From assembly GCA_003971905.1 (NCBI GenBank), contig RSEE01000164.1, positions 18,411 through 82,410 of the forward strand: a stretch of DNA of 64,000 nt. Direction: 5' to 3'. The notes beneath the pieces are model-generated. The model did no database searches, had not been told where the DNA came from, and was given only the letters and a program-made list of their open reading frames with translations. The translations under genes were made by a program, and so were the position numbers. Source of the DNA: Moniliella sp. 'wahieum'. Lineage: Eukaryota; Basidiomycota; Moniliellomycetes; Moniliellales; Moniliellaceae. Below are positions 1-64,000 of this stretch, in pieces (position 1 is the stretch's first letter; every line of letters starts with the position of its first letter).

Positions 1-144
1 CGAGCAAGTGTGGATCCTGTATTTTCCCTACAGGATCTTTGATCGCGCACAAAACGTTCGTTCCCGTGTCCACCACCACTGTTTTTTTTACCCCCCCCCC
101 CCTCTCCCCACTCTCTCTTGTTAATTGGTCGTCGTTCGACCGCG

Positions 145-2093
145 ATGGCTGACGACCAACCCCCCCAAGCCTGGGAGCCACACGCATCATCCGGCCCCAC
201 CTCGTCTTGGGTCGCCTGCGACGCTACTCCTGTCCCCATGGCAAAAGGGATGCAGGCTCTTAGGAAACGAAAACAAATGATTTGGCTCTTCCCATGACGC
301 CCTGGTCGCAAACTCCTTACTTGCATGGTTCTCCTATGGGATCAACTTCCTCACTGCTCCTCGTTCAAGGACAATTCGGTGTATGACATGTCAGATGTGG
401 ACTTGGGGCAGCAGAGCCTCAACAGCCCACTGCGCCAATGACCACCTCCACATCTGCCCCAACTCTGGAACAAGTTCATGGGCTTCGAGAAGTTATTTGT
501 CTTTTGCGTTTGTCAAACACAGTTCATGTGCCAAGCAGGACTGTCGTCATGTCTGGCTCCACTTGACTTGCTGGTCAAAGAGTTCAATCTCAACCCTGGC
601 CAATCGAGTTGGCTGATTGCGGGATTCTCCCTTACATGTGGTACACTCATCCTTGTGTCTGGTAGGATGGGCGACGTGTTAGTTGTTTGGTCATCGACGC
701 ATGGTCCTCTTCGGTTGGATTTGGTTTGCCATTTGGTCGGTCATTGCGGGCCTCTCAGTTTACTCGGGCTACATGTTGCTCGTAATTTCTCGAACCATGG
801 CGGGGATCGGGCCTGCCATTCTACTTCCCAACGGTTTGGCCCTTTTGGGTGCCTATTATCCCCCAGGTAAACGCAAGACGCTCATGTTCTCCCTCTTTGG
901 CATGTCTGCTCCAACAGGCGCTCTGATTGGGGGAATTGGCTCGGCAGCATTGTCTCAATACGTCTGGTGGCCTTGGGCCATGTGGGTCAATGGGATATGG
1001 TGTGTTGTTCTGCTGGGCTTATCAGCTTGGGCTCTACCCCGCCCATTCACTCGGCCCCAGGTAAATAAGACCCTGACACATGTTATGAGCATCCTCGATA
1101 TGGGAGGATCGGCCTTGGGTGTCACCGCCTTAATTCTCATCAATGTCGCTTTCAACGAAGGCCCAACGGTCGGATGGGGTGTTGCATGGGTCATCGTCCT
1201 TCTCCTCCTCGGTGTGATTCTCATTGGTCTGTTTTTCTTCTTTGAGCTGAAAGTGGCTGAAAATCCTCTGCTGGCAAAGGAAGTGTTGAACTCCACTGCT
1301 TACATGCTCGGTGCCATGGGGGCCGGTGGGCCGCTTTCACTGTGTGGTTGTACTATGGCCAATGGAGGATTTACTTCCTTCGTCACCAAACACCAATCAT
1401 TGCCGCTCTCCAATTCCTGCCCTGTCCCATTTTCGGCGCATGTGCAGCTCTCTCAATGGGCTGGTTATTGCCCGGATTGGGCCTGCCAGGACTATGCTCA
1501 TCTCGATGATTGCGTTTACCGTGGCACCACTCTTATCAGCACTCGCACCCCTTCATCAAACCTACTTCGCACTAACCATGGTTTCGGTCATTGTCGCACC
1601 GTTTGGGATGGACCTGTCAATGCCCTCCGCCACCATACTGCTTTCCAACTCTGTTAGTCCAGATCAGCAAGGTGTTGTAGCCTCCCTTGTTTGTACCGTC
1701 ATCAACTACACTGGTTCCCTGAGCCTAGGCTTGGCCACAACCATTGCCCAAAGTACTTCTACTGGCAACCTTGGGGATGAAATGATCCTTCAGGGATACC
1801 ATAACGCTCTTTTCTTCGCTGTCGGACTCGGCGGACTCGGCGTCTTGATCGCGTTTTGTTTCATGTTGCGTTCGGACCATCATACCCGTCAGGCCAAGCG
1901 CAGCGAACCCGCGACACCTATGCATACAAGAGTCCACCGTACCACGACCTTGTCTACTGCACGCACCACCTCTGTTGACCTCTCCTCTCGTTTCTCTTCG
2001 TTTCCCATCAATGGGAGTTTGAATTCCGCCCAGTACACCCGCCCAAGCATACCCCCTTCTCGCGCCATGACTCCTTCGCCTAATCCTTTCTAA
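145..2093 (+). CDS. DHA2-type MFS drug/boron exporter (Atr1-like), frameshifted
   Basis: Multi-pass plasma-membrane transporter of the major facilitator superfamily. It resembles the fungal Atr1-type (aminotriazole/boron resistance) 14-TM drug:H+ antiporters. The N-terminal block has the family-like QAGLSSCLAPLDLL stretch followed by SSWLIAGFSLTCGTL and GRMGDV. The next block carries GHRRMVLFGW, then GIGPAILLPNGLALLGAYYP (motif-C region) and RKTLMFSLFGMSAPTGALIG. The last block (about 1440-1860) has further TM helices and the PDQQGVVASLV loop, ending in a Ser/Thr/Arg-rich cytoplasmic tail. These blocks lie in three different frames, switching near 690 and 1330-1440, with no convincing introns. 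It is therefore either a decaying copy or damaged by base-call indels. The start at 145 is the first ATG after the 5' leader; the stop is TAA at 2091-2093. Its 3' end converges with CBC2, 98 bp away. Substrate cannot be told from sequence. Confidence 0.72.
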
Positions 2094-2191
2094 CGTTTAC
2101 TTCTACTGCCTCCCTTGCCACATATATCATCACTTACCCAACTCGGACCATGCCTTGCACGATTGAATCAATTTGATATGAAATGCGAATC

Positions 2192-2952
2192 TTACTCTTC
2201 GTCCATTCTTGGAATTTTATGACCCTCATCCTCATCCGCTTCATCACTACGATTGCGTTTGAGGTGCGAGTCAGGGACATGGCCACGGGCCTGGGCATAG
2301 TCTTCATAGTACTCCCCCTCTGCACCGGATGGAATAACCCGTTGCTGGTCCCCTTCCGCGTGGGGCATTCCCTCGATCGTCGAGCGCCATACACAGCACG
2401 AATCTGTTCTTCGCGCCGCCTCCGATCCTCTTCCTCTTGAATCCGCGCATGACCCCAACCACCACGGCCGGCATCGTACTCTTGACGGTACTCATCCCGG
2501 ACTTGGCCTCCGCTGCGGCCACGTCCATACTGGCGGCCATCCCGGTATCCAGGATCCAGATCACATCGAATGAAGCGTTCGTCGAGTTTGGTGCCGCTAA
2601 TGTAGCGCGTGCATGCGACAGCCTCCGAGTGCTTATAGTACTCAACAAAGCAAAACCCGCAAGGCGTTTTGGTGTTGCGGTCCAGCCCCACGATAACACG
2701 CTTGATACCAAATCCTGGGGAAGAGCACTGGTTAAACAGCTCGTATATTTGTTCCTCGGTTGTATAGAACGAAAGATTGCCGATATACAGCGTCGCTGTC
2801 TTGGCAAGCTGGTCGTAGTATACGTCCATGCTGACATTGGACCGCGAATCGCGGTCTAAACAGGGTCAGCCGCACATGTATTGAAGTATCGTCAAGGGAG
2901 GGGGGAACTTACACGGAGAGACCTGGTCCAGAGGTTCAAGAACGTGGGCCAT
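2192..2952 (-). CDS. CBC2: Nuclear cap-binding complex small subunit (CBP20)
   Basis: RNA-binding subunit of the nuclear cap-binding complex, which holds the 7-methylguanosine cap of new transcripts with CBP80 during splicing and export. Exon 1 starts at ATG 2952 ([14 protein letters not shown]). A 57-bp intron (2856-2912; GTAAGT donor, TAG acceptor) joins in frame to [18 protein letters not shown]. The RRM follows: RNP2 is [20 protein letters not shown] and RNP1 is GFCFVEYY. After it come the [13 protein letters not shown] cap-pocket region and an Arg/Gly-rich segment. The tail is acidic and Lys/Arg-rich. One frame change near 2380 moves translation into the frame ending MDEE at 2192; an alternative end in the first frame would be 2134, but that tail is less natural. 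Divergent from UTP15. Confidence 0.9.
2856..2912 (-). other. Intron of CBC2
   Basis: 57-bp intron: donor GTAAGT (reading down from 2912), acceptor TTTAG ending at 2856. Removing it joins SPY to RDSRSN in frame and restores the usual N-terminal extension before the RRM. Confidence 0.8.
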
Positions 2953-3169
2953 GATGATGGAATGGAGGGTCAGGTGGTGATGGCACAGCAGAAGATACAC
3001 ATCCCCGATGGTGACACCCTGCCCTGCTGCCTGCCGAGCGTGTTTTGGTTGGTGTTGTTGTCGGGCGCTCGTATTCCGCCTTATTCCGCACCTATATTTT
3101 CTAGCTGGATCGTGGTACTCTCTACTTCGGCCTACTCCACCGCCGGCAAGGCCGCCATTAATTGCCGCG
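2953..3169. promoter_or_regulatory. Shared divergent promoter of CBC2 and UTP15
   Basis: Only 217 bp separate the two start codons, which face away from each other, so both genes must draw their promoter and 5' leader from this stretch. No clear TATA box is visible. Pairing an mRNA cap-binding gene with a rRNA-processing gene would allow common growth control, but that is inference. Confidence 0.6.
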
Positions 3170-4982
3170 ATGGACTTTGCCAAGCTCGACATTGGCAACG
3201 TGCAAGCCAAGGCGATCACTGCCAAGCAGGCGTCCAAGGCTGTTGCAAGCGCTGTCTCTAGTGAGACGGCGTACTGGCGCCGCTTCCGTGCTCCTGTCTT
3301 TCTTAAGGAGCATGCACCTATCACCTGCATCCACTATGTGCCCGCCTCCCCCTTCGCCACCACTGGTCCAGAGGCTCTGACTGGCGAGAGGGCAGTGGCC
3401 AACCCCCTGTTTGCCTCTGTTCCCGGCGCGCAGAGTGTCCCTGTCATCTCAGGCCATCCAACGCTATGCAGTTACAGCTGGGCCCCGTGTCCAACTTTTC
3501 TCGACGCGCACCGACAAGGTTGTCAAGACCGTCTCTCGCTTACCGATGTGGCCCGCTCCGGCCACATTCGTTCTGATGGTCGCCTGATGGTTGCTGGTGA
3601 TGATTCAGGCCTGATCCAGGTATTTGACGTCAACTCCCGCGCCATCTTACGGACCTTTCGTGGTCACAAACAGTACGTCTCAGTCCTTCCTCTCCTCTAT
3701 ATTTGGATGATGCGGGTTGCTAACGCGATCCATCTCTAGTCCTGTTCATGTGACAAAGTTTTCCTCGAATCCCACTCAAGTTCTTTCTGCCTCGGACGAC
3801 CAGACGGTGCGATTATGGGACATGCCTGACCAAAGCGCTGTTCGCGTTTTCGATCGACACACGGACTATGTTCGTACTGCAGCCGTCAGCCCCGACAACC
3901 CCTCTTCTTCTCAGTGGATCTTATGATGGTACTGTGAGGCTATGGGACGCACGCGTAGAGGAGAATGGGGGTGAGGTGATGCGGATGGAACACCGCTCCC
4001 CCGGTCAACGATGTACCATCTACCCGACTGCTGGCGGAGGTGTGGCACTCAGTGTTGGCGGCCCAGTACTGCGAGCATGGGACCTGATGATGGGTGGGCG
4101 CTGTCTCAGGCTGTGTCCAACCATCAAAAGGCAATCACCAGCTTGGCCATCACTATGGATAGCGACGTGGTAGGATCGTTCGATGAAGGGTCGCAAAGCT
4201 TGCGGATCTTGACGGGAGGTCTCGACCAATTGGTCAAGGTTCATGACCCTGCCCAAGATTTCCGTGGACCCACCACGATGCGCTACCCCGCGCCTATTCT
4301 TGCATGGCTCTTGCCCCAGACGAGGACAACTTGCTGTGGGGTATGTCTGATGGAACGATGTGCATCCGAAAACGGGATCTCAAGGCCTCCGAGGTTGTCC
4401 GACGGCAAGATAGGAGAGCGGCATTAGGGCGGAGGTTTGGAGCACCAGCTAGCCCGAAGCAGCAGCGCGTTGACGGGAGATGTTCCTGTGTTGGACGGCA
4501 GTGTGGCCGCTCAAGACGACTTGCGTGCCGATCGACCACGCTCGGCTCGTCTCAAACCGTACGACAAGTATCTCAAGTCGTTCAACTATCATGGCGCCTT
4601 GGATGCTGTCTTGCGCAAGGGAGTTGCACCCGAAGTGACATTTGCGCTTCTCCTTGAGCTGATCCATCGCAGTCCAGTATCAACAGTCCAAACGGGCAGC
4701 TCGGAAGCCCTCCGGATTGCTGTGATGGACCGGGACGATGTAGGCCTTGAACCCTTACTACGGTTCCTTTTGCGCCACGCTGTTGACCCTGCCTACATTG
4801 ACATTGTCGCTGATACCTTGGACGTGATCATTGATGTGTATTCGGGCATGCTGGGCCAGTCGCCCTTGGTCGACGAGACGTTTGGACGGATTTGGAACAA
4901 AATTGATTCCGATCTCGACTCGCAACAAAGAATCATCCAGGTTAAGGGCGCGCTAGAGATGATCCTAGTGAGCTCGACGTGA
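3170..4982 (+). CDS. UTP15: U3 snoRNP / SSU processome subunit Utp15 (WD40)
   Basis: Nucleolar WD40 protein of the t-UTP (UTP-A) subcomplex, needed for pre-18S rRNA processing and linked to rDNA transcription. The N-terminus MDFAKLDIG leads to the family signature YWRRFRAPVFLKEHAPITCI. It is followed by DVARSGHIRSDGRLMVAGDD, LIQVFDVNSRAILRTFRGHK and WD40 blades such as SASDDQTVRLWDMPD and SGSYDGTVRLWDARV. The C-terminal Utp15 domain (about 4540-4982; LKPYDKYLKSFNYHGALDAV, then ending GALEMILVSST) is present. An intron at 3673-3739 (GTACGT donor, CTAAC branch, CTAG acceptor) interrupts GHK..PVHVTKF. Frame slips occur near 3460, 3540, 3900, 4000-4090 and 4310-4450. At 3540 one T is missing from the codon expected for Phe before TDVARSG. 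Confidence 0.9.
3673..3739 (+). other. Intron of UTP15
   Basis: 67-bp intron with GTACGT donor, GCTAACG branch region and TCTAG acceptor. Splicing joins the WD40 blade as GHKHPVHVTKFSS. Confidence 0.78.
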
Positions 4983-5065
4983 GCTCAGCCCTGGCATCGA
5001 GTGCTTCAGCTTGATTGAACGGGGATATTTCCTGTGCTATGCTTGTCCTGTACTTTTTATCATTC

Positions 5066-5700
5066 ATTGACAGAGCTTAAGGCTGGGACAGGGGGAACGC
5101 TACGTCTAAACCGAACCGCTCATCTTGCGGGGGTTGTTTGAAAAGCGCGATTAAGGTCAAGGAACCAAGGGGATCACTATAGGATATCAGGACCCTCCGG
5201 CTCTCGTCATCCGGTCCCGTACCCTAGGTAGCGCGTGTGGACACGGATGAACGTGGTTGACATCCGAGCGAGGAACCATTTCCACTGAGACTTGGTAGCC
5301 AACTCCTTCCAATGCGCAAACAACTTGACGCCTTTGCCGCGTCGTAGTATCCCGCGTATCCTCGCGTCGTCAAAACCAGGGGGAAAAAACGTCTCTTGAG
5401 TGCGTCCCTGGTACTTGACGTTCTTGTCGCATTCTGCTTGTTCAAGCAGCAGAAGCAGTTCCTTCTCCCGGCGGTTCCAGAGGCGACGCAGTGCTCTCAT
5501 GTACCACCCGCCGGTACGTACGCGCTCTGCGCCTCATGCGTTCCCATGTCGCGCAGCGTGTGGTCGACCTCCATTCCGGTTCCTCCCAGTGCTCCAGGCC
5601 CCATCACGCGGTAGTCGGTGCGCTGTGCCCTCGGTCCGTGCCTCGTCCCATCCTCGCCTCCACCATAGGTTCGTCATATATATTTTCTTCATGGGAAAAA
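5066..5700 (-). repeat. Dispersed repeat, copy 1 (decayed coding element)
   Basis: Begins 84 bp after UTP15 with the head ATTGACAGAGCTTAAGG, then a shared block GGGGAACGCTACGTCTAAACC. Further in, GCGCGTGTGGACACGGATGA plus the following 40 bp match the copy starting at 20492. On the minus strand the shared part reads as broken peptide segments (HTLRDMGTHEAQSAY, RREKELLLLLEQAE, LFAHWKELATKSQWKWFLAR, STTFIRVHTRYLG) in several frames. It is probably a degenerate mobile element or gene fragment; the family is unidentified. The right edge is approximate. Confidence 0.6.
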
Positions 5701-6066
5701 TCGAGCTTCCTCCACACTCGGGTCGTGAGAATCTGGGTGTCCGGGATCTCTACTTTCTGCATCCATATCAATGCCATGCTCATGCAATGGTGGATGGATA
5801 CTACTTACAATGTTGAGGTCTGAGAGATTCATTATGGCGATGCTCCACCGCGCATAAGGCCTGATATATGAGATCGCCGGCCCCGCAAGAAAACATCCAA
5901 CATCAATTGTTCCGTTGGAGCCTCCGCGTGGGGGGGCATTATGCTTTTGCGGTTATCGATTACCCTCCTCCGATCCGCGGGGTATCTCAGCCAGTAGGGT
6001 AACATAGCAGATGGAGGGAGGAAACTGGGAAGACTCGTAAGATTTAAGATCAGCCTTCAACTCGAT

Positions 6067-6091
6067 GAAGCTTGAAGCTTGAAGCTTGAAG
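6067..6091. repeat. 7-bp tandem tract, unit GAAGCTT
   Basis: Three and a half perfect GAAGCTT units; contains the palindrome AAGCTT. The same unit recurs at 27798-27825. Confidence 0.9.
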
Positions 6092-6444
6092 AAAGCAACG
6101 GAGAGATAGCAGCTGTTTTTTCATTTCAATCTCGAGAAGAGACGGCCAAGGGTCCCGGTCCTCTCAAGGTACTTGGAGGGTTAAGCTTAAGCTAGCTTTA
6201 AGCCGGTTATTAAACGTTAAGTACTCACTGTGTACTGAGTTCAGTATTGAATATTGAGTCTCAGTACAGAGTTACTGTGATGCATGATGTTACACATTGA
6301 CGCAAAAATAATGGATCATCGATCAATATGACCAATGGCGTGCTCACATGTCACTCATACGGGAGCACTGTAGCATCGCTGATGCGCTAATCTTGTTCGA
6401 TGTAGGGAAATGAATCGGATAAACGTTTAAACGTTAGACGCTAG

Positions 6445-6473
6445 ATCATCGATCATGCATCATGCATCATGCA
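6445..6473. repeat. 7-bp tandem tract, units ATCATCG/ATCATGC
   Basis: One ATCATCG followed by three ATCATGC in strict 7-bp register; the unit changes but the phase is kept. Confidence 0.9.
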
Positions 6474-7017
6474 CAGTGTCGTGTCAGATCAGACTGAGAA
6501 TCAGAGTACTGACTGACAGGGTACCTGATCGAGTCCCCTGAAGGCCTGGCTTGAGCACCTGAGGCCTGAGCCTTGAGTATTCGCATGTCACAGTGACGTG
6601 TCGCATCATGCATCCTCGAATCATTTTCATCCGCGAATACCATCGACACCAAGCTCTTCAAGATCAATATTCATGGGTATATTGGGCAATTAACAATTGG
6701 AGATGGGTGAACATGGACGTACTTAACAAGGAGGTCGGTGTATTCAGCGCAGTGTCTCTTTGTCCCAGCCGTAAGCGCGTACGCGCACAAGCTCTGTAAA
6801 TGATAATAAGGCGCAATTTAACCTAAAAGCCCTAAGGCTTAAGGGCCTAAGGCCAACCAACAGAGGGGGGGGTATGTATACCACAGGACCGTGTTGTTTT
6901 CAGCCTGGCTCAGGCCTTCCTCAGGTACCGGAGAGGAACGGCTGCCACGTGGCTGCAAGTGGATAAGATACGGGCCCAAGTAAGTAACAAGATTTCTTGG
7001 TCTGTGCGTGGATGCAG

Positions 7018-7044
7018 CGATAGTCGATAGTCGATAGTCGATAG
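7018..7044. repeat. 7-bp tandem tract, unit CGATAGT
   Basis: Three CGATAGT units plus CGATAG, all perfect. Confidence 0.9.
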
Positions 7045-7094
7045 CACAACCAGTGTGGCTTCTGGCTCAGCGATAGGGAACGGTGAGTAGCCTC

Positions 7095-7136
7095 ATCATG
7101 CAACATTCATCATGCATCATGCGTCATGCATCATGC
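7095..7136. repeat. 7-bp tandem tract, unit ATCATGC with variants
   Basis: Six consecutive 7-bp units: ATCATGC, AACATTC, ATCATGC, ATCATGC, GTCATGC, ATCATGC. Substituted units stay exactly in phase. Confidence 0.9.
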
Positions 7137-7221
7137 ACGTCATGTGGGATCTGAGACGCAGGACAGCAATGTGTCACAGGCTCACCGCTCACTGAGACGC
7201 GTGACATGTAACCAAGTGACG

Positions 7222-7242
7222 GCCATGCATCATGCATCATGC
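7222..7242. repeat. 7-bp tandem tract, unit ATCATGC
   Basis: GCCATGC followed by two ATCATGC units. Confidence 0.85.
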
Positions 7243-8301
7243 ACTCTCCTTCTATGGCTCCATGGAGCATAGGGAACCCTGAGGCTCAAGTCGGAAATCA
7301 TCAACGTTCAACAGCACCATGTCAAGTTCGTTCCACCGGAATTGTTTTGCCACCTGGTCATCCGGCCATTGCATGACGACACGCGGGTCCTATATACGCC
7401 ACCAAAAGACGGTCAACAAAAGAGATAATGGAGTAACTCTGGCAAACCTTTACCGAAGACGATCTGAAGAGTCATTTTACGGAGGGAGTGTGGTTCATCG
7501 ATTCATCGCTCGAACCGGCTAAACCACGCTCAATCTTTGAATCCATGGCGCGCCACACATCCTATGGAAGTGGGTGACGGGATAGAACCATAGGGACCCG
7601 AGCTGTTGGCGACTTCACTAGGTCCCCTAATTTTGGCCTTGCACGAGCAAAAATGCAGCACATGCACGCCGAATGAGCAACCCCGGCCTGCTAAGCGCAG
7701 CGATTCTTTGTACATGCTATGATTTTTTATTGCATAGACAACGAAAATTTGATCGGGCGCAATGCTTTGTTTTGGGAGACGAGGAACGAGATGCGATCGA
7801 GATAGGCAAGAGAAAGCAAAGAACAGAAGAGACAATGCTCGTAAGATTGAAGGCAAATGCAGTCGTACTCAGCCGGTGCCGCGTAAGTCGTGCCGCCTAC
7901 GCAGCACAGCTTCATGAGCAACACGACCGAGAGTTGGGAGGCAAAAAGCGATAATGCAAGCCGAGACGAGGGGGAAGACCCACACCGAAGAGCAAGGAGC
8001 CACAGCGGTGGGGCCAAGACGAAAAGAAGAAACAATACAGTTGCGGACATCAAAATAAGCGTACAAGGCCAAGACCGCAGGCATAACAGAGGGTTTGGCA
8101 AGAATAGTGCCTCTGCTGTTACAGGCCGATGGAAAGGAACCGTGCTCGACAAAGAAAACTCGGTGAACACGGTAGAAAAGAACAATCCGTGGTTGATGAG
8201 AGATGAGAGATGAGATCCTCGATGAAGGGAAATGGAAATGACGAGCAGGCCAAACTGACCCTGACGGGCTCAGCCTGAGCCATGTTCAACCTGATCCATC
8301 A

Positions 8302-11152
8302 TCAACGGCTCAGTCGAGGTGTTGGTGGGTGTGGAAAGGAGGGAGGTGGACAGGGACGGAGTGGCAGTCCATTCTCGGCTACTCGTTTCCGCCGACCTGA
8401 ATTCCAGCAAAAGCGCTCGACAAGATCACTGAGGCTCAACGCACCGGTCGAGGCTAGCTTGGTGGCCGTGGCAGGACTAGGGGTAGGCGTAGTCGTGCGG
8501 GTCGTCGAGGTAGAGGCGGGATCGGAGGTGTTCGTGTCCGACGAACCGTCAACATCTGGAAGCGAGGCTGCTAACACGGGGGCCGGGGTAGGAGCCGCGA
8601 CGGCCGCAGCACAGGGGGTAGGGACCGCCAAAGGCCTGTCGCCCGTCTCGGACTGGGTGGTCGGGGTGGCCGAAACGGTAGTCATACTGTCGGGCGAACT
8701 GGTCCGCGAACTTGTCCTACCGCGCGAGGGGAACATAGACTTTCCCAATGGTGGCATACCCAGCCCCAGCCCAAGTGGATCGGGCGCCGTAGACCAAGGG
8801 ACCCGAGGCAGACTTGCTCCCATTTCACAGGGTGAAGTGTCCCGCGAAGAGAGGGAAGAGGTAAAGGAGTTGAAGCCGTTGAGCGAGAGGAGGCTATGCG
8901 ACGGAGAGGCCGGTCCGACGACGGGCGAAGGGGACTCTCCTTCGCTGCTCTCTCCCGAAAGCATCGGGGTCGAGTCAGGTGACCCACTTCCGTCATGTAA
9001 CATGAGAGTAACGGTAGCGGCTAGAGCCGGGGGCGAGGTGTGAATAGGGGGTGGAATGGGATCTTTGAGGCGAGACTGGCCCCCAACAGTTGCCTAGGCA
9101 CACGCACCTCAGACGAGGAGGTTGTGGGCAAGTTCGTTGAGATGGGTGGGCATGGTGCAGGAGCGGAGAGGGAGGCAGATGGCAGAATATCCGGAACAGA
9201 CATGGAAGTCTTGTGATTCCAGACAACTGAGGACTGCATGCCAGGAGAGAGTCAATGATCCGTATGGACAATAGCATACATTTGAAAGAGGAAACGTACC
9301 ACAGGCTTGCTAAAGCTTGAGTGCCGGGAACCCCAGCTGCGAACACTGTTGAATGAGGTGGGGATACTTTCCTTTTTGCCCCTAGCTTGCCAGGAGGAGC
9401 ATCAACATCGGACCCCGACGGTGGAGACGAAGTCGGTACCGGGAGGGTACGCGGTTGAGTAGAGGCAGGGGCGGGAACAAGCATTGAGAGGGTATCCGAA
9501 GGACCCCGGGTTGAAGTGGGAGATATAGCCGGAGAGCTAGATGTAGGGAGGGGTGGCTCTGCAGCAGGGAAAAGTAATCGCCCACTTCGGGAGGGGAAGG
9601 GCTTGAAGTCTTGGTGGTAGTTCTTAGCGCATCGCCCAAATCGTACCTTGCACCCAGATGGCAGGCGAACTTGTCCCTTCCGAAATGCTGGACTAGCAGT
9701 GGTGCGGGTGGGCAGAGCTGAAAGGCGTGGGGCTGTAGCTGTGCTAGACCAAACAGCCTCAGCACGTTCCGCGGCTATTGCCGCCCTCTCTGCAGCGGTA
9801 AGACGGTGGGGGGGGGGAGATAGCCGGGAGCCGAGGGTGGGGGCGCACGTTTGCGGAAGTCAAGTTGATAGTTCTGCCCATTGTTGTTATCCCAAAACTC
9901 TTGGTCCCCTGTGTTGTATCGCAAGCAGAGCGACATGGTCTTCGTGTCCGAGTTGGTTTGACTGGCAGGCCAGTCAAGCAGCTCATTGAGACGGATGGAA
10001 AAGGTGAACCGGTCAGCTTGACCATTCTTGATCGTCTCTTGGTACGTTCCCCCCACTTCGTTGACGGTGACCCAGTTGTCTGTTGTGAATCGGACAGCAA
10101 CCCATTTTTCATATGAGAGATTCTTGACTTGGGCAGTACCCTTTATGCTTCGTAGATCGTCCGCGAGGACAATACGCTCAAGGAACACAGGTCGGTCGGC
10201 AGAAAGATGAGCCGACGAAGGGAAGTTGGGCAAACGGAGCAGGAGACCGTTTGCCCAAGCAGGCGGCACAGTGAGCGAACGCAGTTTGTTGGCCAACGCA
10301 CGCCCACCACCATCGCGCAAGGGGTCCCCACTGCCTTGGGGCCCCCACGGACGGTTACCCAATCGAGCAGAAGGAAGCATGGCAAAGTAGGGATAGGCCA
10401 CACCAGCTTCGGTCTCAGTCTCGGTTTCGGTCTCGGTGTGCTCAGGGCTTGCCGTAGCGCTTACTGCCGAGGGCCGAGAACGATGCCGGAAGACTTTCAC
10501 CTGTTCCAAGTCGTGAAAGTGCACCGCTTTCACAGCTGGGCTGGATGGCATACTCTTGGTATAGCTCTCGGGGTGAGCGGGGCACGAAAATCGGCCGCCG
10601 AAGCCCCCAGCACGAATGGAGGGATGTGCGCTTGCCGGGCGCCACTTGAGCGATGGCTTGACCACTTCGCCTGACTTTTGCGGATCGTAGTTCCAACGCC
10701 CGCAACTGGTTCACCATCCCGGTTCCAAGAGGAGACACCTTCAGCTGGGGGGAGGTTGTTGATGTCAAGCTGGAGAGCGCCAGAAGCGTCTCCCGGCGCA
10801 GTGGCCGCCTTGAGAGCAAGTACTTTGCGAGATGCGGCGTGGAGGGGGCCAGCGACGGTGTCATCAGGACTGGCAGTGCCACTGGTGGTAGGGAAGGTGA
10901 CCGTGTTGGAACGAACACGGGTAATACTTGTGTTGGGAACAAAAGCACTAGCGTGGCCGGAATGGTGGCCATGAACGCGTCGCGGCAGCAAGGGAGTGAA
11001 GCTGGAAGGCATGGAAGGCGTGCGAGGAGAGGCGGATGGGGGCAAGGGAGGGGGTGGCAAGGGCGCATGCTGCGGACGATCCAGATGGTGGCTTGACGGC
11101 CGAAGGGGGCGCTCGAAGCGGTGATGCTGCTTGCAACAGGGCCGATATCCAT
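8302..11152 (-). CDS. Glycogen-targeting PP1 regulatory subunit (CBM21; Gac1/Pig-like)
   Basis: Predicted to bring protein phosphatase 1 to glycogen and so promote glycogen synthase dephosphorylation. The Ser/Pro-rich N-terminus (possible start ATG 11152, MDIGPVASSI) leads to an RVxF-like PP1 docking site, KAVHF, followed by LEQVKVFRHRSRPSAV (about 10490-10540). The CBM21 domain spans about 9845-10190: VFLERIVLADD, IKGTAQVKNLSYEKWVAVRF, TTDNWVTVNEVGGTYQE, CLRYNTGDQEFWDNNNGQNY. A long Ser/Thr/Pro-rich tail ends with SLSDLVERFCWNSGRRKR and a stop at 8302. An intron at 9234-9299 (GTACGT donor, GCAG acceptor) and a possible second short one near 9090-9110 interrupt the tail. Frame changes occur near 9770, 10640 and 10950-11150. 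Start and N-terminus are uncertain because the 5' part runs into a GC-rich, low-complexity region. Confidence 0.82.
9234..9299 (-). other. Intron in CBM21 protein gene
   Basis: 66-bp intron: GTACGT donor read down from 9299, TTGAC-like branch region, GCAG acceptor at 9234. Confidence 0.6.
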
Positions 11153-11379
11153 GACAGAAGAATGTGCCGAGGATGGGGCAGAAGAAGAAGAAGAAGATGG
11201 AGGGGGGAGAGGTGGGGGGGGGGCGCGGGGAGGCGGACGATGGGAGGCAAGCCGTGCGCAGCTTGTCAGCGGTTTTATTGGCCACAGAGAGGGCTGGAAG
11301 ATATGCGTTGCTAGGAGCACCCAGACGGCAGGGCTGTCTGGCAAATTGCTGGGGGGGGGGAGGCACGGCACCAGTGTGG

Positions 11380-11635
11380 GTGGGGTAGGGTGCAGCCAAG
11401 CGACCCTGCCTATTGCGTACCCGCTCTGGGGCATCAGCCGGGTGTTCCGCGGGACGGTGCGCGCTGTACGTAGTGCGCACGCATGTTCGGTGGCCAGCTG
11501 CCAGGTGCTAGCCGCCATTTGCCAGTGGCTGCAAGGCACCCAGCCGCAGCAGGCACCAGCGCAGCAGCGGGCGAGGATGTCTTGCTGTGCAGGCCGACCG
11601 CCACCGGTGTACGTGTACACAGCGGCTAGCTAATA
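11380..11635 (-). promoter_or_regulatory. GC-rich promoter island upstream of CBM21 gene
   Basis: Dense GC, CpG, CAG and CTG sequence with many GCAGC/GCCAGC words, ending abruptly at a GCTAGCTAATAG edge where AT-richer DNA begins. Similar-looking blocks sit at the 5' side of the genes starting near 36.3, 45.6 and 57.7 kb. Part of it may be 5' leader. Confidence 0.4.
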
Positions 11636-11943
11636 GTGACTTACTATCTTCACTGGTCAGTACTCAGTGACTCGTGACGAATAATGACGACTGGCGCTAG
11701 TGACATGGCCAGTGGAGCTAGTGGTTAGTGATTTTAGGGACTGCGACATGTCACTCTAGGAAGTGCTGAGCCGCAGGGGTTCTTCGACTCAGAGTACTCG
11801 GTCTGAGTTACTCTGGCCACAGGCCCCGGACTCTCAATTTCTCAAGCGCACTCTTCAGGGCCTCAGAAGGAGGCCCCAATATACTCACGCTTGAACGTTC
11901 TTCCACATTCAAGACTGAACTCATTTGCACTCAACGTCTCAAC

Positions 11944-11971
11944 GTACTCAGTACTCAGTACTCAGTGAGTA
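11944..11971. repeat. 7-bp tandem tract, unit GTACTCA
   Basis: Three GTACTCA units, then GTGAGTA in phase. Confidence 0.88.
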
Positions 11972-12760
11972 CTCCGTCCTGAGCCTCAGTACTCGTATCG
12001 CAGTCACGAAGACGAGACTCGGTACTCCTACTCCGGGCTCAAAAGTACCCAACATACGCTCAAGGAACGTTCAACGTTCAACCCCGCATGCGCCTTCAAG
12101 CCGTGGGAAATGGGATGGATACACGTTGCATGCCCCAGCGCTTAGCGAGTACCAGCCCTTCAAGCGACGCAACACTCGGCTGACATTAATGGCTGGCGCC
12201 GACATGTGCTGTGATATGCGGTACTCCAAGCTTCATACGCGCATAGGCTTCACAATGGCACATGTCACCGACTACGGCGTGGGGCCGCCTTCGGCTGCGT
12301 TCAAATTCCTGATTCCGATCTCAGATGTCTGGACTGCACTCTGGCCCCAGCTGGTGGCACTGCGCTGGTGCCAGGTATGCATGTGGCCACAGAGGGCAGG
12401 GGACCCGTCCCAAACCCAAGGCGAAACACCAAGGGTCTGGAGTCTGGGGTCTGGGGACATGGGTGTCCGGGGTGGTCGTTGTGGTAGCTTGTGTGGTCTG
12501 CCGTCTGCCGCGGACGCTCGGGGCCGGCAGCCCGAAGGCTTAAACGCTTCGAGCTTCGGGACACAGCACCGCACCCTGAGGCCACTGGTCGCTGCTCACC
12601 GATCACCGGTCACCAGCCTCAGCCGGCGCCTCAGCTCAGCACTCCGCTCAGCAGCCCAGCACTCAAGGCGCTCAAGCTCAATGCTCCATATCGATATTCA
12701 ATGTTGGTACTTAGTGTACTTGGTTTTCCTACTTCGACAAACTAGTCACCGGTAGGTACG

Positions 12761-12795
12761 GTCATCCGGTCATCGATCATCGATCATCGATCATC
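12761..12795. repeat. 7-bp tandem tract, unit GATCATC
   Basis: GTCATCC, GGTCATC, then three GATCATC units, all in 7-bp register. Confidence 0.88.
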
Positions 12796-15700
12796 GAACA
12801 GGCCACAGGGTAGCTCTCTCATCGATGCTGCCTCTCAGGCTCATCGATTAGATCTTATAAGATTGGCGTCGAGTACACACTGAGGATCGAGGACTGTGTC
12901 TCAGTACCCTTGTCCTCCATATATCGATGGCGCAGCCAGGGGCACCGGCACCCGATCATCAATGAAATGTCAAATTCAAGCATTAATAGATTGATTAATT
13001 GATTACTGGTCTAAACGTGATCCTGTACAGCCAGCATCATGGTATTTTGGGCAGCGAGCAAAGTAGGGGCAGAAGTGGTGGAACCGGGCCGCCATGCACA
13101 GGTATACCATCGTATGAAAGCGATATATGGTGTAGAGTTTCGGTCACAGTGTGTTCAAAAGTCATGATTATCTCGACGAGTTGCTCAGATCTTCCCCTTG
13201 AGATCTGGCATTGGCATTGGACCAAAAGTCGTCTTCTTTTGCTCCTCCCCCACACGCGCCCTTCCCACGATCAGCCTATAGTCGGGATAATCGATGGCCT
13301 CTTCGCACACAACCGTCCCATATACCACACCAGTGCTCCAAGCATTATGTGTTTAACGTTTACTGTGTGGCCTGCTTCCTATATGGTCTTATATCTCTGT
13401 TGCCACCAGCCACCCAGCTCATCAATTTGTGGGGGGGAAGGATTGTGGGGTCCAGAAGCTGTGTGTGGTCCGAACTCCACGACAAGGGGCACACGATAGT
13501 ACACAAGTGAGCCACATGTGAGCGCAATCCTGTGGAAAATGCGTAATAATCGCGTAATCTCTGGGCGACACCTTGCTATCATTGAATCATCCTGGTTCGC
13601 GATATTGGGCAGCCAACAATGCTTGTGAGGGGTCCACGGTACACCCTGTGTGTGGTACTCCCATTCCCGCCTTCCCTCGGAATATGCATTCCACACATGC
13701 CAAGCTCGCCTATGTTGCACGTTGCATGTCAAGATCAAGCAACAAAAGAGGTCGACTGCTGAGGCCAACACCCACAGTGTCTGGTCGGGAGCAGGTGGGA
13801 GTGGCTCTGACATGCTGGCCAAGCTATAAGCACTAGGCTTAGCGCCAAGCGCTAATGGCTAACGCTTTCGGCCTGGGCCAAGGCCTGCCAGAAGAAGGAC
13901 TATTCTAAGACCAATCAAAGACCACCGCTCACCGCGCTCACCGGTCACCGGTCACCGTGTACTTTTTCGGATCGGCATGGGATATGGATCACATAGATCA
14001 TCGATCACACGTATCCGTTTTGCCTTCCATTAGCTTTTCTGGCAAAGGTCTCTTAAGTTCTGAAATCGGATTGTGCCAGGTTGGGCCAGTGTTGAATGTA
14101 CGTAGGACGTTGAACGTTGACACGTTCTTAACGTTCAATGAGTCTGGTCCAGTAAAGTCAGCCAATAAATGTTGCGCCATAGAAGACGGTACGCGTTAAG
14201 GGGCTTGTAACCGCACGCTACCGCACGTTGGCTACACGGAATACCCGGATCAGCCTCGCGTTCAGATCTCGGCAACATGTGAGCGCTGCGTCCTACTGCG
14301 CCTCAGGCCCTCCTCAGGCCTGAGCCTCACAGGCCTCAGCGACTGAAAGCTGAATCGCTGTGCCTGCGGCCATAATGTGTGGTGGTCGATGGTCGGTGAT
14401 CGATGAACGTGATGAACGTCTGAACGTTCTGAACGTTGAACTTCAACTATATGAACTGTTGAACGTTGCACGTTATCTGTGACATGTGATACGTGACAGG
14501 TGACATGCATGTGACAGGTGAGATACCTGTCACATGCACTCAGGCGTAGCGTGGCTGCGGAGTTTGTGACCATCTCGGTTCCATGGTGCATGATGTGCGT
14601 GATGTATGATAGACTGCATTATATAGTGAGGAGGCGAAATATCTTGCCCCGAATCTGGTAGGCCCTGCCCTCCTTTTTGCTGTAGTCTCATGAATTTCAT
14701 GTTCTTTCGGCCATCACCTCGTAACTCCCGATTGGGATTACAGCTAGCCCTCTCTGGTTCCACCCCTGATCTGATCCCGACCCGATAGCATATGATAGTT
14801 GAGCTAACATATACGTGCCCCTGTGGCCAATAATATAGTACGAGACAGGGAAGAAGTTGTATGAGATTTGATTCCCACTTGAACCATTTTCCAAATCTTT
14901 TTTCCTACTACGAGTAGCAGTCTATTTATGGCCCCCCTAGCCCTTCTGGCTATCGTGGCCAGCGAATAAATGCAAGAGAAATCGCCACAGATATAGCGAC
15001 ACTCCTCTTCACTATAGCTTGAATCCTCAAGTCAGCATCTGATTTGAAAGGACACACGAAGCGAGGACTCCGGAGTCAAGCGGGAGTAACAATGCGAAAA
15101 TGACAGAAGAGAGTCAAAAGATCGTTCGCTTTTGATTGCAATCTCAACGCGCGATGAGATGGCTCATCAAATGGTCGCATGTCTTTACAGCCGAAGCTTG
15201 GGACTCCTCGATTCGTTAGTAGTGGCTTTTGTAAGGCTGAATGGCCGCGACCACATACGTTAAAAGCAATTATCGTTCATACATGATGCTCATTTTGGAA
15301 ATGGTTCATCGCGTCCATGCCCTAGCCACGTCCAGAGTGGCGGTGGGAGAGAGCTGAGAGCTGATGAAGAGGTCGTCACTTTTGTGTGTAGGGGTGTATA
15401 TAAACACTTTTGGACGGTCAGCGAGAGTCACGCATGGCATGTCCCCGGCTTCAGATTCAGTAACGAAACCAATCGGGTATAGAGAGGAAAAGAGACCCAC
15501 TATTATAGATTGGGTGTGGTTTCCGGCGCGAAGCCCCTGCTCAGGCTGCTCAGGCTGAGCGCTGATCAGCAGAGTCTTCGGCGGCGGAGCCACGTGCGCA
15601 TCCCCATCAGGTAAAACCAGATGAAAGGGTTCAGGAACTCGGAGGGAATGCTGCTGCTTGCCTTACCGTTACCACTCTCAACGCGGGACTATGCGGATAG

Positions 15701-16619
15701 AAACCGAATCCTAAGTAACTGTGAAGGCCAAGAGCGCTCCCGGATGTATAACCAGACACGCATTGAACTGCAATTGCGACAACGTGAGGTAAATTCGTGA
15801 GCGTAAGCGCAGAAAAGCCAAGGGTGAAAGGTAAAAGTGGATGAACGACTAAGGTCTGTAAGCCAGGGTTGATTGGTAGAAACGCAGATGGTCGGTCGAT
15901 GACAGGTTGTGGTCGGTAGGAAACAGATTGACCGATGAGAACCACATGACAGAGTTATGGACAAAACCCTACTGGATAGGGCTGCGAATATACCGAAGAG
16001 ATCAGGACAGGTATAAAAGCAGGACGTAGGAGCTCTACAGCGAGGTAACATCTAAGGCTCATCCCGTCCTTTCAACGGTGCAGACAATGCGCAGGGTCGG
16101 GTATAGCAGAAAAATGATTCTGCCAATACTGATGATATAGGGGCCACACGAGTATACTAATAAACATTGTATCTTCTATTTGCGACCATGGGCAGCCGTG
16201 GAGGATAGTATGGGTAGCATCGATAAGGTGCCCTCTGAATCTCTCTGACGCACTATTGTCTATAACGACTGATGGTGTGGATTGGGGTCAGATCGAGCTC
16301 TGCCAAACGTAGGACTCTTTATTGAGAGGTCCCTTATATATATCGTCTCTTTGTCCCGGCTCAATTAGAAAGAGTGTGGTATTCTTTCCCCAAAACCATG
16401 TCCTTATATATATGTTGTTCTACCAAAACCACGCCATGCTCTGCAAGTGGGTGCAGAGAGAAAGAGTCGAACAATCATTTCGCCGAGGATGGTGGAAAGG
16501 GTTAAGATGTACTTCATACCCTTCTCCGGAAGCATTTTTGAGCAGCTGGAGTGTACGTTCCCGTCCAGAAGGAGGGAGATGCAATCTCCCCAGCGTCTCA
16601 GCTGGGTTCAACAACTTAA

Positions 16620-16960
16620 CCCAAACTCATCTGCGGCGGAAGTGCAAAAACGCAGTTCCCAAAAAAAGAGGACAAGTGAACCCTATTTCCATAGGGAACC
16701 GCCAAATCACAGCGTTCGGAACGGGCTGCAGGCGTTTTCATAGGAACAGCCACGAGGTGTGAACGCAGATATCCCGCCTGGGAGGCTGGACTAACTCGGC
16801 TGTTGGGATTTGAAGTGTAGAAACGGTCCGGATTTGTGGAAAAAACATGACAAGTGTGCGTTCATAGTGAACGGCCGAATCTCAGCGTTCGCATCGAGCT
16901 GCAGGTGGTCGTAGCGACGGCGCCACGGACTGAAAACGCAAAGATTTCGTCTCTGACAGG
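16620..16960. repeat. Diverged tandem duplication, ~178-bp offset
   Basis: The segment around 16637-16735 reappears at about 16811-16915. Shared landmarks are GAAGTG, an A-rich run, GACAAGTG, and then CAGCGTTCGGAACGGGCTGC, which matches TCAGCGTTCGCATCGAGCTG. Many substitutions show the duplication is old. No coding role seen. Confidence 0.55.
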
Positions 16961-17772
16961 AATACACTTCATGCATAGACACATGCAGCATCTCATCTTC
17001 CTTGCGTCACAGCGCTCAGCCGCTCATCGCTGTTGGTCCGCACCACAGGCATAAAGCACACGCCTCATTCATGAGGCCTGAGGGAGCTATCATGTTGAGG
17101 CGAACCGCATGACTTACTGCCAAGCAAATGAATATAGCTCCTCGCACATCCCATATGTCTCTATCGCACTCAGCGGACGTGCGCGGGGCCACGGAGGTTC
17201 ATTTGTATTACTAACAATTCGTGCTATGAGGGAAGCATTTTCTGCACGCCATAAAGGATGTCATCATCGATCATGCATTCCCCCCCGTGTCTATCAGATA
17301 TTGTTTGTCACGGGGCGCCCCCCCCAGGGGGCTCGTCCGGGTTTATAGGGTACAATCCCTTCGGAGACGGTACGTCGCAAAGATTCCGGATGCGTGGTGG
17401 CCTAGGCCATCCGACTTGGACTTGGTGGGGGGGGGGGGTCGACTATTGCCGGGGGGAAGCATGGCCACTCTGGCCACCGTACTTGATTTACCCAACCATC
17501 ATCACACTTGGCTGTACTTCGGAGCGCGCTCTACTGTGCATGTGCAGAGAAGGCGGGCCTTAGCTTGGCTCGGACCATCTCGGATCCAACGCAGCCCGTA
17601 ACTATAGGATACGAGAGAGCACTGGCCAAGAAACAGAGCAAAACGGCTATTCACACTGCAGGAAGCACACGAGCCCAAGTCAAAACTTGGTATGAACGCA
17701 TATGGGGACGAGCGCGTGAAGAGGGGTAAAAGAGATGGAATGGATGTGAAATGAGATGAGATATGAGAAATT

Positions 17773-17797
17773 GAGATGAGATGAGATGAGATGAGAT
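17773..17797. repeat. Pentamer microsatellite GAGAT
   Basis: Five GAGAT units, with related imperfect GAGAT/GATGA sequence for some 40 bp upstream. Confidence 0.85.
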
Positions 17798-18027
17798 TCG
17801 TCGTGCCTCTTCAGTTGACAACGAGTGGAAGACCATGGACTTACGGTTCGGGCGCTTCTCTTTAGCTGCCCCAAGAACGGGAAATACCCTCGGCGACTGC
17901 AGTGTGAAAGCCGTGGGCGGCGAGGAAGACCCCCTCCCCCCCGTCCTAATAGGCGCCCACCTCAAATGTTAGAAATACAGGGTGCAAGACGCGATGGAAC
18001 AGACCAATAGCATCCTTGCCCTTTTGC

Positions 18028-19525
18028 CTATTGCCCATCTGTTGGGCCTGTAAACACGTGTGTTCCACCGTATGTTATACCTTCGATACAGGCGGCAGTT
18101 GAAGACTTGCGGTACTTGGAGAAGAGAGAGGGCAAGGTGGCGTTACACACACCGATAATACTCAACAGAGCTCGACGGAAGATACCCCCTCTGGCATGGT
18201 AAAAAGTCGGTGGAATGCGAGGAAGTGTCTCCACCGACGCCTCGTGAAGAGAAGTATCAATCACCTTCATTGAAGGGTCTTGTAGGAACGGTAAGGGAAT
18301 GAGGTGGGTTGTGCAAATAACCACCCGTACCAGATAACTTGGAGCAGGCGAGGCTGAACCGACCCGCTCACATTCTCGCCAGAGCTCAGGAGGGCTAGGG
18401 GTGGAAAGAGACCTGCTCCACAGAAAAGCCTTCGTCCCGCGCGGTATTTTCCGTCGCAGTGGGCCTCGTACGTTCTCGATTTGCTCTCCACCGTTCCTCC
18501 TCGTCGTGATCAACAAAGAACGCCGAATGGCCTCCAACAGCATCGTCTGCTCAGTTCATGCGCCAATGACGAACGTCCCCTAGTCAGATGGGAGCGTGGT
18601 CGACCATAAAGCCCTTGATCTGGCATCCGGTTGACTCCTCGGGTTATTTGGGAAATCCAGACTAGACGGAACAGAGGCGTTGACATGAGATGCATGAGAT
18701 GAGGTGACGCCGATGGGAGCCACGCGGCCCTCGACGTCCCCCATAATGATACGCTGGCTGGCCTTACGGGCTTGATCGGCTTTGGCACTCTCGAGCTGCG
18801 CTTCCCACATAGGGCGAATCTCGTCGACTGTCACCGCCTTCGGGTTGGAGGGGTCCAGTCCTCGTTCCACCTGGTCTGCATCGGTGTCGGGCACAGGCTC
18901 ATTGATGCGATTGGCTGGTGGGCGGGCGTGAAGAGAGACATTGTCGAGCACAGCACGGGGTGGTCTGTATATGACGCCCAAGTTGGATGTCATGCAAAAG
19001 GCACAAGACGGGCTGGCTGGTAGGTGGGTTGAACTGGGATGGATCGGGCCGGCGAGCCTGGACGAAACACTCGGTGCAGATAGTTTGGCACAGCAGCACG
19101 TGCGATTGAGAGGTGAAGGATAGACGAGCATGCAGATGGGGCACTCCGTCGGCACTACCCGTCCCGCAAAGCATCCAGCCAGATCCTCAGCCTCGTCGAC
19201 ACCGTGGTAAAATGGTGCAAGGCGACGAGAACAGATGAGCGTCTTGACAATGTCGTGACCATAGTCTTGGGGCTATGTGGGTATACACCCGTCGGAACAA
19301 GAAGACCCGAGTCGAATGTGGCAGGCCAGCCGGGCGCACACTTGAGTGTGTGTCGACTACTGCGTCGAGAAGAGAGGTAGGAAGGGGTGAAGGGGAAATG
19401 CAGTCGGTCTGGCCTAGGGCTAGAAGCGGAGAGGAGGTGAATGTGGTATAGCGACTGTTGAAATGGCGGCTGCGGCGCTTGTTGGGGGCAGCGGCAGTAG
19501 CTTCGCGACCGTTGGCCTGGCCCAT
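18028..19525 (-). CDS. SIP5: Sip5-like RING-finger protein
   Basis: Resembles the fungal Sip5 family, cytosolic proteins with a degenerate RING/zinc-binding N-terminal region; yeast Sip5 binds Snf1 kinase and the Glc7-Reg1 phosphatase. Possible start ATG 19525 (MGQANGREATAAAPNKRRS). In successive frames come DYGHDIVKTLICSRRLAPFY and HGVDEAEDLAGCFAG, then the zinc-binding part PTECPICMLVYPSPLNR, then ICTECFVQARRPDPSQ, then the family-typical NPKAVTVDEIRPMWEAQLES region. The helical motif MLLEAIRRSLL (usual form LMLMEAIRLSL) follows near 18540. One base is missing in the cysteine cluster (near 19095), separating the two halves of the RING. The C-terminal end is uncertain; 18028 is the last stop in the helical-motif frame. 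Confidence 0.78.
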
Positions 19526-20491
19526 GATTGGATGGTGGTGGAGAGCTGAAGAGTGCGAAGAAGACTTGAAGATGGACAATTGGAAACAATAAGGCTGAGG
19601 CACTGCTGCTGCTTATAGTTCCCTTTTGGGGAAGCTCACGCACTAAAGTCTCAACTGTCGAGAGGGAGGATGTCGAAATGAAGGGGAGCTGAGCTCAGCG
19701 CTCCGGCTGAGTGGCACCCTGATCTGGTGCTCAGCTTGCTTAGTGCTGGTTGTGGCCCGGCAATGTCAGCCAAGCGTGTCAGCTGACACACTAAGGACTG
19801 AAGCTTGAAGCTCAGCCATGTCAACGTGTCCGCCGCACTCACCAAGGTGGGGGCGAGATCTCAGTCCGAGGCCTGAGCCTCAGGCCCCTCAGTGTGCTCA
19901 GCTGAGCCAACAGAGTGCGCTGAAGCTGAACAAATTCATTAAGCATTGAACGTTGAATATTGATGCGTGATTCAAGCGATTAATGATGAGATCGATGATC
20001 GATGATCGATGATCAATGAAATTAATGATCGACTATTCCAGTTTCCAAATGCAATGTTCAATGCTCGAACACCGATCACCGATTGAATCACCGGTCATCG
20101 AGGTCATCCCTCTGCCACCTGCAATCGCAATTGATGCTCGCGACCATAACGAGTGTGATTCACACATCGCCACGTCTTCAAAAAGGCATCGATGCCGGTG
20201 CAGTGTTACACGGGACATCATACCATTCTTTGCAAAATATGAAGACAGGTAAGGAAACGCTCTCCGCCTACCGGGACCGCTCATCCCGTGTGCGCTACTC
20301 GCTCGAGCCAACCAAACCAGGAGCTCAATGGTTTCGCCCGCAGGTCAGGGGCGTGGAAGACGAAACAGGAAGTAGTTATTACGAAAAGCTGGCGTGTCAG
20401 CGTAATTTGCAATCACCCCAACAAGGGACTCTCCCCCATTCGCCTCCAAACTCCGGAGACGTATTCTAAGCTATACTGCATCCATAGTATT
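19526..20491. other. Intergenic, palindrome-rich
   Basis: Upstream of the Sip5-like gene. Clustered CTCAG/CTGAG palindromes (19660-19930) are followed by a 7-bp GATCGAT tract. No gene seen. Confidence 0.45.
19990..20017. repeat. 7-bp tandem tract, unit GATCGAT
   Basis: Three GATCGAT units then GATCAAT; each unit contains the palindrome ATCGAT across the junction. Confidence 0.9.
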
Positions 20492-21240
20492 ATTGACAGA
20501 GCTTAAGGCTGTTTTGGGATAGGGAAACGCTACGCTTAAACCGACCCGTTCTCATCTTACCTGTGTTGCTTGGTAGTGCCACACCCCTGTTAAGGAACCA
20601 GGGGAATCTCGCCAGAGGATATCAGGCCCCTCTGGTGTCCGCCATCTGGGGCCCATACCCAAGAAGCGCGTGTGGACACGGATGAACGTGGTAGACATCC
20701 CACTGAGCGAGGAACCATTTCCAACATTGAGAGTCAGTAGTCAAATCCTTCCAATGCGCAAGCATCGTTGCCCGCTGTCTTGGTGCCGTGGTATTAGTAC
20801 TATCCCCGCCTCAGGGAAACGGCTCTTGAGTGCGTCCCTGCCAGTACTTGGCGTTCAATCTTGTCGCATTCGGTGCTTGTTCCAGCAGCCGATGAAGCAG
20901 CTCCTTCTCCCGGCGTTCCAAAGGCGTCGCGGTGCTCTCATGCACCACCCTGCGGTACGCGCTCTGCGCCTCCTGCGTTCCCGTGTCGTGCAGCGTGTGG
21001 TCCATCTCCATTCCAGATCCTCCGATTGCTCCCGGCCCCATCACGGGGGGTAGTCGGTGCGCAGTGCCCCCCTCCCGCGCCTCGACCCATACTCTTCCTC
21101 CACAGTAGGTTCGTTGTGGCCGTGGGTGTGGATGGAGCGCACGAGCTGATGGAGAATGGGCTCCCACACTGCCTCATATGCAACGCACCAAACTTGGCCT
21201 GGGTGCGGGTAGAAGCCATGATGTGGGTTCTAGCGAGGAC
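20492..21240 (-). repeat. Dispersed repeat, copy 2 (best-preserved coding remnant)
   Basis: Starts with ATTGACAGAGCTTAAGGCT, the same head as at 5066 and 32563, and shares the GGAAACGCTACG and GTGTGGACACGGATGAACGT blocks with copy 1. The minus strand, allowing frame slips, reads as one protein: STRTQAKFGALHEAVWEPIL, LVRSIHTHGHNEPTVEEEYG, GPGAIGGSGMEMDHTLHDTG, TQEAQSAYRRVVHESTATPL, ERREKELLHRLLEQA, LNAKYWQGRTQEPF. This Glu/Arg-rich protein is not one I recognise. The copies differ mainly by indels and substitutions, as expected for a decaying mobile or multicopy sequence. The right edge is approximate and may reach 21360. Confidence 0.6.
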
Positions 21241-21360
21241 ATGACGCCGCACTTGCACATGCTGCGCGTGGAGCGGCACAGCGTGTGGAGCTGGAGATCT
21301 ATCTGAACCTGCTTGTCGGCGAGCCGGAGGCACGGGGCGGATGTAATGAGGAGAGCCAAG

Positions 21361-23222
21361 TGTGGGTCAAGTTGCTGTGCCCAACCACACGGCGACTATC
21401 AGCATAATGCGCGTGGATATGGTATGACCGAGGATGATCATATATAAACTGAGAAACATATGGGGTGATCGAGAGATGAGAGCTTCATACCAGACTCTTC
21501 AGCGAGACGTGCCAACAGTGCTCTCAAGCATCTTATACCGTTGGTGCGGTTGGTACTAGTGTTGATGCAACGTTGATGTGTGTCTTCTCATCATATGATC
21601 ATATCTGTTGGGGTTAAGATATAGAATGAAAAACGGCTCTTCAATCGGTGTATCCTTGGTGCTTTTTTGGCGCGCTCTTCTCGCATTCCCCTTGCCTATT
21701 CTCTTTTTCTCATGGTGTTCCGCAGATGTTATCGTCTCCTCTCTCGTGTTACCATCTTTCGGCACTCAATCTTGCCATCACTTGTATACAAGTCCTTCTG
21801 AGAATGAGGTCCATCTCCATCCCTATAGTCCTCCGTAGTCTTCTCCGAAAGCTCTTCGCCCCCATCATCTCTCAATAATCCACACATCTGGCCATCCGCG
21901 CCTCGTTGAGGTTCTTGAGCATAGCACCTGCCCATTCCCCTCTCCCACATCTCCCTATAGCGCTGGTGCTTCGTCTTTTAAACTCTCGCATGCCGGCGTG
22001 TACCAGTCAAGGAGGGTATAACAAAAGTGATAATAAGGTAGTCGTTGTGGGCCTCATTGTAGAAGCATCAGCGCGCGTGTGAGGCGCACCTACTAAATAG
22101 CCGCTGCATCCTCCCAGTGGAAGGGTTACATGCGCTCATGAGCATGCCAAAGGGACCGTCCTTTCAATCGTCCCGTCCTCATTTTCCCAACAAGGTCCGT
22201 TGAAACCATACTAGGCACACAGAGAATGAAAACGTCAGTAGTATTGACTAGCATAGCGACGACCATCCCCCTCCCAATTGTGTAAGGGTAATGCCATCCA
22301 AAATGTTTGTCTTGTCGGCTGTTATTGGCGCACCCTTTGTCCGGAAAAGCCATGCCCGGCGGCAATTACCATGACGCACACTGTAATGATGTCCCACTCA
22401 AACAAAGTACCCACACTGGACCACGGCCTTTTCGAATCCGGTCCCGCTCCTCTTCGAGCCTGGCCGCTCACCGTGACCGTCCTGACGCTGTAAGATTCGT
22501 ACTACGGCCGACCGTCAAGCTTATTCAAGCTTCACGTATACATTTGAACGGGTCTACTCTTACGTGTTGCTTCCCTGGTATTTGACATTGTTACCACGTT
22601 GCGCTTTTCCCCTACCCGTAATAAAAACTCCAGGCTCGTCCACAGACGTTCGAAAGAAATCGAGGTTATCATCTCCTCACCACCAGCTTTCGTTACTCAA
22701 AACTTTTTTAGCGTCCTTTACTATACCTGAGTCACACCAGTTCCTATTCCACCTCACCATCATTGGTTGTCCAAACGGTCCTGGCCCCACCATTCGACGC
22801 CTGGCTCTACCCCCAGTCGTGTTTCCTCTTCTTCTCGTCTACAAAAACCACAGCTAATATATAATCAAAAAGCAATGGGTGTCCCGGATGGAGGACAAGA
22901 GAAGCTTGAGTGTCGGGATCAGATCCACTTGATCACCGTTTGATCACCAAGTTGACTGGTCCCTGATTTGTTCTAGACCCGGTTTTCCCCTTCGATTATG
23001 CTCCCCTTCTTCCTCTGTGTGACTTGCCCGCATGTTCTCTTCTTCTTCGAAATATATACATCTTCGCCCTCTTTCCACTCGATGAATATGATCCTGACCC
23101 TTTCTCCCATCTCTATCTCCTGTTAGATTTGATCCCACTCGGCTTCCTGGCTTTTTAGTCCACCCACGCATCCCATCTTGTTGGACATCTCTCTCCGTCC
23201 TACCTCACTCTCCTCCCGCCCC
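21361..23222. other. Intergenic interval
   Basis: No gene I can support. Short open frames at 21608-21950 and 22278-22857 have no recognisable domain. CTC-rich stretches near 22980-23220 may be promoter or leader of the next gene. Confidence 0.4.
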
Positions 23223-24257
23223 ATGTCCAACCACCGCGCTCTTTGAACCCAACGCGGTCGGTCCCGAGATGGACAATATTATCCCAACGGCAACGACTCG
23301 TCGTTGACCCCACCGCCCTCCGGCCATGGTGCCTCAAGCATCGCCCTCCCCCCGTGGCCACATCCCCTTCCCCCGCCCCTGGTCCCAACGTGCGATCCAT
23401 TGCTGTTATCACTATCCAGGCCCCACTTCCCCGGCTACACACCTTGGTGGCCGAAGCCTGTGCGCCCGCTCCTACACCCGAACTCGCGCTCGAACACGAG
23501 ACCGAAGCCGCGCCCGACCTGCACCTACTCCTTCATATGTCTCCTTAAGACATCCGGTCTGCCATATGCACTGTCTGCCGCGACCGCGGAACTGAGCAAT
23601 TGTCACGCAAGCCGACAAGTGGGCTGTCCGTGACTGGCTCCATCGTTCCGAATATGACATCGTCACCATTGCGCCCAACGCCCGTGTCTCAATGGCCCTG
23701 CTGCCACCGAGTACAACGCCCAACTGGACCTCGCTCTTTGGGACATTGTGTGGATGCTGGCCTCCCCTCCGACGGTCCTGCCCGCAGCGCCCTGCGCAAC
23801 ACCGCCACCCTCGCCTCGGCCATGTACAAAGTGCTGACCAAAGCCTTTGCCGCCGTGACCAGCCCCCGCGACGGTTTCAAAGCCCGATTCGACGCCCAGA
23901 ACACCTACCGCGTTGCGCAGGCTCCAGGCCCCATCACTGCTCGTATTGAGGATCTACGCGGCCTGTTCAATGCCGTTTTCCCCAATTCTGACGAGATATG
24001 GCCCTACAGCCTCATTCGAGCGAACCGAAACGACTCCTTTGCGCCTGTCTTGGGACGAAACGGTGGCAAGGGCATACGCCACTGAGTTGTCCGTCCAGCT
24101 CGACAGCCTCCCTGTATCCCTGATACCCGCACAGGCTGCTCCCTCCCCGCTGCCGGCGACTCCTCCCTTGCCCACTACCCGTGGCCCGAACCGCGCCAAC
24201 CATGTTGGTGTTATTGAGGGTTGGCTCCCGCACGGCCTCGTACAACGCCCCTGGTAG
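23223..24257 (+). CDS. Hypothetical protein, unrecognised, frameshifted
   Basis: A coherent protein can be followed across frames: MSNHRALFEPNAVGPEMDN, then a Pro-rich stretch, TPELALEHETEAAPDLHLLL, SRKADKWAVRDWLHRSEYDI, VTIAPNARVSMA, EYNAQLDLALWDIVWMLAS, SALRNTATLASAMYKVLTKA, FAAVTSPRDGFKARFDAQNT, ARIEDLRGLFNAVF, LSWDETVARAYATELSVQLD, and a stop at 24257. The amphipathic pattern and codon-like third positions suggest real coding sequence on the plus strand. I do not recognise a family. At least four frame changes are needed. The end region (about 24200-24250) also shows a GALYEAVREP reading on the other strand that resembles the repeat protein of copy 2, so the locus may be a hybrid or remnant. 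Confidence 0.4.
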
Positions 24258-25103
24258 ATTAGGATTTGCCAACACTGATAAGTGTGGCTCGGTACTAGTC
24301 AGTCCCCCTTTCAATCTCCTCCCAGCTTCTCTGCTCCATTTAAATCGTGCTCTCTGGACTACTCAATTTGTATAGATCGCTGTATCCCTTGACGCTTTCT
24401 TCTGCCACAGACCGTTCTCGTCTCCTGTCTGCGGTTGCCACGTATCATTACTGTGAACCAGAAATTGGATCTCAGCCTGAACTCGTATATACACGGTACG
24501 TGGCGTCAATAGGGTTCGACTGCTTGTTTCCCCCGTTTCGTCTTGGTAGTCCGCACAACCCCCCCCCCTTCCTGAGGGATCCCCCGCCCTCACCCATACG
24601 CTACGTTCCACTATCAATTTACTATCTGCAACATCTGGAAAACGATGGATGGAGCAATGAGTAATGTTGCTGGGTGCGGACAGACAAAAAAACAGACATC
24701 AAGTCGAAACGGGCTCGGTCGACAGAAATGACCTCAGTGCGCCTTTGTGTGTGTGCAACCGTTCCTTGCCCTCTTTCTCATCTTCACTTCCTCTTTGTCC
24801 CAGGCCCACGGGGTGATGGGCGTGATTTGCAGACAACTGAACTCTCAAACACGGAAGGTGGGCGAGAGCGAGGGGCGAGATGAGACGAGGCAAGGTCAGG
24901 TGAGGCGCAACAGGCGGTGTAGGTGAGGAGGAGCGTGGCAGAGGCGCATGAAACGAACACGGGCAGGGGCGAAAGTAGAGGCGAGAGCAGAGGCAGTAGA
25001 AGAAACAGGTGCAGAAGTATAGGGGAAGAAACTGGAGCAAGAGCACAAAGAGCATAAACAAAATGCAAATGCAAGTGCGAAAGCAGGAGCAAGAACAGGA
25101 CCT

Positions 25104-26801
25104 TCAGGGGCTGTTACAAAATGTGACCACGGAAGCGAGTGGGGTCCGGGTTGAAGACTGCCGGACTGGCGATCGATGGGTCTTGAATCGGGGTTTGCGA
25201 ATGTGCTGCGGGGGGGTTGAGGTCCCCGGAAGCGGGTAAGGGTGGTACACATGCCGATTAGGAACGGAGGACAAGATAGGGTGAGTTTGTATGGAGTTGT
25301 GGAGGGCAAGTTGGTCTTGCAGGCTGAGACTGGGCAGACAGGGACAAGGATCGCCTTCGGGCGATTGGTGCCGATGCAAGGCATCGAGGCGAGCAAAGAC
25401 CTTACCACAGAGGTGGCATGTGTGCGGACGAATTATAAGATGCAACTTTTCGTGCCGTCGTTTGTCGTGGGCACGGGCAAAGCTGCGTTCGCAAAACCGG
25501 CATGCGTAGGGTCGCTCGTGTGTGGGAGCGTAGGTGACCACGTAAATTGAGGGCACGGGTAAAAGATGATTCGCAGCCGGGCACGGGGCACTTGAAGGGG
25601 GCAGCGCTCTTGCGCCGTGACACCGACGCGGCTTTGGTCTTGGCAGTGGTCACTTGCAGGTTCTGAATTGGCCGGGCTAGAAGGTCGCCTTCGACCACAG
25701 AGGAGCTGTCGGAGGAAAGGGAGACCGAACCGGTCCGAGAGAGCGAAGAGGAGGAGAACATGGGTCCTTCTGACTCCCCAGGACTGGGCGTGAGAGTGGT
25801 AGGGCTTGTAGAGATGGACCTACGATGTTCACGCGGAGAAATCTTAATCGACAACAACGGCGAGTCGTCAATCGCCGAACTAGGGACGCTGCTGCTGCCA
25901 TTCAGTAGGCTGGGGGCACCCAGGGCGCTCTGCACGCTCCTTGGTGAGGTGTGTAACGAGGAATGGAGCACCGTATGTTGGGGTACATGAGGGCGCAGTT
26001 GGCTCTCGTACTGGTCTCGCGATGGTGACAAGGGGACAGGCGCGGCGGCCAGCGGCACCGGTACAACTCAGCCCCAGTAGGGTCAAAGTGAACCGTGAGT
26101 CGGTCCAAGGATTCGGGCGTTGCAACAGGTTCGATCTTGACTTGCGGGTGTGCATAGGTGCGAGTAGGCAGTGTTTGGGGAGACATGTCGGGGCGAGCAT
26201 GAGGGTGTGTCTCCGTCGGCGCGGAAGCATGTGGCGCCAGAGATGGTGGCGCCATCTGCGACGGAGACGGTACGGGGACCGAATTAGCGACGGGTTGGTT
26301 GATACCGAGAAATTGCTTGAAGTGGTCGTAGGAGGCGCTGCGGAGCTTGGGAGAGGGAGCAAGAGGAAGGAAAAAGTGGTCGTACTTGACAAGCGGGGCT
26401 GAGTGGGGTTCTTCAAAACCAATGGATCTGGAGGCGGGGGTAGAGGTTGGCATGCTGGCAATGGTGCTGCAGGGCGTTGAATCGCTGGAGTCGGTGGGCG
26501 CTAAACCAAGACTTAGAGAGAGGCTTGACAGCTCACTGCTGGGAATCGCTGCGGGCATGACCATCGGCACCGTCCGAGAGGGCGGCAGCGGCTGAAGCGG
26601 AAGCGGTGCAGAAGCCGCTGGGCCATCGGTGGGGAGAAACCCGCACCCGTAGCGTTCGGGAAGCCGGGACTCCAGCTCGGGAACATGGTGGTCGAGAAGG
26701 GAAAGATGGGGCGGTGCGGCCACAGCAGGTTGAGTGAGGCACAACTGACAGGGGAGACCGGTGAGAAAGTCGGAGCCAGGGGGAGCAGATGACTGTGTCA
26801 C
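25104..26801 (-). CDS. C2H2 zinc-finger transcription factor, Crz1-like
   Basis: Predicted nuclear DNA-binding regulator. The long Ser/Pro/Thr-rich N-terminal region (start ATG 26801, MTQSSAPPGSDF) precedes three fingers near 25400-25610. Finger 1 is FKCPVPGCESSFTRALNLRG followed by HLRSHT. Finger 2 is YACRFCERSFARAHDKRRHE. Finger 3 is HTCHLCGKVFARLDALHRHQ, followed by SPEGDPC. The AHDKRRHE helix and the third finger's FAR.DAL.RH..(S)..G..C ending resemble calcineurin-responsive Crz1 proteins, which move to the nucleus on calcium or cell-wall stress. A PxIxIT-type docking site would support this; I could not assign one with confidence. Frame changes lie near 26000 and between fingers 1 and 2 (about 25520). 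The stop is at 25104 in the finger 2/3 frame. Other C2H2 families remain possible. Confidence 0.75.
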
Positions 26802-27014
26802 ATGACGCGTGACAGCAAGGCTTGGTATAAGACAGAAGAAGGAAGGAAAACAGGTATAGGGTCAAGACAGGGTTGATGGTACGTTGATGTGAGCCAGGTG
26901 AAACCAATGTGGTCCGCACGCCACTAGCCACTCTGCACCGTGTGGACCAGAGACCGGGGATAGAATATTGATGGTTTGCCATCATGCATCAGTCGACTAG
27001 CCAGTATCACTAAT

Positions 27015-27049
27015 AGTCACTAGTCACTAGTCACTAGTCACTAGTCACT
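27015..27049. repeat. 7-bp tandem tract, unit AGTCACT
   Basis: Five perfect AGTCACT units; the junctions form the palindrome ACTAGT. The longest perfect 7-bp tract in the window. Confidence 0.95.
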
Positions 27050-27797
27050 GTGACCAGGACCACTCCCTGTCACATGTAGTGCACTACTCGGGTGGCCCTG
27101 ATACCTGAGACCGGACTGAGAGCTCAAGCTTTCAGGCTGAGCGGGCGCGCGGTCCCTGGTCTATCTGCTCGCGCTCCGCCGGCTGAGGGCGCTGAGGTCT
27201 GGCGCTCAGTCTGAGCGTTCATCGGCTCATCAACGTCATCAACCCATCCATGCATCATGCACATCATGGATCACCGATCATCGCGCTATCGCTCCCCGTT
27301 AAAACACGTTGTAACAAAATACGAACGTAAAACTAAACTAAACGTAAGGCGTAACATGCGTAGCGCGTAACGCGTAAATGTGGAAACGCCATACATTCGT
27401 ATTCATATCTAAGAGCTCAAATGCCACAGAAGTCACGAAGTCACCGGTCACATGTCGTAGGCATGCTGGCAGCTGGACGCTGGACGCTGGACACTGGACG
27501 GGCTGGGCGAGAGCTTGACTAGTTGACTCGCGGTTGGTTAAACTCAGTTATTGGATCCTGGGTACTGCATTGCTAGGTCTGTGGGCGGTCGGGATATCTG
27601 CGTGTCAATGGCCAAGACCAATCGATGACCAGCACGGTGGCTGATGGCGCTGAGTGGCTGAGCGCTGAAGCTCTGGGTACCGATGTACTGATGCATGATG
27701 ACCAATGATTAATGATCTGGATAAATGTACAGAGTAAAACCGGTGCCCCAACCGGGCTGCTCCCAAGCTGAGCCAGCAGATGCAGAATGCCTCTTCC

Positions 27798-27825
27798 AGC
27801 TTGAAGCTTGAAGCTTGAAGCCTGA
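27798..27825. repeat. 7-bp tandem tract, unit AGCTTGA
   Basis: Three AGCTTGA units then AGCCTGA; same repeat word as at 6067-6091 in another phase. Confidence 0.9.
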
Positions 27826-28916
27826 GGACTCGGTGCCCAATCGATGATCGATGAGCAATGGTCTAGATTCCATTTGGACCCTTGGATTGCAACAGCAAAA
27901 ACGGTGGCTCCGAGGTACAACAGGGTGCAATGATCGGTGTTCAAATCGATCAGAGACGGTGGATACTTGAAGCTTTTGAATTGAATGGTTGAACGAGTTG
28001 AGCGTTTGAACCGGAGTCCGGCAGTGGGAGTCGACGGTGGCCGGTGGAAGCAGGTGGAGCGCGGAGCCCACATGGGGCTGGCAGAGGGTGAGCGTGAGCC
28101 TCAGCGCTGATGCGCTGACCAGGGCTTGAAGTGACGTTTGCCTTGCCTGCCGGTGCTGGCCCTCCCACACACGGGTGCCCAGCGCCCATCACCGGCACCA
28201 AACGTCGAGCTGAGCGGCTCAGGGTGCGCACAAGCTGAGCTCAGCCTGAGCGCGTATCCACATCCGGCTTCCAGCATCCCGCGGATCCTACGGCTAGGGA
28301 AGCCGGCAGGGCCGAGCAGAGAGGGAGTGCGGGGCAAGAGCAGGCTACAGTCTGCTATCACATGTGGCAAACAATGCAATCTCGGATGTGCCGGTGACGC
28401 GGTGACGTGACGCATGTGATCATGTGATATCGGTGCTGCTTCGGGCGGGGAACAAACAGATGCGAACAGCTGTGGGTAGTGCAGGGTAGTGGGTGGCGTC
28501 TGTGCACGCCAGTCCGGGCAGCGCCCACGGCCGCCAAGAAAGCCGCCTCCAAACCTCAAATCTGGATCGTCGCCCCCCGACCGGCCCGACCCACGTCACC
28601 ACGGCAATGAAGCAACAAGAGCCCGAGGCGCACAGCTATCGCGTATGTATATACGGTTGTCATTAATCATTTCTTCCTTCCACTTGTGGCGCCACACCGG
28701 TGTCTTCATGCGGTAGCCGGTAGCCCAAAAGGGCCCTTCCTTTTCCGGTGCATATTCCATCCTGTGGAGGCAGGAATATTCTCTAGCCTCTGTTGCTCAT
28801 GTTCAATGCAATATACTGGCACCAACTGTCTGCTTTCCGCTTTTCTACACCCCACCATGCTACAACAGCAACTTCTATGAGCCACCAATATCTTGGGTAC
28901 AACATCAGGCGCTGAG

Positions 28917-28990
28917 TGGTAACGCGCGGTACGGGTCTTAGACCTGGTAACGCGCGGTAAGGGTCTTAGACCTGGTAACGCCGATGGGTA
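28917..28990. repeat. 28-bp tandem repeat
   Basis: Two nearly perfect 28-bp units starting TGGTAACGCGCGGTA and ending GGTCTTAGACC (28917-28944, 28945-28972), then a third, diverged partial unit. Confidence 0.85.
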
Positions 28991-29499
28991 TAACCGGCGG
29001 TAAGGTCTCAGATTCAATATTCAATGGCCTCAAGGAAGAATTGCGTGGAGCGTAGAGCAAGTCATGTGGTGGTCATGGCACAGGAGAGAGAGAAGGATAG
29101 GAAGACTGGGAAGCAGCGAGAGAGCCTGGGTGCCCGCTTCCCAAAATGCCGCAGCAGAGGCCTGCCTGAGGCCAGTGAATGATGGCAAAGGCGTCTCTAC
29201 GTCACGCGTCACGCGCGTCTGCGTCAGGCGTCATCACGTCATCGATCATCCGCATGCCATGCACGTCACGCGTCACAACGATTAATTACATGTGACAGTG
29301 ATGTGTACCGTTTGACGTGGTGTGGCGTTTGGTGCGTTGGGGATACGGGTAATTTGAAGACAAACTTTTATCTCAGAGCTTTTAGATACCAAGACAATAA
29401 TTAATAATAGTGGATCATCGATCACCCATCATGCATCACGTTTCGTCCATGGCCTTACGGCCTTACCGGTTTGTGGCTCGCAGCCTTAGGTCTTAGATC

Positions 29500-29527
29500 T
29501 TACCGGTTACCGGTTACCGGTTACCCA
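29500..29527. repeat. 7-bp tandem tract, unit TTACCGG
   Basis: Three TTACCGG units then TTACCCA; ACCGGT palindromes at the junctions. Confidence 0.9.
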
Positions 29528-29961
29528 TTTCTGGTTTCCGGAGTATATCCAACGCTGTTGGTACTGTCACAGTCAACGTCAACGCGTCAAACGGTTGCGT
29601 TGAACAGGAAGAGGCACCTGAAGGCACTAGCATGGAATACTGATCTATGTACTGGATATACCCTTTTAGCGGTCTGCTTGAGCGCTTAGCCTGAGCGCCC
29701 TGAGTGCATTCTTCTGGGCATACTCCTTCCTCTGGTTTGTACTTCGGGGTACAGTATAGTTGTCGGAGAGGCGAGCAAGGCAGGGGTCATAATGGTGGTG
29801 ATGCAATCAGAGGGAGGCCGACGCCCTGAGGCGCAAACAAGGAGGGATGGACCAGGCGAAATCATGTTCGTCGCGCGAGGACACCCGACTGGGGTAGCAG
29901 CTGTGCGTTCCGCGGCGGTCACGGTTCCCAGTTAGGCTATATAGTTAAGCCGGCTACGTCA

Positions 29962-29999
29962 AAACGTTAAACGTTAACAAAGCAGGTTCAACGTTCAAC
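29962..29999. repeat. 7-bp tandem pairs, AAACGTT and GTTCAAC
   Basis: Two AAACGTT units (29962-29975) and two GTTCAAC units (29986-29999), both carrying or forming AACGTT. Confidence 0.8.
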
Positions 30000-30086
30000 G
30001 TGTTCGTCGTTTAACCTTCAGCACCTTATTGTAGAGCTCGCTGAACGCGCTGAGCGCGCTGAGCTGATCGATAAACTTTAGTCTTT

Positions 30087-30107
30087 GGTTACCGGTTAGC
30101 GGTTAGC
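30087..30107. repeat. 7-bp tandem tract, unit GGTTAGC
   Basis: GGTTACC, GGTTAGC, GGTTAGC in register. Confidence 0.85.
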
Positions 30108-30183
30108 GGAGTTACCGCTGTTAGTGCCATGTTATGCATGGTGTCGGTTACCGTTTAATTACCCCTTAGCGCTTACCGTAAGC

Positions 30184-30204
30184 GCTTACCGCTTACCGCT
30201 TACC
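30184..30204. repeat. 7-bp tandem tract, unit GCTTACC
   Basis: Three perfect GCTTACC units, with another GCTTACC at 30171-30177 and one inverted GTAAGC between. Confidence 0.9.
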
Positions 30205-31171
30205 TATCACTTCTCGATAACAAACGGGAACGCAGGTGTGTACCAAAGACGTACACAACTGTGTGGCACAACTGTGACAGCACTCTCACTTAAGCCACCA
30301 GCAGCGCTCCAGCGTGGAACGGTGGCTGCGGTGGCGGCAGTGGTGGCGGTGGCCCAGCACAACAGGCTGGGGCGAAGCCCAGACCGGGCCGTAGCCCGAT
30401 GGTCTCCTAGTAAACGCTAGTAACTAGTAACCGTGACTGGTCGGTCACTCGGTCAGCTCGGTCATCTCGGTCAGATCTCCGAAGTCAGATCTCAGACTGA
30501 GAGGTCAGAGATCCCAGAACGTGAAGTACAGAGGCCTCAGAGGCCTGAGAGGCCTGAGGCCGTTGATGTTAAGACTTCGAGGTGTGACATGTGAGGCGCG
30601 TGACGCGTGAATCTGAGAGGGCCTGAGGCTCAGCCGTCGCGCTCAGGTCGCGCTCAGAGCCTCAAGAGGAGCGCTGGCCATTAAATAGTTCGTCGAGCCC
30701 CTTCTCTGTGGGACAAAAAAATGAAAGGCTAGTGCATAGTGGATGGCATGATGCATGATTGCTGCCTTCCAGAGGTTTCTAGGATGTGGGCTGGGCTGGC
30801 GCGCTGCTGCGTGACGCGTGACGTTGAGACCCGACCGACCTCGGGCCGAGAGGTCCCTTCCGCCCCAGACATGTCGCACCTGTTTTTGTTTCCTCCGAGG
30901 CCCGAAGGGCTCGAAAAGGGACCCTCGCGTGCCTTGTCTTAGATCACTGTCCCGCTTACAGCCCGGCCGACCGGCTCCCCTTGGCGTGCCTGCACCCAAC
31001 CGCGCCAGGCCACACCGCACTGCCACACCGTAACAACATCTGACGCGCTTTACGCTTCCACCAGCTAAATGATCCCATACACCACATGTCTCGCATGCGA
31101 CACATATCAAGTTGCTCAATTTTTAGCGCATACTAGTTAGTTAGGTGTGACGTCACGCATCACGTTTGACG

Positions 31172-31229
31172 CGGTAACCGGTAACAGGTAACCGTAAGCG
31201 CGCTAAGCGTTAAGCGTTAAACGTTAATC
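31172..31229. repeat. 7-bp tandem tract with drifting unit (CGGTAAC to GTTAATC)
   Basis: CGGTAAC, CGGTAAC, AGGTAAC (31172-31192), then after a short break GCTAAGC, GTTAAGC, GTTAAAC, GTTAATC (31202-31229). The unit changes by one or two bases each step while the 7-bp phase holds. Confidence 0.88.
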
Positions 31230-32562
31230 GTTTTATTAAGCAGTTGTCGTCATATGGCCCTTAGTCGTGAATCCGGTAATCGGCCTTCCTTGTCTCCTTC
31301 ATAGCCATGTCTACTCTCTTCTGACAACGAAACCTTTGCCTGTTTGAGTACTTGGTTCTACTCGTCTTCCCCCAAATCTTACAGCAGCGTTAGTATACTG
31401 TGAAGAGGCTCAGTACTCGCATTTGATTAATCAGTGCTGTAGGTTCAACGTTCAACTGAACGTGCAGGTTCAAAACCTGTTCAACCCGTCCACCGTGCTC
31501 CACATTACGAGATACCTGGCCTTGTGAAGCAGGCTTGAGTTAAAGGAATTAGCATGACAGGAAACAATTGTCGCTGAGGGTACTCTCGCTTTTCGCTTCC
31601 GAACCGCCGATGTCTATTATAGCACGATCGGATACGGCTGAGCGTACTGGTTAACGTCCCGGGCGGACCCCAGCGTAGGCGTCAGCGCGGGGGGTTGAGA
31701 TGCATGCGATCCCTGAAGGGTCGACTCAAGGGATGTTCGAGCGTGGGCTTATTGATGGATCTGAGCAGGGGAAGGGACAAGACGAGGCTTCTCGGCGCAT
31801 TATAATAGCAAACACGGCTATTGGTGTGGCGAGGCTGCGTAAACACTACCGGCCGGTTGGGCAGTACAGGAACGTGTGTCTGCAGCGCGTTTTGTACTCT
31901 CGGGGACGAGAAAAGGCCCAGCGTGGGTCAACGCTGGCGCAAACGTTTTGAACTGGTCCGCCAACCGGATTGAAGTTGATTATAAAAGCTTTAATTGGAC
32001 GGAAAGATGCTGGAACACTGAGCGCGACTGGCAATTTGGAGCTGTGGCAGGTGGCAAGGTGATAAGTGAAAAGGCCTAGAGGGATGAGGCAAGTATACAA
32101 GAATATGAGTTGCCTGTACCGTATGCACTGACGAAGATGGAAAGACCATCAATAGGGCGAAGACACGCCAATTGATTGTGGGGGAAAGGCACGACCCATC
32201 AGTTGCTTACAGACGGTGACGGGGCCACACACATATAATACGCAACACCCGATGTGTGTATGACCCTGTTCTAGATCTTCTTTGATCTCTTTGTGTATAC
32301 GTCTCTCTCACCACGCATCGTTTACCGTTCGATTGCTTTTTCCTACCTCTGGTATGTGAGAGGCACCGTTCCATGGAGCCTGAATGGATACTATAGATAT
32401 CCAAGCAATCCCCCCTTCACACGGGGGGGTAAAGAGGAAACGGAGAGACCGTACCAGATCGAGGAACAAAAAGGAAACAACGGATTTGCAGCGTTGGGTC
32501 CACGCTATGGACGAAACGTGATGCTGGGTATGAATAACATCTCTATTCTGTGTAACCATATA

Positions 32563-33790
32563 ATTGACAGAACTTAAGGTTAGGACAAAGAAACGCTGTG
32601 CCCTATATAAGCCAACCGTTCATCCGGGCGTGTGCCGCTTGTTAGCACCAACCCGTTACGGTACCCCAGCACGTAAACCGATCCGTAGGCCCGGCGTCTC
32701 CTAGTAAAATAAACAGGCACAAACAGGCGACTGCCGTCGCCAACAAGATCCGTAAGTCTATGTCCGGTCTGACCATCGGACCTGTGTTTTTGACCGTTTC
32801 GCCTGTCAAGACTGGAGAAGCATGAGGTGTCATGGTTTGGCTGATCCTCGCTTCCATTCCCAAATAAAGAGGGGGGGGGGGCAAAAAGAACCGCGGCACC
32901 GAGGATTCCCATGTGGTCCCCCCACCGTAGTACTGACTGGCGATACTGTGGTTAACTTCGCAGATCGGACGGGATGCGGTGCTTTACAGTTCTATGGCCG
33001 CGGATGCTCAAGGTGTTTGGAGAGGGGGGTATGGGGGGGGAGGGTGTATTGACGGGGGGATCCTGAGCGTCTCGCTTATTCCCTATTTCTTCCCACTTTG
33101 CACCATACTCTCTGCTCTTGCTTCTTTCCCCACGAACGATTGTTACAATCCCTTGACCTAGCCCCGATTCTGGTCTTCTTCGAATTGGCCCCGACTGTGA
33201 CAGACATAGGGCTTTAAATTGGATGGAATCAGCTAAAAGCCACGTAACATTTGACAGGCATAAGTAATGAACGACGGATCATTTCCACATTCATTAATGA
33301 GAGACTTTGTCAACCTTCTTCAATTCCAGTGCTCACACATCCATAATAGCCACTTGTTTTGTCATGACCAAAGGCGAAAGCCGGCTGCTATTGGTGTGAT
33401 CTGGGCTCTTGGTGCTCTTGTCGCATTCCGATTGGTACAACAATCGGGTGCCACTCATCCTCTCGGCCGTCCACACACGCATTTCCACCTCCTCGTGTAT
33501 CGCCTTTCGTTACACGAGAAAGTTTGGCCTCCTTCGTACTACCCAAGTCTCTCACGGTGCGGTTCATCTTCATTTCTGATCCTCGGAATCCTCCTGTGTT
33601 CCCATCATTCTATAATCCGTGTACCTGACATTCTCTCTCTCTCCTCTCGTCTTCTTTCTCCACAGCCGCTGTTCATTGAGTGGGTGTCCTGGATCGAACG
33701 AAGAAAAGCATTTGAAAGCCGCCTCTCGTCCCACACCTCCTTGTGCAACGTGCCAAATGTTTGGATTGGTTGCGGGTGCAGACCAAGTTG
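32563..33790 (-). repeat. Dispersed repeat, copy 3 (most diverged)
   Basis: Head ATTGACAGAACTTAAGGTT with following AAGAAACGCTG and AAGCCAACCGTTCATC matches copies 1 and 2. Near 33740 a CCCACACCTCCTTGTGCAAC block, followed by an AACGTGCCAAATG word and a TTGCGGGTGCAG word, aligns with 21164-21215 of copy 2. The middle is not clearly alignable by eye. No intact protein. Edges approximate. Confidence 0.45.
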
Positions 33791-34912
33791 TGTGCCCCCA
33801 CGATTCTTGTAGCCTTCATCATATAGATCTAGGAGAGTCGCGATTAAAACGGGTCAGATAACATTGGGGAGAGTTACATAGATACCAGCGAAGTGTGAGG
33901 TGTGTGTTCAGGATCATGGATTAGGCACATGCGTTCTTCGATGAAGCGATCGCTACTTCATGCATCCTTAAGTTTCTGGCGAGTCGAGGGGCGGTAACCA
34001 TTAGCCCACACGGGTTAGAAGCGATCCATTCGCTACTCTCGTCTCTCACGTACTAGTCACAACCGATAGTGAGGGTTGTGTGCGATGCCCTCACGCATAA
34101 GCTTTGGCTGCACTGGTTAAAAAGACGGGTACAAATTGGTCGTGTGTCGAAAAAAAGGGTAAAAGATCGAGTGAGGGAGACGAGGAGGGAGATTCAGCGC
34201 TCAGGCTTGAGTGGAGCTCCCAGGCGTTGGTTGATCGGTGGTGTTTGTCTTGGCTGAGCGTGAATTTTGCGCTGAATTTGCATGACTTTCTCGAGGGCCA
34301 GAGCGGGAAAGTATGGATACGGTGAGGTCTTGTTTGATGAGACATGGTCTCCGGATGGCCCTCTCGAGTGATGCAATCACACTCGGTGGTGACGGTTGTG
34401 GTCTAAGTGATACAACCAACAAAGCGCCTATAGAGAGGAACTCATCAGCAGTCAGTCACCACCAGGAGGGGCTATAGGGGCTATAGGCTGCGGAATACGG
34501 AAAACACAGAAGCGTAATAGTGGAAACAATGGAACTCTCCTCGGCCTGAGGGGAAAACTGGGACCTTTCCAAAACACGCGAGCAACCCGCGGGTGGCTCA
34601 ACATTGTTGAGTTGGGTTGTGGATCGACACAATCTGCAATGTCACAACATGTCACTGTGACGACCGACAGCCTGTGAAGCGCGTGATGCTTGAAGCTGTG
34701 TTGGTGCACGTTGATGCTGCTTGATGAGCTTGAGGCCTGAGGGGCCTGAGACTTGAATTAAGTCAAGGCTCTGTGGATGGGACGTGTACTGCGATCAATA
34801 CCTCATGCATCAGCGGCTCCCTACTAGGGGGTCGGAGACGAAGCAGTTTCCCTTTTTTGAAGCTTGCGACCTGAGATCTGCAGAGATGCATGGTGAAGAA
34901 GAGATGGTGAGT

Positions 34913-35109
34913 GTAACGGTGTGGCCTCCCGGGCGATGACAACCTCGCCCGACGGGGGGCACAAAGGGGAGCCAGCCTCTGGCTCGTCAGGCAAAGCGAC
35001 CAATCGTAATGTAACGGTGTGGCCTCCGGGCGATGACAACCTCGCCCGACGGGGGGGCACAAAGGGGAGCCAGCCCTCTGGCTCGTCAGGCAAGGGGACC
35101 AGTCGTAGG
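34913..35109. repeat. 98-bp tandem duplication
   Basis: Unit 1 is 34913-35010 and unit 2 is 35011-about 35109. Both start GTAACGGTGTGGCCTCC and include GGCGATGACAACCTCGCCCG and GGCTCGTCAGGCAA. The few differences are small indels in G and C runs. On the minus strand both units encode a similar Pro/Leu-rich peptide (LTSQRAGSPLCPP and related), in frames that differ because of the indels. Confidence 0.9.
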
Positions 35110-35505
35110 CCCGAAGCGCGCGAGCTTCGCACCAGAGAGACGTCCTCCCTACTGCCTTCCTAGCGATAGCGTTCCTAAGCTGAGTCCTGGAGAAGGCGGC
35201 GCTGAGGGTGGACGTAGGACAAGACGATTGGTCGCTTGCCTCCATGCATTCTTAGTACAGAGCGGGTCTTTATATAGGCAGGCAAAGGCCCGCAGGTTGT
35301 ACAATAGGCAAGCGGCTAACTGGGTCTGTTGGAGACCACAGCGGCTGATAGCTCCGTCGATCCGCACGCGGTACTATCGGCGATCGAAACCGATTAGAAG
35401 CCAAGAGCGAACGATAAGCAGCGGCGGCGCCAACGGAAATATTTCCGGTGGCTTGCTGCGCATCGCCCCGTGACAGTGAGATCAGAGAGTGTTCAGTTGA
35501 ACGTT

Positions 35506-35540
35506 GAGATCTGAGATCTGAGATCAGAGAGTTGAGATGT
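35506..35540. repeat. 7-bp tandem tract, unit GAGATCT with variants
   Basis: GAGATCT, GAGATCT, GAGATCA, GAGAGTT, GAGATGT: five units in perfect 7-bp phase; AGATCT palindrome in the unit. Confidence 0.9.
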
Positions 35541-35894
35541 GCTATGCTGACATGGTGAGATATGGGTTTCTGATACCTGAGCTCTTGAGGGGCGGGAACA
35601 GAAAAGGCGCATGTCGATCATCGATCACATACATGTCACAGGGCAGGATAGGCACATGCAGGACACGCCCGCGTGATGGGGGGGGGGCAAATATGGGCTG
35701 TCCAAGGCGGTGGGGATGGGCAATGCGGGGGGCGGAAGCCGAGGCGGAAGCATCACGGGCGATCGGCGTGAGGCGCTGGGCCTGCTGAGCTCAGCCTGTG
35801 ATTAGGGTTACTTCTTACTCAGCCTCAGCGGCTCAGTGCTGCTCAGCTCAGCTGTCCCACACAGGGTGATCATCACGTGATCGGCTCAGGGGGG

Positions 35895-36240
35895 CACTAT
35901 GTAGCAACCTTCTTTGGCCGCACCGCCGCACCAGCACACTGCCGGCCGATCGGCATGCTGGGCACAGGCTTGCACACGCCGTGCGGCTGCTCCTGCCCGC
36001 ACCGCCATGGGCCCCGGGGCAGTGTTCCCGCTGCGGCTGAGCCTGCGGGACGCGGGCACCAGCGCACCACACTGCATGCTCCCGGCCCCGTGGATCCCTC
36101 GCAGCTCCCGCACATGCTCCTGTGCGCACAACCCCGGTGTGTGGCTGTCCCACTGCCCCCGCCTGCCGCATCGCCCCGCACCACCACCACCACCACACCA
36201 CCCATCCCCATCCCCACCCCTCCCCCGCACCAGTGGCTTG
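35895..36240 (+). promoter_or_regulatory. GC-rich promoter island upstream of the Ser/Pro-rich gene
   Basis: GC-, CpG- and GCNGC-rich stretch directly upstream of the ATG at 36271, ending in a (CCA)n/(CCCCA)n run. Similar in texture to the blocks at 11.4, 45.2 and 57.6-58.3 kb. Likely core promoter and leader; no defined factor site. Confidence 0.4.
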
Positions 36241-36270
36241 ATGCCGCCCCACCAGCGCCCCATCGCCGCC

Positions 36271-39200
36271 ATGGCCGCCGTCCTGGCCGGTGCGGCTGCC
36301 AGCGTGGGCCTGCCTCCTAGCGAGGCCGACCCGACACTACCCGACACCCCCACCCACATCAACACCAACACCAACACTGACACCGACACTGCATATGCTG
36401 ATGATCCCTACGACCCTACCCCCCCCCCCAGTCTTTTGCCCCCTCACACAGCCGGCCTGTTGCAATTGACATCGGCCTCGGACGGCCCACTTCAGACCCA
36501 CATACCGACGCTGACTCCAGCAGCGGCAGATCTACCCACTCCCGCCCGTGTCCTTCGTTGGCGAGGCCCGACGTGTTCGACTACTAGACGGGGAGGAAGA
36601 GTATGAGTATGACGAGCTTGAGGACCATCTCGAAGATCCAGACGAAGAACCATGGCCTTACGTCCCCCCAGGCGTACGGCGCCACGGGGCCGGTACCTTA
36701 CCCTGCTGAACACGGCGAGGCCCTTCTCGCCGATGCGCTGGTTGCTGGCTGGCCGCTGCCCGAAGGAATGACCGCCCCTGACCAATGGGCGCTGGGAGCG
36801 CCCGTCGTACCAGGAGTTACGCAGCTCAGTCTTCCTTGTGAGTTGGCTGCCGAAGCGTCGCTCGTCTTGCATAAGGCCCAAACCGAAGCATTTGACAAAT
36901 CGCGCCTGCAGGGCGCGCATCGTCATCATTTTTCCATCCCAGATGTTCTTGTCACCCCCGATCGGACGAAGGAGGAGATCCGATTGTAGAGGTCACCATT
37001 CCGCCCCAGAGACGCCGCTCGATGGTATTCGGTCAAGTACCCTCTACAGATGTAGCAAGCGGGCTTCCCTTTCCTGCCCCACCCGACTTGGGGAGGGCCT
37101 CTGTCCTAACTGCTCTTGCTCATGGCCGGGGACGCACGTCGGACTTGTGGAGGATGAGGAGGATGATCATGAGCCCCATTCAATGGCTCTTGCTTCCAAT
37201 CCTACAGCTTTCGAGGGAGACTGGGACTCTACGCCGAACCAAAGCGTCGAGTCACTTCCTCACGAGTACGACCATTGGATCACTTCCCACGCACTTCCTT
37301 CCATGGCAGGCGAGCATCCTCCCCTCGAAGAGCAACAAGATGAGGAGGAAGGTCAACGCACTCCGCGTCTGCAGGACTTTATGACCCCAGCTCTCTCCCG
37401 TGGAACCAGTCCGACTACTTTCTCAGCCGCTGCCGTGTTCGCGTCTTGGGCCCAATCCGAAGGGGATGTTCTCTCTGCTACACCGCCAATGGATATTGCC
37501 CCGCCGCTCGTTCAGTCCAACCCACTTTGGGCGCCGAAAGAGCACATGGCTGACGATACGCCAACGGTCGACCTTGCTCTTGTCCCTTCTCGCCGTGCAC
37601 CTCCGCCACCTTCACCACCTTCATCAACAGAAGAACATGGCACACCGCAGGACACTGCCCAATCATTCAACCCGGTCGAGCCGATTAAACCGCCTACACC
37701 TTCAAACTTGGGATCTGATGCGTCCCACGCGGCATCCTTCAAGGGGGAAGAGCTCGCCTGTGACGCTCCACATAGGTATGATGCCACCGAGGCTCCTAGA
37801 GAGGAGTTGCCCGAACTCCAGCAGGACGCGAAGTTCGCTCCACTACTCAGCGAGGCCACGACCCAGCAAACTCCGGCCCAAGACGAGTCCCGTCCGATTT
37901 CATTTAGCTCTCTCAACGAAGTGTGGACCACTCCCCAGGCCACACCTCTTGCTTCCCCCCTGAATCGCCCGCCACCCATCCCGTTTTGTCAGATTGCGCT
38001 GCCCCCACATTCGACCTTGCGCCCTCCCTCCCCAACCCCCCCAGTGGCAGAGACGATCCAAACGCCCGCCCGTCCCAATTCAGAGCAGGTTCGTTGCCTC
38101 TTCCATCTAGAATCCACAACACTAACTCTCTCACAGGCAGATTTGTCGTTGTCTCCGATCAGCCACTCTACGGAGCCTAAATCACCATTACCTTCTCGAG
38201 ACATACAGGAACCTTCGCTTGCTACCCATTCTACCCCCCTTGATTCATCCGCAACTTCGGCGGGTGTTCCTTCAACGCGTACGGAACCGTATGCCAAACC
38301 TACTTTGACTGGGGGGTATCGTTGGTATCCAATTCGTCGCAGGAGGTAGGCTCCAAGGTAGACTCTTCCTCCGAATCAACGCCAACCCCTTCCCCTGGAT
38401 CGGCGTCCGTACCATTGGCCAACAACCCGAGCCTAATTCTACCGCCACACAAGCAGTGCCGGCACCGACTGGGTGCAATGACCCAGTCCCAGCTCTTGGT
38501 CCGGTTCCCGAGGTGAAACGGGCCGCTTCCGACCTCGCTACCACGGCTTCCCCGTCGCCTGCGACCCACTTGACAGAACAGATGGCCACGTCAGGCACCC
38601 CGGTCAGGACTGAGCAAGCGCGCTCCTTGGAACCAACGACACCGCGTCCTCGTCGCTCCAGCTGGACTTCATGGTTCAGCTTTCGGCGCAAGAAAGACGA
38701 CTCGCCCTCGCCCTCGCCCGCACCACCATCACCGTCGCCAGCATCTTCACGGCATCTGCCGGGAACTCCATCGACACAACAGTTGCCGATCCAGAATTCT
38801 ACTGCCCCCTCTGTTTCAGGGCAGAAGGAGACTTGTTTCCCCGGCGCACCACCCTTGTCCCCGCTACCTAGGGCTCGGGTCCGCCGCGGGTCGATGACTC
38901 TGCATTCCCCGAGCGAGCAGGGGAGACCGACGCAAGCCTCGCTCCGCTCGCAGGGCCGAATCAAACGCAGCCGCCTCGATTGGGGGACGTGCCCTCGCCC
39001 AGCTCACCCGCGCTCAGTTTTACAGGAGATCTTTCCCCTTCGTCTGTCGTGGGCCGGTTGGGAAACCTTAGCTTCTCTACCGCTTCACTTGCTTCCCTTC
39101 CTGCCGTTGGTTCCCCACAGCGCACCCTCGATGCTTCCCTCTCGACCCAGCCCTTCTTCCGCCTCAGTCCTAGGTCTCGACGTGAATCTGGTCCCTCACA

Positions 39201-41027
39201 CGCCTCAGTTACCGCCTCCTGCTGCCCGAAGCAGGCCGATGAACCCTCCTTTGGCTGCGCGTCCCGCAGCTGATTCTTCAACAAATGCGACGTTGCGGTT
39301 GGACAAGGGGGACAAGGGGGACAAGGGGGACAAGGGGGACAGGGGGGACAAGGAGGACAAAAGGGACAACGACAGACCGTTGAGCTACACAGTGGCCAAT
39401 ATAAGATCGGAGTTTCCTTGGGCCGTCTCAGCCCAGTTTGACTTGGGTTCTGACTCCACCGCTCGATCCGCCGCTGTCAGCCCTCTTCCAGAAGTAAACG
39501 TCAATAATGAAGGTACCTCTGCAAGCAGCAAGGGATCTCCGTCAGCACAGTCTGGCCCTGGATCGACGAGCGAGCCGGAACCTCGGGTGTGTTCGGCTGC
39601 CCAGCCGGACCGAGCTCCTGGGACGAACAAAGTAAGGAAGGACGTCAAAGACCAAGGTGCGCTCTCTTCTTCACCTTCCTCAGGGGGGAAGGCCGCTACC
39701 GCTTGTGCCCCAGAGGTAACCATCTCTCCTGCTACCCCCATCAAGGCTTGTGTCGCTCCGCGTAGTAGTGCAGACATGGTCCCTCTTCCTACACCGACGT
39801 CTCCTCCTTCTGACTCAGACCCTTTGGTCAACCCAAGCCCCGATGGCAGAGGCGATGCGGGGACCCCCCAAATGAGCCGTCGGGCCGCGAAGGCAGCCGC
39901 CAAGCGAGCGGCCAAAGCCAAAAAGAGCCAAGCCAAGGCCGAGGCCGCAATGCTCAAACAACTCCATAAGGTGGACCGTATGGTCCGAGCACACGATGCT
40001 AAGGCGGCCAAGAAGCAAGCCAAGTCGGCCAAATCGGCCCAGCGATCCAAGGCTCCTGCGACCGAGGGTATCACGGCGGCGCACAAACGGGCTGGAGAAC
40101 CCAATCCTACCCTAAGTCTCGCCGTCGAACCGCTTTGGCCAAGCTACTCAAGATTCCTCTCAAAGACCATTCCAGTGCCCGGCCCAGCGTGCCCGCTAAC
40201 CCTCCTCTTGCTGATGGGGAGAATCCTCTCCCCGGCAAATCTTCTCGGTCCCATCCCGTGATGGAACCAGGGATTGCTCAGCCGGGCCCCGGAAGATGGC
40301 GTCGGGTTGTCCCTCGGCGCGATCCCTGTCACGACGGGTTCCTAGTGCAGGGGAGGGACGGCGTTCCTTGCTCGTACCCACTCTTCTCGGTCCCGAAGTA
40401 GTATGCGTGGACGACCGTACCGCCGCCCTTCGGGACTAGCACCTTCTTTCTCTCTCATGGCCCCGCATCGCTCGCATGAAACAGAGGAGGATGGATGGAC
40501 GAATACCGACCCTTCGGACGCAGCCGACCAATCCACTTCTTCCGACCATCTGACTCTCTTCCCGGCTCGGCCGATTGGTCTTCCACCTCGGGGTTGGGAC
40601 CCAGAAAAGCCCGAGCTACGCTAGGCATGTGGGCACGTCCCTTCCCCTTTCGACCGACGCTTTTGCCCCTTGCTCGTCCCCTTGCTGCTCTGACTCTGCA
40701 CCGGAAGCAGCGTCTTCCGTAGTAGGACCGGCACTCGTCTCCGATCCAGGCTCCGACTCGCCCGCCCATACCCCCGCTGCCTCTCCTGTTGACTCGCACG
40801 AATCCCATCGGACCCTCGCTTCCACTGAGAGCAGCGCAACCAGCCTGTCTTCGCCCCCGTTGCACAGGGCCAGACGGCACCGTGCTCCCTGTCCGCTGCG
40901 CGACAGGAGGAGGACGATGTGCCTCGTTCCTCCCACCTCAACCTACACCACTCGACGCCGCACGCCGGCGCAAAAGGACCTTGATGCGTTTGTCTTCCCC
41001 CGTACCCGTACTTCCCTTACCTCGTGA
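36271..41027 (+). CDS. Large Ser/Pro-rich protein with GDK repeat and basic Ala/Lys tail, unknown function
   Basis: Start ATG 36271 lies in a strong context (GCCGCCATGG): MAAVLAGAAASVGLPPSEAD. Then an acidic patch, GEEEYEYDELEDHLEDPDEE, a long Ser/Pro/Thr-rich disordered region (37000-38450), a basic aromatic motif SSWTSWFSFRRKKDDSPSPS (about 38655-38720), and a GDK minisatellite-coded stretch (39300-39370). The Ala/Lys-rich helix AAKAAAKRAAKAKKSQAKAE with KQLHKVDRMVRAHDAKAAKK (39880-40020) follows, and then more Ser/Pro sequence to about 41027. At least five frame changes (near 36670, 36990, 38330, 40120, 40400-40620) are needed. I recognise no catalytic domain. The composition suits a cortical, scaffold or nuclear disordered protein. 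The end is uncertain. Confidence 0.55.
39300..39372 (+). repeat. 9-bp coding minisatellite (GGACAAGGG)
   Basis: About eight GGACAAGGG-type units, the last ones diverging (GGACAGGGG, GGACAAGGA, GGACAAAAG). In frame they encode Gly-Asp-Lys triplets, a collagen-like but charged repeat, without disturbing the frame. Confidence 0.92.
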
Positions 41028-42078
41028 GGCCTGAAGCTGCGTGCTGCACACACCCTTCTGTGGATGTGGTATTGTTTCGACGCACCTTCGTTCCTCGACA
41101 CAGTTTGCATGTGCATGCAGATGTACCGTCCCCACCCACTCGTTTGACATCCCCCCTCTCGTACCAAAGGACGAATCTGCTTCTCCGTTCGCCTGGGCCT
41201 CCTTGCTTGCATCCGCCATGGCAAGCCCCCTCTTGATAAAAAGCCTCCCGTTTCTCCCTTCCCAACTTCCCAACTTCCCAACTTCCCACTTTCTCAACTT
41301 TCCAACTTCCACCCCTGCATCGTTCCATCGTTCCCGTTCCCTAAACGTGCAAATAATGGCTTTGACATCTGCATTGTGGCCTCCCAACAACACATGCCTG
41401 TTGTCTGTGCTCTGCTGTACTACTCGCGAGAGACCCCGGTTCCTTCGTTTCTCCAGCGCGGCCTTCTTCCTTCTTGTCTCCCATCCCCCCCACCACCCCC
41501 CTTGATCTTGTGCCCGTTTTGCTTCCTTACGAATCACACAAAGGGACTTTAGCTGCCTCTGGCCTCGGGCTTGGCTTCTGCTGCTGTTGGTGTCTCCGCC
41601 CCGCGGCCTCGCTGCGCCGCGCCAGCATGGAGCATGGAAGCGCTACAATCGAACGAACTGAATTCCAAGTCGCGTGTAAAAACTGTGTAGTTGAGGCTTC
41701 GCGTGCAGGTACGGTGTACGGGATACAGAGTCATGCAAGTCGTGCCGTTCAAGTAGCGGGGTTGTTGGCACGCAAGTCGGTCAGTAGGTACATACATGGT
41801 CCAGCTGTCTGTAGTTTACCCCGGTGGGCGCCGTTTTTCGCGAGACGACGCACGCCATCGAATATTCAACGTTGAACGGCACTCCACTATTAGGGGAGGG
41901 GTCGTGGGCGGAATGACACTGACAGGGCGGAACTGGCTGGTCGGATGCAATTTTTGGCAGAGGGAAGAGGGTGGAAAAAAAAGCCAACGGGTTAAGCCCA
42001 AAGTCAAACGCCAAACGCCAAACGCCAGTCAGTCCTCCGACCGTCGCCAGGCATCGCTTGTGCTCCTCCCTCATATCG
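41028..42078. other. Intergenic, 3' of Ser/Pro-rich gene and 5' of SYO1
   Basis: C/T-rich sequence with an 8-bp AACTTCCC tandem run at 41258-41290, a GAACGGCACTCC stretch and a pyrimidine-rich leader before SYO1. No gene supported. Confidence 0.45.
41258..41290. repeat. 8-bp tandem repeat CTTCCCAA
   Basis: Three to four CTTCCCAA units, followed by looser CTTTCCAA variants. Confidence 0.85.
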
Positions 42079-44822
42079 ATGCCCAAGCACACCTTTCGTC
42101 CTGCTGCACGCAAAGCTCGCCGCACCAACCCTCTCGCTCGTCCCAGCGCGGAGGGTGGTGCGGCGGGGGCCGCGGCGGGCTCGGCGGTGCAGGCATCGGA
42201 TGTGATCCCGCTGTTGGCCAAGCTCCCGCTCACTGCTCCCTCGGGTGCGGTCAAGCCGCTCAAAGACCGTTTATCCGAGCTGCAGGAACAGGCATGGGCG
42301 TTGGCTGCCATCAGCGGCTTTGCCGCTGACCCTGCCTTGCGGAAACAGCTGCTTCAGCCTCACCACAAGCTCGTCCAACGTATTCTCCGTGTCCTCTCTG
42401 CTCGCCCTCCCTCGCCCAGCGCGATTAAGGACGAGTCCCCCGCCGCCGCCGAGGCTTCGGCGGCTAAGCTCGCCGGCCCCCATGCCGAGGTTCAACAGGA
42501 AGCCACGAGTACACTTCGCAACTTGGCTGTTGACGCCTCGTACGACTCGGTCCGGCTGGAAATTGCCCGGCACGAAGGCATCCCCATCCTCCTTTCCCTC
42601 TTGGCCCGCTCTCACGAGGCCTTGGCAAGCCGGGTGGACCCAGCAGGCAGGCAAACGGCCCTCATCAGCCGTGGGAACCGCCCCCCTCTCCGTCGCATCC
42701 GGAAAGGAAGCCCTTCAAGCGCAGATTGCCCAGGAGCGGCAACGTCTCCAGGCTGACCTGCCCACTGCCGAGAGGCCGTTGGAAAGTATGAACAAAAAGC
42801 AACGGCGGCACGCGTTGAAAGCTCAGGCCATTCTTGCCGACCTGGAAGCCAAGGCGAAAGAGGTGTCTACCGAAACGGAGGAAACTCCCGCTGCTCCCAA
42901 GGGAGAGACGGAACTAGCTCGTCGAGCTACCGAGTCGTGTCTAAAGACGCAGAGGAGACGACCGAATTGTGCGAAATGGTGGAGAACCTTCTTACCCTGA
43001 TCTGGCTTTTGGCCGAGGCCAGGACGCGCTGGCCTTCAGTTGGTGGAGGCGGCACCTGGCCTGCCTGGCATGCTGTGTGGCTACCTGCGCTGGGGGCTCC
43101 CAAACAACAGGTGGTATCCTCGAAGACTCACCGTACCAAGCCAAGCTCGCCCAAATCGCTCGTACCGCGGGGAACACGCTGCTGGTCTTGGCAGATGAAA
43201 ACGCTGCGTTGTTCGGCTCTTGGCTGGGATCGAATACAGCAAAGAGGAGATCAAAGCACTTACCAAGGGGGCTCGTGGCCGGTTTGCCGGTGCATCTGTC
43301 AGTGCAGGCAGTGGTTCGGCCAAGGGGGCTGCTGCACCTCTGGTCCAGCGGCGAAGCAAAGCACGCCCAAGTCTTGGCTGCTCCTCATTAATCGGGCCGA
43401 AGGCCAACGAAACCTAGGCGCCCTGTTGGCCTGCACGGCGCTTATTCCCTCTACGATGGTGAGTGGCGATCTGGAAATGGTCGGTGTCTTGTCCTCTGCA
43501 TCCTACGAAGCGTCCTGGCTACCATCCCTGAGCCCGAATCGGTCCAAGCACCAACCCAAGGCTCAGGCACTGTAGGCCTGGTCGAATTTGAACAAAGTTC
43601 CATCCTCCTCGGCTTAGTACCCTGCTATCCAACGTCCAATGGACCAGGTGACCCAAGGTTCGGCCGACGCAGCCGAGCTCGTGCTGTTGGCTCTCGAGGT
43701 GGTGGCTGAGAGTCTGTGCGGCCTTGGCTCGTGTACTGGATGAGAAGGCTGAGAACGAGTGGGATGAGGCCATGGACGAAGATGATAGATGGACGACACA
43801 GCGATGAAGATGAAGATGTGATTGAAGCGGATGTGTGGACGATTTGGGACCAGATTCGCTCGCTCGTCAATCCAAGGGCAACAAGGGGGAGGATGAAACC
43901 GAGTTCGCTTCCTCCTTCCTTGCTCAAGTTTTACCGGTCCCGTCCTCCTGCCCGCCTTGGTGCGTCTTGCCACACTTCCATTAGCGACTCGTTTGCCCCA
44001 ATGCTGGCTTGCCCGGCTCCCACTCGCGCCGGGTCGCAGTCCACGCTCTGGCCGCACTCAACAATGTCCTCTTGGCATTGGCCGACCACAGTCCGCCTCC
44101 GCCCAGCCAACCGATCGACTACCTGAGCAAGCAGCTCACGTGGCCCAGGTAACGCTTGGGTCGCTTCGCCTTCCGCACAGGCACGAATCCAAGAAACTGT
44201 GGCAAGGTCTGTTTGGTACCGCGGCTCAAGTAGCCAGCGTGCCTTCGGTTGCATCCTCTGATGCGACCCCCACCAGCGCCGGACAGGACGGTCGGATCAT
44301 GTTTGAGCACTGCCTTGGGTGCCTCTGGGCGCTGGCCCGCATTACGAGTGGAGACCTTCCTCTGCGCTTGACGACTGGGGAGAAAGGAGAAGTGGACGCT
44401 GGCACGGCGTTGCAGGCCGCGTACCACACGGCCGCCTCGGATGCGGTCGGTCAAGGCGGTGGGCACCATTGGATGTTTGGCGCGGGGGCCGCATGGACGG
44501 ATGAGGAGACAACCTGGTCCTGGGGACGTTTTTGGTCAATGTGATCAGGCTGTTGGCGCCGGGCCGCACGCACCACGGCCGAGGCCTTGGTCGCGGCGAT
44601 GAACGCAGTGATGGAGTGTATGCTGATTGAAACGCGTTCCTATGACCAGTCTACATCGACGCCAAATTCAACGGCGTGCTGCGCTCGACCTTTGCTCGTG
44701 TTCGCCAAGCGGCGCGGGCGATTGATAAGCGCGCCCATGCGTCGCTGCGGGCCACAGCCGACGAGGCAGTGGGCAACCTCATGGCGTTTGTGCAGTACCG
44801 CGATGGCCTGGCGCGCAAGTAA
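42079..44822 (+). CDS. SYO1: Symportin 1 (Syo1/HEATR3), 5S RNP import adaptor
   Basis: ARM/HEAT-repeat transport adaptor that brings ribosomal proteins uL18 and uL5 into the nucleus together with karyopherin beta-2 and chaperones 5S RNP assembly. It starts MPKHTFRPAARKARRTNPLA, the expected basic N-terminus. Helical repeats follow: LSELQEQAWALAAISGFAAD, QEATSTLRNLAVDASYDSVR, EIARHEGIPILLSLLARSHE. The family-typical SKDAEETTELCEMVENLLTL comes next, then ARTAGNTLLVLADENAALFG. It ends IDKRAHASLRATADEAVGNL MAFVQYRDGLARK. Frame changes near 42640, 42740, 42990, 43420-43600, 44110 and 44500-44640 interrupt it. Some may be introns, but several are single bases. A strongly acidic loop, usual in the family, is partly visible near 43750-43830 (DEDEDVIEADVW). 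Confidence 0.82.
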
Positions 44823-44976
44823 AAGCGGCCACAATGCAATGCCCAATCACGATCTCTCCCACGCCCTTCTGGCGTCTGTATGTTGAGCCCACGTAGGAGG
44901 AGCCTGTTGGGGGTGCGACACGTCTGAATCTGACCCGTAGGGGGGTGAATTTGAAACGGGCTCGGCAGGCACTCAA

Positions 44977-44984
44977 AAGAAAAT
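44977..44984 (-). terminator. Pol III terminator of tRNA-Glu
   Basis: Directly after the tRNA 3' end the minus strand reads TTTTCTTTT, a T-run of the kind that stops RNA polymerase III. Confidence 0.65.
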
Positions 44985-45072
44985 TCCCCGACCGGGAGTC
45001 GAACCCGGGTCTTGACGGTTCCGAACCGTGTTCGTGAGAGCGCACACATCATAGCCGTTGGACCATCGGAGG
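44985..45072 (-). tRNA. tRNA-Glu(CTC), intron-containing, imperfect arms
   Basis: The D-arm block GATGGTCCAACGGCTA matches fungal tRNA-Glu; the T-arm is CCGGGTTCGACTCCCGG (box B). The anticodon loop CTCTCAC gives CTC at 45036-45038. The acceptor CCTCCGA pairs with TCGGGGA except at the first pair (C-A) and one G-U. After A37 about 16-17 extra bases lie before CGTCA, an apparent intron. The anticodon stem is poor: TGTGCG stands where TGACG would pair with CGTCA. This could be a base-call error or a decaying copy. 88 nt in total including the discriminator A. Confidence 0.7.
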
Positions 45073-45179
45073 ATGTCGGAGAGGTATCTTAGGTCTTCAA
45101 GCTCACTTGTGGGTGCAGGGGGACTGCTAGGTTCGGGCATCTGCCGTCGGGTCAGTCGTCATTCTCGGTCGTCAGGCAG

Positions 45180-45330
45180 TGCTTTGCCACCCGACGCATA
45201 GGCGCATGGGCTGTGTGGCGCGGCGGCACAGGGGCTGTGCACGTTCGGCGGGCGGCACAGCGCCCGTGTGCGCTGCCAGCTGGAGCATCGGCCGTCTTCG
45301 ATGCAGCACGGGGGCAGTGCGGCTGGGGGC
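45180..45330 (+). promoter_or_regulatory. GC-rich block between tRNA-Glu and the 45.6-kb gene
   Basis: GC-rich GGCGGCACAG-type sequence about 250-400 bp upstream of the ATG at 45583. One of four such blocks near gene starts. Followed by an AT-rich TTTAAAAC spot at 45362. Confidence 0.35.
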
Positions 45331-45582
45331 AAACTTTCAAGGCGCAGCGCGAGGGTGAAAATTTTAAAACGCGGCGGGTGCGCTGATTAATGCATGATTC
45401 AAGCGTCTTTGAACAATCAGGCTCAGCCGCTCTGCCCGTCCCAGTCCAACCAACCTCAGCCGCCCCGACGCGTCGCCCGCGCCCACATCTCCTCTCTCCG
45501 GGCCGCTCCCCCCCTCCGCTCCATCGCCCCTCCCCTCGCCCCTCACATCGCCCCTCCGTCTCCGACGCACCCAGTCTCCGCC

Positions 45583-46864
45583 ATGGACATGCCTCCGCCC
45601 CCCATCCGCCCCCCGCCCGCGCCGCCCGCCACGGCGCCGCTTCCCAACCCCGACTCGCTCTCTTCGTGCGCTTCCCCACCTCCGACCGGCGAGACCGGCA
45701 AGGTCCTGCGCGAGATGCGTCTCGCCGCCATGAAGCGCGACATGGCCAAGAACAACGGACGCACAGACCTCCACAAGAGGATCTGCTGCTGCCCCAAATG
45801 CCTCTCCAAGCTCGAGAGGAGGATATCGCGGCGGCCAATCTCGCGCTCGTCACCCACACACTGCCGTCGCGCATCAGAAGCGGTGGGAGGATGTGCTGAG
45901 CACAGGAACCCAACGAGCTTCATGACGTGCCTCTCTTCCAGCCTTTCTTTGGCCTGGAGCCTACCACGAGGAACCTAGCCCATGTCATGCACGTTTTCGC
46001 CACCGCCAGGCTTCCCTCGTGGCGGCCGTAAGCGCCGCTACCCCCTCCAACGAGTCGGACCAGCGATGGTCGCCGAAGAGCGCAAGCGACGCGCGCTGCG
46101 GTTTGAAGCTCGACGGCGGCCATGTCGGCTGCTGCCGCTGCGGTCGACCGTCAAATCGTACCGGAAGAAAGCTTGTCTGTTGAGATGAGCCGGTTGATTG
46201 ATCACTCGCAAGCCCACCCTTGGCTTTACGGTGAACTGGTCAAACTTTTCCGTGCTCATCGGATCTTTTGCTCGAGTCGCCTAACCAGCGTACCGACCTG
46301 CTAGCTCACCCGGCTCCGCAGCAACGCTTGCTCCTGCCTCCCAACAGCCCGCCCAGCCTGATCCTACGACCCAACAGCATTATTCTTACCCGTACAATGG
46401 TGCTTCGTCTGTTCTCGCGGCCTCGCATCAGCTTAACATCTTTGGCCATGCCCACCCCCAAGCCTACCCCGTTGCCACAGGCGCGCCTAACGGTACTACT
46501 CCAATCTTGCCACAAGCCGCTTCGCAACACCACGACCTTACGTCGGGGGTCAAGCATGAGGTTACTTCGACGGAAGCACACCAAAATGAGTCAGTGCAAT
46601 CCCCTAGCCCTGCGCCCCGCCTCCTGCCCTGCCCCTGCCCCTGCCTCTGTCCCTGCCCCTGCCCCAATTTCCGACGCAGAAGCTGCTGCTGCTGCGGCGG
46701 CGGCGGTCGCAGCGGGAACGGATCATTCCGCCAACTTGACCCCGGAAGGGGGTGCCTGTGCCCTCAGGTATAACTTGTCTGTGTTGCCACCAAACGGGGC
46801 CATCCCGGTTATTGAATCGCTCCTCTCCCTGCTTTTATCTTTTTGGTTTTCCTCTTTGCTCTAA
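45583..46864 (+). CDS. Hypothetical protein, Pro-rich start and Ala/Gln-rich tail
   Basis: Start ATG 45583 has a good context (CCGCCATGG): MDMPPPPIRPPPAPPATAPL. A conserved-looking basic segment follows, GKVLREMRLAAMKRDMAKNN, then GRTDLHKR. In other frames come EDIAAANLALVTHTLPSR, QPFFGLEPTTRNLAHVMHVF, AVDRQIVPEESLSVEMSRLI, DHSQAHPWLYGELVKLFRAH, and a Tyr/Gln/His-rich part (QQHYSYPYNGASSVLAASHQ). The last stretch is SDAEAAAAAAAAVAAGTDHS, with a stop at 46862-46864. At least four frame changes or introns separate these blocks. The composition suggests a transcription- or chromatin-related protein, but I do not recognise the family. Confidence 0.45.
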
Positions 46865-47316
46865 CGATGGGAAGTTGGATACGCCGATAGTGGTGTACCT
46901 CTTGCCAGACTTAGAGGATGTGTTGCTCTACGTTTCAAAAGAACTCCGCGCGTGCTCAAGTTCACGTGTAGCAATATAGCTGGATCACGTAGATTAGGTT
47001 GGGTTGTTCGTATTTAGATCAGCATCCAAGCAAAGTGCCGTGTGTAGTATTAGATGTCAACAGTTGAGTGTACAGCAGACGAGACGTTGAGGTAATGGGC
47101 GACCAATTGGATCCACAGTGGGTGGTGGCAATGGTGGTGGCAATATGGTGGGGATGTTAGTGTTAGTGGGAAATAGCTGGGAGCGTAGCTCATGGGCAAG
47201 CACGTCGAAGAGGAAAGAGGGGGGCAAGATGTGAGCTTGTACCGTGGAATGCGCGATGGTCGCGGCAGGTCCACAGTATCGCACCGCATATGGGGGGAAA
47301 TGGAGGCACGAAGGAG
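46865..47316. other. Intergenic between convergent genes
   Basis: The hypothetical gene (+) and ABZ1 (-) converge here. It holds GGTGGTGGCAATGGTGGTGG-like purine-rich sequence and no gene. Confidence 0.45.
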
Positions 47317-50208
<2,892 letters not shown>

Positions 50209-50976
50209 CGTGCTGGCGCAGATGAGGAGGGCGCGATGGGGGAAGGCGGCCGAGCCGAACTGAGCTGAGCTGCGCTGCGCCCGAGCAGAGAGCCGAGCAA
50301 GCGCAGAAGAAGTGGTGGCGTCTTCGACGGGCGGCGTGGCTGGGCTTGAAAAAAAAAATAAAATGTTCACGCCAGTTCTGCTGCGCTTGCGCTCATTAAC
50401 CCATGCATCCAAGACCAGCGTGAGGGTCCTGGTCACTCCCAGTGGCTTTTTTTGATCGAAGATCGTCGCGACGAGAGGCCAACCAAAGGAACACATGTCC
50501 TCAATCTTGCCACCATCCCGGAATGCCAATCCAATACCCGAACTCCCAATCGTGTCCGCCATCGAGGCCTAAGCGATGACGTGTCGGGCCAGCCCATCAG
50601 GCTGGCAGCGGGTAGGGCAGCCCAATATTGACCCAAACCGTACTGGGACCAAATTCCTCAGTTTTAATCGTATTCAGCCCTGAGGTTTTGCTCGTCTTCC
50701 AGCGTTCTCGGGGCACCTCAAACGACAGGACCGCACACAAGACAAACATCGAGCGCCATTGCGTCCATGCTTGCATGGCCATTGCCAAGTCAAGCTGCGA
50801 CAGGTAACGACAGATGATTTTATTGCGCCAAACCCTAGTCGTCATAGGGTTTTCTGGGTGTGGTAGCGCGGGGGCAGTCTCACCTGTGTTTCGGTCTCAG
50901 CCAGCCCATTCATTGCCTTGGCTTGCTCAGCGCGCCACGACGTTCTGTCCGCACATCCGCCAGCACTGACACCAAG
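50209..50976. promoter_or_regulatory. Divergent intergenic region between ABZ1 and eS26
   Basis: Contains the promoters of ABZ1 (leftward) and eS26 (rightward), an A-tract at 50349-50362 close to ABZ1, and the untranslated first exon of eS26 at its right end. Open minus-strand frames at 50433-50845 are short and unrecognised; a small gene here cannot be excluded. Confidence 0.4.
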
Positions 50977-51514
50977 AGTAAGTTGCTCAAGTTGCTCTTC
51001 AAAGAGGGAGAGGATCAGGGTCCGCGCGGGTACCGTTTCGCGCTGCCCGGTCTGAATCGCCCTCGCCCAGGAGATGGGGAGAGGGAGAACGCTTGCTCCC
51101 TGTGGTAACCCCTCAGGGGCGTGGTACCGAACTGAGGCTAACCATGTGTGAACAGTGACGACCAAGCGCCGCAACGGGGGTCGCAACAAGCACGGCCGTG
51201 GGCATGTGAACTTTGTCCGGTGCTCCAACTGCTCGCGCGCCGTTCCGAAGGACAAGGCCATCAAGCGCTTTACCGTGCGCAACGTTGTGGAAGCGGCCGC
51301 CGTACGGGATATGAGCGAGGCCTCGGTCTACGCCGAATACACGCTTCCCAAATTGTACAACAAGGTGCACTACTGCGTCTCGTGCGCTATTCACTCCAAG
51401 ACGGTCCGTGTCCGCTCCCGTGTGGACCGCCGTAACCGCGCCCCGCCCGTGCGCGTGCGCTTCAACAAGGACGGCAAGAAGGTCAACCCGGCCGTCGCTC
51501 GTGCCTCGGCCTAA
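50977..51514 (+). CDS. RPS26: Small ribosomal subunit protein eS26, start codon split by an intron
   Basis: Structural 40S protein at the mRNA exit channel. The 120-residue product reads [20 protein letters not shown], with the zinc-binding CSNCSRAV and CVSCAIHS pairs and the conserved [20 protein letters not shown]. It ends [10 protein letters not shown] at TAA 51512-51514. No ATG lies in frame directly before ACGACCAAG. Instead an intron at 50978-51155 fits (donor GTAAGT, CTAAC branch at 51138-51142, CAG acceptor), leaving A at 50977 and TG at 51156-51157 to form the ATG. This is one of the few genes here with an unbroken frame. Tail-to-tail with FKS1. Confidence 0.93.
50978..51155 (+). other. 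eS26 intron interrupting the initiation codon
   Basis: 178-bp intron. Donor A|GTAAGT, branch CTAAC 13 bp from the acceptor, acceptor AACAG|TG. The exon junction creates ATG. Confidence 0.75.
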
Positions 51515-52269
51515 GGGACGACCATAGCTCAACGCGCATGTCCGTTTGCCCTCGGACGTCCCTCGTCTCGAGCTCGACTCCTCGCTTGGATTGAGAGAGA
51601 GATGTGCCTTGGTTCCCCTTTGGTCGTTTGCCGACTTGCAAAACTATTGCCTTGACGCAATGGACGGCCGCTGGCCACTATGATGCATGATGCACCCTCT
51701 GGCCTCTGCCCTCTACTCTCATAGATAACCCTGGCAGCCCAATTTGAAGAGCGGCAACGTGCCCAGCCCACGGGGAACTCCTGGCCCGACAGCGAACACC
51801 AAATAGCGAAATGATGGCTTGGTACATGAGCTACATGCTTAGTTCCAATGTCAACGAAAACGAACGGGTGTACGGGGTGTAACATGTAACGCGGAATCCA
51901 TAGCTATGGGAGAGGGTTCTTGGTACTGAGTTCTGAATTTCAGGGACGCAGGCTCCCCAGGTCAACACAACAGCGCATAGACGAACCGGCATGGATACGA
52001 GCCAAAAGGGGAGGACACGAGACAGGAACATGACACGAGGGGAGAAAGGCTTGGAAGGGTTTCGGTGAGGAGGGGGGCAGGGGAAAACGGAAATGAGGAA
52101 ATGATGGAAAGAGGGAAAAGAGGGGAGAGAGGAGAGAGGGCGGAGGAGGGTGGGGCAGTCCACACGGAAGCGAGTGTTCTAGAAGCTCTTGCAGATAGTG
52201 CAGTGGTACGTGAGCCAGTGCGGGAAGTGACGGGCACTGCGATGAGCGCAACAAAGCCCGCATAGCACG
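51515..52269. other. Intergenic between convergent eS26 and FKS1
   Basis: 3' regions of both genes. A purine-rich stretch (GAGGGGAGAGAGGAGAGAGG) lies at 52110-52150. No gene seen. Confidence 0.45.
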
Positions 52270-55200
52270 CTAGGACAAGAGACCGTACCGCAACACAATG
52301 GAGCGACGCTGCTTCCGTTGGCGGAGGGAGAAGATGGGCTTGTTCATCTGCCGACCAGGCCGGAGCCAGAAGAGCATCATCGAATGCAGTCGGTCCATGA
52401 AGGGGAACAGCATGGGCACGGCCAAAGCGAACAGCAAGATATGGCAGCTGGTGGAGGTCATCCGGTCTCGGTTAGTTATTGATGCAGTCAAAAAAGGATA
52501 AGGAACGACGTACAGGATAAAGTCGGCTGAGAAGCAACTCATCTCAATAATCTTGACCACAAACTCACGCAGCGGTTGAGAGAAGGCATGTGCGCCCAGC
52601 CCACGACCATACCACCTCCCCGTCCACCACGCACGATTCGTCTCGTCATGCTTCATCTCGCGCGACAGGACAAGAGCGATCAGGACCTTAAAGATAGCGC
52701 GCTGGATTGCGATGACTGCAATCAATCCCAGCAGTGCATGCGACGGGCTCCACAGCTCAATCACCCACAAAAACTCAAATGCTGCAATCATCCCCAGCAC
52801 AGCAATGCTGTGGGCAATAGTGGCCATGATGGAGCCAAACCGGCCACAGCACTTGCTCAACGCCGTACCAAAGAAGATGGAAATGACAAAGGAGATGAGC
52901 AGGACCGCCGCGTTGAGTGCAATCGGGCCCAGGGAGATGATAGCGACACGCACGATCGCGCCCGAAGGAGGGTCCGTAGGGCGGTGGAACGACTTCACAA
53001 ACGCATAGGCCACCACAAAGATCACCGCCATAGCAATGGGTGCCAAGCATTCGACGAAGATGATGGTACGCCAGCCAGCCCGGGGCACGTCACCCGCTAG
53101 CTTCTCCGACGGATGGCCTAGACGCTTCTTCTTGTACCCAGTCACCTTGGTCCGGCTCAGACGACAGTAGCCGACCCAGGAGTTGGCATGCGAGCGCGAG
53201 TTGCCACGCGACATCCAGCGAAGGAACTCACGGTAGTCCACAAGGAAGTCCGAGATGGAGAATTGGTGCGGATTGAAGATGAAGGGCGCAACGCAGAGAG
53301 ACACACACGTGATCCAGAAGTAGATCAGGTGGTAGAACCAGACCGTGAAAGTGGTGTAAAGCAGCAGTAACACCAATCGTGTGCCGGAATAGATCGACGG
53401 ACCAGCAAACCGGCTGAACAACAACGCGAAGCTCTGGCGGGTCGTGGCAAACCCGCGGCCAGTGGCAATGTACCGCGCCCCACCAAAGGTGAGATTGGAC
53501 AAGAGCGAATTGGAGTAAATCATGGTACTGAATACCTCAAAGACGGGGCTGAGGGACAGGATCTGGCGCGCCAAACGGAACACGCACTGAGAGCACCACG
53601 CTCGCACAACTCTTGCATAAACAGTGGCAAGAATGCAATGGCAAACACGAGGAAGATCGAGATGACCGTACGCTTGAGCCAGGAGAAGACCGGGTCAAGG
53701 TAGTAGCAACCCGACGTGCCAACAATGTAGTTGTTATGCGTCGTCTTGCACACCCGCAGCGACGAGTTGAGCGTACCGACAAACATACAGACCAACATGA
53801 AAAGCTGGACCGACATGATGACGATCACGTTGTTCAATTGGAAACCAGGGTGGCCATAGTAGAACGTGAGGAAACGGTCCATAGGAAGTTGGGTGCCCAT
53901 ATAGTAGTACTCACGCGAAAGCAGCTGTTCGCCCATCCCGTTGCCCAGCTTGGTGGTGAAGTTGAGAATGGTACCAAAACCAAGGTCACGCCCCTTGCCA
54001 CACTGGTAGTACTCGCAATGCTTGATCCGCCCACCACGGTTGAACGCCATCATACCAGCGTAAATGTCCTCGTTAAGGTGAAGCCCCTTCTGGGCCTTGG
54101 ACACACCACCACGGGTTGTCATAAAGATCGTGTTGAGGAAGTCAGGGTGACCATAGTGGAGTTTACCACCAATGTTGGCCAAACCACGCCCAGTAAGAGT
54201 ACCAAACGTTTGTTCCTTACCGGCCGCATTGTCGCCAAGAATACCAATGTTCTCCGAGAAGACGTACTCACGCGCACCGACGATGGCTACAGGTGCCTTG
54301 GCATGTTCAGAGTGGTTCTTGCCATACGGGTTTGCGTGGGAGACATCGAACGCCTCGAACTCGCCGAGCACAGAACGAATCTTGAGACACTCCTCCAGGT
54401 AGTTGTCCTGGTTAGCGTCAATCAGCTGAACAAACTCGCCACGGAGGAAGATGATGGCATGGTTCTGGTTGTCGGATTTGCCGTCCCCGAGGATTGGGTT
54501 GCCCGGCAGCTCGACACGGAACTTAGCACGGCGCCTTCCGTTAGGAAGAATTTCTGAATGTCCGTCAACCAAAACTGAGAACCAGCGCGACTCGCCACCA
54601 TCCTTTCGCGGCGCTTCCTCATCCAGATACGCAATCTGCAAGTCGGGGTAGGCACGAAGAGGAACTCGGCATTCTCATGTTCTTCCTTGTTGAACTTGGA
54701 GTAGCGCTGCATTGAGATAACGTATTTGAACTTGCGTCGGCTCATGCGCTCCAGCTCACGCTCCAGTTTCTCTGTGTTGCCGCCGAAGAGTTGCACCACC
54801 TCGGGGTTCTCCACACGATAAAGAAGCTTGATCGCCTTGGCGTAGTTCATAAAGCCAGAGACGGTACGGTAGAGCGTTTGAGCACGGAGCGATGCCCAAA
54901 TCCGGGTACGCAGTGTGTACTCTGGTGCAGCACTCTTGAACCCAACACAGTAGAACGGCAAGTCGTCCGTCTTGGAGTTCTTGCTTGACTTCTCATCATC
55001 AGCAAAGGGGGACGCATTGTAGCCCTGGGTCTCTTCTGCGAGGATCTTGGTATCTTTGACGAAGTTGTCCCATTCAATTGGGTGGAGCTGCTTGAGGTAT
55101 TCGAGCAGGGTTACCCGCGTGTTCTGGTCCTCCTCCCGAATAATTTCACGCAGCGAAAGCAGAATCTTCTCCGAATAGTGGGGCGTCAACACAGTAAAGG

Positions 55201-57673
55201 TCGGCATTGCGTCGACAGGCAAAGGCTCGGGCAGCCAAGCGTCAAGGACTGCGCAAAGAAGCTAATACGACGCTCTGCCTCCGATCCGTGAGGGAAGAAT
55301 TCGGGCTTGCGCCCAGACTGGCCTTGGCTGGTAAAGAAAAGTGGGGCACGGAGGATACGCTTAGTGCCATCGGCCGAAGCGACCTGGTGGTAGAGCAGGT
55401 TCTGCACGTGGTCGATGGACAACAGGTGCTCGCGGTACATGGAGATGATGATGGCGTTCCACACCTGAGAAACCAGTACCTTGGGCTTGTACTTGACTTC
55501 CATGTCGGCCGTGGCAAGAAGCTTGGCGTAGATTCGCTTCGGCAAGCGCTGGAACATGTCGCTCCAAGGAGTCCAGATCGAGATGCCAGAGCGGAAGGCC
55601 CAGCCGATACTAAAGGTTGTGCTCCAGATCACGTACCAAAGATACGAATCGAGGAAGAAGGACACAGATCCAGAACGAACATGGCTGCCAAAGTGAAAGC
55701 AGGTTGGTTCTTGCATAGGTTGTGGCCAAAGTACTTGTCGTCACAGTTCTGTACCGTCATGTGCACCATAATGGCCAGGGTCTCGGAACGAAAGTGTGAG
55801 GAAAAAGTACGACTCGGTCAACTTGCATCCAAATACAAGGACCCAGAGTAGAATGCTGATCGTTCGGCGGGTCCAGGGAAGAGTGGGGTAAGAAGCAGTA
55901 AATGTCTGGCTGGCGAGGTATTTGCGGGACCGCCCGCCGACCCGGTCGCCAAACATGCGCCCACTCGGCACTAGACCGAGGAACACAGTTACACATGCGG
56001 AGAAGCGATGCCCACATACGACACAATCTTGGGCGCCGAGCCGTGCGGGTGCCAGCCAAACACATAGATGGCAGGGCACATGGAGAGGCCCAGAGAAACA
56101 CCGAGGAAGATCAAACGACGCACGAGCAGCATGTAGTTGTGCCAGGTAGCGTTGAGGAACGAGGCTTCAGCGAGCGTACCACAGATCATAATGAACGAAG
56201 AGACAGCGCCACCGAGGGATGCGGCCGAAAGCTTCTGCTCGATCGTTGGTGTCTGCTGTGTGTAGATCTTGGGAGCGTTGGGACTGAAATCGAGATGAAT
56301 TAGTTAGAGCAACAGAGAGGGAGAAGGTCACGTACGCGTAGTGAAGTACCAGAAAGCCGAAATGTGAAGAATCCAGATGCGGTTGAAGTTGACAAGGAGA
56401 TGGAGTAAAGAACGTTTCTCTTTGTAGGTCTTAAAGAAGACTTTAGCCCAGTTGATCTTGTCAAACTTCATGAACCGTTGCGAAGTGGGTACATCGACAA
56501 GGCGAGTGCCATCCTGAAGGATGATGCGCGAAATGCCCTGTGGGTACCAAAAGAGCTGGTTGACGTCGTCATAACCAACAATTTTGTCGTGGTCGCGCTC
56601 GCGCTTGATGAACTTGCCGTCAACGACCTCAAAGATCTGGTCGCGCATAAACCGGTAGAGGGGCTTGATGACCGCACGGAGGTAGAGGCCCTCCGGGACT
56701 GGGTCCATCCGGTTCTGGCACTCTGGCGAGCGGTAGTAGTCATCGGCACACTTAAAGATGAAACACAGGCACTCTGGCGTCAGCCGCACCTGTCCAGCTT
56801 CACCCCAGCATAGTAGCCAAAGGGCAATCTGGCGCATCCGGTCGTAATCGTTCATCCGGTTCATCGCATCACGCCAGCGAGTGGCGGCGCTCTCGAGGGA
56901 CTTGGTGCTAGCGCTCATCAAGGCCGATGAACGGCTCTGCTTCTTTCCTTTGGCACCCTTGGCACCAGCGGAAGAAGGACCACGGCGCAACGATGTGGCC
57001 CGGCTCAATCCCAAGTTCTGGGCCTTTCCAATAGCATCGTCGAGGTCGAGCTGCGCAGCAAAGTACCATTTACGGTAGTTGCTGTTTTCGCCACCAATAA
57101 GTCGGCGTGGATGGTGGCGAGAGCGACGGTAGGACTCATGCGGCTGGCACGACTGTCGAGCATGATCATTAGGTGGTCGTACATGTTGCGCATGGAGTCC
57201 TTCTGAAACCCAAACTTGGCGGTCAAGTCAATGAAGATGTCTTCAATCTCCTCCTTGGAGAGAGGGATGTTGTGCTCGACAGTCCAAGCGGGGTAGGGCT
57301 CGCGCTGGCGAAAGGGAGGGGCCGCAGCGGCAGTGGGGTCGTACTGGGCGTAAGGCATGCTGTACGAGCTAGGGGCATAGCTCCCACGGCTCTTGGGGTC
57401 GATGGAGGCGGTGGCGGCATGACCGGCGGCGGTGTTGCCGTCAAGGCTGTCGGAGCCATCGAAGGAGGCAAGGCCGTGGTGGGGAGGGAGCAAGTCCGCG
57501 TCGGGGCCAGAGGGGCGAGTGCGCCGCCGCCATAGCCGCCAGCTGCGGGGGGCACCGAACCCATCGTCGTCGGGTGTCGGCGTCGAGGGAAGGGGGGGGG
57601 GGGGAGAAGTGGTGGTGGTGGTGGTGGTGGTGGTGGCAAACGGGGGGGCAGGCGAGGGGCGCAGGGGGCGCAT
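52270..57673 (-). CDS. FKS1: 1,3-beta-glucan synthase catalytic subunit
   Basis: Plasma-membrane glycosyltransferase (GT48) that makes the main cell-wall glucan from UDP-glucose under Rho1 control. The N-terminal region is Pro/Thr-rich, then [69 protein letters not shown] and [18 protein letters not shown]. Membrane helices follow with [10 protein letters not shown]. The catalytic core has [40 protein letters not shown] and [20 protein letters not shown], then the C-terminal helices. Introns: 56284-56335 and 52448-52513 (the latter restores [12 protein letters not shown]). Single-base losses near 57097, 55245, 54655 and 54560 break the frame. The start is uncertain: ATG 57673 or the more upstream frame from 57985; 57673 avoids the GC-rich upstream block. 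Confidence 0.93.
52448..52513 (-). other. FKS1 3'-proximal intron
   Basis: 66 bp, GTACGT donor at 52513, ACTAACC branch, CACCAG acceptor at 52448. It is a multiple of three and lacks a stop, so it is easily mistaken for coding sequence. Confidence 0.8.
56284..56335 (-). other. FKS1 internal intron
   Basis: 52 bp, GTACGT donor, TCTAACTAA branch, TTTCAG acceptor. It joins the FWYFTT end to [13 protein letters not shown], but the phase is off by one base at the donor side, consistent with a nearby indel. Confidence 0.7.
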
Positions 57674-58340
57674 CCAACGGGCTTTGGCGGCTGGGCTGAG
57701 CTCGCAGCTGCTGCCGTCTGTCGCCCTGCGTCCCGCCCGCCGCGCTCCGCCGGCCAGATCGGCCGGCTGCGTGGGGACGCATGCCACACCGCACACGGGC
57801 GCCGTGCCTGGCAACCCACCCTGCTGGGGGCCAGTGTCACCCGCGCAGCTCCGCCACTGCCAGCGGCGGCGGCCAGCCACCCCAGCTCCGCCACACTGGC
57901 CTGCTGCGCCCCGTCCCTGCCGGCATGTGCCGGCAGCCCGATGATCGGTGACCACGATGACAGCTCCTTCGCTTCGACGGCCCATCCGCTAGCGAGACCA
58001 GGGTGCACGCCCAGCGCTGCAGGGGGGCAGTCATGCTCAGGGCGCACTTGGCTCGACGGCATGCGGCACGCCGGCGCCCACCGGCAGTGCGGTGGGCGCA
58101 CCGGGCACCTGCCCACACACGCGCGAGACTGTCAGGGCGCTGCACGCAGACTGCCCGTGTGCGGCGCTGTCGGCTGCCCCCTGGCCACTAGCCCCCGGCA
58201 GGCACCCACTCGCCTCCTGCAGGTAGGGTTGGCCCGACGTCGGGTCCCCGAGCGCAGATCGTCGATGTTGCTCGCACATCCTAGCAGTAGGCCAGTGGCC
58301 CACGCCAATCGCCTTGCCCAGCGCTGCAGCCTGCACGGGG
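57674..58340 (-). promoter_or_regulatory. GC-rich promoter island upstream of FKS1
   Basis: GC/CpG-dense with repeated GCCGGCA, GTGCGGCGC and CACCGGCAG words, directly 5' of the probable FKS1 start. A (GGT)n run at 57609-57636 just inside the coding region encodes poly-Thr on the minus strand. Likely promoter/leader; individual sites not assignable. Confidence 0.4.
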
Positions 58341-58560
58341 GGCAGTTTGCAAATTCGATTTGGATTGCCACTGGAAAACGCCCAGCACGATCAGAGAGCA
58401 GTGCATTCAAATTTCCCGTCAGTAGTGGTAGGTGTTACCTCGTCGCGTCGGTCGGGGGAGCCGGTAGCAAAAGGTAGCCAACCTCAGGTACGGCAATCCA
58501 CCATCGTCACCAGGCGCTCCGCCCATTGGCTCGGTGTGCCCCCCCGAAAAAATGCTATTG

Positions 58561-58566
58561 AAAAAA
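58561..58566 (-). terminator. Pol III terminator of tRNA-Asp
   Basis: Minus strand shows a T6 run a few bases after the tRNA 3' end. Confidence 0.7.
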
Positions 58567-58570
58567 GAAA

Positions 58571-58656
58571 CTCTCCGACCGGGAATCGAACCCGGGTCTC
58601 GTCCGAACGCCCGTCGACATGACAGGGACGTGTCATAGCCACTAAACTATCGGAGA
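58571..58656 (-). tRNA. tRNA-Asp(GTC) with 14-nt intron
   Basis: Perfect 7-bp acceptor TCTCCGA/TCGGAGA with discriminator G, as for Asp. D-arm TAGTTTAGTGGCTATGAC; anticodon stem CGTCC/GGACG; loop CTGTCA..C giving anticodon GTC (58621-58623). A 14-nt intron (58606-58619) follows position 37. T-arm is CCGGGTTCGATTCCCGG. Mature length 72 nt before CCA. Confidence 0.95.
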
Positions 58657-59022
58657 GGTACAGTCAATGTGACCCCTGTTACGTATTCAAGTCCTCATTA
58701 AATCTGGGTGCTGTCTTTACTGGTCAAACTTCGTCAAATCCATTCAATCAACTCGACACACCGAAGGTACTCTCGACCATCCATCCTAGACGGGCTATCA
58801 GTACACATTGCTCACTTGACGCGTTGGTCCCCAATCGAAAGGGCTCGCGCCGCTGTCATCGAGCGTCCTGACCGTACCACATCCACTCGTACTGTCGTCT
58901 CCACACTGAGAAAGTTATATACCACCTAGTAGACCCTTCATGTACAGATGCTACCCAGCAATACATTCATTCGTCACTCATTCACACGGCGTCGTTTCTC
59001 AAAGTAATGGAATCTGAAGGGG

Positions 59023-60551
59023 TCACGATACGTTGTGCCATCCTACGTGTCGTTGTGTATAATGGGGGCTGAAGGTGGAAAGAGGGTCAAGGGTAGGGGT
59101 CCCCATATTTGGACGAGTCCTGCTCTTGAAACGAGCTGGTTTGGTTGATACAAGGAGGGTGGACACTACTGCTGGTAATGGGCAGCAAGGTATGCTTCGG
59201 GTGCATCGGGAACACATCCGATCGAGAAGGGCGGTGGGTTCCGACGGTATGAAGGAGACGGAGGTAGATGGGAATGGTGAGACTAGGCCAGGAGAATATG
59301 CCACCCCGACCATTTCGGATTCGAAGGAGGGTTGCTTGCCAATGGCCATGGGGACAATGGTCTCCACCATGGTTGCCGAATGGGGTGAGAGTGAGTGGGG
59401 AGAGCCAAGTGAGCGAGGGAAGCAAGGTGACGCAGGCGAGTCCACCTCTCGTCCCACTCCGGGAGTTGATGAGGGCCCAGCCTATGCCTCCTGTGGCCTG
59501 CCTTTTTAAGCGACTAGATGGATATGCCAAAAAATAGAGGGTATCGTGTTTTGCATGTCAGTGTACAATGGGGTTTAGAAACCTGATCAAAGGTGAGAGG
59601 CCAGCGTACCGTTATGCACCGTGGTCCTACCGCCAGGGCAAGGACAGAATGCACGACAAGAATGGTGCTTCCCAAAAGAGTGTCGCGGGTGGAAGAGGCT
59701 GTGACCCAGTAGGCATGCGCCACCAACGCATACACCTCCACCATCATGGCCAGGACAAAGTACCGGAGAGAATCAAGCAGCAGCTGGGAGTGAATCTCGT
59801 TGCTACGCCCGACGTTCCGCACCGAGTAAAGAACCGTATAGGTTGTTCCGACCAACCCGAGGTCCTGCACCAGACTCAGCGCGTAAGTCACCAACCCAGC
59901 GTAGCGATCGCATCGTGGCGGGCTGCAGTGGTATCCCATCTTTAGCGGAGGGACGCTTTCTGGCAGTCTAAATGGAGACAGCGCGTCAGTATGTGAGCAT
60001 GATATGGTAGGTCAATGTCTCGGCACGCTGGTCGCACTATAATGCATGGTGGGAGGAACCTGAAGGACGTACGTTTCCGTATGCGTGTGAAAGAGAAAGT
60101 AGATCCACGACGCTGCCTGGCCGACGATGAGTAAGATAAAAGCAGCGAGGAGGAGCTGTTTACGATAGGGGCAGTTGGATCGATGAGCTCCAATAATGGC
60201 ACGGATGCGATAGGTGTAGTGCACTTGCATGTTGATGGACCCAAGAGCGACAAATGCAACAAAGCATCGTGCCGAAAGCTGACATGCACCTCGCCTTCCA
60301 AACGACAATGTAGCCACACACGTCGGTACGACCAGCACGCGTGCGATCAGCAAACATGTGGCAGGTACCATTCCTCGGCGGGTGTGCTTCTTGCTGAAAA
60401 GCTCGCGTAGCGCCGGAAGCACACAAATTGCATATCCGATGGAAACTGAGTCACTAGCTCCCATCCCAAAATTCCCGTGGCCACGAACGAGGTCCAAAGC
60501 AAGACGGAGGCACTGTACGTTTGCGTATCCAGCGCAGGCGACAACTCCATC
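59023..60551 (-). CDS. Multi-pass membrane protein, basidiomycete type, function unknown
   Basis: Start ATG 60551 gives MELSPALDTQTYSASVLLWT, then SFVATGILGWELVTQFPSDM, a pattern seen at the N-terminus of basidiomycete seven-helix proteins (DUF6533-like). Later hydrophobic segments: ATCLLIARVLVVPTCVATL, SARCFVAFVALGSINMQVHY, KQLLLAAFILLIVGQAASWI, RYAGLVTYALSLVQDLGLVG, DSLRYFVLAMMVEVYALVAH and GSTILVVHSVLALAV, about seven helices in all. A Ser/Pro-rich cytoplasmic tail (TMVETIVPMAIGKQPSFESE) ends at 59023. Probable introns lie near 59960-60070 and 59485-59575. Helix order suggests a receptor- or channel-like topology, but no function can be named. Confidence 0.6.
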
Positions 60552-62418
60552 GTACTTGCCCACTTTCTGTGGTGGCAGCACAAAAGGGAGTAATGTGGGA
60601 GAATACAACAGTGGATAGAGAAATGAGAAGAGTGGGCAATTAATCAGCGCAATGGCGGAGGCAGCGCGATGGCCTTGCTAAATGCACTGGGGCAAGCCAC
60701 AGAAACTGAGTTGTGGGGTTGAGGACGTTAAGGCGTGACGCGTGTTGACGCGTGAAGGCGCTGCGCGCGCAGGCCGAGCGCTGGATTTAGATACGCCCGA
60801 CGCGGACGTAGAGAGACGACGTGGAACAGTTCTGTCTGTACCCCCAAGCTTCGCTGAGCTGGGAATGCCTGGTTTGTATATGCAAAAGAGGGGATATGCA
60901 GCTTCATGCATCATGAAGCTTCAGTATCCTATCCTATGGCCCCACCTACTTTTATTCTCTTTACCCCGCCCATCATGCGTGAGTTTTTCCACAAAGTTCT
61001 TATACGAAAAGATCTTCGACTTCTTACCATACCCGTAACGAGTCCATATCACATTTGCAAAACGCAGCAAGGTCAGGCCGGTCAGGGGACATGCTCCGCC
61101 CACCGGGCTTGCTCATGCGGAGTTTGTTGCTAGTATGGGCGGGCACCTGAAGCCCTGGACTAGAGCCCGACGCATACTAAGCGTAAACATGGGTTGATCG
61201 ACTGGATGAGCGGGGTGGGACTGGGGAGGCACACGTGGCAGAGACCCCACGCCTCACGCTTCTCGCGACAGCCATTTGAGGCTGCAACCCACGCCTCACC
61301 GTATAGCCTCTGAGACTCCATAACCGTGTGCAGCCGAGATCGCGTGCCCTCTGGTGCTGCCCTCAGAGAGACATCTGTACGCTTGTGCTCACGCGTGGTT
61401 AGTGATTGTATTGCCGAGCTGGTCTGCCCTCTGGTGCCTCCGTCAGAGAGCGACCAGAGAAGGTCTGCATGGTTCGTCTCTCTCGCCTTCGACCCACCCT
61501 TGTCCGTCTTCTCTCTTTGGCTGCCTCGCTCACATGGTTCACCTCGCCTGTGTGGTCCTCTTGCTTGGCTGGTTTGCCTTTTGCCGTCGTACGTCCCCGT
61601 CCTTCGTGCCTGGAGTTGTCCTGCCACTTACACTGTCTGCCCAGCTGCTGCATGCACGCAATCCCACGGTTGGGTCGTCTCACCTTGTTAGCCTCCACTC
61701 AGTACTCATCTGACTTGCTTCGCCGTCATTCGTCCCTTCTGTCATATACCGACGCTGTTCATGACCTCGTCCGTCCTGTCCGTGTACATTCCGACTTCAT
61801 CCCGTTTGTCCTCGCTACTGGCTCCCTTGATCGCCTGACCCGTGAGTCCGTCGCACATCTTCTGTGTCTCTCGCTAGCCCTCTGTTCTACTGCTGACGAC
61901 TTGGCCAGCTTCTCTTAGTGCGCGCTCCCCAACACTTACCTACCACTTGCTGTGCAGCTCACTCTGCTCTACTGCGTTGTGGTGCTTCGGTCTTAATACG
62001 TCACCTATCCGTGGTTGCTGTGTAATCGCTTCCCAGCGATCTTCGAATGCATTTTATACCTACAAAAGATAACTGCCCTGCCTGTAAGTTTCTCCTGACT
62101 TCGCTTGCCCCTGGCTTTTACTGCCGCTTTTCCGGAGACTCTTTTCGGATAGTGGTGGGAGCGGAGTGCTGATGGCTGATGGCGAGGCGCTGGGTTGGGG
62201 ACGCACCAACGCAGTGTTCCCACGGTAAATGAGGGGCGGGGTAATTGGGTTGTGGCGACGCGTGGCCAGCGGAATGGGTGGGTCGCAGGCAGAGCCGAGC
62301 GTCGCGGCCGGGCGGAATTGCAGCCCCGGCCACACAGTGGTGTTAGGTCTGGGGCTAGGCTGCCTCCACAGCCCCTCCACCACCGCCACGCGACGACGCG
62401 ACGACGACGACGACGACG
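60552..62418. other. Intergenic interval with twin hairpins
   Basis: Pyrimidine-rich plus strand from about 61340 to 62050. Open frames of 60-170 codons overlap in all phases and show no domain. Two matching hairpins at 61349-61368 and 61429-61448 (see findings). The last 200 bp are GC-rich with a (GAC)n run ending at the RAD23 start. Confidence 0.4.
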
Positions 62419-63902
62419 ATGCAGGTGACGATCAAGGCTTTAACCGGGGGCAGTTATGCCATTGATGTGAACCCCAGTGACACTGTATGTATGATTTTCT
62501 CCTCAAGTGCATGGATGGCCGGCTGATTTGCTCCCCTCGCTGCAGATCCTTGTGGTCAAGGAGAAGATTGCGGCGGCCAAAGGCCATGCAGTGGAGCAGC
62601 AAAAGATCATCTTTGCCGGTAAGATCTTGGCAAATGATCAGACCATCGAGACATGCCACATCAAAGAGAAGGACTTTCTCGTGAGCATGGTTTCTAAGGC
62701 CAAACCTAAGCCTGCCGCCAAGCCTGTTGCTTCTACCTCTGCCTCTGTCTCCGCGTCCTCTTCCTCTTCCGCCCCCACCCCGCCGGTGCCTCCGCTTCCA
62801 CCTCCACGGCACCCTCAGCGTCCGCTCCCGATTCCACCGCCACGAACCACTGAAAGAAACCTCGACACAGCCTCCCCAGCGCAACCCAAGGAGACCACCG
62901 AGGACACGCCTAAGCCGGGACCCGAGCAGGAGACCAAAGAGACTTCCACTACGGAAGAAGCGTCCTCGGCAACTCCCATCGTCCCTGCACCCGCGACGGC
63001 CAACCCTCCCACCGAGACCGCCTCTGCATCTTCAGCACCCGCACCAGAGACAGGCACTGCAATGTCAAGTAATGCGTTCCTCGCTGGCGCCGCGCTGCGG
63101 ACGGCCATTGACCAAATGGTCGAGATGGGCTTCCCTCTGGCAGAGGTGGAACGGGCAATGCGTGCGTCCTACAATAACCCTGACAGGGCGGTTGAGTACT
63201 TGATGACGGGCATCCCCGCTAGCCTGGGATTGGATCAAGCTCCGCCTACTTTGCCTGCCTCTGCGGCACGCGGCACGCATGCTGCCACCGAGTCCACGGC
63301 GGGGTGTAACGACGGGCGCAACGACGGGCGCAACGACGGGTCAAGCGGCTGTCTCTCCCGCTACGGCTCGCCCGCCTGCCCGCGCAGGCGCAGCCAACTT
63401 ATTCGAAGCGGCAGCGGCAGCGACGCAAGGCGGTGCCGAGCCGACGGAGCGGGGAGCGGGACCCACAGTGGCCAACTGTCCAGGAACAGAAGTGAGGCGT
63501 TGGACCTGGCCAACCCGGCGGTACTGCGACAACTGCAAACGCTGGCCGAGCAAAATCCAGCGGCGTTGGAACCCTTGGTTCGTGCGATCGGGCAGCAAAA
63601 CCCTATGTTGGCGGCAGCGCTAGAGCGTAACCCAGCCGAGGTCCTGCGTCTTTTGACGGCCTTTGGTACAGGTGCAGGTGCAGGTGTGGGGGCGGGAGCG
63701 GGGGGAGGAGGCGCCGCTGGCGCCGCTGCTGAAACCGTGTCGATCGAATCACTTCCCGAGGCAGAGCGCGCGGAGGTCAGGTCCATTGTCGATCTCGGTG
63801 TGCCGGAACAGCAGGCCGTGGAAGTGTACTTGCTCTGTGGGAAAAAACGTCGAGCTGGCCGTGTCGTACTACTTTGAGCACCCGGAAGATTTTGTCGATT
63901 AG
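62419..63902 (+). CDS. RAD23: UV excision repair / proteasome shuttle protein Rad23
   Basis: Links ubiquitinated proteins to the proteasome and stabilises Rad4/XPC in nucleotide-excision repair. Start ATG 62419 (MQVTIKALTGGSYAIDVNPS). An intron at 62485-62545 (GTATGT donor, GCAG acceptor) lies inside the ubiquitin-like domain, which continues ILVVKEKIAAAKGHAVEQQK, IIFAGKILANDQTIETC. Pro/Thr-rich linker, then UBA1 (MVEMGFPLAEVERAMRASYN NPDRAVEYLM). The XPC/Rad4-binding domain follows (NPAVLRQLQTLAEQNPAALE, NPAEVLRLL), a Gly-rich spacer, and UBA2 ending in CGKNVELAVSYYFEHPEDF. One extra A in the run at 63842-63847 shifts the frame just before NVELAVSYY. Another slip lies between UBA1 and the Rad4-binding domain (63250-63480). 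Confidence 0.93.
62485..62545 (+). other. Intron of RAD23
   Basis: 61-bp intron, donor GTATGT, branch region CTGAT, acceptor GCTGCAG. It splits the ubiquitin-like domain between DT and ILVV. Confidence 0.82.
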
Positions 63903-63925
63903 CAAAAAACGGTCTTGTGGGGTTA

Positions 63926-64000
63926 CCCTGTGCCCTGTGTCCCTGTGCCCTGTGCCCCTGTGCCCTGTGCCCCTGTGCCCAGTGCCCAGTGCCCAGTGCC
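63926..64000. repeat. 7-bp minisatellite CCCTGTG/CCCAGTG, runs off the window
   Basis: About seven CCCTGTG units (some with one extra C or T), then three CCCAGTG units, starting 23 bp after the RAD23 stop and continuing beyond the end. Confidence 0.92.

Follow-up and report, generated by a model that had tools for sequence, protein, structure and literature searches.

The window analyzed here, a 64,000-nucleotide stretch of the genome of Moniliella sp. 'wahieum', raises the question of what could have created many short tandem tracts whose units differ in sequence and share a period of 7 bp, as the original prediction had proposed. When TRF was run on the whole window (score at least 30, 137 rows), the heptamer units named in that prediction were recovered as period-7 tracts (Table 1), those with stated coordinates being off by no more than 3 bases, and both the common 7-nt register and the in-phase substituted units held. 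The window has 22 exact period-7 tracts that are 17 bp or longer, against a mean of 0.1 (maximum 1) in 20 order-3 Markov shuffles; periods 1, 3, 6, 8 and 9 have 6, 6, 7, 4 and 8 exact tracts, respectively. Between 6 and 36 kb the lag-7 identity of 0.294 is the highest of lags 1-30 (remaining lags 0.25-0.275), and between 36 and 64 kb it is 0.268, with no excess. The uneven placing was borne out as well: 77 of the 83 window loci of the TNA-centred family described below sit in 6-36 kb, and none in 8215-11655, a stretch that includes a CBM21 gene. The heptamers extend genome-wide, with arrays on many contigs: two 24-mer heptamer arrays gave 317 and 802 match positions in the 69.5-Mb genome (overlapping ones inside one array being counted separately), and their reversed controls 0 each.

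Table 1. Period-7 tracts and isolated words in the window (C48, contig carrying a second copy of the region).
Feature	Position	TRF position	Remark
(TGA-AGCT) array, core AGCT	6064..6091	6066-6091	C48 copy shorter
Mixed array TCA-TCGA-TCA-TGCA-TCA	6444..6471	6452-6473	core 1 matches left flank GA, core 2 right flank TG
CGATAGT array	7018..7044		named in the original prediction; outside TNA rule
TCA-TGCA units	7108..7135	7094-7137	one substituted unit, in phase
Isolated 12-mer TCAAC-GT-TCAAC	7299..7312		C48 copy: best fit with 7 bp removed
GATGAGA direct 7-bp repeats	8195..8215		TNA-centred, no palindrome, 0/0 form
TCA-GTAC array	11946..11966	11944-11966	C48: one unit fewer
TCA-TCGA array	12760..12795	12770-12797	GGTCATC duplicate ahead
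TCA-CCGG array	13927..13956		C48: one unit fewer
GATGAAC-GT-GATGAAC	14402..14417		full 7-bp duplicate plus 2 P nucleotides
TGA-TCGA array	19994..20014	19990-20019	
18-mer GTTGATG-CA-AC-GTTGATG	21561..21578		each side carries the entire 7-bp duplicate and supplies 2 P nucleotides
AGTCACT array	27015..27049	27014-27049	in gap of aligned C48 copy
TGA-AGCT array	27800..27820		differs on C48
12-mer TCATT-AA-TCATT	28658..28671		adjoins insertion of about 230-240 bp on C48; insertion as its source not established
TCTTA-GA-TCTTA, then TTA-CCGG array	29491..29525	29500-29525	C48: single TCTTA; by eye two CCGG units fewer
GTTAA-AC-GTTAA	29966..29979	29962-29977	C48: one GTTAA
GGTTAGC repeats	30087..30107	30087-30109	TNA-centred direct duplicate, no palindrome
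GCTTACC repeats	30184..30204		TNA-centred direct duplicate
Period-7 tract		31172-31194	
GTTAAGC/GTTAAAC in-phase units	31208..31229	31200-31232	
Mixed array TGA-ACGT-TGA-GATC-TGA	35496..35523	35505-35538	
CCCTGTG array	63926-64000		outside range of the original prediction; stops exactly at contig end

The units had been taken as unrelated from tract to tract; instead, most follow one grammar, in which T-N-A is joined to a palindrome of 4 bp, and words that stand alone are 12-mers of the form TNAxy-YX-TNAxy with unrelated flanks. The suspected link to 6-bp palindromes is real: of 60 tracts across 254 kb, 43 contain one (14.6 expected), and in all 43, as read from the list, the palindrome starts with A and ends with T. 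Among the 17 tracts devoid of a 6-bp palindrome, GATGAGA, GGTTAGC and GCTTACC are TNA-centred direct repeats, while CGATAGT, GCTGGAC, CAAACGC and CCCTGTG belong to neither type. Words with the same N on both sides of the palindrome were counted 262 times against 9.0 expected, and the 15 other flank classes 7-38 times against 6.0-30.9, with ANT, CNG and GNC centres near expectation. Cores of 4 bp prevail (261 against 7.8 expected; 6 bp, 7 against 2.2; 8 bp, 3 against 0.9). The TNA-centred family comprises 316 loci in 291 kb, compared with 24-65 for seven other centre classes; shared loci are doubly counted in these totals because the sample includes contig C48, which is homologous to the window, and 238 loci remain without it. 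Cores are templated from the left or the right flank, and mixed arrays (12 against 0.05 expected) obey both flank rules in 9 of 12 cases. Other descriptions of the words were rejected. Inverted, non-palindromic 4-bp arms separated by 3 nt show no enrichment (948 found, 1023 expected), a 12-mer symmetric about XTNAx was found in just 6 of 61 run-5 tracts, and the idea of a TNA target holding 4 bp left over from a transposon was discarded because the two bases past the second TNA repeat the core, a run length of 5 being modal.

The comparison available was with the second copy of the region on C48 of the same assembly rather than with a sister species. Among the sites listed of 97 merged ones, some carry the additional 7 bp in one copy and lack it in the other, and certain arrays differ in their number of complete units from one copy to the other. 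In an allele test of 137 tracts, pooled from both copies, 9 best fitted the other copy with 7 or 14 bp removed, 5 with 6 bp and 3 with 1, 3 or 5 bp; of the remainder, 86 had no good match, 19 were tied and 15 unchanged. An exact-anchor search between the copies, not restricted to allelic positions, returned no occupied site, the matches read being array cross-matches or unrelated places, and none of 13 large-insertion junctions read by eye had a clear 7-bp TNA duplicate.

On balance, we consider it probable, by a modest measure, that the tracts are scars formed when breaks at 7-bp NNTNANN sites were repaired, such as a departing cut-and-paste transposon or a transposase-like enzyme would leave. 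Insertion would duplicate seven bases, vwTNAxy, and excision would cap both flanks with flush hairpins. A hairpin opened two bases from its tip would yield a self-palindromic 4-nt 3' overhang, xyYX on the left or WVvw on the right. If end joining then preserved one of the two overhangs while the other was trimmed away, the product would be vwTNA-xyYX-TNAxy or vwTNA-WVvw-TNAxy, with 7 bp gained overall; in rarer cases both overhangs, or neither, would survive. Repeat events at one TNA, rather than slippage, might then build arrays on a 7-bp register; use of one flank would make them uniform, use of both mixed but in phase. Slippage may still extend arrays already formed. The word grammar, with its flank rules and TNA specificity, and a few allele pairs differing by the 7 bp are observed directly; we infer the enzyme, the hairpins, the overhang geometry, the end joining and the 7-bp rather than 5-bp duplicate from the arrangement of letters.

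Taken as break joints, the words are consistent with a duplicated vwTNAxy of 7 bp, each end of which has either gained 0-2 palindromic (P) nucleotides or been trimmed by a few bases. With cases in which w is complementary to x taken out, the forms (+2,-2) and (-2,+2) were counted 72 and 81 times (1.0 and 1.2 expected), (0,0) 19 times (0.2), (+2,0) 9 times (0.0), (0,+2) 10 times (0.2), (+1,+1) 7 times (0.2) and (+2,+2) twice (0.0), the last being two 18-mers that carry P2 left and right; the P palindromes are even (xyYX). Among the results that count against the scar explanation are the absence of (+2,+1) and (+1,+2) forms, the above-chance counts of some longer-P cells (for example (+3,-2) 6, (+4,-4) 5, (-4,+4) 3) and the 45 words with different N (16.6 expected). 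A 5-bp duplicate, TNAxy, with P2 is another reading open to the main class of 153 isolated joints. Whole TNA-centred 7-bp duplicates, which make up 12 of 45 at lag 8 and 13 of 61 at lag 9 over a base rate of 3.6%, and weakly 3 of 25 at lag 11, favour 7 bp; for lags 6 and 9 only the TNA share was used because coding sequence also raises these lags. A free-letter length test does not separate the two readings: for ends (2,0), (0,2), (2,2) and (1,1), over all centres, it gave 256, 275, 2 and 170 duplicates of 5 bp, 48, 54, 0 and 37 of 6 bp, 26, 26, 2 and 24 of 7 bp and 3, 1, 0 and 3 of 8 bp, the excess of 5- and 6-bp counts over 7-bp ones arising, in our reading, because the 12-mers contain such shorter duplicates.

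By analogy, such scars would work like the excision footprints of hairpin-forming transposases, such as Ac/Ds in Candida; Ascot-1 of Ascobolus is reportedly a case of a hAT excision footprint. According to excerpts of PMC5873905, Ac/Ds excision in Candida albicans and yeast leaves the target duplicate, short deletions and palindromic P nucleotides, attributed to hairpin opening and end joining, and the likeness extends to short deletions at the joint and to P nucleotides that are short in a fungal host. As described there, however, hAT duplicates are 8 bp long and the palindromes have at their centre the complement of the element-flanking base, whereas the duplicate here is read as 7 bp with a TNA centre (8-bp forms being rare in the length test) and the palindromes are even, or flush. 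Scars here also occur at about one per kb in the 291-kb sample, with no element identified in 291 kb and six short loci. V(D)J coding joints, made by RAG, and Transib involve flush hairpins and short P nucleotides, features that the even palindromes here would imply, but these systems have 5-bp duplicates, a length at which the main class can be read too, and no TNA centre, whereas tandem arrays form here. Intergenic tandem heptamers spread across a genome are also known from bacteria, the cyanobacterial STRR being heptanucleotide repeats. The Beggiatoaceae repeats, TAACTGA in the portion of PMC4679880 consulted, and their like consist of one or a few fixed heptamers, in contrast to the free-letter grammar with a palindromic core described here. 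Dada transposons reportedly have a target site duplication of similar length, 7 bp, and, as summarized in part of PMC8869645, insert into multicopy RNA genes, whereas the scars are spread through intergenic DNA.

The search for a responsible element covered 291 kb and six short loci, less than 1% of the genome, and identified no element. Among 23 TNA-centred 7-bp repeat pairs with inverted ends, 22 lie within arrays, and the remaining one (L024:1277-2277, AGTAACT), though a candidate, is weak, since the other centres predict 2.4 such pairs by chance; nowhere else in this sample does its end sequence stand next to TNA-centred flanks. Exact 9-bp inverted ends with 2-10 bp duplicates gave single above-chance pairs at 8, 9 and 10 bp; those viewed were the 8-bp pair (L023, CT-rich) and the 9-bp pair (L021). 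When imperfect inverted ends were allowed, 8 pairs flanked by 7-bp duplicates came up, none of them persuasive, and a 615-bp repeat was dropped as unrelated. The Pfam models hAT (PF05699), MULE, KDZ, DDE_Tnp_4 and Plavaka had no match, hAT, KDZ and Plavaka being silent in control genomes too. Ku, which is required for end joining, matched in three places. Many events yet few resident copies are odd for a transposon reading.

This oddity, 316 loci in the absence of any above-chance element or occupied site in the stretches searched, together with the presence of Ku, would suit a host nuclease or domesticated transposase that makes staggered NNTNANN breaks, with fill-in and hairpin or palindromic end processing, and involves no mobile element. 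We regard this as rather unlikely, since it is hard to see how one break could acquire both a 7-bp duplication and a flush hairpin unless an element had been inserted, and we know of no nuclease that makes such breaks. Less likely still is a snap-back during replication, in which a growing strand with ...YXTNA at its 3' end bends back over a TNA loop, copies two bases and restarts, adding YXTNAxy, with slippage lengthening the arrays. It accounts for the 7-nt gain at a 5-mer, the two orientations and the 7- and 14-bp copy-number changes, and a polymerase-contact idea has been reported for bacterial 7-nt repeats, as far as the consulted part of PMC4679880 goes. Pairing alone, however, should permit the ANT, CNG and GNC centres, and snap-back yields neither the whole TNA-centred duplicates at lags 8 and 9 nor an 18-mer with P2 on both sides. 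Strong stems are not clearly preferred either, because G+C in 78 isolated 12-mers (x 0.48, y 0.65) is close to that of background TNAxy (0.52, 0.60). Slippage on palindrome hairpins, one of the mechanisms originally offered, may lengthen existing arrays but leaves the T-N-A requirement, the isolated 12-mers, the flank-templated cores and the lag-8 and lag-9 duplicates unexplained.

Ordinary microsatellite slippage that favoured heptamers by chance is highly improbable. Whole-unit differences between the copies and the few arrays outside the TNA rule (CGATAGT, CCCTGTG) speak for it, but slippage grows from an existing repeat of unconstrained sequence, whereas the units here are bound by the TNA and palindrome rules, isolated 12-mers stand between unrelated flanks and mixed arrays match both flanks. 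We give almost no credence to binding-site arrays under selection, another of the offered mechanisms, or to an assembly artefact. Uneven placing would suit either, but binding sites fit badly because N, x and y are free and yet copied or complemented within each site, unlike a protein motif, and an artefact would have to produce some identical tracts in two separately assembled copies as well as arrays on many contigs. As for the templated synthesis also proposed, the inserted bases are templated, but joining of hairpin-capped ends would fit better than a 7-nt template. A telomerase-like origin was rejected because, of six contig starts examined, that of contig C3 consists of CCCTAA repeats, which the units do not match.

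Going beyond the repair-scar reading, we tentatively speculate, as a possibility that we hold more doubtful than not, that the intergenic DNA is being written by a cut-and-paste system, as yet undescribed, that forms hairpins, targets the 7-bp NNTNANN and has elements that depart almost on landing, with V(D)J-like joints in the tens of thousands building 7-bp arrays and new palindromes throughout the genome. No report of the TNA/palindrome heptamer pattern was found in the titles and abstract openings of the open-licence papers searched. If true, a puzzling microsatellite class would become a readable break-repair record, in which each site, among many natural replicates, shows the flank kept, the P nucleotides gained and the bases trimmed; tandem repeats and 6-bp palindromes could arise without slippage, and the heptamer repeats of other genomes could be checked for the same grammar. 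Such a record might also offer a route to the responsible enzyme and a measure of hairpin opening in an unstudied fungus. Extrapolation gives about 57,000 joints for the genome from 19 sampled loci, or 75,000 from all 291 kb, a minority of which would be chance. Genome-wide, TGATG-CA-NN-TGATG occurs 516 times, against 11 for the reversed control, and among 94 occurrences of TGATG-AC-NN-TGATG, NN is GT, the right-flank P2 form, in 43.

The original prediction held that heptamers dominate the tandem tracts of this region, and the counts bear this out. The window holds 22 tracts, each 17 bp or longer, with an exact 7-bp period, vs 0.1 in shuffles (expected counts rest on order-3 Markov shuffling of 4- or 5-kb blocks, with 4 to 20 shuffles for each test), and across 254 kb, comprising the window and 19 sampled 10-kb loci of the same assembly, period 7 is the commonest with 60 tracts of 30 unit types, ahead of periods 6 (47 tracts), 9 (25), 3 (23) and 1 (19). 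Lag-7 identity peaks in 6-36 kb of the window, with no peak in 36-64 kb, and two 24-mer arrays match the genome at 317 and 802 positions, their reversed controls at 0.

What unites most of the differing units is a palindrome flanked by TNA. A 6-bp palindrome plus one base occurs in 43 of the 60 period-7 tracts (14.6 expected; maximum 24 across 300 letter shuffles), and the 10-mers most over-represented against an order-3 model, simple repeats aside, are by eye mostly TNA-palindrome-TNA or its rotations. At 4-bp palindromes, same-N TNA flanks number 262 vs 9.0 expected (TGA/TGA 109 vs 3.6, TCA/TCA 99 vs 3.4, TTA/TTA 30 vs 0.4, TAA/TAA 24 vs 0.5), and the remaining 15 flank classes 7 to 38 vs 6.0 to 30.9, with ANT, CNG and GNC at 9, 22 and 25 vs 6.0, 21.8 and 27.2. 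ANG, GNA and TNG are raised about twofold (37, 32 and 35 vs 13.5, 14.7 and 18.4), since, in our reading, they are other frames of the same TNA arrays; different-N TNA flanks reach 45 vs 16.6. Cores of 6 and 8 bp are slightly enriched (7 vs 2.2; 3 vs 0.9), and those of 0, 2 and 10 bp between TNA flanks show no enrichment over shuffles. The core itself varies, 15 of the 16 palindromes being seen at least three times between the same TGA or TCA flanks and AATT once.

In its isolated form the word is TNAxy-YX-TNAxy, where N, x and y are free, and X and Y are the complements of x and y. The mode of lag-7 run length is 5; exact run-5 tracts number 349 vs 181.8 by chance, and 55 of them have this form, with no other aNb pair exceeding 7. 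All 54 isolated oriented words fit it, with unrelated flanks and 30 distinct choices of N, x and y. The whole family of such words comprises 316 loci in 291 kb, a larger set that includes a second copy of the region on contig C48 (238 without that copy), vs 27 for ANT, 50 for GNC, 59 for CNG, 24 for TNT, 29 for ANA, 65 for TNG and 59 for CNA as control centres; the reversed-sequence count of 27 equals that of ANT by construction. At least one locus lies in 18 of the 19 sampled loci (155 in total), and the window has 0 in 0-6 kb, 77 in 6-36 kb and 6 in 36-64 kb.

Under the proposed excision, a duplicate vwTNAxy would at each end lose bases or acquire P nucleotides, palindromic bases gained at the break. 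With gain or loss given for the left and right end, and cases with w complementary to x left out, the 291 kb contain (+2,-2) 72 times, (-2,+2) 81, (0,0) 19, (+2,0) 9, (0,+2) 10, (+1,+1) 7, (+2,-1) 14, (-1,+2) 15 and (+2,+2) 2, each with at most 1.2 expected; (+2,+1) and (+1,+2) are absent, and forms with a net four-base loss stand at expectation. These cells are not independent, as some forms share sequences, and (+3,-3) and (-3,+3) are identical words to (+2,-2) and (-2,+2). TGATG-CA-NN-TGATG, a left P2 with second copy, has 516 genome-wide occurrences vs 11 for its reversed control. TGATG-AC-NN-TGATG, meant as a control, occurs 94 times (its own reversed control 14); NN is GT in 43 of these, which the model predicts as the P2 form of the right flank, and GA in 23, possibly coding GAT/GAC repeats.

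The main class alone also reads as the product of a 5-bp duplicate, and in a free-letter length test the counts for 5 and 6 bp exceed those for 7 bp. We chose 7 bp because of the dyad symmetry of NNTNANN and the whole-duplicate forms. Among exact 7-bp direct repeats, TNA-centred ones make up 9/58 at lag 7, 12/45 at lag 8 and 13/61 at lag 9, vs a base rate of 3.6% among distant pairs; the excess is weak at lags 10 and 11 (3/22 and 3/25; P 0.04 and 0.06), and lag 6 has 0/50.

Were the event to recur where a scar already exists, it would give an identical core with the inner flank as template, and a different core in unchanged register with the outer flank; the latter would account for the in-phase substituted units of the original prediction. 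Mixed arrays number 12 vs 0.05 expected, 9 of them following both flank rules, and words with two adjacent cores 10 vs 0.8, of which 4 vs 0.05 follow both.

The window region and its C48 copy are two haplotypes or subgenomes within one assembly: C48:46001-82998 is colinear with window 731-34165 at 88% identity across 30.4 kb aligned, several 1-kb stretches reach 95-98%, and the intergenic DNA is strongly rearranged. When deletions of various lengths were tried on 137 tracts drawn from the two copies, the best fit was 7 bp in 7, 14 bp in 2, 6 bp in 5 and other lengths in 3, with 15 unchanged, 19 tied and 86 lacking a good match. The allele evidence is thus good in the few aligning cases and silent in most.

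Coordinates of individual features (window positions unless a locus or contig is named)
Feature	Location	Details
Clean allele pair, among sites listed	29491	TCTTA-GA-TCTTA; C48 single TCTTA
Clean allele pair, among sites listed	29966	GTTAA-AC-GTTAA; C48 single GTTAA
Clean allele pair, among sites listed	6706	GGTGA; C48 GGTGA-CC-GGTGA
Clean allele pair, among sites listed	29073	TCATG; C48 19-mer
(+2,+2) joint	21561-21578	GTTGATG-CA-AC-GTTGATG
(+2,+2) joint	C48 copy	ACTCACA-TG-GT-ACTCACA
Mixed array	6444-6471	obeys both flank rules
Candidate element	L021 2627-3787	9-bp duplicate GAATTGGCA, inverted ends
LTR-like termini TGTCACGGGG	17306 (+), 35475 (-)	similar words in several sampled loci
615-bp repeat	5060-5674	at least 44 matches; 40 of 838 genome-wide candidates scored
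MFS and UTP15-like genes	478-4982	coding read over several frames; UTP15 by eye
5S rRNA gene	32888-33005 (minus)	inside tract-rich block
Second 5S rRNA gene	L011 508-626	close to telomere

No element above chance emerged from the 291 kb and six short loci searched. The sole non-array pair, and the one lead to an element, spans 1 kb of another locus (L024:1277-2277); its duplicate AGTAACT is 7 bp long with TNA at the centre, and its ends CCGCTCCTC/CCGTTCCTC are inverted. One such pair vs 2.4 expected is chance level, and although the end word occurs at 13 places in the data, TNA-centred flanks accompany it at none but the pair's own two. An exact-anchor search found no occupied site between the window and C48 copies, and five transposase models, three of them uninformative, gave no match; Ku is present in the genome. 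The 615-bp repeat is missing at the corresponding C48 site. In the mode of action the joints resemble Ac/Ds footprints in Candida albicans, which comprise deletions and P insertions of at most 3 nt at an 8-bp duplicate (PMC5873905); we do not class the joints as hAT because their duplicate length and palindrome centre are not those of hAT.

The genome comprises 69.5 Mb in 223 contigs, and the window (C164:18411-82410) reaches the contig end. Its genes include an FKS1-type glucan synthase, a CBM21 protein, an MFS transporter and a Rad23-like protein; the several-frame reading of the MFS and UTP15-like genes reflects either introns or base-level assembly errors. Eukaryotic rDNA is present on a contig other than C164, and contig C3 opens with CCCTAA; with the window's genes, these features indicate a fungal genome. 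Contig C2 (L010 1-9198) starts within rDNA; past about 4800 its 28S gene passes into GC-rich coding-like DNA, with a further 28S piece at 8784-9198. A CCCTGTG/CCCAGTG array, not of the TNA kind, occupies 63926-64000, the exact end of contig C164, which may be an assembly break.
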